From a virus, in the IMG/VR virus record IMGVR_UViG_3300049740_001473, positions 1 to 50,062 of that record: a DNA stretch of 50,062 nucleotides. One strand, written 5' to 3'. The translations under genes were made by a program, and so were the position numbers. Positions 1 to 50,062 of the stretch are shown here, one piece after another (position 1 is the first letter of the stretch; every line of letters begins with the position of its first letter). Under the pieces are notes generated by a model. The model did not search any database. It was not told the origin of the DNA and saw only the letters and a list, made by a program, of their open reading frames with translations.

Positions 1-1746
1 GGACTAGCACAAGGACCTGGTGGATGGAATACTAAGTGTAGAGAAGACATGGGTCTAATAATTGACGCAGTATTGTATGACTTAGTATATGGTACTAATC
101 TTGAAACACGCACAGCAGCACAAGCATATACAACTGATGCAGGTGCATTACAACTTGGTTCTAATGCAACTGAAGTAACTAACACTATTGCAGCATATGT
201 ATATCTAGCAGACTTGCTCCAGGAAGTCGGCAATGATGTAGTTTCACAAACTTTATATGGCGATACAGCAATAGCTGGATTTTCAGCAACTGGTACAGTA
301 CCAGGCGGTGACGGATCTCCTGCACTAGCAGCTCATGATAGTGTTGACGCTATTAGAGCTTACTTAGATGCATATGTTGCTGCGTCAGGTACAGATGCAG
401 ACAAAAAAGATGCAGCAGAAGCTATACTTCCAGCAGTTGCTTATGGAGCAAGAACTTGGTCGTCAACTACACAGCAAGCTATATTCAATCAGTTCCAAAG
501 TGAACGTGTTGAATTGCAAGATGCAGTTACAGCGTTTATTGAAGAAAACTTTGCTTATGTGCAGGAAAAATGTAAGAGAGATGTAGGCTATATTCTAGAT
601 GCAGTTTATTACGATATGACATATGGTGGTAACAGTGAAATATTTAGAGTTGGTAAGAGTTATTTCTCCGACGAAGGCGTAAATCAATTAAGTACACTAA
701 GAGAAGTAAATGCAACTCAAGCAGCATACGGACACTTAGAAAGCTTAGTAGAAGCAGTTGCTATTGGTACACCAAGTGGTGTTAATGCAATTAAAAAACA
801 GTCAGATATTGCATTTAATCCAACAACAGATGATCAAACCGCTGGCAATGCTGGTACTATTGCAGCCAAAGCACTAATAACTAATGTGCTATCTTTCTTA
901 GATGATACTATTAATAGAACAAATGTAATTCCAACTGTATCTGAAACTACTCCAGCTACAGCTTGGGTAGCAGCTGATCTAGTAACAGCCGCAACTGCAC
1001 TAACTGATGCAAAGCGTACAGTACAAGATGAAACAACAGTATTCATTGAGGAAAATTATGCTTACATTAAATCTAAGTGTGAAAGAGATATTAGATACAT
1101 TGTAGATGCAGTTGCATACGACATATTCTACAGTGGTAACTCACAAGCACATCTAGCAGCAGAGCAATATTTTGACGGAGGTAATTATCAGATACCAGTT
1201 CCAACAAAGAATGCTACAGTACAGACATTTAAATATCTATTAGAAATAATGTCAGATGCTGTACGTAACATTGCTGTGTCTGCATTACAAAATAGAGTAA
1301 TCCAAACTACAACTGGTGCATCTGCAACATCGTTTGAAGCAGATCGTATTAAGGACTTGTTAACAATTATTGTTAACCTAGTACAGCACGGTTACTCAAG
1401 TCAAGTTACATTTGATGTTAATATCACAACAGTACCGAGAATTAACGAAAGTGTAACATTCCACCAAACAAGTTTGATTACAGCAAGTGGACAAACATTT
1501 GAGTGGGTTGGATCTGGAACTAATATTCAATCAGCGGTTCCATACAAAGGCGGACAACCAGTTGAAGCACAACAAGTAGTGGAAAGTAACGAAGGTAAAG
1601 TTTACTTTACAAGTACTGACCAAAAAGGTGACTTCAAAATTGGTAACAGCTTAACTATTGAACGTGCGTCTGGTACGATTACTGGACAGACTTTTGATAG
1701 ATCACTATTCGCGGTGTTAACACCATACATCTTGTCACTACAGTAA
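1..1746 (+). CDS. Virion structural / fibre-associated protein with internal repeats (5' truncated by window edge)
   Basis: The reading frame is open from base 1, so the gene begins upstream of the window and the first ATG at 49 is not its start. Three copies of a motif K-C-x-(R/E)-(E/R)-D, followed by a hydrophobic stretch with D-A-V-x-Y-D and Y-x-(G/S)-x-N, begin at 34, 568 and 1075. This gives repeat units of about 178 and 169 residues. Copies two and three are preceded by F-I-E-E-N-(F/Y)-A-Y. Similar repeats occur in large structural proteins of marine T4-like phages (family knowledge). The C-terminus (about 1610-1743) has a G-D-F-K-I-G and T-G-Q-T-F-D-R-S-L-F-A segment typical of those proteins. 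It is followed by four more fibre-type genes on the same strand. No enzyme motif was seen. The exact role is unknown; an appendage or baseplate-attached protein is the likeliest reading. Confidence 0.7.
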   Translation, partial: GLAQGPGGWNTKCREDMGLIIDAVLYDLVYGTNLETRTAAQAYTTDAGALQLGSNATEVTNTIAAYVYLADLLQEVGNDVVSQTLYGDTAIAGFSATGTVPGGDGSPALAAHDSVDAIRAYLDAYVAASGTDADKKDAAEAILPAVAYGARTWSSTTQQAIFNQFQSERVELQDAVTAFIEENFAYVQEKCKRDVGYILDAVYYDMTYGGNSEIFRVGKSYFSDEGVNQLSTLREVNATQAAYGHLESLVEAVAIGTPSGVNAIKKQSDIAFNPTTDDQTAGNAGTIAAKALITNVLSFLDDTINRTNVIPTVSETTPATAWVAADLVTAATALTDAKRTVQDETTVFIEENYAYIKSKCERDIRYIVDAVAYDIFYSGNSQAHLAAEQYFDGGNYQIPVPTKNATVQTFKYLLEIMSDAVRNIAVSALQNRVIQTTTGASATSFEADRIKDLLTIIVNLVQHGYSSQVTFDVNITTVPRINESVTFHQTSLITASGQTFEWVGSGTNIQSAVPYKGGQPVEAQQVVESNEGKVYFTSTDQKGDFKIGNSLTIERASGTITGQTFDRSLFAVLTPYILSLQ

Positions 1747-1759
1747 GAGGAAATAAATC

Positions 1760-2098
1760 ATGGCCGAACCATTAAACGTATTTAAGACAATAACAGCAGA
1801 CTTAACAACTGGGAACGAAATTGTATATACTGCCCCAGACGGAAAGACTGCAATCATATTGATGGCACAAATATCAAATGTAACAACTACAGCAGCAGCT
1901 ACTAGTTTTTTACACTTTGATGCTTTCACTGCCGATCAAACAGAACTACTAGCTAATTTTGTAGTTCCAGGTAACGATGCTACAAGTCCTATCACAGGTA
2001 AACTTGTGGTAGAAGAAAATAACTCGTTACGGGCACAAGCATCAACAAACGATGCACTAGTGTTAACATTAAGCTTATTGGAGTCACTAAATGCATAA
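1760..2098 (+). CDS. Small cap-like structural protein, cassette copy 1
   Basis: A 112-residue protein with no signal peptide or membrane segment. Its composition and alternating hydrophobic pattern suggest a beta-sandwich. It is a clear paralogue of the protein at 2749-3081: both have N-E-(I/V)-x-Y-T-A-P near residue 20, A-Q-(I/L)-x-N, a central V-x-G-N, G-(K/R)-L-V-(V/I)-x-E-N and a terminal L-S-L-L-E. The first 110 residues of the giant ORF at 4250 have a similar layout. An AGAGGAAAT Shine-Dalgarno precedes the ATG. The 3' end overlaps the next gene by 8 nt, implying translational coupling. The role is not established. I infer a small cap or adaptor that works with the fibre-like product of the next gene, because the pair is duplicated as a unit. 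Confidence 0.75.
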   Translation: MAEPLNVFKTITADLTTGNEIVYTAPDGKTAIILMAQISNVTTTAAATSFLHFDAFTADQTELLANFVVPGNDATSPITGKLVVEENNSLRAQASTNDALVLTLSLLESLNA

Positions 2099-2672
2099 TA
2101 TAGGATTATTAAGTAACAGAGTCAAAAAGACTCCAGCGTTAAACGCTGAGAGTTACAGATATACATATCTTGACTTGGAAAATGCTGAACCGGATTGGGG
2201 TGTACCTGATACAGCCAAAGCAGATAACAAAGGTATTAACATTAACCGAGGCCTTGCTGCTTCGGATACACAAGGTACCAGAAACTGGGTTGTAATTGGT
2301 CCAGGTCTTAGAATTAATGGTGATGACGTTCTACTCGTTGACGAGGAAGCGTTTGTTAGTTTGACAGGGGACCAAGAATTTAGCGGTACAAAAACATTCC
2401 TTGATCAAATAGTTATTGGGTCAACTGACTCTACTGACTTAGGTGAAAGATTACGTGTAGACGGTACTATATCGGTCAATAATATCACTACACAGAATCC
2501 TGCTTTTAACTTAGTAGATACAGTTGCTGAAATTATTAACTTTGGTGGACAAGGTACTGACATCAATATCGGTTCTAGCTTTGGTACAACTACAATTAAT
2601 AATGATTTAATTATTAAGGGTAATGTAACAATCGAAGGTACTGAACAAAATATGGACGGTGGTTATTATTAA
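2091..2672 (+). CDS. Fibre-like structural protein, cassette copy 1
   Basis: A 193-residue protein whose ATG lies inside the end of the preceding gene (8-nt overlap). The N-terminus (I-G-L-L-S-x-R-V-x-K-T-P, then A-E-x-D-x-G-V-P and a D-T-x-G-x-R-x-W segment) is shared with the product of 3074-3721, so the two are paralogues. The C-terminal half differs. Here it has fibre-shaft sequence rich in G, T, N and I, with phrases such as V-D-G-T-I-S-V-N-N and I-K-G-N-V-T-I-E-G-T that recur in the giant ORF downstream. The gene ends just before a strong hairpin terminator. I infer a short appendage protein with a conserved attachment N-terminus and a variable tip. No catalytic motif was seen. Confidence 0.75.
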   Translation: MHNIGLLSNRVKKTPALNAESYRYTYLDLENAEPDWGVPDTAKADNKGININRGLAASDTQGTRNWVVIGPGLRINGDDVLLVDEEAFVSLTGDQEFSGTKTFLDQIVIGSTDSTDLGERLRVDGTISVNNITTQNPAFNLVDTVAEIINFGGQGTDINIGSSFGTTTINNDLIIKGNVTIEGTEQNMDGGYY

Positions 2673-2676
2673 TAAT

Positions 2677-2713
2677 TTAGCAAGGTTCACATATAGAAAC
2701 CTTGCTAATTTTA
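2677..2713 (+). terminator. Rho-independent terminator after cassette copy 1
   Basis: An 11-bp perfect stem (TTAGCAAGGTT pairing with AACCTTGCTAA), a 10-nt loop and a T-rich tail (TTTTATT). A late promoter follows about 9 nt after the stem. Confidence 0.8.
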
Positions 2714-2717
2714 TTAA

Positions 2718-2725
2718 CTAAATAT
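2718..2725 (+). promoter_or_regulatory. T4-late-type promoter (CTAAATAT)
   Basis: CTAAATAT resembles the T4 late -10 consensus TATAAATA. It lies 23 nt before the ATG at 2749, leaving room for a short leader with an AAAGGA Shine-Dalgarno. It follows directly on a terminator, so it restarts transcription for cassette copy 2. Confidence 0.6.
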
Positions 2726-2748
2726 CATAGTGATAAAAGGACGCATAG

Positions 2749-3081
2749 ATGCCAAATAATTCATTTAAATCTGTTAACACAGTAATAACCACAGTTAACG
2801 AAGTAATCTATACAGCCCCTCCGGGCTTTACAACAATTGTGATTAATGCACAATTAGCAAACACATCAGAATTAGATGTCAATTGTACATTTAGTTACGT
2901 TGAAAGTTCTTCAGGAAGTGAAACAAATCTTATAAGAGATTTTCGTGTTAGAGGTAACCAGTCGCAATCTGCGATTATGGGACGTCTAGTTATTAACGAA
3001 AACGATTCAATTAAGTGTCGATCAAATATCGATGCACCAATAAGATTAAGCTTGAGCTTGCTGGAGACTGAGGATGTCTAG
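2749..3081 (+). CDS. Small cap-like structural protein, cassette copy 2
   Basis: A 110-residue paralogue of the product of 1760-2098, sharing the N-E-V-I-Y-T-A-P segment, A-Q-L-x-N, the V-R-G-N turn, G-R-L-V-I-N-E-N and the L-S-L-S-L-L-E ending. It has its own late promoter and an AAAGGA Shine-Dalgarno. It overlaps the next gene by 8 nt, exactly as in copy 1. The sequence is well diverged from copy 1, so the duplication is not recent. The function is inferred only: a small beta-rich adaptor or cap belonging to the fibre region. Confidence 0.75.
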   Translation: MPNNSFKSVNTVITTVNEVIYTAPPGFTTIVINAQLANTSELDVNCTFSYVESSSGSETNLIRDFRVRGNQSQSAIMGRLVINENDSIKCRSNIDAPIRLSLSLLETEDV

Positions 3082-3721
3082 AGGAATAGGGTTACTCAGT
3101 GGTAGAGTAACTAAGACACCGCCAACAGAAGTTGAAACTGTTGCGCCGGATAGATTTACATTTATTGATGTTTCAACTGCTGAAGCAGATTTGGGCGTAC
3201 CTCCCGGTGACGATTACTTTCTTACCTCTGATACAGTTGGTAACCGAGCATGGTTACCTCCAGGGTCATTAGGATTAAACGGTGAAGAAAACGAACTTGT
3301 TTTTATTAAAAACGGCGTAAGTGCATCAACTACTAATATAGAATACGACGAAGCTACTGATAGTATAAAATTTCATAATTCTTATCAGCAACGAGGTACG
3401 GCTAAAGTAATATCAGACGATAGTTCTTTTACTGACGGAGTAATTGCAACGTTTGATAAAAATTCTTTTGGTAGTGCAAAATATATTGTGCAGGCTGACA
3501 CACCTTCACGTAAAAGACAAATAAGTGAACTACTTTTAGTTCATGACGGTACCAATGCTTCGGCAACAGAATTCGGTGTTATACACACTACAGACCTTCC
3601 TATCGCTGAATTTGATGTAGATATTGAAGGCGATTTAGTAAGATTATTAGCAACAAATGCTATAGATGATTCTACCGAAAATGTAAGTTTTCGTATAGTA
3701 GAAATGCTGATGCTAATCTAA
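3074..3721 (+). CDS. Fibre-like structural protein, cassette copy 2
   Basis: A 215-residue protein whose start overlaps the previous gene by 8 nt. The N-terminal 60-70 residues match the product of 2091-2672 (I-G-L-L-S-G-R-V-x-K-T-P, A-E-x-D-L-G-V-P, a D-T-V-G-x-R-x-W segment). The remainder is unrelated to copy 1. It lacks the glycine-rich shaft phrases and instead looks like a globular beta domain (about residues 110-215, ending R-I-V-E-M-L-M-L-I). That pattern (conserved base, exchanged tip) is what is expected of appendage proteins under host-range selection. It could equally be a virion decoration protein; nothing enzymatic was seen. Confidence 0.75.
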   Translation: MSRGIGLLSGRVTKTPPTEVETVAPDRFTFIDVSTAEADLGVPPGDDYFLTSDTVGNRAWLPPGSLGLNGEENELVFIKNGVSASTTNIEYDEATDSIKFHNSYQQRGTAKVISDDSSFTDGVIATFDKNSFGSAKYIVQADTPSRKRQISELLLVHDGTNASATEFGVIHTTDLPIAEFDVDIEGDLVRLLATNAIDDSTENVSFRIVEMLMLI

Positions 3722-3760
3722 TAAAACAGTACATTATTATCCGCTTAAACTTCGATTGGC

Positions 3761-3768
3761 ATAAATAC
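3761..3768 (+). promoter_or_regulatory. T4-late-type promoter (ATAAATAC) between inverted-repeat arms
   Basis: ATAAATAC lies 34 nt before the ATG at 3803. It overlaps the left arm of an 8-bp inverted repeat (ATTGGCAT at 3755-3762, ATGCCAAT at 3777-3784). It is the last late promoter I see before the giant ORF and is its likely driver. Confidence 0.6.
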
Positions 3769-3802
3769 CTTACAGCATGCCAATTAGGGGAGAGTGAACC
3801 GG

Positions 3803-4246
3803 ATGGCTAATAATAAAAAGTTCGTAGTCAAGAATGGACTACGCACCCATAACATTGACTTTACAACAACAGATTTGACAAAAACCGTTCTTATGGATAT
3901 TGATAATCTGGGTGATCTAAATGTTATCGGTGAGGGCAAAATCGTAGTAGGCGATTATGATGACAGCAGTAGTGTCATCGATCCTACAACCAAAATCGAG
4001 GTAATAGGTAATATTACAGCTTTTAAAGTAAAAGCTGATTTCCAGGGGGATGTGTTTGGGCAGGACTCTTCTCGACTTGTGGACTCTAATAACGGAGAGT
4101 TTAACGGATTTTTAAATGGGCAAGTAAGTAGTTTAGATAATCATACAACTGATGATCTAGATGAGGGCACACAAAATCTTTACTTTACGAAACAGAGAGC
4201 AAGACGTGAAGCAAGAATAATGGCACTGATCTTTGGGAGTAACTAA
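3803..4246 (+). CDS. Short tail-fibre protein upstream of the giant ORF
   Basis: A 147-residue protein. I chose the ATG at 3803 rather than an in-frame GTG at 3794, because GGGGAG upstream is only 2 nt from the GTG but 11 nt from the ATG, and the M-A-N-N-K-K-F-V-V-K-N-G-L start resembles N-termini of marine phage fibre proteins. Residues near 110-135 carry the fibre module N-H-T-T-D-D-L-D-E-G followed by L-Y-F-T-x-x-R-A-R. This same module occurs near the N-terminus and twice near the C-terminus of the giant ORF. The gene ends 3 nt before the giant ORF and almost certainly shares its mRNA. A collar or connector for the giant fibre is a reasonable inference but not shown. Confidence 0.75.
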   Translation: MANNKKFVVKNGLRTHNIDFTTTDLTKTVLMDIDNLGDLNVIGEGKIVVGDYDDSSSVIDPTTKIEVIGNITAFKVKADFQGDVFGQDSSRLVDSNNGEFNGFLNGQVSSLDNHTTDDLDEGTQNLYFTKQRARREARIMALIFGSN

Positions 4247-4249
4247 TAT

Positions 4250-7200
4250 ATGTCTTTTATAAGCACGACAAGAGTAATCGAGAACAATCAAGAGGTTTTA
4301 TTCGAAGGCCCATTAGATAAAGAAAGTAACGTACACACAGTTGCCATACTGAATGAAGGTGTTTCACCTAATTCTACAACCGATCCAATTAAAGTTACTT
4401 TAAGTCTTTATGACGCATCTGAGCCTGCAACAAGACCTTTTGCAATGCTAGAAGTTGCTCCGGGTACTGATGCACAGTATACTAAAGTTATAAACATACG
4501 TCCTGGAGATCAACTAAGAGCTGAAACTGATGGTGGTGAAGTCACTATTATGATCGGCGCCTTCGTTGATGAAGATACTCTAGTAACAAGTATTTTTAAT
4601 ATAACAGGGCAGTATGATCATACAGTTACATATCAACCATATGATGTTACATATTATCTTGGATCAACATATGTTAATACAACAGTAGATCAAACTGCTG
4701 TATATCCTACACAAGTTAATGGCGGTTGGACACCCTTAGGTTCTGGCTTTAACGCATATGGTGAATTTGATCCACTTGTATTATATCCGCCATTGTCTGT
4801 TGTTAAATGGGCTAACAATGTTTATGTTACAGTTACAGGATCTCCTATTGGAGTTTATCCAAATGATTATAACAGTACGTGGATTTCTTTCACATCATTA
4901 ACAAGTGACGAGATTCCAGATACGTCTGGTGTAAGTGCAAACGTTGCCGCAAGTATTACAATACTTAATAACAGATTAAACACACTTACTACAACTGAAG
5001 TTCCAGAAGCATCCGACGCCGATTTAGAAGCAGCATCAGGATTTGAAAATGCTTACTTCACTAGAGCTCGTGCTCGTGAATCTATTAGTGTAACAGGTGA
5101 CTTAATTTACGATGTTAATACTGGTGTATTATCAGCTCAAACATTAACACAAGATGATGTTAACATATTCATTGACAACAGAGTGTCAAAAGCATTTGTT
5201 GATGCACTAGGAGTTGATGCAGATACAGTTGATGGAGTTGAAGGCACAGTATTAGCACGAACTGATATATCTCCAACATTTAGTCAAAACATTATAGTTT
5301 CAGGAGAGATGCGTGGCGACTTACGTGGTAATGTATTAGCTGACGATAGTAGCATTATAATTAATCATGCTACAAAAGAAATTAATGGCCGCTTTGAAGG
5401 TACACTAATTGCAGCAAACAGTGATGTTATTTTAAATACAGGTATAGATGGTTTTGATGCTACGTTTACTGGTACTACATTTGGTGAACATAGAGGTGAT
5501 GTTTTATCAGATGATTCAAATGTAATTATTGATGCTAGTTCAGGATTAATAAGCGGTGACTTAGAAGGTAACGTTACTGCAACCTTTGGTGTATCACGAT
5601 TTAATGATATTATTACTGATAACATTATTGTGCAAGAAGAATTACAAGTTGCTAATATTTTAGGTAACATTACGTCGACAGGTGTTAGTACATTTAATAA
5701 CGTCGACATTAACGGTGGTTATATTGATAACGCTGTTATAAACACAACTAATATTACAGGTACAACTATTATAGGTACCTATATAGAAGCACAAACTGGT
5801 GGATTTAGAGGTGATGTTCTATCTACAGGTACATCACGCTTTAACGATTTGATTGTTACAGGCGACCTAACATTTAATACATTAGAGGTACAAGCACTTG
5901 CTGATTTTAAATCTCTTGTAAATATTGACGGTGGACTAACTGTCGGAGGAACTCTTAACGTTACTGGTGGAACTACATTTGGTAATATTAATGTTACTGG
6001 TGGACAAATTAGTGGCGTTACTTTAGGTAGTGGATCTTATCCGGTTGACATTGTTGCAGATGATGTAACAATTTTAAATTCATTTACTGCTACAGATGTT
6101 ACTGCTGAATTTTCGACACTAATAGTTACAGACGAAATGACAGGTGATGTTAACGGTAACTTGAGAGGAAACGTATTATCACAAGATGGTACAACTGTTA
6201 TAATAGATGCATTTGCTGGAATTATCAGAGGCGACTTAGTCGGCGATACGGCAGGACAACACACTGGTAATGTTGACGGTAATGTTGTAGGTAATGTAAC
6301 AGGTAATGTTACTGCTGCTGCTGGACTATCATCGTTCTCTAGTATGAATGCACAAATTGGTGATATTGCTGCCCTTGAAGCAGGCTCGTTAACAGTTACT
6401 GGTGCAGCAAGTTTTACAGGTGATCTAACATTTGATACACTACAGATTGCGTCATTATCAGTTAATAACACATTGACAGTTTCTGGTATTTCAACTCTTG
6501 GATCAGTAGACATTGGCGGCGGTACAATGGATGCTGTAACAATCGGTGGCAATGTGCCTGCAAGTGTTACTGGTACAATTTTTACCGGTGACAAAATGTT
6601 TGCTGATTTATTTACAGGTAGTCTAAAGGGTGTCGTAGAAGGATCAGTTGAAGGCGACTTATACGGTAATGTTCTAGGATTAGATAGTTCAATCGTTCTA
6701 AATACAAGTACTGCAAGAGCTTCATTAGATGCTGATGTTACTGGACAAATTGATGCAACGTCAAATGGTGGTGGCGAAAGTAGATTTGATGATATAACCA
6801 TTACTGGTGTATTTTCGCTGCAAGGCGGCGGCCAACTTACAGGTGATCTAACAGGTAATGTTACAGGTGATGTTACAGGTGATATATATGCAAGTAACGG
6901 AGATAAAATTTTAGAAGCAGGTAACGGAACATCTATTCCTGCAAAATTAACAGGTAATGTCGAAGGCGAAGTATTAGGTACATTTACTGGTACGGCTTCT
7001 GGAGACTTTACAGGTGATGTATTTGCTTACGATTCGACTAAAATGGTTGATGCGTTTTCTAATATATTAAAAGGTGATTTAGTTGGTAACGTAAGTGGTA
7101 ATGTTTTAGGCGATTTAACAGGTAATGTTAACACTGCAGGAACGCAAAGTGATGGTTTCTTTAGAAACTTAACAGTTGAAGATACACTTACATTCCCGTC

Positions 7201-10200
7201 ATTGAATATTTCGACAATTGATTCAGATAACATTCAGGTTGATAATGCAATATTAGATGTTGTAACAATCGGCGCTGGTATAACTACTGGTACAATTGAC
7301 AACACTACTATTGGTGCTACAACTCCAAGAGGTGGTGTATTTACTACACTACAAGGTGCAATCATTGAAGCATCGACTGAATTTAGAGGTAACATTGTAT
7401 CATCAGGATCTTCTAGATTTAACGAGCTTATTGTCACTGGCGATTTTGTAGCAAACTTACGTGGTGATATTATTGCTGAAGATTCAAGTGTAATTGTTAA
7501 CAATGCAACAAAAACATTTTACGGAACACTACAAGGTACAACGGTTGGAACACTACAAGGTAATGTTATAGCAACTTCAGGTCTAAGCGAATTTAATAGT
7601 ATAAATGTAGCACAAGAAATATCAGGTACATTAAGAGGTGATGTAGTTGCACCTGATAGTACATTGTTAATTGATATATCTAGTCAAAATATAAACGGTA
7701 ATGTAATAACAGCAACAGGTGGATTTAGTGGAGAGCTTACTGGAACACTAGTAGGAGATATCAAGGCCACCGGCGGCCAAGTTATTTTAGATTCGGGTAC
7801 TGACGGCACAGATGCAACATTTGCAGGAAACGTAACAGGTAACGTTTTAAACACATTAGGTGAAACAGTATTAGATGCTAATGCTGAAAGACTTACAGGT
7901 ACATTAGCAGGTAATGTATATGCAATAGACGGAACATCACAAATACTAGACTCGGGTACAGATGGTACCGATGCTGTATTTACTGGACAAGTAATCGGAG
8001 ATGTTACTGGTAATGTAACAGCTTCGTCGGGTGTTTCTAACTTTAATAATATAGTTATTGCCGAAGAAGCAGTAGGTAATTTTAAAGGTAATGTTCTTGC
8101 AGCAGATAGTTCTGTGCTTGTTAATTATCTTGATTCGTCAATTACTGCTGCTTCAATTACAGCAACAGGTAATTTTGAAGGTGATGTAATCGGTAATGTT
8201 GATACAAGAACAGTTGATGTTAACACAAGAAGTTATTTCCAAAATATCACAGTGTTGGGCGAAATTGACCTTAGTGGCGCATCAGGTAATATTACTGCTG
8301 ATATTGAAGGTAATTTAAAAGGTAACGTTGTTTCTACAACGGGTGATCCTAATGCTGCTGATATATTATTGTTAGATGCTGCCGGTAGAGCAATTCTTAA
8401 TATGGCATCGATTAGTTCTAATGAATTTACTGGTGACGAATTCATAGGTGACTTCCTTGGAGATTTATATTCTGCAGACGGATCATTTAGAGTATTAGAT
8501 ACAGGCGCAACAGGAAACCAAGCATATTACATCGGTGATATGAGAGGTAATGTACAAGGTAACTTACTTGGTGATGACTCGTCAGTAATTGTAAATTTTG
8601 CTTCAGGAGATGTTAACGGTAGAGTAGTTAGTTCTTCTCAAGGATTTCAAGGTAAAATTGAAGATCCTAACAGTAATATGTCCTCTCTGTATGACTTAAC
8701 AATTCGTAACAACTTATTTGTTGAAGGCACAACTACCACAGTTAATACTGATAACTTAGATATTAAAGATAACACAATTGTTTTAAACAAAGGTCAGAGC
8801 ACCGGAGTTGTTGGTGTTGTACTAGGTACAGCAGGTATACAAATTGATAGAGGCGACGGCGTAGATGCAAATCTACTTTGGACAGAAGATGGAAGCGCAG
8901 GATATTGGGACTTTACAAATACTGCTGAAGTAAGAGGCGCATTCAAAGGTAATGTTACAGGTGATGTTTATAGTCCATTTAATTCAGGAACTCCTATCCT
9001 AGATACAGGTACTGCAACTTTACCTGCTACATACATAGGTAATGTTGTAGGTGATATAGAAGGTAATGTAACTGTTGGCGCAGGCCTGTCTAGTTTCTTT
9101 AGTGTAAATGTTGAAGAAGAAATTGCTGGTAATTTACGCGGTAACGTATTAGCAAACGACAGTACTAAGATTATTGATTTTATTAACAGTAACATCTATG
9201 GTGCTACAATTTCAGCAACTGCTGGATTTAGTGGTGATGTATTCGGTAATATCGATGCTAGAGGAGAAAGTTCTGCAAGTTACAGTTATTTCCAAAACCT
9301 TAGTGTATCAGGTGACATCCAATTTGATAGTTTAAACATTGCTACACTTGACGTAGGTACTGATTTAAACGTAGGCAACAATCTAGATGTTACTGGTCAA
9401 ATTACAGCAGGTAGTGTGGATATTGCTGGTGGTGCGATCGACGGCACAATTATAGGTTCGACTGTTCCTGCTGCCGCTAGTGTAACTACGCTTACAGTAA
9501 CAACTGGTGATATTAATGTTACTCAAGGTACTATTAATATTACACAAGGTAACTTGAGTGCTGATACTATTTTTGCTGTTACTGATTTTAGAGGTGACTT
9601 GGTAGGTAATGTTACTGGTAGTTTGTCAGGTGGTACGGTTACAGGTGATGTTTATGGTAATCTTTATCGTCCAGGCGGCACTACTCCTGTTCTTAATACT
9701 GGTACAGGTGGAGTTGAACCTCGACTATACGGTAATGTAACTGGTAACATTACAGGTGATTTATTAGGTGATGTAACAGGTAACGTACAGGGTGTATTAT
9801 ATGGTAGTGTTATAAGTGAAGATAGTACAACAACTATTGTTAATGCTTCGTCTGGATTAATTACAGGTGATATTAATTCATCAGGTACATCTACTTTTAA
9901 CAATATTGTTGTTGAAGGCGCATTAGATTTTACGACATTTGCTCTTAACGAAATTACAGTTAACACACTACTACAAGTTGATGGTACTGCTAACTTAGCA
10001 GTGGCAAACATATTTGCTGGTGATATCGACAATACTAGAATAGGTTCTACAACTCCGTCGACTATCAGAGGTACTACTATTGAAGCAACTACTAAGTTTG
10101 TTGGTGACATTGCAGGTGAAGTAGACGGTAACGTTACTGGAGACTTAAGAGGTAATATAATAGGCGAAGATAGTTCGGTTATTGTAGATAATGATCTTAA

Positions 10201-13200
10201 AAGATTTACAGGTAACTTACTTGGCGATGTATATGCAACTGACGGTGTGTCACTATATACTATTTTAGATTCTGGTACTGACGGTACAGATGCATCTATA
10301 ATTGCAGATGTTAAGACACCGTTAAATGCAACTATTGTCGATACAAGTGCTGCTACTGTTACAGCAACAGGCGGCTTTACAGGACAAATAGATGCATCAG
10401 CTCCAGGTACTTCGCAATTCCATACAGTAACTATATCAAGTAATTTAAGTGTTCCAGGAACAGTAAATGTCACTCAAACAGTTGAAGCAACCGGTGGTAT
10501 CGAAAATACTCCAATAGGCGCAGGAAATACAGAATCAACTGGTGCGTTTACATCTATTACTACAACTGGAGCTGTTACTGTTGGCGGCGACTTAATAGTA
10601 CAAGGTAATACAGTTACACTAAACACTTCAACATTAGATGTTGAAGATTTGAATATTACTGTTGCAAAAGGCGCTACAACCGCTGCTGCTGCGGACGGAG
10701 CAGGTCTAACAGTTGATACAGCAGGAGCTTGGATACAATATAAGAATCCAAGTGATCAATGGCGCTTTAATAAAGATATAGATTTAACAACAGAAAACGT
10801 AAGATTATTAGGTAACGTTACTTCAACTGGGGTTTCAAACTTTAGTGGCACAGCAAACTTTAGTGGCACAGTTGATATGGCAGGCGCAACAATTAATAAT
10901 TCGACTTTCCAAAATATGGATGTTGCAGCAACGTCAGAGTTTAGCGGAAATATGACATTAGATACTGCTGCAAACTTCACAATGATAAATGCTGCTGGCA
11001 CTCCAGTAACAGTATTTGCAATTGACGGATCAAATGGCAACACTACTATTTCACAAGGCGGACAGTTTGAAATATTAGATGCAACATCTGCTTCAATGTT
11101 TAGTATCGACGGCGGCACAGGTAACACATTAGTTACAGGTACACTTGGTGTAGACGGCATAGTCAGTATTAATGATACAACAGGATCTACTACAACAACA
11201 ACAGGTGCGCTAATTGTAGACGGTGGCGTAGGTATAGCAGAAAACTTATATATAGGCGGCAACTTAGATGTTGCTGGCAACGCAGTTATTTCAGGAAATT
11301 TAACTTTTGGTGATGCTGCAACTGATACGGTAGCATTTGGTGCTGACATTAACAGTAGTATTATTCCGGATATAAACAACACATACGATTTAGGTAGTTC
11401 AGCACAGGGTTGGAGAGAACTTTATCTTACACAAAATATTAACTTCAAAGGTGCAACAGGCCAAAATGAAATCATTGTTCCAACAAATTTATTTGATGCT
11501 TTAAGTATCAAAGACGATGCTAATACAAGTATAATTGACGTTGAAACAACCACAGGTGCTCCAGTTGTAAAAATTAACCCAGATACAACAATTGCTGGTA
11601 CTCTTGATGTTACCGGTGAAACTACATTAGCAAGTGCAATTATTAGTGATATAGATCCAAATAGAGTTATACTATCAGGTGGTAGTAAAGAAATAAGTTA
11701 CAGTGACCAATTTACATATTCAGTAGGCGCTGGAACAATTGATGTAGATATTACCGGTAGTTTAGCAGTTGACAACTTAACGTTTGATGGAAATACAATT
11801 TCAAGCACAAATTTAAATGGCGCTATTATAATTGATCCGCAGGGTGCTGGTGTAGTTACAGTAAGTGCTAATACAACAATAAGCGGCACATTTACAAGCA
11901 CAGGACTTGCAAGTTTAGATAACGGTATTGATGTTAATGGTGCTGCGTTTACAGTTTCTAACACAGGTGCAGTTAATACTACATCAACATTAGATGTTGC
12001 TGGTCTTGCATCACTTGATGGCGGTATTGATGTTGACGGTGCATTTACTGTAGCAAATACAACGGGTAATATTACAACGTCAGGCACACTAGATATAACA
12101 GATACAACTATTTTAAGAGATACAGTTGGCATACAAGGTATTACAACTATAAGTAATGCTAACGATGCATCTAATGCAACTTCAGGCGCACTAATAGTTT
12201 CAGGCGGTGTAGGAATTGCTAAAAAATTATTTGTTGCTGGTGACTTTGAAATTGGTACAAATAAATTTAATGTAGCAGCAACTACAGGTGATACAGACGT
12301 AGCAGGTGACTTTACTGTTACTAGTGGAACAGCATTCTTAGATGGTGGCATTAATGTTGATAGTGGTGCATTTATTGTGGCAAATACAACAGGTGATATC
12401 ACAACCCTCGGTGATATTAGTATAGCAGATAGTAAGAAGTTACTAATTGGTACAGGAAACGATTTAGAAATCTTCCATGATGGTTCTAATTCTTTTATTA
12501 AAGATGTTGGTGCAGGTAATTTAACAATAGCAACAGATGTACTAACACTTACAAAGGGTAACGGTACTAAAACAACAGCAGTATTAGATGCAGATGGTGC
12601 AACTGAACTTTATTACAATAATACAAAAAGATTTGAAACTACACTTGTAGGAGCAGATGTTACCGGAACATTCAACACTTCAGGACTTGCAACTTTAGAT
12701 TCGGCTGTAATATCAGATTTACCTGCTAACAGAATTGTATATACAAGTGGTGCAAATGGTAGACTAATTAGCACAGCAGATTTTGTAATAGACGGCACAT
12801 CATTAAATGTAGGCTCAAATAATTTTGTTGTTACAGCAGCAACAGGTAACACTGCTATAGTTGGTACTTTAGACGTAACTGGCGAAACAACAGTAGGTAA
12901 CTTAGTTGCTGACGATATAAAGTTAGGCGATGGCGAAAAGATACAATTTGGTAATGCACAAGATTTAGAAATTTATCACGACGGATCTAATAGTTATATA
13001 CATGAATCTGGTGCAGGAGGGTTGATCCTAAGATCTGCCAACTCAATTCTTTTCCAAGACGCTACTAGTACAAAAACAGCCATGTCATTAACTGCTGGCG
13101 GTGGCCAGATATTATACCAGAATAATGTTCAAAGATTTAGGACTAGTACCGTTGGTGTACTCATAACAGGTACTGCTGATATCTCTGGTGATTTAGATGT

Positions 13201-16200
13201 TGGCGGCAGCGTTAACATTAACAACCAGTTTACTATAGCAGCATCTACAGGTAACACACAAATTGATGGAACTCTTATAGTAGACGGATTAACTACACTA
13301 GATGGTGGTATTACAGCAGACGGTGGTGTGTTTACCGTAGCAAATACAACAGGTAATGTTGCTACAAGTGGCACGTTAAATGTAACAGGCGACACAACTT
13401 TAAGTACACTAACTGCAACAAGTGATGTAACGGTTCAAGGTGATTTAACAGTTGAAGGTAACTTAACCACTGTTAATGCTACAGAAATAAATGTATCTGA
13501 TAAGAATATTACACTAGGCGGCACAACTACAACATTGAGTGCGCTAAACAATAGTGGAATTACTATAGGTGGAACATTAGGAGCAGGATCAAATCCTGCA
13601 CTAACTTATACATACACTGGTGTTTCTCCGAATCAGGTAGAAAGATTTAATTTAAATAGAGAATTAATCGTTGATAAGGTACACGGCGATGTAAAAGGGA
13701 ATGTTTATGCATCAGATGATACAAGTATTATTTTAAATGCAGGCACTAATGGCAACGATGCAATATTCAAAGGTGACGTTTATAGTACAACTGATACATT
13801 AATCATAGACACTGGTGCAAGTATAGACGATGCAACATTTTATGGAAATATAGATCTTAGAACAGAAACAAATTACGGAAATACTCCAAGCACAGGTACT
13901 ACTTCATACTTTAACAATTTAGATGTTGCCGGTACACTATCAATGGCAAATGCTTCAATAGGCACACTGTCTGGTAACTTAGTTGGAGATATATATGCGT
14001 CTAACGGAACAAGTTTAATATTAGACAATGGTACTAATGGAACAGATGCATCATTCCAGGGTAGTATTAAAAATGACAACGGAACAGTAATTATTCAAAA
14101 TGGTTCGACAGGAGTTGCAGCAACATTTACTGGTAAATTAGTAGGTGATGTAGATAGTAGCGGCATATCATATTTTAACAATATGTATGCTAACGTTATT
14201 AACGCATTCTTAGACGGTGACATTTCGGGTAGTGTACTAGGCGAAGATAGTGTAATGATGCTTGACGCCGGCGCTAGAACACTTAGCGTTACTGATGTGC
14301 AAACAAGTACAATTACTGCATCATCTTACCTATCAGGCGATGTGCGCGGCGATATTTACAACGATGACGGCACTCAAAAAATATTAGAGACAGGCGGCAC
14401 AGCAACAAATTCTGCTATCTTTACTGGTAGAGTTGATGCGTCAACTGCAACTAACACAACATCTAACTTTAACAATGTTGACGCAACAGGTATATTTACT
14501 GGTGTATTAGGCGCAGTAGGTAATACTGCTAATGCATTTGTGAATGATCTAGCAGTAGATAGCATAGCAACATTTACTGGTGTTGTTAATGCTCTTACAT
14601 CAGCTGTTAATATTAATTCTGTAAACATAGATGGCGGAACAATAGACGGAACAGTTATTGGCGCAGCGACTCCAGCAGCAGTCACAGGTACAACTGTAAC
14701 TGCAAACACAGGATTTGTTGGTGACATCACAGGTGACATCACTGGAGACTTAGACGCAAGAGGTCTAGGCGGTACAACGTTCATTGATGATTTAGTTATG
14801 GGTCCAGGCACAAATGCTGCTATAGATACTGCAACAATTACTACACTTAATGCTTCTACTCTTGTTCTAACAAACTTAGCACTAAGTGGAGATTTAGACG
14901 TACTTACTGGTACAGGTACATTCCAAAACTTAGAAGTTACTGCTGGCGGCAACATTGTAGGACTTGCTACTCTAGGTACAAGTGCATCACCAGTAGCAAG
15001 TTCAGTAATTACTACAATTGATGTTAGTGCAGGTGATATAGTTGGCCTGTCTACTCTAGGTACAAGTGCATCACCAGTTGTAGCAGCAGACATAAACACT
15101 GCGGTTATAGATGATGTAACTAGTGTTACAGTAAGAGCTGATAACTTTACTATTACTAATACAGGCGATGCTGCTCATAAGTTCACTGGTCCGTTAGAAG
15201 GTAATGTTACAAGTGCTGGAACAAGCACATTTACTGGTACAGTAAACTTATCAAGTGCATCTGTTGTACTTGCTGATAACCAACTAAGTGGTGATAAAAT
15301 AGACGGTGGTGTCATAGGCAACGCTGATCTGTTAGGCAACGGAACAGGTAACACAATTAGCGGATACGATATCACAGTAACAGGAGCACTTGACTTAACT
15401 GGAGCAACTGTAACATACGATAACGATTCGATATCAGGTGATAAAGTATCTGGCGGTACTATTGATTCTGCAAATATAACTGGCGCCGCAGGTAAAACAC
15501 TTGACGGATATGATATTACCGTAGGTTCTGGCAGAACATTAACTGTAGACGGAGCAACAAGTGTTGCAACATTAGCAGCATCTGCACTTGCAGAATTAGA
15601 CGGCGGTTTCAACGTTAATGACGACTTTGTTGTAGATGTAGATGGTAACACACGTCTTAATGCAGCAGCTAATTTTGAAATTTGGAATGCAGCAGGAACA
15701 CCTGTAAAAGTATTTGATATTGTTGGTTCAACAGGCGCAACTACTATTACAAATACCTTAGACGTTGTTGGTCCAGTATCTATAACAACAGGAACAGGAA
15801 GCACAAGCACATCTACCGGTTCACTTATTGTTACTGGCGGAGTAGGCATAAGTGAAAATGCATTTGTCGGAGGCGATCTAGATGTTGCAGCAAATGCACA
15901 ACTTGGCGGCACTTTAGATGTTGACGGCGTAACAAATATTAATAATACATTAACTGTAGATTCGTTAGCAAGTTTAGACGGCGGCATTGCAGTATCAGAC
16001 GGTGCAGTAGGCGATGCATTTACAGTTGCAGTTACTACAGGTAATGTAGTAACAACAGGCACATTAGATGTAACAGGTTTGTCATCACTAGATGGCGGCA
16101 TTGATGTTAACGGGTCTAACTATACAGTATCAGCAGCAGGCGCAGTAACACAAGCAAGTACACTAGATGTAAGTGGAGATGTTACACTATTACAATCTGC

Positions 16201-19200
16201 AAACTTTGAAATCTTTGATGCAGGTGTTGGTAGTAATTCTACATTTGCTATCAATGGTGCTGATGGTAATACACAAATAGCAGGTACGTTAGGAGTAGAC
16301 GGCCTAGCATCGTTAAATGCAAGTTTGACTGTTACTGGACTTACAACAACTGATACAGCAGTAGTTAATAACACTCTTGATGTAACTGGCGCAACAACAT
16401 TAGACGGAACATTTGCTGTACAAAATGCAGGTGTAGATGTATTTACAGTCGCTGATGCAACAGGAAATACAGTAATTTCAGGAACACTTCAAGCAGGTAA
16501 TACTACTGTAGCAGACGTAACTGCAACTGGAACTGGTACTGTAACTGGTAACTTTGATGTAAACACAACTGCATTTACTGTTGCAGCAGCAACAGGTAAC
16601 ACTGCTATACTTGGTGACTTAGCAGTTAATACAACAGCTCTTACAGTAGCAGCAGCAACAGGTAATACTACAGTAGGCGGAACATTTGATGTAGCAGGTG
16701 TTACAAACTTTAACGATACTACAGGAAGCACATTAAGTACTAATGGTGCAGTAATAATTGACGGCGGCCTAGGCGTTGCAGAAAATATTAATTTTAGCGG
16801 TGTATTAAAGACAACAACCGCAACAGCAAGTACAGATACCGTAACAGGATCAATTGTTACCGCAGGCGGCGTTGGTATAGCAGGCGCTTTAAATGTTGGT
16901 GGTGTAACACATATTTCTCAAACAGTAGATGCAACTTCAGCAACTGATGGTGCGTTGTTCGTAGACGGTGGCGTTGGCATTGCTAAGAAACTATTTGTTG
17001 GTACTGATTTAGATGTAACTGGTTCAGTACAAATTGATACAGATCTAAATGTTACTGGAAATACTGTAATAACAGGAAATCTAACAGTTAACGGCGCAAG
17101 TACAACAATTAATGCAGCAACACTAGATGTTGAAGATAAAGATATACGTGTTGCAAGTAATGCAGATACACTACTTGGAGCAAATAATGCAGGCTTAATA
17201 ATTGGTAGTACTAATGTTGGTGATATAGCAAATGGCGGCAACGCAGGTGAAACAAATGTTACATTTACATATAATGCTACAGATGATAGTTTAGACAGTA
17301 ATGTCGATATACAAGCGCCAACATTTATTGGTAATTTAACAGGCGATACTACAGGAAGCGCAACTATAGGTGTTGGCAAAACTCTTGACGTAGACGGAGC
17401 ATTTAATGTTAATGCAAGTTCTGGTAATTTAGATAATGTAGTAATTGGCGGAGTTACTAGAGCAGATGCAAGTGTACATACTCTAACTACAAGAAACATT
17501 AATGTAGATTCAGGATACGATGTTACCCTTGCAAGCGGAGATGTTACAATTACTGCTGGTGACTTTGTTGCAACAACAGGTAATATTAGTGCAACTTCAG
17601 GAACTATATCCGGTGATATATTTGTTGCAGGAACAGAATTTAGAGGCGATTTAACAACTGTAGACGGCGGTACTGGTGTTAACTTATTTGAGTCAACAGG
17701 CGTAGCAGTAAGTACAGGTAACATTACAACTACAACAGGTGACTTTACAAGTACAAGCGGAGACTTTACTACAGGCTCAGGAAATATTTCAACAAGTAGT
17801 GGTGATATTACTACTACAACTGGTGATATTAATGGCCAAATTATTACCGCTAACACTAAGGTTATAGGACAACTAGGTACTGATGCAAGTACAGCAGCAG
17901 ACATGAATGATGCGTTTGTAGCAACACTTTATTCTAATACAACTATAACATCAAGTGGTAATACAAGTGTAGGAGGCAACCTTACAGTAACAGGTACTTC
18001 TGACTTTGATGATGCTGTAACTATTTCAAATAACTTAACAATTAGTGGACCAGGAGGCGTTGATGCGCAGGGCAATCCAAATAAATCTACAGCGACATTC
18101 CAAAACATTGTTGTTACAGGATCATTTACAGTTGATACTCTAACAATTGATGACTTTACTGTTGGTGATGAATTATTTGTGTTAGGTGATACTGCACTAT
18201 CAGGCAACTTAACAGTTAACAGTGGTGTAACAACATTAAGCTCAGTTGATATTGCAGGCGGTGCAATAGACGGTGTTACAATTGGCGGCGACGGTGTAAC
18301 ACCTGCTGCAAATATCACAGGTGCTGCGTTAACAGGTACGTCTTTGACTACTACAACAGGTAATATAGTACTAAACAGTGGTAACTTAGTTGCTACACAG
18401 GGTAATATTACAACTACAGCAGGTGAGATAAGATCACCAGTTGGTGGCTTTGTAGGTCAAATTGATGCTACTGCAACAGGTACATCAAGTTTTGACAATA
18501 TCTTAGTAAATGATGATTTAACTGTAAACGGTAAAGTATTTTCAGTAGCAAGTGCTGCAAGTGGATTTGTTGGAGATTTATATTCTAACAATTCAGGTGG
18601 CACTCCAATAAAAATTCTACAAGCAGGTACTACACTAGGCACTGCAATGTATACTGGTAATGTTACTGGTGTTGTAGGCGATGCCGCAAACAGAAATACT
18701 GCTCACTTTAGTACAATAAATGCAACACAAGCTGATTTAGCATCTGTTGATATAAATGCTGGTACAATTGACGGAGTCACATTTACAGCAGGTACATTAG
18801 TAGATACACCAATTGGACAAACAGGAACACCACAAAACGCTACAGTAAGTAATCTTGTAAGTAATACAATTAGAGTTAACAGCAGCACTGCAAATACTAT
18901 AGACGGTGTTACAATTGGTGATACACAGCGTAGACCAGGTAACTTTACTACTTTAAATGCAAACACTAGTATTACAGTAGGTGCAGTAGCAGGTAGTATA
19001 AACTCAACACCAATTGGTGATAGTATTGCATCTACGATAACAGGAACTACAATTGCAGCGTCTACAAGGTTTGAAGGTGTCCTTCAAGGTGATATACAAT
19101 CAACATCAGGTGGTGTTGGATTACCTGCAGGTGCATTATTAATAGATTCAAGTACTAGAAATATTTCTAATATTGTCGATTTTACCTCAGAAACTGTGCA

Positions 19201-22200
19201 AGCAACAACAATCACAGCTACCCAAACAACAAATGGTTTCCAAGGTGATTTAACCGGTGATGTAATAGGACAAATTGGTACAACAACACTTTCAGATAGA
19301 AACAACGCATTCTTCACCAATGTAGACATATTAGGCGATCTTGATATAGATGGCGACATTACACTTGCAGCGACACATACAATTACTGGTATAATAGACG
19401 GATTAGCTGGTACAGATATAACAGGTGCATTTACGCTTGAAACAGGTCAAACAGCAGACTTGTCAGGCGGTACACTAACACTTGCTAATGATCAAATTAG
19501 TGGCGACAGCATTGAAGGCGGCACCATAGGTAACATTACTATAAGCAATCTTACTTCGCCTAACATAATTATTACTGGTGGTACACTCCAAGGCGTTGAT
19601 GCAACAAGTTTCGATATCGATGGCGGCACTATTATTAACACTTCAATTGGTCAATCTGGTTCTGCACAGAACATTAAAGGTGCTACAATCGAGTCTACTA
19701 CTGGATTTGTAGGACAAATTAATGCTACTGGTGGCAGCGGAGGTACATCAAACTTCGATATAATTACTGTTGCAGGCACAAGTACATTTACAGGAAATGC
19801 AACATTTGGCAATTTAAGTGGTGCGCTTACAGGATCATTTACCGGCGGCGCAACTATTACAAGTGGTACATTTAGTAATATACAAATTGCAAGTTCTACA
19901 CAAATTAATTCTTCGGCATTTATTGGCCCATTGTCAGGTGATGTTACCGGCGGCGGAACAGGCACAGTTAGTACCTTTAATAGATTAAACGTACAAGGTG
20001 GCCCAACAGAAGCTTCTCAAATATCAAATCTAACTGTGGGTACGTTTGCAACTAACGCTGCAACAATTACTGGTGGTAATATTACAAACACTACTATCGG
20101 TGGTGCAACTGGTACAGGTAGTTTCCCAGGATACTTTAGTTTAGTAGAAGCAACAGGCGCTATTACAGCAGGAACACAGTTTATAGGAGATATGAATAAT
20201 CCTAATACTGTTAACCAAGATGATTCATCAGCTGACTTTACACAAGGTTATTTTACTAACTTACGAGTTAAGAATTTTGAAACTGATACTATCATAATTA
20301 ACAGTGACCAAGAATTTAGTAATGTTTTGATTACTGGTGACTTAACAGTAAACGAAGATGTGCTAATAAAAGGCGATTTAGAAGTTGAAAAAAACTTTAT
20401 TACAGTTAACAAAAACGAAACAGGTAATTCGGGTATTAGTGGCGCTGGTAACGCAGGTATAATTTTTGAACGTGGTAACGGTGTTGGTATACAAGATGCA
20501 AGTCTTATATTCAGCGAAAGCGGCGGCAATCCTGAATATGAATTTAGTCAATTTAAAGTTCTTGCAGAAGAATTTCAAGCACCTTTATTTTCTGGAAACA
20601 TTACCGCAGTCTTAGGTACCTCTACATTTAATAATGTTACTGTAAGTAACTCTGCTAACTTAGGAAACAGCGTTACTATCGCTGGCGGCAATATAGATAA
20701 TACTGTAATAGGTAATGGAACTCAAGCAAGCATCGACGGTACGACAATTAAAGCACATGTTGAATTCCAAGGAGACTTAGATACTACTAACGGTGTTACT
20801 GGAAATATTGATACCATTACAATGGATGCAACTGGACTTATTACTGCACGAGCAGGTCTTGATGCAACTGGTGGAACAATTGACGGTGAAGGAAGATTTA
20901 CTACAGGTACAACTATTGACGCTGGTACACATATTAGAAATACACCAATTGGTGTTGACGTAAGCGGTATAAGTGGTAGAGCAGTAGGTTACTTTAATGC
21001 CTTAGAAGCTACTACAATTATTAGTACACTGGGTATAACTGGCAATATTACTGGAGATGTAACAGGTAGTATTGATGATAGAAATACAATCGGTGAAGTT
21101 CCTTTAAATCCGCCTGTCTTGACAGAAAACTTAAATATGAATCTATCGCAATTTGATAGAGTAAGTGTACTAGGTCATCTTACAATGGGTACAGATACAT
21201 ATATTAAAGCTGTTAACCTAGATGTTTCTGGTATCTTTAATGTTAACGATTTAGATATCGGTGCTACACTTGATGTTGCTGGTAACTTTACTGTAGGTAG
21301 TGGAACACCTAAAAAATTAGATGTCAATGCTGCTACAGGTGCAATGACACATAATGGTGCATTTACAACGTCTGGAACTGCAACATTTGATGGTGATATT
21401 AATGCAAATGCTAATGTAACAGTAGGCAGCGATGCAGCAGACGAACTTATTATAAATGCTGTAATCGATAGCGATATTTTAATTAAAACTGATGGTGCTT
21501 ATGACATTGGTACAGTTTCAACACGTTGGGGACATGTATATGCTGATAATGCAACATTTACAGATGATGTTGCTATAGGTGGAAATTTAACAGTTACAGG
21601 ATCAGTAACCCAAACTAATGTTGATCAAATCAACATTGCAGATAACATAATTGTTCTTAACGGACAAGAATCATCAACTCAAATTTCAGCAGGTACTGCT
21701 GGTATACAGATTAGTAGAGGTACTGGAAGCGATGCATCGTTCTTGTATGATGAAGGTTTAAATTCCTGGACACTTACAGGTGCAACAAGTAAATTAACTG
21801 TTAATGAAGTTAGAGCTGATATTGAAGCCACTGACGGAGCAACTATAGTAGATATTTCAGCAAAATCAATTGATATGTCTGCTGTTGATACAGATGCGTT
21901 AACAGTAAATCAAGGCGCAACGATAGGCACAACATTAGTAGTTAGCGGACTATCTACACTTGCAGAAGCAAAAGTACAAGACTTAGCACAAGATCATATT
22001 CCATTAGCAGGACTTGACGGTAGACTTAACACAAATGCAAACTTTAGATTTGACGGCGTTGATCTTGATATAGGTGCTGCTGGTTCAGAAACATTTAAAG
22101 TAGCAGTTGCATCAGGAAACACTGACATACAAGGTACACTTTTTGTAGATAAACAAACTACTATAAAAGGCAATAACCTAGGTGCAAGTAGTACAACAAC

Positions 22201-25200
22201 AGGTGCATTAGTAGTTCAAGGCGGTATTGGTATATCTGAAAATATACATGCAGGAGGCACTTTAACATTAACTGGACTTGCATCACTAGCATCTGGTATA
22301 AATGTTAATAATGATTTTGTAGTAGATGCAGACGGCAATACTGACTTGTCAAGTGGTGCAACACTAACAGTTGACGGTGAAGTAAACTTTAATGGCGGTA
22401 TTGTAATGGATACTGACAGGTTTACTGTAGCAAACGGTTCAGGTAACGTTGCAACAGCTGGTACGCTTCAAGTAAGTGGAAATAGTATACTAACAGCACT
22501 TATTACATCAGGAATAGCTTCATTAAATGGAGGCATTGAAGTAGACATAACGAAGTTTACTGTAGACGGCGGCACAGGCGCTGTTGTTACACAAAGTACT
22601 TTAACAGTTGACGGTACAACTACGCTTAATTCAGATCTATCTGTAACAGGAAGTAACGATATAAGAATAGTTGACGCTCTTACTGCAAATGTATTTGAAG
22701 TAAACGGAACAACAGGCGCAACATTAATTACAGGTAACCTTACAATGGACGGATCTGTAGGCGCAGGCAATCTTGACATAGGCGGTAACTTTACAGTAGC
22801 AAATGCAACAGGTAATACAGACATAACAGGTACATTAGATGTAACTGGTGATACTACAGTAGATGTGTTTAGTGCAGGTACAAGTACATTAGGTACAACC
22901 TCTATCACTGGCACAACTCTATCAGTAGGTTCTGACTTTACTATAATAGGAGCAAGCGGTGTAACTGAAATAGGTGGTATGTTAAGTGCAGATGGCGGTA
23001 TTCAAGTAAGAAATACTGCTAATACTGCTGAAGCATTTACTGTTTCACTTGGCACAGGTAATACTAATATAGTAGGTACACTTGATGTAACTGGTACAAC
23101 TACTGTACACGATTTAAATATTACTGGTGCATTAGGTGTAACAGAAGGACTAACAGTAACCGACGACTTTAGTGTTAATGGAAACTTTGTAGTAACTGCT
23201 GCAAATGGTAACACACAAGTTGACGGAACTCTTACAGCAGACGGTGACTTTAACATTAACAACCAGTTTACTGTAACAGCAACTACAGGCGCAACGAATA
23301 TTGCAAGCGGTCCGTTAACAGTTGGCGGATTAACTACACTTAACGGTGGTATTACAGCAGACGGTGGTGTGTTTACCGTAGCAGACGGTACTGGTAGTAT
23401 TGCTACAAGTGGCACGTTAAATGTAACAGGTGCTACAACTTTAAGTAGTGCATTGAGTGCAGACGGCGGCATCGAAGTAAGAAACACAGGCAACACAGCA
23501 GAAGCATTTAGCGTACAAGCAGGTAGTGGTAATGTAGATACTGAAGGTACATTGGATGTAGGTGGTGATGTTACTATAGGAGCTAACACAGTTACTATAG
23601 ACGCTGGAAACGGAAATACAATTATTGCCGGGACATTAAATGTAAATACAAGCGCAACAGTAGCATCGTTACGTGTGTCAGACTTAACTACAGTTAATGC
23701 TGTATTACTTGGCCAATCATCAGGCGAAGTTGCTGATAGTTCAAATCTAACATTTAGCGGTAGTTTACTTGATGTAACAGGCAGTATTGACGTATCGGGC
23801 AATGTAGATATTGCAGGAAATGTATTTGCTAATAATGCTTATATAGAAACTTTAAATGTTAACGAAATACCAGTTACAGGAAGTGCTGGGTTAATTACAG
23901 GTTCGAGTGCATTTACATTTAATCCAACAGGTGGTATATTAGGTGTAACTGGTAGTATAACTACAACTGGCACTGTAACTGGTTCGACTTTCTTAGGAAA
24001 TATTACTGCTCCGGGAACAAGTACATTCTCAGGACAAACAAACCTAAACGGTCTAGTTACTTTAGCTAACAATTTAACAATAGGTGCAGGTGTAGGTAGT
24101 ATTAACGCAACTAGTGGTGCTATTGCAACAAATTCAACAATAACAGCAGGCGGCTTAGCAAGTCTAAACGGCGGCATTAATGTTGATAGTGGTGCATTTA
24201 CTGTATCCGGAGACGGCTTTGGTAGTGTCTTTATAGACGGTCAAACAAATATTGATAATAATTTATTAATTACAAGTTCTGGAGATATTACACTAAGTGA
24301 TGGTGTATCTACTGTAATTACACTAGATGGCGCAACTGGCGGGATTAGTGCAGATGGTAATTTAAACATTGCAGGTAATACTAATCTTTACGGTAGTATT
24401 ACAAGACTAGGTAATGCTGTATCTGATGAATTAGAAATTAACTCTGTACTAACAAAAGGCTTTTATCTAAAAGCAGGTACATTAAACGCAGATATAGGTA
24501 GTACGACTACAAGATTTGCTGATGCGTTCTTAGAAAATTTAAATGTATCAGAGAATGTTACTATTGCAGGTGATTTAACTGTAGAAGGTGAATTTACAAC
24601 TGTAAATGCACAAACTGTTGCTATAGCAGATAATATTATTACATTGAACTCAGGTCAAGCAGCAGCAGATGCAGGAATTGAAATAGATTTATCTGGTACT
24701 ACAAAAGAACTAAAATGGGCTAATACTGCTGGTGAATGGACAGTTGGTGCAGAAACATTTGTAGCAGGAGCATTTAGAGGTGACTTACATGCAAGTGATA
24801 GCGCTGTATTAGTTAACCAAACAACTAAAGCAGTAGATGTTGCAACTGTAACTACAAGCGCAAATACAACAGTAGGTGGAATACTTGCTGTAAATGGTAC
24901 AAACTTAAATGTTGGTTCAGGAAACTTTGTTGTAACAAGTGCAAATGGTAACACTGATATTGCAGGTATACTTAATGTAGGTAGTAGTAACTTTACTGTA
25001 CAACCGGGATCAGGTAATACATTAGTTGCTGGTACATTAGGTGTAACAGGTCTAACAACTATAGATACATCAACTGTTACTGGTGTAATGAATATTACAA
25101 GTTCAGTAGAATCAACTGGAACAACTAATGGTGCTATTAAAATACTAGGTGGTATTGGTCTATCTGGTAACATACACATGGGCGGCAACTTACATGTTGG

Positions 25201-28200
25201 CGGTACAATTAACGCAACAAGCGGTACTATTACTGGAACTACTTTAGGTAGTACATCAAGTAGAGTTACAATAGAAGCTGATAACATCGGTGTTAGTGGT
25301 CTAATTACAGGTGACATTAGTGGTTCTATAACAAGTAGTAACGTTACAATTACTGGTGGTACAATTAATACTACGCCAATCGGTGGCGCAAGTGCTGCTA
25401 CAGCAGATGTTATTAGAGGTACTGTAATCACAGCAGAAACTAACTTTGTTGGAAATATTACAGGTAACGTTACATCAACTGGTACATCTACATTCGATGG
25501 CATAGACGTAAGCGGCGGCGAGATAGACGGTACAATAATAGGTGGTAACGATCCTGCAAACATAACTGGTTTGGTGATTGAAGCGGACACAGAATTTAGA
25601 GGAAACATTGTTGCTGCATCAGGATCAAGTTCATTTACAGATTTAACTGTAAATGGAAATATTACCAACACAGGTTCGACAAGTACTGCAACGTTTAGAG
25701 ATTTAAGTGTAGTTGGTAACTTTGTTCCTAACGCTCTTAATGTTACTACTGATGCAGACATAGGCGGCAACTTAACTGTTGGCGGCACTGCACAGTTTGA
25801 CACAACTCTATTACAAGTTAATCAAGCTGCAACAGGCGCACCGGCAGGTTCACTAACAGCAGGTATTGAAGTAAGTAGAGGTAGTTCTCCAGCTAAAAGA
25901 CTTAACTGGGACGAAGGTGGATCGACATGGACAGTAAGTACTGAGAAATTTACAGCAGGTACATTCGAAGCTACTACTACAATTACTGCCCCAACTGTAA
26001 CTGCTGATGTAACTGGTGACTTAACTGGTCTAGCAGATAGAGCAGATAAATTAGAAACAACAAGAACAATTGCGTTAGCTGGCGATGTTGCAGGTAGTAT
26101 TGGATTTGACGGTACTTCAAATGTAACTATCAATACAACAATACAACCTAACAGTGTAGATATTGTTGCAGATACAACAGGCGATTATGCAAGAACTGTA
26201 ACTGTAAGTGGCAATGGTTTGTCAATTACTGGAACACAGGGACACGATATAGCTTATGAAGTAATATCAAATGCAGTTTCAACTAACACAGCAAGTACAA
26301 TAGTATTTAGAGATGCATTTGGTGCATTTAATGCAGGCGACATAACAGGTTCGCTTATTACTGCTAACACTAGATTAGACGGCATTACAAGAGGTAATGT
26401 ACAATCTACTGCTGACGGTGCATTTGCAGCAGGTGTTACACTTGTAAATGCGGCAGACAGAACATTAGATAATATTAAAGATATCACTTCTGAAGATGGT
26501 ACATTTGATACAATCGACATTAATGGTGGTAATATAGACGGTACTGTAATCGGTAGCGCAACACCAGCAGCAGGTACGTTCCTTGCAGTAGAAGGTACAA
26601 CTATTGAAGCAACAACAGGATTTACTGGAGATTTAACAGGCGATGTGCTTGCAAGTGATGCAAGTGTAATACTTAATCATACAGCAAAATCAGTTAATGC
26701 AACAAACTTAGATGGTATACTAGGTGCTAATACAGCATCGGCTGCAACAGTAACAACACTAGCAGCAAGTGGCGCAGTAACTCTTACAGCAGGCACAGCA
26801 TCTAACTCAACTACAACAGGTACACTTGTTGTAACAGGCGGTGCAGGCGTAAGTGGCACAGTAAGTGCAGGACAATTTGTTGGTCCTGTACAAGGTGCTT
26901 TAGTTGGCACAGTTGGTGCAGGCGGAATTTCAAATAGAAACTCAGGTGAATTTACAACTGTAAATACTGATAGTAATGTTGTAGTTGGCGGATCACTTAC
27001 TGTTAACTCTGCAACATCAACATTTAGTACTGTTGATATTAATGGCGGCGCAATAGACGGAACACGTATAGGTGGTGCTACACCTGATAACGCAGACTTC
27101 TTAGATGTAGAAGGCACAACAATTACAGCATCTACAGGGTTTGTAGGTAACATTACTGCACCGTCAGGTGGTACAGTAGGAACATCCACACTACATGATT
27201 TAGATCTACAAGGTGACTTAACTGTAGCAAGCGGAAATATTATATTTGGTGCCAACACTGTAATTGACAATAGTAGAAATGCTACGTTTAATAACTTAAC
27301 TGTACAAGGTACATTCTTACCAAACACATTAAATGTTACATCAACAGCCGTAATAGGAACAGACTTAACAGTTAATGGTGACCTTACAGTTAATGGTACA
27401 ACTACAACACTTGATACTGATAATATTACACTAGCAGATAACACAATTGTACTGAATACAGGATATTCAGGACTATCAAATGGCGCATTTACATCAGGTA
27501 TTGAAATTGACCAAAACGGTACATCAACAAGCCTACTATGGAACAACGGCACAAATACTTGGACAGTTGGTAATAAAAACTTTACAGCAACTAGCTTTAT
27601 TGCAACAACAGATTTCCAAGGTGCATTAGTTGGTAACGTTACTGGTAAAATTGGTGAAACTTCAAGAGACACAGGTAAGTTTACAACATTGGATACAACC
27701 GGAACTGTTACAGTTGGTACAAGTTTAACTGTTAACGGAGGTGTTGCAACACTTGGCAATGTTGACATAAATGGTGGTAATATAGACGGCACTGTGATAG
27801 GTAATAATGTTCCAGCAACAGTTACTGGTACAACAATTACAGCTAGCCAATTTGTAGGTCCAGTTGACGGGCATGTAACAGGTGACGTAACAGTAGAAGC
27901 AGGCGATACATTAAATGTAGACGGTATTGTAGATATTGATGCAAGCTCAGGTAATATGGATAATGTAGTTATAGGTGCAACAACACCAGTAGCTGGCACA
28001 TTTACAACTATAACCGGTAACACAAGTATAACTAGCGGAGCTACAGGAACAGGACCAATTACTGGTGGTGTTATTACAGCAGCAACAAACTTTGCAGGTG
28101 CATTAACAGGTGATGTAACAAGTTCAGGTACAAGCACATTTGAAATTGTAGAAATAGATACTAGTGCTGATATTCAAACACTTGATGTACAAGCAGGCAC

Positions 28201-31200
28201 AAATTTATTAGGAACATTAGATGTTACCGGCGCAGCAACATTTGTAAGTCAAGTTAATGTCGAAGATGATGTTATTACACTTAATTCAGATTATACAGCT
28301 GGTGCTCCGTTAACAAGCGGACAGCAAGGTATACAAGTTCTTAGAGGTGATGAAAATACTGTAAGATTTGTATGGGTAGAAAGTCAAGATAGATGGGAAA
28401 CACAAAATACTGATTTACGTGTAGGTGAGAATCTATCGGTTAACGGAACAATTATATCAACCGGCGGAGTTCAAAGCACACCAATTGGCGATGTAAATCC
28501 TAATACAGGTAAATTTACAACTCTTGAAACAACAGGCAATGTAACTATTACAGGCGATATTGATCATACAGGTGACTTTGTAACTACAAGTTCAGCAATT
28601 AAAATTGATAATGCTGAGTCTACAATGGGCAATTTGTTTGGTTCAGGTATTTATGTAGGAGCAGACGGTCTTTCAGGTAGACCAAGTATTATAGTTGGAT
28701 CAAACAGTAAATGGGAATTTAACAGAGACTTTGTTGCAACTGCCGGCAGTCAATTTATAGGCGATATAACAGGCGATGTAACAGGTAACATTACATCGTC
28801 AGGCACAAGTACATTTAGTGGTACAGTTGATCTTAATGGTGCTACAGTAAACAACGCAGCATTTAACCTAGTTGGTGATCTTACAGGTACAGCAGATGAT
28901 GCAGATGCATTGTCAAGTGCTGTAACTGTTACACTAGCAGGAGATGTAGCAGGTACTGCAACCTTTACAAATGCAGGCGATACAGCAGCAATTACAACAG
29001 TTATCCAAAACGGATCAGTTGAAAATGGAATGTTAGCAGGTGCTATTACTAATGATAAGCTTGTAAATGATTCAGTAACTATAGGTGCAACTGAAGTAGA
29101 TTTAGGCACAACTGTAACAGCATTTACAGGCCTAACTAGTTTAACTTCGACAGCAATATTTGGCGAGCTAGGTTCTCCTGCTATAAGAGGTGACATTTAC
29201 GCAACAGATATAAATGCTTCAAATACTGTTACAGCAGGTACATTTGCTGGTAATGTAAGTACATCTGGTACAAGCTTAATGGGCGCAACGATATTTAGTG
29301 GTAACGGAGTATTTAATGCAGGACTTACTGTTGCAGCAGGACAAACAGCAACAATTAACGGTGACTTAGACGTTAACGGAACTACAACATTTGCAAATAT
29401 TAGTGTTCCAGGAACATTTACTGCTGAGTCTACTGCTAACTTTAACACTGACTTTATTAAATTAAATGCACTAGGTACAGTGCAAAATGCAGGTATAACA
29501 ATTGAGCGTGGGGCTACTGATGTTTCGTTCTTCTGGGACGAATCAAATGACAAATGGTCTATATCAAGTGAAACACTTGTAGCTGGTATGGTAGAAAGTG
29601 ATGTAACAGGACATCACTATGGTGATGTAACAATTGCAGGTGGCGAAACTATTGATGTCAGTGCAGGTACAATAACTTTTGCTAACGATCAAATCAGTGG
29701 TAATGCAATTAACGGTGGTACTATTGATGCTATTACTATTACAACATTAGCAGCATCGTCTGTAAACATAGACGGTGGTGCAATTGACGGAGTTTCTATA
29801 GGTAACGCATCTAGAGGCACTGGTAAGTTTAGTACACTTGACGCAACCGGAGCAATTACTACTGACACTAATATCACAGCAACAGGATCAATAAATGGTG
29901 CAACAGTTGTTGCAAGCACATCAATGACAGCACCGTTATTTACAGGTGACGTAACTGGTGATGCAGATGGTGATCATACTGGTACATTTACAGGTACAAT
30001 GAGCGGTGCAATTGGCGGCGCATCAGACAGAAGCACTGCACACTTTAGTACAGTTGATGCATCTAATGCTACACTATCAAGTGCAGACATCAACGGTGGT
30101 ACAATTGACGGTGTTGTTATTGGTGGCGCATCACCAGGCTTAATTACAGGTACTACTATTAATGGTACTACTATTAATGCAAGTACATTTAATGGTAACA
30201 TTAATGGTAATGTTACAGGTGATGTAACAGGTAACGTAACAATTCCAGTTGGTGATACACTATCAGTTAACGGTACATTTGCAATTGATAATATGACAGT
30301 CAATCAAAACTTAACTGTAACAGGTGATATGACTGTAAACGGCACTACTACGTCTCTTAATACTGAAGAAATTAAACTTGCTGACAACTATATTCTACTA
30401 AACAGCGGTACTAGCACAGCACAAAATGCTGGTTTAGAAGTTGATCTATCAGGCGGAACAACTAAGGCATTAGAATGGACTACGTCAGGCGGCGGCAGAT
30501 GGAGTGTTGGATCTGAAGACTTTGCAGCAGCAAACTTTATTGGTGACGTAACTGGTGACGTAACTGGAAATGTAACAGGTAATGTTACTTCAACAGGAAC
30601 TTCAACATTTAGTACTGTTGATATTAACGGCGGAAACATTGACGGAACAATTATTGGCGGCACAACTAGAGCTGAAATAACTGGTACAACAATTACCGCA
30701 GACACAAGATTCTATGGTCCATTAACTGGCGATGTATCTGGTAATGTAGTAGGTAATGTTACTGGCACAGTAAGTAGTATTGCAAATCACTCAACAACTG
30801 ACTTATCAGAAGGTTCTAATCAATACTTTACAGATGCAAGAGCAAGAGCAGCAGTTAGTGTTACTGATACAGGCGGTGACGGCGGTCTTACTTACAATAG
30901 CACAAGTGGTGTGTTTACTTACACAGGTCCAACTGCATCAGAAGTAAGAGCACATATTACAGGAAGCACTGGTGTAACATTTAGTGGTGGTGCAATAAGT
31001 ATAGGACAACCTGTTGCTACAACAGATAATGTTACATTTAACGATGTTGATGTTGATGGCGACTTAACTGTTGCAGGTTCGTTGGCATTTGGTACTGTTG
31101 AAATTACAAATAGTTTAACAGTTTCAGGTAATATAACTTCGCTAGAATCAGAACAGATAGCGTTCTCTGATAACTTTATACTACTTAACGCAGTTCCGTC

Positions 31201-32062
31201 AGGTGATACACCACATGCAGGCGAAACAGCAGGTATTGAAATTGATAGAGGAACTAACTCCAACAAATTCTTTAGCTGGGACGAAACTGCTGATAAGTGG
31301 TCACTAGGCGGGGAAACACTTGTAGCAGGTACAGTTGAAGCTGACTTTACAGGTACATTAACTGGTAGAGTTAACCATGCAAGTGGTACATCAAACTTCC
31401 AAAACATTGATGCTACTGGCACAATTGAAGCTGATGGGGTTATAACTGGTAACGCTGGCTTCTCAGGAGACTTGACTGGTAATGTATCTGGTACAATAAA
31501 TGATATTTCCAATCATACAACAACAGCATTAAGTGAAGGTACAAATTTATACTTTACAACTGCAAGAGTAAACAGTCATCTACTATCAAACATTATTAAT
31601 AACGTTATGCCAGCTGCTGGTACAGGTGGTACTTTAGACTTAGGTACTAATGCTCTAAGATGGAGAGATGGTTACTTTACTAGAGATGTTGTAGCAAACA
31701 CACTTACTGCTGTAACTAAAAACTTCGTAATTGATCACCCAACTAAGGAAGATCATAAATTAAGATATGCATCACTCGAGGGTCCAGAAAATGGTGTATA
31801 TGTAAGAGGTAAACTAAAAGGTGAAACTGTAATTGAACTACCTGACTATTGGACAGCACTAGTTCACGAAGAGTCAATTACAGTTAACTTAACAGCAAAC
31901 CTTGGCTTCCAGCAATTATATGTTGAGAAGATAGAAGATGGCAAAGTGTATATTAATATTGCAGGGGCAGATATTGATGCAATTGATTGTTTCTATACAG
32001 TTTACGGTGAACGTAAAGATGTAGACAAACTTGAGATTGAATTTAAAAAGGACTCAGAATAA
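4250..32062 (+). CDS. Giant 9270-residue repeat-built tail-fibre / adhesin protein
   Basis: One uninterrupted frame of 27.8 kb with ATG at 4250 and GGGAG 10 nt upstream. By length it should weigh roughly 0.9 MDa. Layout: residues 1-115 form a cap-like beta domain resembling the 110-residue proteins upstream; about 122-214 hold two aromatic modules resembling CBM5/12 carbohydrate-binding folds; about 266-283 carry a Y-F-T-R-A-R-A-R fibre module. Residues from about 330 to 8800 form a shaft dominated by G, T, D, N, V, A and I, made of several interleaved repeat families: G-(D/N)-V-T-G; I-D-G-T-x-I-G; G-G-V-G-I; a roughly 70-residue N-x-I-x-L-N...W module; and G-(D/N)-I heptads. Two more Y-F-T modules lie near the C-terminus. 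The last 110 residues (V-I-D-H-P-T-K, R-Y-A-S-L-E-G-P-E, L-P-D-Y-W, V-Y-G-E-R-K-D-V) match the tip domain of cyanophage fibres by family memory. Cysteine appears absent by eye except residue 9247. No S74-type SD-x-R-L-K motif was seen. Role inferred: a very long host-contact fibre. Confidence 0.85.
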   Translation: MSFISTTRVIENNQEVLFEGPLDKESNVHTVAILNEGVSPNSTTDPIKVTLSLYDASEPATRPFAMLEVAPGTDAQYTKVINIRPGDQLRAETDGGEVTIMIGAFVDEDTLVTSIFNITGQYDHTVTYQPYDVTYYLGSTYVNTTVDQTAVYPTQVNGGWTPLGSGFNAYGEFDPLVLYPPLSVVKWANNVYVTVTGSPIGVYPNDYNSTWISFTSLTSDEIPDTSGVSANVAASITILNNRLNTLTTTEVPEASDADLEAASGFENAYFTRARARESISVTGDLIYDVNTGVLSAQTLTQDDVNIFIDNRVSKAFVDALGVDADTVDGVEGTVLARTDISPTFSQNIIVSGEMRGDLRGNVLADDSSIIINHATKEINGRFEGTLIAANSDVILNTGIDGFDATFTGTTFGEHRGDVLSDDSNVIIDASSGLISGDLEGNVTATFGVSRFNDIITDNIIVQEELQVANILGNITSTGVSTFNNVDINGGYIDNAVINTTNITGTTIIGTYIEAQTGGFRGDVLSTGTSRFNDLIVTGDLTFNTLEVQALADFKSLVNIDGGLTVGGTLNVTGGTTFGNINVTGGQISGVTLGSGSYPVDIVADDVTILNSFTATDVTAEFSTLIVTDEMTGDVNGNLRGNVLSQDGTTVIIDAFAGIIRGDLVGDTAGQHTGNVDGNVVGNVTGNVTAAAGLSSFSSMNAQIGDIAALEAGSLTVTGAASFTGDLTFDTLQIASLSVNNTLTVSGISTLGSVDIGGGTMDAVTIGGNVPASVTGTIFTGDKMFADLFTGSLKGVVEGSVEGDLYGNVLGLDSSIVLNTSTARASLDADVTGQIDATSNGGGESRFDDITITGVFSLQGGGQLTGDLTGNVTGDVTGDIYASNGDKILEAGNGTSIPAKLTGNVEGEVLGTFTGTASGDFTGDVFAYDSTKMVDAFSNILKGDLVGNVSGNVLGDLTGNVNTAGTQSDGFFRNLTVEDTLTFPSLNISTIDSDNIQVDNAILDVVTIGAGITTGTIDNTTIGATTPRGGVFTTLQGAIIEASTEFRGNIVSSGSSRFNELIVTGDFVANLRGDIIAEDSSVIVNNATKTFYGTLQGTTVGTLQGNVIATSGLSEFNSINVAQEISGTLRGDVVAPDSTLLIDISSQNINGNVITATGGFSGELTGTLVGDIKATGGQVILDSGTDGTDATFAGNVTGNVLNTLGETVLDANAERLTGTLAGNVYAIDGTSQILDSGTDGTDAVFTGQVIGDVTGNVTASSGVSNFNNIVIAEEAVGNFKGNVLAADSSVLVNYLDSSITAASITATGNFEGDVIGNVDTRTVDVNTRSYFQNITVLGEIDLSGASGNITADIEGNLKGNVVSTTGDPNAADILLLDAAGRAILNMASISSNEFTGDEFIGDFLGDLYSADGSFRVLDTGATGNQAYYIGDMRGNVQGNLLGDDSSVIVNFASGDVNGRVVSSSQGFQGKIEDPNSNMSSLYDLTIRNNLFVEGTTTTVNTDNLDIKDNTIVLNKGQSTGVVGVVLGTAGIQIDRGDGVDANLLWTEDGSAGYWDFTNTAEVRGAFKGNVTGDVYSPFNSGTPILDTGTATLPATYIGNVVGDIEGNVTVGAGLSSFFSVNVEEEIAGNLRGNVLANDSTKIIDFINSNIYGATISATAGFSGDVFGNIDARGESSASYSYFQNLSVSGDIQFDSLNIATLDVGTDLNVGNNLDVTGQITAGSVDIAGGAIDGTIIGSTVPAAASVTTLTVTTGDINVTQGTINITQGNLSADTIFAVTDFRGDLVGNVTGSLSGGTVTGDVYGNLYRPGGTTPVLNTGTGGVEPRLYGNVTGNITGDLLGDVTGNVQGVLYGSVISEDSTTTIVNASSGLITGDINSSGTSTFNNIVVEGALDFTTFALNEITVNTLLQVDGTANLAVANIFAGDIDNTRIGSTTPSTIRGTTIEATTKFVGDIAGEVDGNVTGDLRGNIIGEDSSVIVDNDLKRFTGNLLGDVYATDGVSLYTILDSGTDGTDASIIADVKTPLNATIVDTSAATVTATGGFTGQIDASAPGTSQFHTVTISSNLSVPGTVNVTQTVEATGGIENTPIGAGNTESTGAFTSITTTGAVTVGGDLIVQGNTVTLNTSTLDVEDLNITVAKGATTAAAADGAGLTVDTAGAWIQYKNPSDQWRFNKDIDLTTENVRLLGNVTSTGVSNFSGTANFSGTVDMAGATINNSTFQNMDVAATSEFSGNMTLDTAANFTMINAAGTPVTVFAIDGSNGNTTISQGGQFEILDATSASMFSIDGGTGNTLVTGTLGVDGIVSINDTTGSTTTTTGALIVDGGVGIAENLYIGGNLDVAGNAVISGNLTFGDAATDTVAFGADINSSIIPDINNTYDLGSSAQGWRELYLTQNINFKGATGQNEIIVPTNLFDALSIKDDANTSIIDVETTTGAPVVKINPDTTIAGTLDVTGETTLASAIISDIDPNRVILSGGSKEISYSDQFTYSVGAGTIDVDITGSLAVDNLTFDGNTISSTNLNGAIIIDPQGAGVVTVSANTTISGTFTSTGLASLDNGIDVNGAAFTVSNTGAVNTTSTLDVAGLASLDGGIDVDGAFTVANTTGNITTSGTLDITDTTILRDTVGIQGITTISNANDASNATSGALIVSGGVGIAKKLFVAGDFEIGTNKFNVAATTGDTDVAGDFTVTSGTAFLDGGINVDSGAFIVANTTGDITTLGDISIADSKKLLIGTGNDLEIFHDGSNSFIKDVGAGNLTIATDVLTLTKGNGTKTTAVLDADGATELYYNNTKRFETTLVGADVTGTFNTSGLATLDSAVISDLPANRIVYTSGANGRLISTADFVIDGTSLNVGSNNFVVTAATGNTAIVGTLDVTGETTVGNLVADDIKLGDGEKIQFGNAQDLEIYHDGSNSYIHESGAGGLILRSANSILFQDATSTKTAMSLTAGGGQILYQNNVQRFRTSTVGVLITGTADISGDLDVGGSVNINNQFTIAASTGNTQIDGTLIVDGLTTLDGGITADGGVFTVANTTGNVATSGTLNVTGDTTLSTLTATSDVTVQGDLTVEGNLTTVNATEINVSDKNITLGGTTTTLSALNNSGITIGGTLGAGSNPALTYTYTGVSPNQVERFNLNRELIVDKVHGDVKGNVYASDDTSIILNAGTNGNDAIFKGDVYSTTDTLIIDTGASIDDATFYGNIDLRTETNYGNTPSTGTTSYFNNLDVAGTLSMANASIGTLSGNLVGDIYASNGTSLILDNGTNGTDASFQGSIKNDNGTVIIQNGSTGVAATFTGKLVGDVDSSGISYFNNMYANVINAFLDGDISGSVLGEDSVMMLDAGARTLSVTDVQTSTITASSYLSGDVRGDIYNDDGTQKILETGGTATNSAIFTGRVDASTATNTTSNFNNVDATGIFTGVLGAVGNTANAFVNDLAVDSIATFTGVVNALTSAVNINSVNIDGGTIDGTVIGAATPAAVTGTTVTANTGFVGDITGDITGDLDARGLGGTTFIDDLVMGPGTNAAIDTATITTLNASTLVLTNLALSGDLDVLTGTGTFQNLEVTAGGNIVGLATLGTSASPVASSVITTIDVSAGDIVGLSTLGTSASPVVAADINTAVIDDVTSVTVRADNFTITNTGDAAHKFTGPLEGNVTSAGTSTFTGTVNLSSASVVLADNQLSGDKIDGGVIGNADLLGNGTGNTISGYDITVTGALDLTGATVTYDNDSISGDKVSGGTIDSANITGAAGKTLDGYDITVGSGRTLTVDGATSVATLAASALAELDGGFNVNDDFVVDVDGNTRLNAAANFEIWNAAGTPVKVFDIVGSTGATTITNTLDVVGPVSITTGTGSTSTSTGSLIVTGGVGISENAFVGGDLDVAANAQLGGTLDVDGVTNINNTLTVDSLASLDGGIAVSDGAVGDAFTVAVTTGNVVTTGTLDVTGLSSLDGGIDVNGSNYTVSAAGAVTQASTLDVSGDVTLLQSANFEIFDAGVGSNSTFAINGADGNTQIAGTLGVDGLASLNASLTVTGLTTTDTAVVNNTLDVTGATTLDGTFAVQNAGVDVFTVADATGNTVISGTLQAGNTTVADVTATGTGTVTGNFDVNTTAFTVAAATGNTAILGDLAVNTTALTVAAATGNTTVGGTFDVAGVTNFNDTTGSTLSTNGAVIIDGGLGVAENINFSGVLKTTTATASTDTVTGSIVTAGGVGIAGALNVGGVTHISQTVDATSATDGALFVDGGVGIAKKLFVGTDLDVTGSVQIDTDLNVTGNTVITGNLTVNGASTTINAATLDVEDKDIRVASNADTLLGANNAGLIIGSTNVGDIANGGNAGETNVTFTYNATDDSLDSNVDIQAPTFIGNLTGDTTGSATIGVGKTLDVDGAFNVNASSGNLDNVVIGGVTRADASVHTLTTRNINVDSGYDVTLASGDVTITAGDFVATTGNISATSGTISGDIFVAGTEFRGDLTTVDGGTGVNLFESTGVAVSTGNITTTTGDFTSTSGDFTTGSGNISTSSGDITTTTGDINGQIITANTKVIGQLGTDASTAADMNDAFVATLYSNTTITSSGNTSVGGNLTVTGTSDFDDAVTISNNLTISGPGGVDAQGNPNKSTATFQNIVVTGSFTVDTLTIDDFTVGDELFVLGDTALSGNLTVNSGVTTLSSVDIAGGAIDGVTIGGDGVTPAANITGAALTGTSLTTTTGNIVLNSGNLVATQGNITTTAGEIRSPVGGFVGQIDATATGTSSFDNILVNDDLTVNGKVFSVASAASGFVGDLYSNNSGGTPIKILQAGTTLGTAMYTGNVTGVVGDAANRNTAHFSTINATQADLASVDINAGTIDGVTFTAGTLVDTPIGQTGTPQNATVSNLVSNTIRVNSSTANTIDGVTIGDTQRRPGNFTTLNANTSITVGAVAGSINSTPIGDSIASTITGTTIAASTRFEGVLQGDIQSTSGGVGLPAGALLIDSSTRNISNIVDFTSETVQATTITATQTTNGFQGDLTGDVIGQIGTTTLSDRNNAFFTNVDILGDLDIDGDITLAATHTITGIIDGLAGTDITGAFTLETGQTADLSGGTLTLANDQISGDSIEGGTIGNITISNLTSPNIIITGGTLQGVDATSFDIDGGTIINTSIGQSGSAQNIKGATIESTTGFVGQINATGGSGGTSNFDIITVAGTSTFTGNATFGNLSGALTGSFTGGATITSGTFSNIQIASSTQINSSAFIGPLSGDVTGGGTGTVSTFNRLNVQGGPTEASQISNLTVGTFATNAATITGGNITNTTIGGATGTGSFPGYFSLVEATGAITAGTQFIGDMNNPNTVNQDDSSADFTQGYFTNLRVKNFETDTIIINSDQEFSNVLITGDLTVNEDVLIKGDLEVEKNFITVNKNETGNSGISGAGNAGIIFERGNGVGIQDASLIFSESGGNPEYEFSQFKVLAEEFQAPLFSGNITAVLGTSTFNNVTVSNSANLGNSVTIAGGNIDNTVIGNGTQASIDGTTIKAHVEFQGDLDTTNGVTGNIDTITMDATGLITARAGLDATGGTIDGEGRFTTGTTIDAGTHIRNTPIGVDVSGISGRAVGYFNALEATTIISTLGITGNITGDVTGSIDDRNTIGEVPLNPPVLTENLNMNLSQFDRVSVLGHLTMGTDTYIKAVNLDVSGIFNVNDLDIGATLDVAGNFTVGSGTPKKLDVNAATGAMTHNGAFTTSGTATFDGDINANANVTVGSDAADELIINAVIDSDILIKTDGAYDIGTVSTRWGHVYADNATFTDDVAIGGNLTVTGSVTQTNVDQINIADNIIVLNGQESSTQISAGTAGIQISRGTGSDASFLYDEGLNSWTLTGATSKLTVNEVRADIEATDGATIVDISAKSIDMSAVDTDALTVNQGATIGTTLVVSGLSTLAEAKVQDLAQDHIPLAGLDGRLNTNANFRFDGVDLDIGAAGSETFKVAVASGNTDIQGTLFVDKQTTIKGNNLGASSTTTGALVVQGGIGISENIHAGGTLTLTGLASLASGINVNNDFVVDADGNTDLSSGATLTVDGEVNFNGGIVMDTDRFTVANGSGNVATAGTLQVSGNSILTALITSGIASLNGGIEVDITKFTVDGGTGAVVTQSTLTVDGTTTLNSDLSVTGSNDIRIVDALTANVFEVNGTTGATLITGNLTMDGSVGAGNLDIGGNFTVANATGNTDITGTLDVTGDTTVDVFSAGTSTLGTTSITGTTLSVGSDFTIIGASGVTEIGGMLSADGGIQVRNTANTAEAFTVSLGTGNTNIVGTLDVTGTTTVHDLNITGALGVTEGLTVTDDFSVNGNFVVTAANGNTQVDGTLTADGDFNINNQFTVTATTGATNIASGPLTVGGLTTLNGGITADGGVFTVADGTGSIATSGTLNVTGATTLSSALSADGGIEVRNTGNTAEAFSVQAGSGNVDTEGTLDVGGDVTIGANTVTIDAGNGNTIIAGTLNVNTSATVASLRVSDLTTVNAVLLGQSSGEVADSSNLTFSGSLLDVTGSIDVSGNVDIAGNVFANNAYIETLNVNEIPVTGSAGLITGSSAFTFNPTGGILGVTGSITTTGTVTGSTFLGNITAPGTSTFSGQTNLNGLVTLANNLTIGAGVGSINATSGAIATNSTITAGGLASLNGGINVDSGAFTVSGDGFGSVFIDGQTNIDNNLLITSSGDITLSDGVSTVITLDGATGGISADGNLNIAGNTNLYGSITRLGNAVSDELEINSVLTKGFYLKAGTLNADIGSTTTRFADAFLENLNVSENVTIAGDLTVEGEFTTVNAQTVAIADNIITLNSGQAAADAGIEIDLSGTTKELKWANTAGEWTVGAETFVAGAFRGDLHASDSAVLVNQTTKAVDVATVTTSANTTVGGILAVNGTNLNVGSGNFVVTSANGNTDIAGILNVGSSNFTVQPGSGNTLVAGTLGVTGLTTIDTSTVTGVMNITSSVESTGTTNGAIKILGGIGLSGNIHMGGNLHVGGTINATSGTITGTTLGSTSSRVTIEADNIGVSGLITGDISGSITSSNVTITGGTINTTPIGGASAATADVIRGTVITAETNFVGNITGNVTSTGTSTFDGIDVSGGEIDGTIIGGNDPANITGLVIEADTEFRGNIVAASGSSSFTDLTVNGNITNTGSTSTATFRDLSVVGNFVPNALNVTTDADIGGNLTVGGTAQFDTTLLQVNQAATGAPAGSLTAGIEVSRGSSPAKRLNWDEGGSTWTVSTEKFTAGTFEATTTITAPTVTADVTGDLTGLADRADKLETTRTIALAGDVAGSIGFDGTSNVTINTTIQPNSVDIVADTTGDYARTVTVSGNGLSITGTQGHDIAYEVISNAVSTNTASTIVFRDAFGAFNAGDITGSLITANTRLDGITRGNVQSTADGAFAAGVTLVNAADRTLDNIKDITSEDGTFDTIDINGGNIDGTVIGSATPAAGTFLAVEGTTIEATTGFTGDLTGDVLASDASVILNHTAKSVNATNLDGILGANTASAATVTTLAASGAVTLTAGTASNSTTTGTLVVTGGAGVSGTVSAGQFVGPVQGALVGTVGAGGISNRNSGEFTTVNTDSNVVVGGSLTVNSATSTFSTVDINGGAIDGTRIGGATPDNADFLDVEGTTITASTGFVGNITAPSGGTVGTSTLHDLDLQGDLTVASGNIIFGANTVIDNSRNATFNNLTVQGTFLPNTLNVTSTAVIGTDLTVNGDLTVNGTTTTLDTDNITLADNTIVLNTGYSGLSNGAFTSGIEIDQNGTSTSLLWNNGTNTWTVGNKNFTATSFIATTDFQGALVGNVTGKIGETSRDTGKFTTLDTTGTVTVGTSLTVNGGVATLGNVDINGGNIDGTVIGNNVPATVTGTTITASQFVGPVDGHVTGDVTVEAGDTLNVDGIVDIDASSGNMDNVVIGATTPVAGTFTTITGNTSITSGATGTGPITGGVITAATNFAGALTGDVTSSGTSTFEIVEIDTSADIQTLDVQAGTNLLGTLDVTGAATFVSQVNVEDDVITLNSDYTAGAPLTSGQQGIQVLRGDENTVRFVWVESQDRWETQNTDLRVGENLSVNGTIISTGGVQSTPIGDVNPNTGKFTTLETTGNVTITGDIDHTGDFVTTSSAIKIDNAESTMGNLFGSGIYVGADGLSGRPSIIVGSNSKWEFNRDFVATAGSQFIGDITGDVTGNITSSGTSTFSGTVDLNGATVNNAAFNLVGDLTGTADDADALSSAVTVTLAGDVAGTATFTNAGDTAAITTVIQNGSVENGMLAGAITNDKLVNDSVTIGATEVDLGTTVTAFTGLTSLTSTAIFGELGSPAIRGDIYATDINASNTVTAGTFAGNVSTSGTSLMGATIFSGNGVFNAGLTVAAGQTATINGDLDVNGTTTFANISVPGTFTAESTANFNTDFIKLNALGTVQNAGITIERGATDVSFFWDESNDKWSISSETLVAGMVESDVTGHHYGDVTIAGGETIDVSAGTITFANDQISGNAINGGTIDAITITTLAASSVNIDGGAIDGVSIGNASRGTGKFSTLDATGAITTDTNITATGSINGATVVASTSMTAPLFTGDVTGDADGDHTGTFTGTMSGAIGGASDRSTAHFSTVDASNATLSSADINGGTIDGVVIGGASPGLITGTTINGTTINASTFNGNINGNVTGDVTGNVTIPVGDTLSVNGTFAIDNMTVNQNLTVTGDMTVNGTTTSLNTEEIKLADNYILLNSGTSTAQNAGLEVDLSGGTTKALEWTTSGGGRWSVGSEDFAAANFIGDVTGDVTGNVTGNVTSTGTSTFSTVDINGGNIDGTIIGGTTRAEITGTTITADTRFYGPLTGDVSGNVVGNVTGTVSSIANHSTTDLSEGSNQYFTDARARAAVSVTDTGGDGGLTYNSTSGVFTYTGPTASEVRAHITGSTGVTFSGGAISIGQPVATTDNVTFNDVDVDGDLTVAGSLAFGTVEITNSLTVSGNITSLESEQIAFSDNFILLNAVPSGDTPHAGETAGIEIDRGTNSNKFFSWDETADKWSLGGETLVAGTVEADFTGTLTGRVNHASGTSNFQNIDATGTIEADGVITGNAGFSGDLTGNVSGTINDISNHTTTALSEGTNLYFTTARVNSHLLSNIINNVMPAAGTGGTLDLGTNALRWRDGYFTRDVVANTLTAVTKNFVIDHPTKEDHKLRYASLEGPENGVYVRGKLKGETVIELPDYWTALVHEESITVNLTANLGFQQLYVEKIEDGKVYINIAGADIDAIDCFYTVYGERKDVDKLEIEFKKDSE
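4613..4891 (+). other. Possible tandem CBM5/12-like carbohydrate-binding modules in the giant ORF
   Basis: Residues 122-214 contain two short units of similar form: Y-Q-P-Y-D-V-x-Y-Y-L-G-S-T-Y-V ... G-G-W-T-P-L, and F-D-P-L-V-L-Y-P-P-L ... W-A-N-N-V-Y-V ... S-T-W-I-S-F. The spacing of aromatics, a V-x-Y/W-x-x-x-x-Y-V core and a closing tryptophan recall the CBM5/12 fold. This is the most aromatic-rich part of an otherwise aromatic-poor protein. The assignment rests on pattern only. Confidence 0.4.
9500..9562 (+). repeat. Three tandem G-(D/N) heptads, cluster 1
   Basis: Three consecutive 21-nt units encode T-T-G-D-I-N-V, T-Q-G-T-I-N-I and T-Q-G-N-L-S-A. The cluster is followed shortly by a D-F-R-G-D-L segment. 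Confidence 0.7.
13205..13410 (+). repeat. Long near-identical direct repeat, left copy
   Basis: About 200 bp that reappear at 23243-23450. Both encode N-I-N-N-Q-F-T-V/I, then G-G-I-T-A-D-G-G-V-F-T-V-A and A-T-S-G-T-L-N-V-T-G. Stretches of dozens of bases are identical, including synonymous positions. Confidence 0.75.
14960..15127 (+). repeat. 84-nt tandem direct repeat in the giant ORF
   Basis: Two 28-codon units start at 14960 and 15044. The first 13 codons are nearly identical (G-L-x-T-L-G-T-S-A-S-P-V); the remainder has diverged. Confidence 0.7.
16559..16690 (+). repeat. 66-nt tandem repeat in the giant ORF
   Basis: Two 22-codon units, 16559-16624 and 16625-16690, both encode V-N-T-T-A-x-T-V-A-A-A-T-G-N-T followed by a short glycine turn. 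Their base sequences differ at several synonymous sites. Confidence 0.75.
17531..17614 (+). repeat. Four tandem G-(D/N) heptads, cluster 2
   Basis: Four 21-nt units encode A-S-G-D-V-T-I, T-A-G-D-F-V-A, T-T-G-N-I-S-A and T-S-G-T-I-S-G. They are followed by D-I-F-V and an E-F-R-G-D-L segment. Confidence 0.7.
17711..17836 (+). repeat. Six tandem G-(D/N) heptads, cluster 3
   Basis: Six consecutive 21-nt units (residues 4488-4529) follow the consensus (S/T/G)-(S/T)-G-(D/N)-(I/F)-x-x without any break in phase. This is the cleanest short-period array in the giant ORF. Confidence 0.8.
18353..18436 (+). repeat. Four tandem G-(D/N) heptads, cluster 4
   Basis: Four 21-nt units encode T-T-G-N-I-V-L, N-S-G-N-L-V-A, T-Q-G-N-I-T-T and T-A-G-E-I-R-S, followed by a G-G-F-V-G-Q segment. 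Confidence 0.7.
23243..23450 (+). repeat. Long near-identical direct repeat, right copy
   Basis: Partner of 13205-13410, offset by 10038 nt at the start and 10041 nt further in, so the two copies differ by one codon of length and remain in frame. Copies this similar, 10 kb apart, point to intragenic duplication or gene conversion. Confidence 0.75.
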
Positions 32063-34114
32063 ATGGCTAATACAGATAAAAACATTACCATACGCCCACG
32101 CACAGGTGATAACTCACTAAATCCTGTTATAGAATTTGACGGCGCCAGTGGCAGTACTGGTGCTCAGCAAATTACTTTAACTGTTTTACCGGATGATGAT
32201 GGTACTCTAATTTTAGCAGGCTCAGGCGGTGATATTTTTGAAATTACAGATAATGGTATATACAGCGCAGAAGTAACCGGAGATCTTAGAGTAAGCGGAA
32301 CAATAGTTGCAAGCACTGGATTAACTATAGGGTCAGATACTATAGCAGAATATGTATCAGATACTGTAGGTGCAATGATTAGTGGCGGGTCCCAATCAGG
32401 TATTACAGTTGACTATCTCGATGCTGATAACACAATTGATTTTAATGTAGATGATTTTAGTATAACACTAACTGGCGATGTAGCAGGAACAGGTACAGTT
32501 ACTAATTTAGGAAATGTAAGTTTTGCTGCTACTATACAAGCAGATAGTGTTGCATTAGGTACAGACACTACTGGTAACTATATGTCAGGTATATCAGGAA
32601 CTGCTAATGAAGTAGAAGTTACACATACAGCAGGCGAAGGATCGTCAGCTACAGTCGGATTGCCTGATAGTGTCTCAATCACAAGTAATCTTACACTAGG
32701 GGGATATCTTGCAGGCCCTACAAGTTTTACAATAGACCCGTCAACAGTAGGTGATGATACTGGTACAGTTATTATTGCCGGTAACTTAACAGTTAACGGT
32801 ACAACAACACAGGTAAATTCTACAACTGTTAATATTGCAGATAATAACATACTTCTTAATTCTAATCACTCAGGTCCACCCACTGCAAATGCAGGAATAA
32901 CAGTTGAAAGAGGCTCAGTAGTAGATGCATTATTGCAATGGAACGAAGGAAGTGATTATTGGGAATTATCTGGACCAGGAACTACTACAGGAAGAATACT
33001 TACAACAGGTGACGAAGGCACAGGCAATGGATTAGATGCTGATACACTAGATAGTCAAGAAGGTACTTATTACTTAGACCATACTAATTTTACTAACGTG
33101 CCAGATCCTGTGGTAACTGTAACACTTACAGGAGCAGTAACAGGCACCGCAACTGCTACATTAACTAATTTAGGTAATGCAACAGCAACGGTTGCTACAA
33201 CTGCTACTAGTGATCCAACACTAACTCTTAGTGGTGATGTATCTGGTTCAGCTACTTTTACTAACTTAGGCAATGCTACTCTTACTGCTACTGTAGCAAA
33301 TGATAGTCATACTCACGCTTTCAATAATCTTACGAGTAAGACAAGCGGTACTGGAGATTATGCTACAACAGGCGATTTACAGTCTGGTAAAGGAAGCGGC
33401 GGTGTAGCAATGACCATTAATGACGGTTATGGTAATGCTAACTTAACATTTAATCATAGAAACGGGACACCAGAACAAGCCGGTAATGCTGCTAGAATAG
33501 AAGTTAACACTGATAGTACTTCAGGTGCTAGTATGAATTTTGAAGTTAAGTCAAATGTCGCAGCTAATAGTGCTATCCAAACAACTACAATTCTTAATTT
33601 AGCAGAAACAAATTCAACCTTTTCTACAAACTTATTGCCTTCTGCAAATAACACTAAAAATTTAGGAGCATCTGGAACAGTATGGAATACAGTTTATGCT
33701 ACGTTGTTTAATGGTACAGCACTTGAGGCATACTATGCTGACCTTGCTGAAAATTATCTAGGTGATAAAAAATACGAACCAGGCACAGTAGTTGTGTTTG
33801 GCGGTTCGGAAGAAGTTACTACAACAGATCAAAAAGGTAATTTTAGAATTGCCGGAGTTGTATCAACCGATGCTGCTTACTTAATGAACAGTGGTCTTGA
33901 AGGCGACACAGTAATGCCAATAGCACTTCAGGGTCGAGTACCATGCAAAGTTATAGGCAAAGTTGAAAAGGGAGATATGTTAGTTACTAGTGCAATTTCA
34001 GGATATGCAATGGTTGACAATAGACCAAGTGTAGGTACTGTAATAGGTAAAGCAGTTGGTACTAAGGATACTAGTGATAAAGGTGTAGTTGAAGTTGTAG
34101 TAGGTAGATCCTAA
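32063..34114 (+). CDS. Tail-fibre protein with Y-A-D-L-A-E-N-Y C-terminal domain
   Basis: A 683-residue protein whose ATG directly follows the TAA of the giant ORF, so it is probably translated by re-initiation on the same mRNA. The N-terminus resembles the start of other marine fibre proteins. Around 32780-33000 it has one copy of the L-T-V-x-G...W module that fills the giant ORF, then a L-D-A-D-T-L-D-S-Q-E-G-T-Y-Y-L-D segment common in phage fibres. The C-terminal 140 residues (Y-Y-A-D-L-A-E-N-Y, Y-E-P-G-T-V-V-V-F-G-G, I-A-L-Q-G-R-V-P-C-K-V, K-G-D-M-L-V-T-S, G-T-V-I-G-K-A-V) form a tip domain I recognise from cyanophage fibres. It differs from the tip of the giant ORF, suggesting two distinct receptor-side ends. 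The stop codon overlaps that of the convergent NUDIX gene. Confidence 0.85.
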   Translation: MANTDKNITIRPRTGDNSLNPVIEFDGASGSTGAQQITLTVLPDDDGTLILAGSGGDIFEITDNGIYSAEVTGDLRVSGTIVASTGLTIGSDTIAEYVSDTVGAMISGGSQSGITVDYLDADNTIDFNVDDFSITLTGDVAGTGTVTNLGNVSFAATIQADSVALGTDTTGNYMSGISGTANEVEVTHTAGEGSSATVGLPDSVSITSNLTLGGYLAGPTSFTIDPSTVGDDTGTVIIAGNLTVNGTTTQVNSTTVNIADNNILLNSNHSGPPTANAGITVERGSVVDALLQWNEGSDYWELSGPGTTTGRILTTGDEGTGNGLDADTLDSQEGTYYLDHTNFTNVPDPVVTVTLTGAVTGTATATLTNLGNATATVATTATSDPTLTLSGDVSGSATFTNLGNATLTATVANDSHTHAFNNLTSKTSGTGDYATTGDLQSGKGSGGVAMTINDGYGNANLTFNHRNGTPEQAGNAARIEVNTDSTSGASMNFEVKSNVAANSAIQTTTILNLAETNSTFSTNLLPSANNTKNLGASGTVWNTVYATLFNGTALEAYYADLAENYLGDKKYEPGTVVVFGGSEEVTTTDQKGNFRIAGVVSTDAAYLMNSGLEGDTVMPIALQGRVPCKVIGKVEKGDMLVTSAISGYAMVDNRPSVGTVIGKAVGTKDTSDKGVVEVVVGRS

Positions 34115-34545
34115 AAGAGCTCGATCATTTTAAAAACTGTTTCTAACTTAGCCCTATTAATTTTACTATTAAGAGTATTACGCAAGCCTTGGTGCAAAGG
34201 CTTTGGCCAGTGATTAAATTTTACCCAAGCATAACCAGTGTGTTCGCCATTTAGATTAGGTATAAACTCTTTCTCGATTACACAAAGATATGTATGAAAT
34301 TGAAAATGTTTATCACTGCTAATAAATGTTTCTAATGGAATTGTTTTTTTAATAGTAGGCAAACTTCCTATCTCTTCTACTATTTCACGCTTTAAACCTT
34401 CCCACGGTGTTTCTGAACTTTCATTTGTTCCACCAACAATACCCCATTGATTATTTCTTTTACTGCCATTTCTATACAGCAATAAAAATCTATTTGTGTC
34501 TAATGTATAAAATAAAGCACCGCTACAGGTAATATCACTCGTCAT
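34111..34545 (-). CDS. NUDIX hydrolase
   Basis: A NUDIX-fold pyrophosphohydrolase acting on a nucleoside-diphosphate-linked substrate. The NUDIX box is complete: G, five residues, E, seven residues, then R-E-I-V-E-E-I-G, with the conserved G-x-W-G-(I/V)-V-G-G strand before it. I place the start at 34545 (M-T-S-D-I-T-C-S-G-A-L-F-Y), 8 nt after the gp15 stop, giving 144 residues. An in-frame ATG at 34578 would give 155 residues and overlap gp15; neither start has a strong Shine-Dalgarno. It is the last gene of the gp14-gp15 late operon, so it is probably made late. The substrate cannot be told from sequence; nucleotide clean-up, (p)ppGpp or cap removal are all open. Confidence 0.85.
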   Translation of the reverse strand: MTSDITCSGALFYTLDTNRFLLLYRNGSKRNNQWGIVGGTNESSETPWEGLKREIVEEIGSLPTIKKTIPLETFISSDKHFQFHTYLCVIEKEFIPNLNGEHTGYAWVKFNHWPKPLHQGLRNTLNSKINRAKLETVFKMIELF

Positions 34546-34553
34546 ACAAGTAA

Positions 34554-35966
34554 TTATACTTCTAAGGAAAGTCTCCATGTTCCTACTGGATATTCACCAT
34601 CAATGCTTAATAACCAAGATCCATCTGCATATCGATACTGTATACTTGTGTTTAAATTTGTTGTATAGGTAATTGTAGTTGACTCACTTGCATCAAACAC
34701 AATAATCCATTTAGCGCCATCCCATTCTATTATATCGTTTGCACTAGCTACAAAGTTAGTATTATCATTATTCTTCCATGCCACTGCGCCTTCGACAGCA
34801 CTAGTATTGCCAATATCGCCGAGTAATAGTAAACGAACTCCGGCGGCCTTTACTGTCGTAGGATTAAAGGTACTAGGATCAATAATAAAATCTACACTTG
34901 TTCTGCCACTAATAATAGTATCTTGAGGAAAACTATCCGAATCCCAAGAAATATTTAAAACTGTTTCGTTTAGAGGATTGAGGCTAATTGTACCTGTTGG
35001 TGTTGCTGATGAATCTTTATTATTCAGATATATTCTTGATATATCGGCTGTAAACTTACCAGGTTGGGTTTCAAATATATCATTCCAATTTATTGTACCT
35101 AAACTACCTTTATGTATTATTTTTGCGGTAGTACCTTCAACATAGATTGCATAATTTAAATAGTTTACATTAGCCATTTGGCTTGATATCTCTGTAACTG
35201 CTTTTCTGCCACTTGCTGTCTCTGTTACTCCAGCTGTAATTCCGTCATCGTATGCATTTACTTGAGGTTGAGTAATTCCAGATTCAATATCACCAGTAGT
35301 TTCATCAAATAAACTTGTAATAATATTTTGTATTACACCTAAACGTTTTACCTTTGCAGGTGGTGAAATATAGATTGGAATAATAAAACTAAGCGTAGCT
35401 ATATCTACTTCACTTTCGATCCCTACTGGTACAGTTCTATTACTCCAGTTAATATTTTCTAATTCTAGTGTAGTAATACTTGTCCAGTCAATAAAATTAT
35501 CTGTAGTCTGTAATTCTAGTGTAGGATTAAACCATACACCTATTTGTTCTATAATTTGTAATTTTTGATCTGTATTACTTGTCCATACATCAACATTTGC
35601 TTTAAGTGTAAATGGAGTTGGCATTAAGCGTTCAACGGTATAATTTTTGCCTTGGGTATTAAGATATTCGTTTGCATTTTCATCAAACTCTCTTTCTTTA
35701 ATATTGATTTTATTTACAAAAGATGGATCTTGTGTTCGTTCTCTATCTTGATCTAACCCTGTTATATAAACACTCATTCGTGGAACACTTGGTAATTTAT
35801 TTTCAGAATTATCTCTAATTAAGTTTGCTACTTGTCTGGTCAAATCGCCATACATAACTGGCACAGTAGTTATTTTTCCTTTACCGTCCTTGACCGGAAA
35901 GTTGCTCATTATACGCATTAGCTGTGTAATATAGCGCCTAATTTGTCCATCATAAAAATGTTGCAT
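34554..35966 (-). CDS. gp15: Tail sheath terminator / stabiliser, gp15-like
   Basis: In T4, gp15 forms a ring closing the top of the contractile tail and joins it to the neck. This 470-residue protein is longer than T4 gp15 (about 270). The N-terminus (F-Y-D-G-Q-I-R-R-Y-x-x-Q, V-P-V-M-Y-G-D-L-T-R-Q, R-D-N-S-E-N-K-L-P-S-V-P) and the G-K-N-Y-T-V-E-R-L-M-P-T-P-F and W-T-S-N-T-D-Q-K segments match my memory of cyanophage gp15. The core occupies roughly residues 1-225. The rest is a C-terminal extension with a beta-rich, fibre-like composition. The start codon overlaps the gp14 stop by one base (TAATG), typical of coupled translation. Assignment rests on family resemblance and on lying next to gp14. 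Confidence 0.75.
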   Translation of the reverse strand: MQHFYDGQIRRYITQLMRIMSNFPVKDGKGKITTVPVMYGDLTRQVANLIRDNSENKLPSVPRMSVYITGLDQDRERTQDPSFVNKINIKEREFDENANEYLNTQGKNYTVERLMPTPFTLKANVDVWTSNTDQKLQIIEQIGVWFNPTLELQTTDNFIDWTSITTLELENINWSNRTVPVGIESEVDIATLSFIIPIYISPPAKVKRLGVIQNIITSLFDETTGDIESGITQPQVNAYDDGITAGVTETASGRKAVTEISSQMANVNYLNYAIYVEGTTAKIIHKGSLGTINWNDIFETQPGKFTADISRIYLNNKDSSATPTGTISLNPLNETVLNISWDSDSFPQDTIISGRTSVDFIIDPSTFNPTTVKAAGVRLLLLGDIGNTSAVEGAVAWKNNDNTNFVASANDIIEWDGAKWIIVFDASESTTITYTTNLNTSIQYRYADGSWLLSIDGEYPVGTWRLSLEV

Positions 35967-37117
35967 TAATTATCTGCCTTTGGTTTTAGAGCTTTACTAA
36001 CAGCTTGACGCTCGGGTATAGTATCGCCACCTATTGTGTTATTTGCACTATTATTAATAAATCCTGCTTTCAGCGTAGATCTTGTATTTGAATTTGTAAG
36101 TGTTTCACGTAAGTTATCTTCAACCTTAATCCACCTAGTTCCGTCAAATCTAAATAATCTATTAGGCATATAATCTGTTCTTAAAAAATAGTCTCCAGAA
36201 TCGTTTGATCCTGGAAATGATATCCCGCTACCAAATGCACTACCGTTAGGAGTTTCTCCGTCACCATAATCAACAAGATAACCAGAGTATCCGTCTTTCT
36301 CTGGAGGACCACTTGTGGTAATGTCTCCACCGCCGTTAGGATTTTCTATTTGCTGTAAGTCAGCAGTTCCGTCAGCATTACGTGCTATTGTGTAAAAATG
36401 ACTTGTTTCATATCCACTTAGTGGTGCTTCAACCTCTGCTTGAGCAATTACTGCATTGTTTATCTGCATTTCTTTTTCGTAAGTAGAAAGCAAGTCACGT
36501 AACGTGTTGCTACCTGGTTCTTCCTCATTAGCAGGTAGATCTAATATCTCACTGTATTCCTGACCGTCGTATATTTGTTTTAGTTTTAGTCTATATAAAT
36601 GTGGATACCATGTATGACTAAACCCTTCTGAACCTCTACTTACGTCTTCGATTACATAAAATCGTTTTAGTGCAATATCATAATCGTTTAGTGCATACTC
36701 ATCTTTTAAATGTGGCAACTCAATAACATCACCACTTAACGGTTTACGACCTATTGTTTTTACAATACTTCTAATATGCACAGTCATAAACAATGTATCG
36801 TTCGATAAGAACAATCCAAATTGACTTAAATCAAAATCAATGTCTTGTACATTATAAATTGCTCTGTGCGTGTACACATCTGGATCATATTTACGATCTC
36901 TGTTTTCAAGAAACAACAAATCTTGTATGTTAGTTTCCTTTACAGCATCGTATTGAGGCTGTACTGCATCTGCTTCACCCTCAGGTAAATTGTTTGATCC
37001 AAGATATTTATGGATATGAATGTCGGTTCCCCCAACAGTAAACATTTCTAGAATTTGTCTGTCAATAAATTCATAATCATTACCGCGCTCGGGTTTATAT
37101 AAAGATAACTTTGGCAT
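35966..37117 (-). CDS. gp14: Neck protein, gp14-like
   Basis: In T4, gp14 with gp13 forms the neck that seals the filled head and receives the tail. The start used is the third-codon ATG at 37117 (M-P-K-L-S-L-Y-K-P-E-R-G-N-D-Y), because the upstream ATG at 37123 lies inside the late promoter. This gives about 383 residues, longer than T4 gp14 (256). Diagnostic segments are M-F-T-V-G-G-T-D-I-H-I-H-K-Y-L-G, L-F-L-E-N-R-D-R-K-Y-D, D-L-S-Q-F-G-L-F-L and G-D-V-I-E-L-P-H-L, shared with cyanophage gp14 from memory. Residues after about 240 are low-complexity and end in a short region around R-F-D-G-T-R-W-I-K-V. There is no Shine-Dalgarno, and the late motif ends 5 nt before the ATG. Confidence 0.75.
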   Translation of the reverse strand: MPKLSLYKPERGNDYEFIDRQILEMFTVGGTDIHIHKYLGSNNLPEGEADAVQPQYDAVKETNIQDLLFLENRDRKYDPDVYTHRAIYNVQDIDFDLSQFGLFLSNDTLFMTVHIRSIVKTIGRKPLSGDVIELPHLKDEYALNDYDIALKRFYVIEDVSRGSEGFSHTWYPHLYRLKLKQIYDGQEYSEILDLPANEEEPGSNTLRDLLSTYEKEMQINNAVIAQAEVEAPLSGYETSHFYTIARNADGTADLQQIENPNGGGDITTSGPPEKDGYSGYLVDYGDGETPNGSAFGSGISFPGSNDSGDYFLRTDYMPNRLFRFDGTRWIKVEDNLRETLTNSNTRSTLKAGFINNSANNTIGGDTIPERQAVSKALKPKADN

Positions 37118-37122
37118 ATACA

Positions 37123-37143
37123 TATTTATCGTTACGATAAATA
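37123..37143. promoter_or_regulatory. Palindromic pair of divergent T4-late-type promoters
   Basis: TATTTATCG (37123-37131) and CGATAAATA (37135-37143) are perfect inverted repeats around a TTA centre. Each arm contains a late -10-like element: the + strand element serves gp13 (ATG at 37161, CGGAG leader) and the - strand element serves gp14 (ATG at 37117). Confidence 0.75.
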
Positions 37144-37160
37144 CTATACGGAGATTTCAT

Positions 37161-37919
37161 ATGAGTAGTTTAAAAACAAAAAAACAAGAGGTATTTGATT
37201 ATGTTAACGCATTTTTAGGCGGAGGCATGATTGATGTTGAACTTGACCCAATACATTACGAAACTGCTTTAACAAAGGCATTAACACGTTTTAGACAGCG
37301 TTCAGATAATTCAGTTGAAGAATCTTATATGTTTATGCCTACAATTGTAGATACTAATGAATATACGTTACCAAGTGAAGTAATTGAAGTGCGTAAGTTA
37401 TTTCGTAGATCAATTGGATCACGCACCGGCGGCGGTGATGGCGGCTCAATATACGAGCCGTTTAATTTAGCATATACAAATACATATCTAATGTCTAGTT
37501 CAAACTTAGGGGGATTAGCAACATATGATATGTTTAGCCAATACCAAGAACTAGTAGGCAGAATGTTTGGTTCGTTTATTGAGTTTAAATGGAATACTTC
37601 AACTAAGAAATTAACGTTATTACAGCGTCCTAGATCAACTGAAACACTAATGTTATATTGCTACAATTATCGCCCAGATGAACAGTTACTTGACGACTAT
37701 CTAGCAAAACAATGGATTAAAGATTATACACTTGCTGGTTGCAAATATATGCTAGGCGAGGCACGTTCAAAGTTTGCAACTATTGCTGGACCTCAGGGTG
37801 GAAGCACTCTTAATGGTGATACACTTAAAGCAGAAGCACAAACTGAAATGGATAAACTAGAACAAGAAGTTATACAACAAGTAGCTGGCGGCGCAGGTTA
37901 TAGTTTCCTAATAGGTTAA
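37161..37919 (+). CDS. gp13: Neck protein, gp13-like
   Basis: A 252-residue protein with its own late promoter 17 nt upstream and a CGGAG Shine-Dalgarno. It resembles a conserved cyanophage virion protein I associate with gp13: G-G-G-M-I-D-V-E-L-D-P-I-H-Y-E-T-A-L, A-L-T-R-F-R-Q-R-S, Y-T-L-P-S-E-V-I-E-V-R, R-S-I-G-S-R-T-G-G-G, and a C-terminal A-G-G-A-G-Y-S-F-L-I-G. T4 gp13 is about 309 residues. Its position, divergent from gp14 and next to gp15, supports a neck role, since these proteins meet in the virion. A different connector protein cannot be excluded from sequence alone. The stop codon overlaps the stop of the convergent DUF3310-like gene at a TTAA. Confidence 0.7.
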   Translation: MSSLKTKKQEVFDYVNAFLGGGMIDVELDPIHYETALTKALTRFRQRSDNSVEESYMFMPTIVDTNEYTLPSEVIEVRKLFRRSIGSRTGGGDGGSIYEPFNLAYTNTYLMSSSNLGGLATYDMFSQYQELVGRMFGSFIEFKWNTSTKKLTLLQRPRSTETLMLYCYNYRPDEQLLDDYLAKQWIKDYTLAGCKYMLGEARSKFATIAGPQGGSTLNGDTLKAEAQTEMDKLEQEVIQQVAGGAGYSFLIG

Positions 37920-38245
37920 AGATCATTGTCGTGTATGTACAATTGAATAAGTGCATAGTGCAACACCTTCATTAAATCTTTACGAGCGTCAGCACGACTG
38001 CCCTTCTTCCCATAACGATTTGAATACTTGTCAACATTTCCCATACAAAAACCAGTACCATGTCCGCGTTCGATAATTACTTCAGTTGACTGAAATTTAT
38101 TCTGCGCATAATGGCCTTTGTATGTAGAGTCAATATATGCCTGAAACTCTTCAATTAGATCTCGTTCGTTAAACTTGTAATCAATAGACGCTGCTTTCTC
38201 ATCATCATTTAAAAATAAATCTGCTGTCACTTTTGTTAGTCCCAT
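37916..38245 (-). CDS. DUF3310-like small protein (probable early gene)
   Basis: A 109-residue soluble protein. The motif F-C-M-G-N-V-D-K-Y-S-N-R-Y-G-K-K (residues 66-81) followed by K-D-L-M-K-V-L-H-Y (89-97) fits the DUF3310 / SaV-like family of phage proteins, whose signature is F-x-x-G-N-x-x-K-Y-x-x-R-x-G-K-K then D-L-x-K-x-x-x-Y. The biochemical function of that family is not settled, though it is sometimes linked to nucleotide metabolism. It has GGAG 6-7 nt before the ATG and a perfect sigma70 promoter just upstream. It is therefore likely transcribed by unmodified host RNA polymerase early in infection, unlike every structural gene around it. Confidence 0.75.
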   Translation of the reverse strand: MGLTKVTADLFLNDDEKAASIDYKFNERDLIEEFQAYIDSTYKGHYAQNKFQSTEVIIERGHGTGFCMGNVDKYSNRYGKKGSRADARKDLMKVLHYALIQLYIHDNDL

Positions 38246-38269
38246 GGATGCTCCGTTTGTTTTAATAAT

Positions 38270-38298
38270 ATTATAGCGTATCTATTATTAGTTGTCAA
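38270..38298 (-). promoter_or_regulatory. Consensus sigma70 promoter for the DUF3310-like gene
   Basis: On the - strand, TTGACA (38298-38293) and TATAAT (38275-38270) are both perfect consensus hexamers with a 17-nt spacer. The -10 lies 24 nt before the ATG at 38245, leaving a short leader with a GGAG Shine-Dalgarno. Confidence 0.85.
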
Positions 38299-38299
38299 C

Positions 38300-38635
38300 C
38301 TAAAAGTCAGGCTTTAAATCACCTTGTTTCCATTTTACACCTAGCTTTTGAACAATACGTTGACAGTTAGCACATACAGTTTTTAGATTACCAGGTCGAC
38401 AATTTTCCAAATCACCATCCATATGGTAAACGTCAAACTGCTCTTGATGAGCACTCTTGTATCCACATTTTTCGCATATGTTCTTTTTTTCGTATCCGGC
38501 TATCTGCCATCTTGGAATACCATGTCCAAGCCCGTGTTTTAAACATTGCTCGCACTTGCGTCTATAAAATGTTTTGCCGTTCTTCTTATAATTTATAGCA
38601 GCAGGGCGCTGTTTACATATGCACAAAGGTCTCAT
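38300..38635 (-). CDS. HNH endonuclease-like protein
   Basis: A 111-residue protein with two metal-binding clusters. The first has C5, C7, C28 and C31, likely a structural zinc site. The second is the HNH core: C54-x-x-C57, H71-M-D73-G, N78, N83 and C88-x-x-C91. This is the ββα-metal arrangement of phage HNH nucleases, in the compact form common in marine myoviruses. It could be a homing-type nuclease or a nuclease used in packaging or host DNA degradation; the free-standing position between neck and sheath genes leans to a mobile nuclease. It reads away from the sheath gene. A late-type motif ends 4 nt before its ATG and no Shine-Dalgarno is present. Its stop codon nearly touches the -35 box of the next gene. 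Confidence 0.8.
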   Translation of the reverse strand: MRPLCICKQRPAAINYKKNGKTFYRRKCEQCLKHGLGHGIPRWQIAGYEKKNICEKCGYKSAHQEQFDVYHMDGDLENCRPGNLKTVCANCQRIVQKLGVKWKQGDLKPDF

Positions 38636-38639
38636 ATTG

Positions 38640-38647
38640 TATTTATC
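38640..38647 (-). promoter_or_regulatory. T4-late-type promoter (GATAAATA) abutting the HNH start
   Basis: On the - strand GATAAATACAATATGA (38647-38632) places the motif 4 nt before the ATG. The same 16 bases occur at 49318-49333 before the last gene of the window. Confidence 0.6.
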
Positions 38648-38650
38648 GTA

Positions 38651-38672
38651 CCTTTACCGCCCCTTTACCACC
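38651..38672. repeat. Tandem 11-nt direct repeat in the HNH-sheath intergenic region
   Basis: CCTTTACCGCC is followed immediately by CCTTTACCACC, in an otherwise AT-rich spacer. It lies just upstream of the HNH late motif, at about -16 to -37 relative to its expected start. Confidence 0.6.
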
Positions 38673-38702
38673 GAGTATTACAAGCATATAAACCTAAAAT
38701 CT

Positions 38703-38710
38703 AATAAATA
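38703..38710 (+). promoter_or_regulatory. T4-late-type promoter (AATAAATA) for the tail sheath gene
   Basis: AATAAATAC lies 28 nt before the ATG at 38739, with a TAGGAG Shine-Dalgarno in the leader. Confidence 0.7.
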
Positions 38711-38738
38711 CTATAGTAATTAAACCTTTAGGAGAAAT

Positions 38739-41700
38739 ATGATGGCATTAGTATCACCGGGTGTTGAGGTTCAGGTAATTGATGAGAGTTTTTACACTCC
38801 AGCTGCTCCTGGTACCGTACCAATGATATTTGTTGCTTCGGCAGAAGATAAAACAAATTCTGCAGGGACAGCCGTAGCAGCAGGAACAACAAAAGCAAAT
38901 GCAGGTAAACCGTACCTGTTAACAAGTCAAAAAGATTTAGGAGATCTATTTGGAGATCCTACATTCTACTCAGACGCAAACGGAAATATGATTCACGGCG
39001 GTGAACTAAATGAATATGGGCTACAAGCAGCATACTCATTACTAGGAATTACAAACCAAGTTTATGTAGCAAGAGCAGACTTTGATCTAGGCAAACTAGA
39101 AGCAAGTGCAACAGCTCCAGCAGGCAAGCCAACAGATGGCGCAAGTTGGTTTGATACAACAAATACTGCGTTTGGTTTACTAGAATGGAATGGCAATGCA
39201 GTTAACACAACAGGCGGCCAGAGCTTTAGTTCAGTTACACCTTTAGTAATTACTGAAGCAGCTGATACTGCAACAGGAACAAATCCTTTAGCACCATCGG
39301 CAGCAGTAGGTGCAGTAGGTGATTATGCAGTAGTTACACTTAATACTTCAAACAATGTTTGGTATAAGAAAACAGGCGGAACTTGGGTTCAAGTTGGTTC
39401 AGCAGATTGGGAAACAGCATGGCCTACAGTTTCAAGTGTTGCACCAGTAGGATCATTTTCCGGCGGTGAAACTTTACTAATTAACGGTACAACAGTTACA
39501 GCATCAGGTACTACACTTGCAGATTTAGTAGGTGATATAAACGGTGCAGCAATTACTGGCGTAACAGCATCGTTAGTAAGCGGAAAGTTATACATATACG
39601 CAGATAGAACTGCTAATACGGCAGCAGGTACTGTAGTTATTGCAGCAGGTACAATGGATCTAGCAGCAGCTGGATTAGTAGCAGGCACATATGCAGTTCC
39701 AGCAGTAGCAACAGCAGCTCACACAAGTGTTCCAGAATGGAAGTCGGGTGATACATCACCACGTCCAACTGGCTCTGTTTGGTTAAAAACAACTAATCCA
39801 AACGGTGGTGCAAACTTCTCAGTTAAGAAATATAGTGTTGATACAGGACTATGGTCAAGTGTATCTGCTCCACTTTATGCATCTAATGCAACAGCAACAT
39901 ATTGGTTAGATAAAACAGGCGGTGGCGCAAATTTAACTTTAGGTGACGTATATGTAAAAGTTAACGCAACTGAAGCAGCAAGACCTATTGTTGATTATAA
40001 AATTTTTGCTAGAGCAGGCAACGGCGCTGCAACTGCAACAAGTCCAGTTATAACATCAAGTACATTTACTGCACAAGCATATGATTTTACAATTTCTGAA
40101 ACAGTAAAAAACAGTGCAGCATATAGTGCTCCTGCAAGTGTTGCATTTACAGCAACAGGCGCAACAACTGATGCAACTTTAATGGCTGGTGAAATCAATG
40201 CAGCAGGACTTACAAACGTAACAGCAAGTGTTACAGCTGACAATAAAGTTGTTATTACACACGCATTAGGCGGTGAAATTAAACTAGTTGATGGAACAAA
40301 TACTCCACTTGCAGCAGCAGGTTTTGCAGTTTACGATGCAACAGATGCAACAACAACTACTAACTTTTATGCTGACCCAGATGGAACAGTAAATGGTTAT
40401 GTTGTTTCATTATGGAAAGTACTATCTTACTCAGCATCAGTAAGTGCTCCTAGCACATTAACAGCAGATGGTGAAATTTGGTACAGTAGTGTAATTGACG
40501 AAATAGACATTATGGTACATGATGGTGCTGATTGGAAAGGTTATGCAAATGAGTTTGCAACAACTGATCCAGCAGGTCCAATTGTAAGTGCTACTGCTCC
40601 AACAGAGCAATCAGATGGTACTGCATTAGTAGATAATGATCTTTGGATTTCAACAGCAGATCTAGAAAACTTCCCAACTGTATATCGTTGGAATGCAACA
40701 TTAAGCTCATGGGCAGTTGTTGATAAAACAGATCAAACTACTGAAAACGGAATGCTATTTGCAGATGCACGTTGGTCAACAACGGGCGGCACAGCAACAG
40801 CACATACAGCAGGCAATATAGTAGATATGCTATCAAGCGATCACTTAGACGCAGATGCTCCAGATCCAGCACTATATCCAAAAGGTATGTTGCTATGGAA
40901 TCTACGTAGAAGCGGATTTAACGTTAAGCGTTTTGAGCGTAACTATGTAGACACAGGTGAAACTAACCCACGTCAGTCAGATGCAAGTATGGCAAACTAC
41001 TATCCACATCGTTGGGTAACTGACTCATCAAATCAACCAGATGGATCAGGTACATTTGGACGCCACGCACAGCGTAAGTCAGTTGTACAAGCACTACAAG
41101 CAATGGTTAACAGTAACCAAGATATCAGAGATGACGAAACAAGAGTATTCAATATAATGGCTACTCCAGGTTATCCTGAGCTAATTGGTGAAATGGTAAC
41201 TCTAAACTATGACAGAAAGCTAACAGCATTTGTTGTAGGTGATACACCATTTAGACTAACACCAGATGCAACATCACTAAACAACTGGGCAACAAACGTT
41301 GCATTAGCTGTTGAAGATAACGATGACGGTGCAGTATCTAAAGACGAGTACTTAGGTATGTATTACCCAAGTGGCTTTACAAGTGATAACGCAGGTAATA
41401 ATGTTGTTGTTCCAGCTTCGCACATGGCGCTAAGAACAATAGTATTAAACGACCAAGTTGCTTATCCTTGGTATGCTCCAGCAGGCTCGAGACGCGGTGG
41501 AGTTAGCAATGCTTCAGCAGCAGGTTATATTAATGCTGAGGGAGAATTTGTTTCAATTGCACTAAATGCAGGACAGCGTGATGTACTATATTCAAATAGC
41601 ATCAATCCAATTACACCAGTAGCTGGTGCAGGATTGTTAGTATTTGGACAAAAAACTCGTGCTAGAAGTGCAAGTGCATTAGATAGAGTTAACGTTGCAA

Positions 41701-42002
41701 GACTAACAGTTTACTTACGTAGACAGCTAGAAATACTTGCAAGACCATATCTATTTGAACCAAATGATGCAGCAACAAGATCACAAGTTAAAGCAGCAGC
41801 AGATGCGCTACTACTAGAGCTTGTAAATCTAAGAGCATTGTATGACTTTGTAACTGTGTGTGATACAACAAATAACACTACAGCTAGAATAGATAGAAAT
41901 GAGTTGTATTTAGATATAGCCATTGAGCCAGTTAAGTCAATTGAGTTTATTTACATTCCATTGAGAATTAAAAACACAGGCGAAATAGCAGCATTAGGTT
42001 AA
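38739..42002 (+). CDS. gp18: Tail sheath protein, gp18-like, with large central expansion
   Basis: The contractile sheath subunit of the myovirus tail. At 1087 residues it is much longer than T4 gp18 (659). The N-terminus (L-V-S-P-G-V-E-V, I-D-E-S-F-Y-T-P, G-T-V-P-M-I-F-V) and the C-terminal third from about residue 715 (L-R-R-S-G-F-N-V-K-R-F-E-R-N-Y, Y-P-S-G-F, Y-P-W-Y-A-P-A-G, G-V-S-N-A, R-R-Q-L-E-I-L-A-R, F-E-P-N-D) are typical sheath sequence. Between them, roughly residues 115-700, lies an insertion containing several similar W-rich units (D-G-x-x-W-x-x-T... W-x-x-V), expected to project from the sheath surface. An AGGAG precedes the ATG; the adjacent second ATG at 38742 is equally possible. 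A hairpin follows the gene. Confidence 0.9.
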   Translation: MMALVSPGVEVQVIDESFYTPAAPGTVPMIFVASAEDKTNSAGTAVAAGTTKANAGKPYLLTSQKDLGDLFGDPTFYSDANGNMIHGGELNEYGLQAAYSLLGITNQVYVARADFDLGKLEASATAPAGKPTDGASWFDTTNTAFGLLEWNGNAVNTTGGQSFSSVTPLVITEAADTATGTNPLAPSAAVGAVGDYAVVTLNTSNNVWYKKTGGTWVQVGSADWETAWPTVSSVAPVGSFSGGETLLINGTTVTASGTTLADLVGDINGAAITGVTASLVSGKLYIYADRTANTAAGTVVIAAGTMDLAAAGLVAGTYAVPAVATAAHTSVPEWKSGDTSPRPTGSVWLKTTNPNGGANFSVKKYSVDTGLWSSVSAPLYASNATATYWLDKTGGGANLTLGDVYVKVNATEAARPIVDYKIFARAGNGAATATSPVITSSTFTAQAYDFTISETVKNSAAYSAPASVAFTATGATTDATLMAGEINAAGLTNVTASVTADNKVVITHALGGEIKLVDGTNTPLAAAGFAVYDATDATTTTNFYADPDGTVNGYVVSLWKVLSYSASVSAPSTLTADGEIWYSSVIDEIDIMVHDGADWKGYANEFATTDPAGPIVSATAPTEQSDGTALVDNDLWISTADLENFPTVYRWNATLSSWAVVDKTDQTTENGMLFADARWSTTGGTATAHTAGNIVDMLSSDHLDADAPDPALYPKGMLLWNLRRSGFNVKRFERNYVDTGETNPRQSDASMANYYPHRWVTDSSNQPDGSGTFGRHAQRKSVVQALQAMVNSNQDIRDDETRVFNIMATPGYPELIGEMVTLNYDRKLTAFVVGDTPFRLTPDATSLNNWATNVALAVEDNDDGAVSKDEYLGMYYPSGFTSDNAGNNVVVPASHMALRTIVLNDQVAYPWYAPAGSRRGGVSNASAAGYINAEGEFVSIALNAGQRDVLYSNSINPITPVAGAGLLVFGQKTRARSASALDRVNVARLTVYLRRQLEILARPYLFEPNDAATRSQVKAAADALLLELVNLRALYDFVTVCDTTNNTTARIDRNELYLDIAIEPVKSIEFIYIPLRIKNTGEIAALG

Positions 42003-42010
42003 TGCTAAAA

Positions 42011-42036
42011 TAAGGGCTCTTTAATTAGAGCCCTTA
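42011..42036 (+). terminator. Hairpin between sheath and tube genes
   Basis: A perfect 10-bp stem (TAAGGGCTCT with AGAGCCCTTA) and a 6-nt loop. There is no T-run after it, so termination may be weak; it could instead be a processing site or mRNA 3'-end stabiliser. Confidence 0.6.
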
Positions 42037-42040
42037 ATAT

Positions 42041-42048
42041 GATAAATA
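42041..42048 (+). promoter_or_regulatory. T4-late-type promoter (GATAAATA) for the tail tube gene
   Basis: GATAAATAC lies 21 nt before the ATG at 42070, with a TAGGAG Shine-Dalgarno between them, and directly follows the hairpin. Confidence 0.7.
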
Positions 42049-42069
42049 CTACTGTATTAGGAGAATAGA

Positions 42070-42693
42070 ATGCCAGTAACAACATTACAAAATTTATCAG
42101 TTCCGTTCGAGGGTGAACAGAACTCATCGCTATTGATGCCAAAGCTTCAATATCGTTTTAGAGTATCATTTACAAGCTTTGGTGCAACTGTAGACGACAA
42201 TGTAAAAGTCATGCAAGCACAAGTTGTAGATGTATCTCGTCCAAATTTAACATTTGAACAAATCACATTAGATGCTTATAACTCAAGAACATATCTTGCA
42301 GGTAAGCACACTTGGGACCCTATCTCGCTTACATTGCGTGAAGATTCAAGTAACAATGTACAAAGAGCAGTTGGCAGCCAGCTACAGAAGCAGTTTGATT
42401 TCTTTGAACAAGCTAGTGCAGCATCAGGCGGCAACTACAAATTCCAAACTGTTATTGAAATGCTAGACGGCGGCAATGCAGGTGTAGGACCACAAGTTTT
42501 AGATAGATTCGAACTTAAAGGTTGCTACATTGAATCAGCAAACTATAACACATTAGCATACGGCACAAGTGATGCAGTCACAGTTGCATTAAGTATCCGT
42601 TATGATAATGCTATACAAAAAGGTACTGACGGAGGCGCTGTAACTGGCGTTGGCGAAGTAACACCTAGAGGGTTCGGTACCGGCGTAGTATAA
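42070..42693 (+). CDS. gp19: Tail tube protein, gp19-like
   Basis: The subunit of the inner tail tube around which the sheath contracts. It has 207 residues versus 163 in T4 gp19. Tube-family features are an R-F-R-V-S-F strand near residue 30, Q-A-Q-V-V-D-V-S-R-P-N-L-T-F-E near 57-70, and a loop-strand T-W-D-P-I-S-L-T-L-R-E-D near 84-95. It ends with a segment, V-A-L-S-I-R-Y-D-N-A, normal for this fold. It lies directly after the sheath gene, as gp19 follows gp18 in T4, with its own promoter and Shine-Dalgarno. Tube protein is needed in high copy, which fits the separate promoter and the strong terminator after it. Confidence 0.9.
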   Translation: MPVTTLQNLSVPFEGEQNSSLLMPKLQYRFRVSFTSFGATVDDNVKVMQAQVVDVSRPNLTFEQITLDAYNSRTYLAGKHTWDPISLTLREDSSNNVQRAVGSQLQKQFDFFEQASAASGGNYKFQTVIEMLDGGNAGVGPQVLDRFELKGCYIESANYNTLAYGTSDAVTVALSIRYDNAIQKGTDGGAVTGVGEVTPRGFGTGVV

Positions 42694-42719
42694 AATACTT
42701 AGATTGGATTCTATTCAAA

Positions 42720-42748
42720 ACGGAGGCTTTATGTCTCCGTTTTTTTTT
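42720..42748 (+). terminator. Rho-independent terminator after the tail tube gene
   Basis: An 8-bp stem (ACGGAGGC with GTCTCCGT, one G-T pair), a TTTAT loop and a run of Ts (42740-42748). The next late promoter begins 2 nt later. Confidence 0.9.
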
Positions 42749-42749
42749 G

Positions 42750-42757
42750 GATAAATA
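42750..42757 (+). promoter_or_regulatory. T4-late-type promoter (GATAAATA) abutting the next start codon
   Basis: GATAAATA is followed by CATT and then the ATG at 42762. There is no space for a Shine-Dalgarno, so a leaderless mRNA is predicted. Confidence 0.65.
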
Positions 42758-42761
42758 CATT

Positions 42762-43979
42762 ATGGCATATCAATATAGTAATAACAATAATATACATTTA
42801 AAAGATGCACAACATGCACAAAACTTTTATACACAAAGTTCTTTGAGGTTTGCGCCAAATGTAAAGTATCTTTATCATGTTGTCTTTAATTTAAAAAAAG
42901 CAGTAGGTGCTGGCGCTACACCAAACGACGAAGTTGCAAGATTTGCTCCAAATACATCGAGACTTTTAAAAGAAATTGCAGTAATGGTTAAGACAGCAGA
43001 TTTACCTCAATATACTGCAAGTGTTGATACTAAAAATCAATATAATAGAAAAAAGAATATTCAGACTAGAATAGATTATTCTCCTGTTACTATAACACTT
43101 CATGATGATAACAGTAGTGTAACATCTACTATGATGAAAGAATACTATAATTATTATTATACAGACGGTGCGCAAACAACAACAGCATACTCTACACGTA
43201 ACAAATATAATTCAGATAATAGATTTAGATACGGTTTAGATAACGATAAAACTGATACATTTTTTGATAATATTAAAATATTCCAATTAGGTAGACAGCG
43301 CTGGTATAGTTATACATTAGTAAACCCTCTTGTTACTTCTTGGGGACACGATTCATTAGATTATTCTGATGGCGCAGGAACACTTGAAAATACTATGACA
43401 ATAAATTATGAATCAGTATTTTACGACAACGGTAAGGTAGGCGAAAATAGTGAACCTGCTAATTTTGAAGATCCTAGCTTTTATGATACAACTCCTAGTC
43501 CGTTAGAAGCAACCGGATCGTCCGGATGGGTTAATCCTGATATTTCAAATATGATACCCTCACCTGTTAGCGGATTAGTAAATACTCTTAACACAATTAC
43601 TAATATAGCAAACACAGCATCTACAGTGGCAAATGTATTTAATCAGTTCGAAGGTTTATCTAGAGGAGCACAAATAGGCTCAGCTGCAATACTTGCAAGC
43701 AGATTGATTCCTCGACAGCCAACTGTTCTATCAGGAGCACAAATAGCATCTGAAATTAATGCTTCACCTCAATTCGGAGCAGTGTTAACTAAACAGGCTG
43801 TACTAAAAGGATATGTTCCTGGGTTTGATTCAACTAATGCATGGCAATACGACGAATTAAGTACAACGGAAAAGAATGATATAATGAATGATGTGTTTGC
43901 AAAGTCGACACAAACTGAAGAAACAGCAGAGTCATTACAAATTAAACGACTTGCAACAAACATAATTCAAGGTGGATAA
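42762..43979 (+). CDS. Probable tail-tube initiator / baseplate cap protein (gp48- or gp54-like)
   Basis: A 405-residue protein from the ATG at 42762; the in-frame TTG at 42747 lies in the terminator T-run and is rejected. The first 235 residues look like a tube-type fold: Y-L-Y-H-V-V-F-N-L, then V-K-T-A-D-L-P-Q-Y-T-A-S-V-D-T-K-N-Q-Y-N-R-K-K, S-P-V-T-I-T-L-H-D-D-N, and M-T-I-N-Y-E-S-V-F-Y. The rest is low-complexity with a short helical end. T4 gp48 (364) and gp54 (320) are tube-fold proteins that start tube growth on the baseplate, and the location right after gp19 fits. I cannot decide between gp48, gp54 or a marine-specific paralogue. Confidence 0.65.
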   Translation: MAYQYSNNNNIHLKDAQHAQNFYTQSSLRFAPNVKYLYHVVFNLKKAVGAGATPNDEVARFAPNTSRLLKEIAVMVKTADLPQYTASVDTKNQYNRKKNIQTRIDYSPVTITLHDDNSSVTSTMMKEYYNYYYTDGAQTTTAYSTRNKYNSDNRFRYGLDNDKTDTFFDNIKIFQLGRQRWYSYTLVNPLVTSWGHDSLDYSDGAGTLENTMTINYESVFYDNGKVGENSEPANFEDPSFYDTTPSPLEATGSSGWVNPDISNMIPSPVSGLVNTLNTITNIANTASTVANVFNQFEGLSRGAQIGSAAILASRLIPRQPTVLSGAQIASEINASPQFGAVLTKQAVLKGYVPGFDSTNAWQYDELSTTEKNDIMNDVFAKSTQTEETAESLQIKRLATNIIQGG

Positions 43980-43980
43980 T

Positions 43981-44316
43981 ATGGAATATTTTGATCAAGA
44001 TAATTTTTTTGATAGACAGGACAATGAAAGAGTGCCTGTTACATCTAATGAATATAACGCATTAAATGGATATTTTGAAAAACGAGGATTTAGTAAAGCA
44101 AGTTCTAGAAAAATATCTGTAATGTTATTAGAACAAGCAAATACTAATAACATTCCAGTATTTCAATTAATAGATACACTTAATGGGTTAACTCCTGTAG
44201 AACTTAATACTACAATATCTCAAATTTTAAATTTTAATAGAACTAAATCTAGCACAATAGGTTTTTCTCAAAATTTAGAATCTGCTAATTTTAGTCAAAG
44301 AAATATTATAATTTAA
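43981..44316 (+). CDS. Small conserved structural-cluster protein of unknown function
   Basis: A 111-residue acidic-to-neutral protein. I chose the ATG at 43981 because AAGGTGG lies 5 nt upstream; an in-frame GTG at 43972 would start inside that Shine-Dalgarno. It begins one base after the preceding stop and ends one base before the next ATG, so it is tightly coupled to the tube-cap-like gene and the gp4-like gene. Residues about 15-75 are predicted mostly helical (Y-F-E-K-R-G-F-S-K-A-S-S-R-K-I-S-V-M-L-L-E-Q and so on); the tail is N- and S-rich. No domain recognised. A virion assembly factor is the contextual guess. Confidence 0.7.
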   Translation: MEYFDQDNFFDRQDNERVPVTSNEYNALNGYFEKRGFSKASSRKISVMLLEQANTNNIPVFQLIDTLNGLTPVELNTTISQILNFNRTKSSTIGFSQNLESANFSQRNIII

Positions 44317-44317
44317 A

Positions 44318-44758
44318 ATGGCTAGGTATGCACAGGGTAAGTATACGATTAAAAATCCTGAAAAGTATGCTGGCAATAAAGCTCCTACATACCGAAGTGG
44401 ATGGGAATTTCATTTTATGAAATTTTGTGATGAGCATCCGTCTATTACACAATGGGCAAGTGAAGCAATACGTATTCCTTACAGAAATCCATTAACTGGC
44501 AAACACACCATTTATGTTCCAGATTTCTTTATAGCATATAATGATGCAAAGGGCAGAAGTCATGCTGAACTTATTGAAGTAAAACCTAGCAATCAAGCTG
44601 TAAAAGAAAATCTAGGAAAATCAAAACATAACCAAGTTCATTATGTAATCAATCAAGCAAAGTGGGAAGCAGCACGAACTTGGTCAAAACAAAATAAAAT
44701 TACATTTCGTATTATAACTGAAAAAGATTTATACCACCAAGGCCGCACACGTAAATAG
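44318..44758 (+). CDS. gp4: Head completion nuclease, gp4-like
   Basis: T4 gp4 (also called gp50/gp65 in older literature) is a head-completion protein with a TnsA/endonuclease-like fold. This product has 146 residues, close to T4 gp4 (150). A plausible nuclease triad is visible: E30 in S-G-W-E-F-H-F, D69 in Y-V-P-D-F, and E87-x-K89 in L-I-E-V-K-P. The start Y-x-Q-G-K-Y-x-x-x-N-P-x-K-Y and Y-R-S-G-W-E segments are strongly conserved in marine T4-like phages from memory. It probably trims or prepares the packaged DNA end before tail joining. It is translated from the same unit as the two preceding genes. Confidence 0.85.
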   Translation: MARYAQGKYTIKNPEKYAGNKAPTYRSGWEFHFMKFCDEHPSITQWASEAIRIPYRNPLTGKHTIYVPDFFIAYNDAKGRSHAELIEVKPSNQAVKENLGKSKHNQVHYVINQAKWEAARTWSKQNKITFRIITEKDLYHQGRTRK

Positions 44759-44759
44759 G

Positions 44760-44767
44760 CTAAATAC
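44760..44767 (+). promoter_or_regulatory. T4-late-type promoter (CTAAATAC)
   Basis: CTAAATAC lies 39 nt before the ATG at 44807. The leader contains a small GGAG/CTCC inverted repeat (44772-44775, 44784-44787) and a GAGGGT Shine-Dalgarno. Confidence 0.6.
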
Positions 44768-44806
44768 TTACGGAGAGGGCAAACTCCATAAATTGAGGGT
44801 AAAATT

Positions 44807-45292
44807 ATGATAGATCCAATTACAGCGATCTCCGCCGCAACGGCCGCCTATAATGGAGTTAAGAAACTAGTATATGCTGGTAGAGAACTTGAAGACGTAG
44901 TAGGGCAACTAGGCAAATGGTACGGCGCAGCAGCAGATATAAATCGTGCTGAAACACAGCGCAAGAATCCGCCTATCTTTACAAAACTATTTAATGGCGG
45001 CTCCGTAGAAGAAGAAGCTCTAAGTATTATTGTACACAAAAAGAAACTAGCTGAACAAGAAAAAGAACTACAAGAAATGCTTAATGTGCGTTTTGGGTAC
45101 GGTACTTGGAAAGAAATGATCGAGCTTCGTAGACAGATACGTAAAGAGCGTGAAGAAACTTTATACAAGCAACAAGAACGCAAAGCAGCATTCTTTGAAG
45201 GACTTATGCTTACTGGTTTATTAATCATGCTTGCTGGAATTATCGGAGGCAGTGTGTGGCTAACAGGTCTTGGTGCCGGCTGGTGGGGCTAA
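44807..45292 (+). CDS. Single-pass membrane protein with coiled-coil stem, unknown function
   Basis: A 161-residue protein. Residues 5-45 are small-residue-rich (A-I-S-A-A-T-A-A-Y) and could be amphipathic. Residues 66-128 are a highly charged helical stretch with many K, E, Q and R, likely coiled coil. Residues 132-154 are one hydrophobic segment (G-L-L-I-M-L-A-G-I-I-G-G), with a short W-rich tail. A similar gene occurs near the terminase genes of many marine T4-like phages, by memory. A holin/spanin-like or membrane-assembly role is possible, but a single C-terminal anchor with a long coiled stem is not a classic holin. The stop codon abuts the next gene's ATG. Confidence 0.7.
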   Translation: MIDPITAISAATAAYNGVKKLVYAGRELEDVVGQLGKWYGAAADINRAETQRKNPPIFTKLFNGGSVEEEALSIIVHKKKLAEQEKELQEMLNVRFGYGTWKEMIELRRQIRKEREETLYKQQERKAAFFEGLMLTGLLIMLAGIIGGSVWLTGLGAGWWG

Positions 45293-45862
45293 ATGGCAAC
45301 ACTTGTAGATAATAAATTACTTTTTATCCATATTCATAAAAACGCCGGCACTAGTATATCTTTTTGGTTACATAACTATGCAGATGGCAGAAAAGTTGGC
45401 GGAAAGCATATACACTTATTCCGTCTACTAAGAGAACAGCGTTTTAATGTTTCTCGAGACATGTATAATTTTAGTTTTGCAGTTGTAAGAAACCCATTTT
45501 GTAAAACTTTAAGTGCATATAAGTATCTAAAGAAGAAATCTTATAAAAGAAATTGTAAAGCAAATATTACAATACCGTTTCCTAGTTTTGAAGAATGGAT
45601 TACTACTATTGACGAAACTGGACATAAATGGGTATGGATGTCTCAAAAAAAATATTCTGAACAGTGTGATTTAATCTTAAGATTTGAAAATCTTAACGAA
45701 GAGTTTAAACAAATCCAAAAGTATCTAAATTGTTATATACCTTTAGGTAATGAAAATACATCTGGTACTACTACATATCAATCTTGGTATAATGAAAAAA
45801 CTAAAAACATAGTATCAAATAGATTAAAAGAAGATATTAAATTTTACGGCTACGAATTTTAA
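45293..45862 (+). CDS. Sulfotransferase-family protein
   Basis: A 189-residue protein with both PAPS-binding signatures of carbohydrate-type sulfotransferases. The 5'-phosphosulfate loop is I-H-K-N-A-G-T-S (residues 14-21) after a hydrophobic strand. The 3'-phosphate site is V-V-R-N-P-F-C-K-T-L-S-A-Y (64-76). A later R-F-E-N-L segment (about 146-150) is also usual. It starts directly at the stop of the membrane protein gene (TAA then ATG), so it is coupled to it. It appears more AT-rich and lysine-rich than its neighbours, hinting at acquisition. Expected activity is sulfate transfer from PAPS to a sugar or tyrosine hydroxyl; the acceptor is unknown. It lies immediately upstream of the small terminase. 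Confidence 0.8.
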   Translation: MATLVDNKLLFIHIHKNAGTSISFWLHNYADGRKVGGKHIHLFRLLREQRFNVSRDMYNFSFAVVRNPFCKTLSAYKYLKKKSYKRNCKANITIPFPSFEEWITTIDETGHKWVWMSQKKYSEQCDLILRFENLNEEFKQIQKYLNCYIPLGNENTSGTTTYQSWYNEKTKNIVSNRLKEDIKFYGYEF

Positions 45863-45870
45863 CTAAATAC
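45863..45870 (+). promoter_or_regulatory. T4-late-type promoter (CTAAATAC) for the small terminase gene
   Basis: CTAAATAC starts one base after the sulfotransferase stop and lies 24 nt before the ATG at 45895; the leader has only a weak ATAGGT Shine-Dalgarno. Confidence 0.6.
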
Positions 45871-45894
45871 TTCAAATAATATAGGTATAATACT

Positions 45895-46398
45895 ATGACT
45901 AAAAAACTTGAAGACTTGCTTAATTTACCTGATTCAAAGGAAATTATCAAAAACGCTGAGAAGCAAGAAAAGCAGCAAGCAAAATACGAAGTCAAAGAAC
46001 AAAATAAAACAATGCGTGATATGGAAGAGTTTGATAAAATTACTTCAGCACTACCTGCAGTTAAAGGTTTAGGAGATATGGCCGATAAAGAACTTAACGA
46101 AGTTGCACAAAAGGCTATGGATGCATATGACGATTTAATGGACTTAGGTATGAATGTTGAGTCACGCTACGCAAGTAGAGTATTTGAAGTTGCAGGCGGC
46201 ATGCTTAAGACTTCGTTAGATGCTAAAACAGCAAAACTAGATAAAAAACTTAAAATGATAGAATTGCAACTTAAAAAAGAAAAGCAAGATAAAGATTCAA
46301 ATCCAAATAATAGCGATATTGTTAATGGCGACGGATATGTTGTAACAGACCGTAATAGCTTATTAGCACAGCTAAAAGGTATGAATAAAGATAAATAG
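45895..46398 (+). CDS. gp16: Small terminase subunit, gp16-like
   Basis: In T4 the small terminase (164 residues) forms a ring that regulates the packaging motor. This product has 167 residues. The N-terminus (L-E-D-L-L-N-L-P) and the acidic, helical body (E-F-D-K-I-T-S-A-L-P-A-V-K-G-L-G-D-M-A-D-K-E-L) match gp16 of marine T4-like phages. A helical core around residues 95-125 (Y-A-S-R-V-F-E-V-A-G-G-M-L) is followed by a lysine-rich coiled coil and a D/N-rich linker, ending in a V-V-T-D-R-N-S-L-L-A-Q-L segment. It lies two genes before the large terminase, compared with directly before it in T4. Confidence 0.85.
   Translation: MTKKLEDLLNLPDSKEIIKNAEKQEKQQAKYEVKEQNKTMRDMEEFDKITSALPAVKGLGDMADKELNEVAQKAMDAYDDLMDLGMNVESRYASRVFEVAGGMLKTSLDAKTAKLDKKLKMIELQLKKEKQDKDSNPNNSDIVNGDGYVVTDRNSLLAQLKGMNKDK
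46390..46397 (+). promoter_or_regulatory. T4-late-type promoter (GATAAATA) overlapping the gp16 stop
   Basis: GATAAATA includes most of the gp16 TAG stop and lies 17 nt before the ATG at 46415; an AAGGAA Shine-Dalgarno is in the leader. Confidence 0.5.
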
Positions 46399-46414
46399 TA
46401 TATAAGGAATTACG

Positions 46415-46924
46415 ATGAGATCATTTACTGAAATACTAACAGAGTCTAAAAAGACTTATGAATTTAAAATGGGCGTTGCCGGTGAGTTACCGAAAGAGTT
46501 TGAAGATACTTTAGAAACTTCTCTAAAGAAATTTGATATCCAAAGTATCGGCGCTGGAAAGAAAACACCAATACAAGAACGTCCACTAGATTTCCCACAA
46601 CTTCAAAATATGGAAGTTACTTACTACGATGTCGAACTTGGCTATCCTACTACTCCGCAAGTAATGCAAGAGTATGTCGGACGTTGCTGCGGCATAGACC
46701 AAGCATATGTTATAGTAAGAGGAGCTAATGATCCTAGAGAAGATTACCAAGAAAAAGCTGACGAAGGTCCATATGAAACTTTGTTAACAACTGAAGAATT
46801 AAAATCAGAAAGTGCGCAAGAATCAGCAGGCGAAAGTCGTGTAATGGAATTATTAAAAGAGCTTGAAACAGCAAGAAAAGAGCGTGAGCACGATCCTGCC
46901 GCAGCAGCACCAACGGAGAAATAA
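46415..46924 (+). CDS. Conserved marine T4-like protein of unknown function
   Basis: A 169-residue protein beginning M-R-S-F-T-E-I-L-T-E-S-K-K-T-Y. Residues 15-105 look like a small alpha-beta domain: F-K-M-G-V-A-G-E-L-P, D-F-P-Q-L-Q-N-M-E-V-T-Y-Y-D-V-E, and Y-V-G-R-C-C-G. The rest is acidic and helical, ending in A-A-A-A-P-T-E-K. It resembles a hypothetical protein found between the terminase subunits in cyanophages, from memory; no enzymatic motif is visible. Its end is separated by a single base from the following gene, so the two are coupled. It may serve as a prohead core or virion protein, by analogy with other proteins carrying an S-F-x-E-x-L-x-E-S N-terminus; this is inference. Confidence 0.7.
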   Translation: MRSFTEILTESKKTYEFKMGVAGELPKEFEDTLETSLKKFDIQSIGAGKKTPIQERPLDFPQLQNMEVTYYDVELGYPTTPQVMQEYVGRCCGIDQAYVIVRGANDPREDYQEKADEGPYETLLTTEELKSESAQESAGESRVMELLKELETARKEREHDPAAAAPTEK

Positions 46925-46925
46925 A

Positions 46926-47666
46926 ATGAATATGAAAAAATTATTAGAGTCAATGGACAACATCGAAGAGTGTGGCATGAATGCTAGTGCTGATCCAATG
47001 ATGGCGCCAAAGCCAGCAGACGAAGGTATGCCAGTATCTATGAACATTAGTTTAAATGCTAGTGGTGAAAAGAATGTATCAGACTTAATTAACATGATGA
47101 AAAATGCAGGCATGGGCGGCGCAGCTGAAGTTACTCCAGATATGATGCCACCACGTCAAGACATGGAAAGACTACGTGATATTGTAGACGAGCCAGCAGA
47201 TGGATTAGCACCTGATGCAGATCAACTACCAGCAGAGCCAGAAATGGAACCTTCATTAGGTAAAGAAGAGATTGCTACGGACGACGAAGCTGATGTTGAA
47301 GGATATGCTAACGAACCAGAGCCAGCATACGGCGATATGTCAGATGTGATACCAGACGGTAATGATTTAAACCGTAAGAAGAAATCACACCCACCAGTAG
47401 CAGGTGGTGATAATCCTATGGCACTTGCTGACGAAGATGAAACTACATATGCTATCAGAGGCAAAAGTCCTGAAGCACAAGAAGAATTATCACGTAAAGC
47501 AAATGCAAGTAGTGCAATGGAATCAAACATTAAATCAAAGCTAATGTCTGCACTTGCTGAAAAGAAAAAGCAACCAGATCTAAATGACGACGGCAAGAAT
47601 GACTTTAAAGATGTTCAGATTGCACGTAAGAACGCAGCAGCAAAAGCAGCAGCTAAAAAGAAATAA
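46926..47666 (+). CDS. Acidic, low-complexity protein with C-terminal EF-hand-like loop (possible scaffold/core protein)
   Basis: A 246-residue protein starting at the ATG at 46926 (GGAG 7 nt upstream); earlier in-frame starts lie within the previous gene. It is rich in M, D, E, P and A, with long disordered-looking tracts (residues 75-150). Near the C-terminus, D218-x-N220-x-D222-G-x-x-D226-F-x-D229 forms an EF-hand/dockerin-type calcium loop, followed by a very basic A-K-A-A-A-K-K-K tail. The acidic body with basic tail recalls prohead core or internal head proteins, but this is inference. A strong terminator follows the gene, closing the operon before the large terminase. Confidence 0.7.
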   Translation: MNMKKLLESMDNIEECGMNASADPMMAPKPADEGMPVSMNISLNASGEKNVSDLINMMKNAGMGGAAEVTPDMMPPRQDMERLRDIVDEPADGLAPDADQLPAEPEMEPSLGKEEIATDDEADVEGYANEPEPAYGDMSDVIPDGNDLNRKKKSHPPVAGGDNPMALADEDETTYAIRGKSPEAQEELSRKANASSAMESNIKSKLMSALAEKKKQPDLNDDGKNDFKDVQIARKNAAAKAAAKKK

Positions 47667-47696
47667 GAACGTTCTACCGACAGAGCGAACGGACCC

Positions 47697-47724
47697 AAAT
47701 AGCACCTTAGGGTGCTATTTTTTT
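47697..47724 (+). terminator. Rho-independent terminator before the large terminase gene
   Basis: A perfect 10-bp stem (AAATAGCACC with GGTGCTATTT), a TTAG loop and a T-run continuing to 47724. The next late motif starts at 47727. Confidence 0.92.
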
Positions 47725-47726
47725 GA

Positions 47727-47734
47727 CTAAATAT
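47727..47734 (+). promoter_or_regulatory. T4-late-type promoter (CTAAATAT) abutting the large terminase start
   Basis: CTAAATAT is followed by TACT and the ATG at 47739. The terminator T-run ends 2 nt upstream, so this promoter probably makes most terminase mRNA, which would be leaderless. Confidence 0.65.
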
Positions 47735-47738
47735 TACT

Positions 47739-49319
47739 ATGGCAGCATCATTAGACGGCGTCTTAATTAAAAAGGCGAACAAACAAGAAACATTTACCGA
47801 AGAGCAATTAGCAGATCTAATGGCATGTATGGATCCTGAAACAGGATACTTGCATTTTGCAAAACACTTTGCATATATACAGCATCCAGTAAAGGGTAAG
47901 TTACTATATGATCCTTTTGAGTATCAACTCGGATTAATGGATAGTTATCATAATTTTAGATTTAACATAAACATGATGCCTAGACAAACAGGTAAAACTA
48001 CGTGTGCTAGTATATACCTAGCATGGTATGCAATGTTTATTCCAGACCAGACAATACTTATTGCTGCACACAAGTATACTGGTGCCCAAGAGATTATGTC
48101 TCGTATACGCTTTGTTTATGAAAGTTGTCCTGATCACGTTAGAGCAGGTGTTACAAGTTACAACAAAGGTTCGATAGAGTTTGAGAATGGAAGTCGAATA
48201 GTTAGCCAAACAACAACAGGCAACACAGGACGTGGTATGTCAATTTCATTACTATACTGTGACGAATTTGCATTTGTTATGCCTAATATTGCCGAAGAAT
48301 TTTGGACATCAATATCACCTACACTAGCAACAGGTGGTCGTGCTATTATTACATCAACACCAAACTCAGACGAAGATACGTTTGCTACTATTTGGAAACA
48401 AGCAGAAGATAAGTTTGATGCGCATGGCAACGAACAAGAAGTAGGCACTAATGGATTTCATAGTTTTAGATCAGAGTGGCATGAACACCCTGACCGCGAT
48501 GAGAAATGGAAAGAAGAAGAAATTGGACGTATTGGTGAAGAGAAGTTTCGCCGTGAATATGGTTGTGAGTTCTTAGTCTTTGATGAAACTTTAATTAATT
48601 CAATTAAACTAGCAGCAATGGAAGGTCAAAGTCCGTTAGTAAATATGGGACAAACACGTTGGTATAAAAAGCCAACAGCTGATTGTACATATGCAGTTGC
48701 ACTAGATCCTTCAATGGGAACTGGTGGCGATAACGCTGCTATACAAGTATTTGAATTACCTAGTTACGAACAAGTTGCAGAATGGCAACATAACACAACG
48801 GCTATACCTGGACAGATCAGAGTGTTGTCGGACATCTGTAATTATCTTGTTACTGAAACTGGTAATCCAAACGGAATTTACTGGAGCGTAGAGAACAATG
48901 GTATAGGCGAGGCTGCCCTTATCGTTATAAACGACTTCGGTGAAGAGAACATTCCAGGTCTGTTCGTCAGTGAGCCTATCCGCAAAGGACACGTTCGTAA
49001 ATTCCGTAAGGGCTTTAATACTACACATAGTACAAAAATTACAGCGTGTAGTAGACTAAAAACAATGATCGAGAATGACAAGATGATTATACACAGCAAG
49101 CCGTTCTTATCTGAACTTAAGAACTATATTGCAACTGGATCTAGTTATCAAGCTAAACTAGGTCAAACAGATGATTTAGTTAGTGCAACCCTTCTTGCAA
49201 TAAGGATGATGGCAGTACTTAAAGATTGGGATCCTAGAATCTATAATACATTTACACAAGCTGAGAATATGGATGATTATGATCCTCCAATGCCGATCTT
49301 CATAAGTACCAATTATTGA
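47739..49319 (+). CDS. gp17: Large terminase subunit (packaging ATPase/nuclease), gp17-like
   Basis: The motor that pumps DNA into the prohead and cuts it. It has 526 residues versus 610 in T4. The ATPase domain shows Walker A P-R-Q-T-G-K-T-T (81-88), Walker B L-L-Y-C-D-E-F (171-177) and a coupling motif T-S-T-P-N (206-210). The RNase H-like nuclease domain has D323 in A-L-D-P-S-M-G, E385 in W-S-V-E-N-N-G and D478/D479 in G-Q-T-D-D-L, corresponding to the T4 acidic triad. All expected residues are present, so it should be active. The start has no Shine-Dalgarno; the late motif ends 4 nt before the ATG. Its TGA stop overlaps the next late promoter. Confidence 0.95.
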   Translation: MAASLDGVLIKKANKQETFTEEQLADLMACMDPETGYLHFAKHFAYIQHPVKGKLLYDPFEYQLGLMDSYHNFRFNINMMPRQTGKTTCASIYLAWYAMFIPDQTILIAAHKYTGAQEIMSRIRFVYESCPDHVRAGVTSYNKGSIEFENGSRIVSQTTTGNTGRGMSISLLYCDEFAFVMPNIAEEFWTSISPTLATGGRAIITSTPNSDEDTFATIWKQAEDKFDAHGNEQEVGTNGFHSFRSEWHEHPDRDEKWKEEEIGRIGEEKFRREYGCEFLVFDETLINSIKLAAMEGQSPLVNMGQTRWYKKPTADCTYAVALDPSMGTGGDNAAIQVFELPSYEQVAEWQHNTTAIPGQIRVLSDICNYLVTETGNPNGIYWSVENNGIGEAALIVINDFGEENIPGLFVSEPIRKGHVRKFRKGFNTTHSTKITACSRLKTMIENDKMIIHSKPFLSELKNYIATGSSYQAKLGQTDDLVSATLLAIRMMAVLKDWDPRIYNTFTQAENMDDYDPPMPIFISTNY

Positions 49320-49325
49320 TAAATA
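49318..49325 (+). promoter_or_regulatory. T4-late-type promoter (GATAAATA) overlapping the terminase stop
   Basis: The terminase TGA stop provides the first bases of TGATAAATAC; CAAT and the ATG at 49330 follow. The 16-base string GATAAATACAATATGA is identical to that at the HNH start. Confidence 0.6.
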
Positions 49326-49329
49326 CAAT

Positions 49330-50062
49330 ATGAAAGATTTAGATACAATAGGTAAAGATTTATTTGACAAAATCCGTGGCCGCTTCTCTAGTGTAACTAT
49401 TGGAGGCGAAGACGGTAAAGTTACCAATGAACCATCTGAAGCAAGATTTTTTGATTTTGAATATCAAGAATCAGGCAGAGCATTAGGTAATGTAAGTGTT
49501 CAGATAAGTGAAGATGACGGACTTACAATAATTTATTCTAAGGACATTGTTGCAAATGAAGATAGTGTAACAAAAGATAACTGGTTTAATTTTTTAAAAG
49601 ATATGAGGCAATTCAGTAAGAAACGCCTACTAGACTTTGATGTAAGAGACATTACTAAATCAAATTTAACAAAAAGAGATTACAAGTTTTTATCAAAAAA
49701 ACGTTTCGGGGACAGTAACATGAACGAATCAAAACTATATGGTACAGCACGTACTAGCTATCAAAAGGTTGGCGAAGCACGTATAATGATCAAGCACACA
49801 GAAAATATAAATTTAGAAGCATCCAATCCACGTACAAAAAAGATTGGCACTATCTACATTGAAAGTGCAGGCGGCGAAAGATTCAAGTATCCATTTAAGC
49901 ACCTAAGCGGTGCAAGAGCAATGGCTCGTCACGTAGCAGAAGGCGGCAACTTATATGATGACTTTGGTTCGCACATTATTGGACTATCAGAAGAGATGGC
50001 AAAACTACGCAAGTTTAAATCATACATGGGTCGCTCAGCAGTAATGGCAGAAAGCCTAAGCG
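49330..50062 (+). CDS. Conserved marine T4-like protein, 3' truncated by window edge
   Basis: The frame is open from the ATG at 49330 to the last base (244 codons seen), so the stop lies outside the window. The N-terminal third has an R-F-F-D-F-E-Y and V-S-V-Q-I-S segment. The middle carries F-L-K-D-M-R-Q-F-S-K-K-R-L-L-D-F-D-V-R-D and R-D-Y-K-F-L. The visible end includes I-E-S-A-G-G-E-R-F-K-Y-P-F-K-H-L-S-G-A-R-A-M-A-R-H and an M-G-R-S motif. I recall similar hypothetical or virion-associated proteins downstream of gp17 in cyanophages; no catalytic signature is evident. It is predicted to be transcribed from the late motif that overlaps the terminase stop, without a leader. Confidence 0.75.
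   Translation, partial: MKDLDTIGKDLFDKIRGRFSSVTIGGEDGKVTNEPSEARFFDFEYQESGRALGNVSVQISEDDGLTIIYSKDIVANEDSVTKDNWFNFLKDMRQFSKKRLLDFDVRDITKSNLTKRDYKFLSKKRFGDSNMNESKLYGTARTSYQKVGEARIMIKHTENINLEASNPRTKKIGTIYIESAGGERFKYPFKHLSGARAMARHVAEGGNLYDDFGSHIIGLSEEMAKLRKFKSYMGRSAVMAESLS

Follow-up and report, generated by a model that had tools for sequence, protein, structure and literature searches.

Gene content of the locus

The sequence analysed is IMG/VR virus record IMGVR_UViG_3300049740_001473, a stretch of 50,062 nucleotides referred to here as the window. Judged from its sequence, the window is a fragment of a T4-like jumbo phage, the best cultured relatives of which, by terminase and tail sheath, are PA5oct, Paride, MIJ3, Phosso and Atu_ph07. 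Its central feature is a single open reading frame (ORF) of 9270 codons, hereafter the giant, which is encoded inside a virion-structure gene cluster comprising portal, major capsid, gp13/15, sheath, tube and terminase genes. The features of the window are listed in Table 1. The tube gene is also downstream of the giant, and the portal and major capsid genes are found upstream in a longer sister contig, 3300025751_000013. In T4, the corresponding interval holds genes 10, 11, 12 and wac (fibritin).

The giant has structural genes on both sides. Upstream, the window retains the end of a second giant ORF, a point missed by the initial annotation, which is 4958 aa long in sister contig 3300025751_000013 (33952-48828). 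The lengths of this second giant in relatives are 4957, 5602 and 4253 aa, and it carries CxRDxxxIIDA-type repeats; its last 565 aa show a dN/dS of 0.46 against 3300034341, well above that of its neighbours. The five small ORFs between the two giants are kept in all four giant-bearing lineages. Downstream, the 683-aa fibre-like protein has a C-terminus in common with PA5oct gp359, Atu_ph07 gp176 and Phosso fibre-cluster proteins.

Table 1. Features of the window and of the protein encoded by the giant ORF. Residue numbers refer to the 9270-aa protein; G059 and G008 are distant relatives described in the text.
Feature	Position	Strand	Residues	Remarks
3' end of second giant structural ORF	49..1746	+		phrog_5342/17885 'tail fibre' family
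Five small ORFs (112, 193, 110, 215, ~147-150 aa)	1760..4246	+		two phrog_1276-like
Giant ORF, probable tail fibre (9270 aa, 930 kDa, pI 4.05)	4250..32062	+	1-9270	conserved, purifying selection
N-terminal cap	4250..4600	+	~1-117	predicted all-beta (~8 strands, low confidence); presumed virion attachment
Two tandem Y..YDVVYY-G-TYV...P....W segments	4601..4915	+	~118-222	phrog_9851 match
Linker with 'YFTRARAR' fibre motif	4916..5239	+	~223-330	sole predicted helical part, low confidence
Proximal shaft, beta-type repeats	5240..26725	+	~331-7492	collinear with first, S74-ending fibre gene of G059/G008
X module 1	8693..8908	+	1482-1553	iterative HMM
X module 2	10574..10762	+	2109-2171	iterative HMM
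X module 3	13424..13573	+	3059-3108	iterative HMM
X module 4	17066..17209	+	4273-4320	iterative HMM
X module 5	20321..20527	+	5358-5426	iterative HMM
X module 6	21566..21775	+	5773-5842	iterative HMM
X module 7	24554..24745	+	6769-6832	iterative HMM
X module 8	25751..25936	+	7168-7229	iterative HMM
Junction	26726..26773	+	~7493-7508	alignment to two separate genes in relatives
Distal shaft	26774..31708	+	~7509-9153	collinear with second gene (G008 2893 aa, partly G059 2243 aa)
X module 9	27362..27568	+	7705-7773	iterative HMM
X module 10	28211..28396	+	7988-8049	iterative HMM
X module 11	29348..29563	+	8367-8438	iterative HMM
X module 12	30308..30508	+	8687-8753	iterative HMM
X module 13	31097..31306	+	8950-9019	iterative HMM
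C-tip domain	31709..32059	+	9154-9270	68-sequence alignment; AF2; phrog_17490
683-aa fibre-like protein	32063..34114	+		begins one base past the giant's stop
gp15-like tail sheath stabiliser (-), gp14-position virion protein (-), gp13-like head-tail adaptor (+)	34554..37919	mixed
Tail sheath, 1087 aa	38739..42002	+		T4-like jumbo phage
Terminase large subunit	47739..49319	+		54% to PA5oct-type jumbo phages, nearest cultured relatives

An intact frame under purifying selection

The initial annotation had described an intact frame of 9270 residues, and its coordinates are exact: the frame begins with ATG, ends with its lone stop and has no internal stops. The probability that 9270 codons would remain open by chance, given the base composition of the window, is ~10^-301. 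Each of the remaining five frames across the same interval contains between 121 and 1127 stops. The lower figure, just 121 stops over 27.8 kb, belongs to a reverse frame, and many minus-strand ORFs of up to 486 aa are present within the giant (window 5365-31512). These long antisense ORFs are by-products of the giant's codon composition.

The same open frame is found in three sister IMG/VR contigs: 3300047450_000156 (9270 aa, 99.97% amino acid identity), 3300034341_000538 (9270 aa, 96.1%) and 3300025751_000013 (9511 aa, 95.5%). Among the window and these three contigs, the giants differ by whole-codon indels only (+1, -1, +132 and +108 aa), and in 3300025751_000013 the 132 added residues represent a tandem duplication, their DNA matching the flanking DNA at 90% and 100%. 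Against relatives that are 5% divergent, the ORF as a whole has a dN/dS of 0.12-0.13, similar to the 0.15 of the tail sheath gene in the same pair, and every 500-codon block stays below 0.4. The giant contains 11 internal DNA self-matches, the longest of which is 200 bp at 83% identity; because these matches are short and diverged, collapse or expansion of repeats in a short-read assembly is unlikely. The low dN/dS, the conserved ends and the same frame in relatives bear out the earlier proposal of one real protein as opposed to read-through of junk. The giant is a genuine single coding frame preserved by natural selection.

Architecture of the protein

Repeat HMMs and conservation reveal a fibre-type layout in the giant, with an N-terminal conserved region, a repetitive shaft and a C-terminal cap. 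The protein is acidic, has one cysteine, and is rich in T/G/N/S and V/I/L, with Thr alone at 15.7%. This composition agrees with that described for the triple beta-helix of T4 gp34, which is likewise rich in T/G/N/S and V/I/L (PMC5537660).

Residues 1-120, which include the N-terminal cap, are 62-65% identical to distant orthologues. The cap shows weak profile similarity to the small upstream phrog_1276-type proteins (hhalign probability 52%, E 1.4e-4), and tblastn returned no match to it in any deposited phage at E<=1e-5. The phrog_9851 tail fibre match covers aa 112-198 (E 1.3e-8). By eye, the two tandem segments of this region look like CBM5/12-type modules, which they may prove to be.

Four repeat classes were defined by iterative HMMs. 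Class X, with a length of ~70 aa, has 14 hits, of which 13 are substantial and one is partial, while classes D ('GDLRGNVLADDSS...'), T ('GGxIDGTVIG...ITGTTI') and S ('GTLDVTGLASLDGGI') have 27, 26 and 44 hits, respectively. The shaft resembles cyanophage structural proteins by tblastn. Pfam and NCBIfam searches with segments amounting to about half of the protein yielded only a sub-threshold bactofilin match, and a PDB sequence search with three segments yielded no relatives. Homology to gp34/36/37 was likewise not detected, as the parts scanned have no Pfam or PHROG match to these proteins and the three segments no PDB relative. A giant bacterial adhesin of the RTX or Bap type was considered and rejected, since Pfam and NCBIfam found no Ig-like, RTX or cadherin domain in about half of the protein.

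The C-terminal tip

The core of the C-tip domain, SFxIDHPTK..LRY.SLEGPENGVYVRG..IELPDYW..L, is near-invariant, with 24 invariant columns across 68 diverse sequences. The domain is a member of phrog_17490 (E 2e-39), and its core sits at the C-terminus of the giant. It recurs in 67 other viral contigs at ~43-53% identity, on proteins of ~326-4548 aa whose shafts are otherwise different, and is also found in cyanophages, in fibres of other marine phages and in a Flavobacterium tail fibre. An AF2 model reaches pLDDT >90 across most of the last 115 aa. A fold search with this model found no match among solved structures at E<=0.001; among viral predicted structures, it matched collagen-like and tail proteins that carry the same domain. 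Peptidase_S74 (PF13884) was not found at the C-terminus or the junction of the window giant, and an 8782-aa orthologue has a Peptidase_S74 chaperone in place of the C-tip.

A tip that is conserved on very different fibres and exchanged for S74 in an orthologue speaks against the 'adhesin' of the initial annotation if this is taken to mean a receptor-binding C-tip. Because S74, a known chaperone, is replaced by the C-tip, and because the tip is conserved across different fibres, a folding role is favoured. By sequence comparison, the domain behaves more like a cap for folding and trimerisation, which is more likely than a role in receptor specificity. Recognition of the receptor may instead fall to variable modules of the shaft or to companion proteins.

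One-gene and two-gene relatives

A profile search with the N-terminal region led to three further lineages, G058, G059 and G008, at 52% identity. G058 (3300000425_000002) encodes the intact 8782-aa orthologue, which is 52% identical at its N-terminus and ends in Peptidase_S74 (E 7e-16); its best-hit pieces run in the order of the window giant along nearly the whole chain, at ~40-55% identity. In G059 (3300007609_000014), separate genes encode proteins of 6200 aa (with a terminal S74, E 1e-13), 2243 aa and 4681 aa. In G008 (3300028388_004500), a 4822-aa ORF with a terminal S74 (E 3e-12) is followed by a separate 2893-aa ORF that ends in the C-tip.

The division between these genes maps to a defined place in the giant. 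Up to residue ~7504, the window giant aligns with the last part of the first G059/G008 gene, stopping directly before S74; from residue ~7508 onwards, it aligns with the beginning of the second. These placements score 181 and 171 bits, compared with 92 and 63 bits, respectively, for the next best. In G058 the two parts are continuous at the equivalent position (window 7500/7536 = G058 6255/6312). Since the two halves of the window giant align to separate genes in G059 and G008, these are one-gene and two-gene forms of the same protein, and on this alignment the giant seems to combine in one chain what certain relatives encode as two fibre genes. The single chain would then represent a proximal and a distal half-fibre, produced either by fusion or by splitting in the relatives. 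Trees built to find the direction of the change disagree: MCP by itself places the window's phage with G058 (0.74), while five concatenated proteins place G058 with G059 (UFBoot 64). Fusion would be mechanistically easy, because in-frame deletions joining LtfA and LtfB, each of which ends in S74, have been observed in T5-like phages (PMC4728585).

Fusion of fibre genes and S74 caps are already known, as are tail fibres themselves. The size of the giant, its retention as a giant by two divergent lineages and the exchange of caps at a defined junction are undescribed in the open-access literature, and no report of a phage protein of comparable size was found in open-access papers.

Two further observations concern the relatives themselves. 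The 6200-, 2243- and 4681-aa ORFs of G059 adjoin one another (L215-L218), giving ~39 kb of fibre coding DNA, and a 4253-aa fibre-family ORF lies upstream of the three. The G008 homologue of the giant (L116) has two reading-frame changes in its N-terminal part, at ~4810 and ~8415, which may reflect sequencing error, a pseudogene or a programmed frameshift.

A long tail fibre as the best reading

The product of the ORF is probably a real tail-fibre polypeptide of giant size, made by a T4-like jumbo phage, a reading to which we assign a probability of roughly 0.7. Of the readings considered, a long tail fibre fits the giant best, in keeping with the fibre type first suggested for it: the protein is of the tail-fibre type and exceeds by far the length of the fibres in most relatives. 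The N-terminal cap would anchor it to the baseplate or tail, and three chains would intertwine, in the manner of T4 gp34, into a thin shaft that broadens where X modules occur. Folding of the trimer would start from the C-terminal cap, the C-tip here and S74 in relatives. The giant may grow through in-frame duplication of shaft repeats, of which contig 3300025751_000013 provides an instance, and it would serve in an initial, reversible host contact made far away from the tail.

The length of such a fibre depends on the fold of its shaft. In gp34, the 370 residues from 901 to 1270 span 18 nm (PMC5537660), and in Fibralongavirus 265 residues span 17 nm (PMC6950010). These calibrations, 0.049-0.064 nm per residue, give ~450-590 nm for 9270 residues, a plausible length only for a shaft that forms a trimeric triple beta-helix like that of T4 gp34. 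The initial estimate of more than 500 nm likewise holds only for such a shaft, and the AlphaFold model of the N-terminal 760 aa has a mean pLDDT of 49. A single-chain beta-solenoid rises about 0.02-0.03 nm per residue and would reach just ~190-280 nm. The tails of related or hairy jumbo phages measure 123-136 nm; with a triple-beta shaft, the predicted fibre would be several times the length of the phage's tail. We propose, tentatively, that uncultured aquatic jumbo phages may build single-chain trimeric fibres of ~9000 residues and ~0.5 µm in which half-fibre genes are joined and the internal S74 is replaced by one terminal cap.

Other readings of the giant have to be weighed. It could form whiskers or hairs, appendages of the neck, sheath or capsid as in CBB and Atu_ph07, and not baseplate fibres. 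Atu_ph07, which is among the nearest cultured relatives by terminase and sheath, bears capsid-associated hairs, CBB has 119-nm tail hairs of unassigned gene, and the giant adjoins the gp13-15 neck genes, next to which the T4 genome has its genes for gp12 and fibritin. However, tblastn with the C-tip, the N-terminal part and two shaft segments (E<=1e-5) found no homologue, and none of the X module, in CBB, Atu_ph07 or PA5oct, and the homologues that were found carry tail-fibre, baseplate or structural annotation, mostly in cyanophages, which makes hairs unlikely. A polyprotein, translated as one chain and then cleaved, perhaps around residue 7500, to release a proximal and a distal fibre segment, is distinctly unlikely: although G059 and G008 produce the halves as separate proteins with the break exactly at that place, the self-cleaving S74 is absent from the junction in both the window and G058, no protease or cleavage motif was recognised, and Pfam found nothing in 300 aa at the junction.

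Equal length in independent assemblies, indels confined to whole codons, a dN/dS of 0.12, an intact collinear orthologue at ~40-55% identity and the small number of long near-identical DNA repeats render an artefact of assembly or annotation, or a decaying read-through frame, highly improbable, even though repeats generally hamper assembly and the G008 contig contains frame changes in the N-terminal part. Finally, the chance that the giant is a tape-measure protein, often the longest gene of a phage, is negligible, as tape measures are alpha-helical and tail-sized (2893 aa for 450 nm in phage G) and a helical ruler as long as 9270 aa would require a tail of ~1.4 µm, whereas the giant has beta-type repeats, 15.7% Thr and homologues that are fibres or structural proteins.

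Comparison with known fibres

Read as a long tail fibre, the giant would share with that of T4 (proximal gp34 and distal gp36/37) a thin shaft, rich in beta structure and punctuated by wider domains, and two fibre segments joined end to end. Despite this likeness, the T4 fibre is made of three proteins of 1289, 221 and 1026 aa, while the giant is a single 9270-aa chain with no detectable sequence homology to them, and no separate hinge protein or fibre chaperone gene was recognised here. The T5-like phages DT57C and DT571/2 present the same split/single variation, with one Ltf or LtfA plus LtfB and S74 at the end of each half (PMC4728585). Their fibres are on a scale of ~1400 aa and without sequence homology to the giant, and the joined form in the window differs in having no S74 and a C-tip at its end.

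Similarity in sequence is found among cyanophages. The shaft is 29-36% identical to the Kyanoviridae proteins P-RSM6 CPXG_00120 (2538 aa) and S-RIM2 gp094 (1912 aa), which occupy a similar slot: a gene of ~2400 aa, two small ORFs, the 2538- or 1912-aa gene, and then gp13-gp14-gp15. These large fibre proteins are, however, 4-5 times shorter than the giant. The C-terminal domain is ~54% identical to those of the phrog_17490-type proteins S-SSM7 SSSM7_018 (278 aa) and the tail fibre of Flavobacterium phage immuto (~587 aa), which are about 15-30 times shorter. PA5oct, Paride, Atu_ph07 and Phosso are the nearest cultured relatives by terminase (48-55%) and also by sheath, and the C-terminus of the 683-aa neighbour is homologous to theirs. 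These phages encode a 3857-4555-aa virion protein beside the baseplate genes, but it has no BLAST similarity to either giant.

The giant shows that phage fibre genes can reach 26-28 kb and that selection keeps genes of this size unbroken in two or more divergent lineages. The one-gene and two-gene forms, together with the swapped C-terminal chaperone module, make fibre fusion or fission and cap exchange testable by comparison. Joined fibres of ~0.5 µm, if real, would be among the largest non-polyprotein viral proteins and among the longest virion fibres known. At that length, they would raise questions about how a shaft of 930 kDa per chain folds, about the range of host search in dilute water and about signalling from fibre to baseplate.

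Other genes of the cluster

Three further genes of the window merit mention. A NUDIX hydrolase gene (34111-34578) lies, in convergent orientation, between the fibre cluster and gp15, and its position beside gp15 is kept in the relatives examined. The tail sheath, at 1087 aa, compares with 659 aa for T4 gp18 and 1120-1126 aa in other members of the clade, which suggests that the oversized sheath of this clade contains a large surface insertion. Finally, a sulfotransferase-like gene (phrog_3347; 45293-45862) is present in the window and in 3300025751 and is missing from the close relative 3300034341; it is a variable accessory gene.
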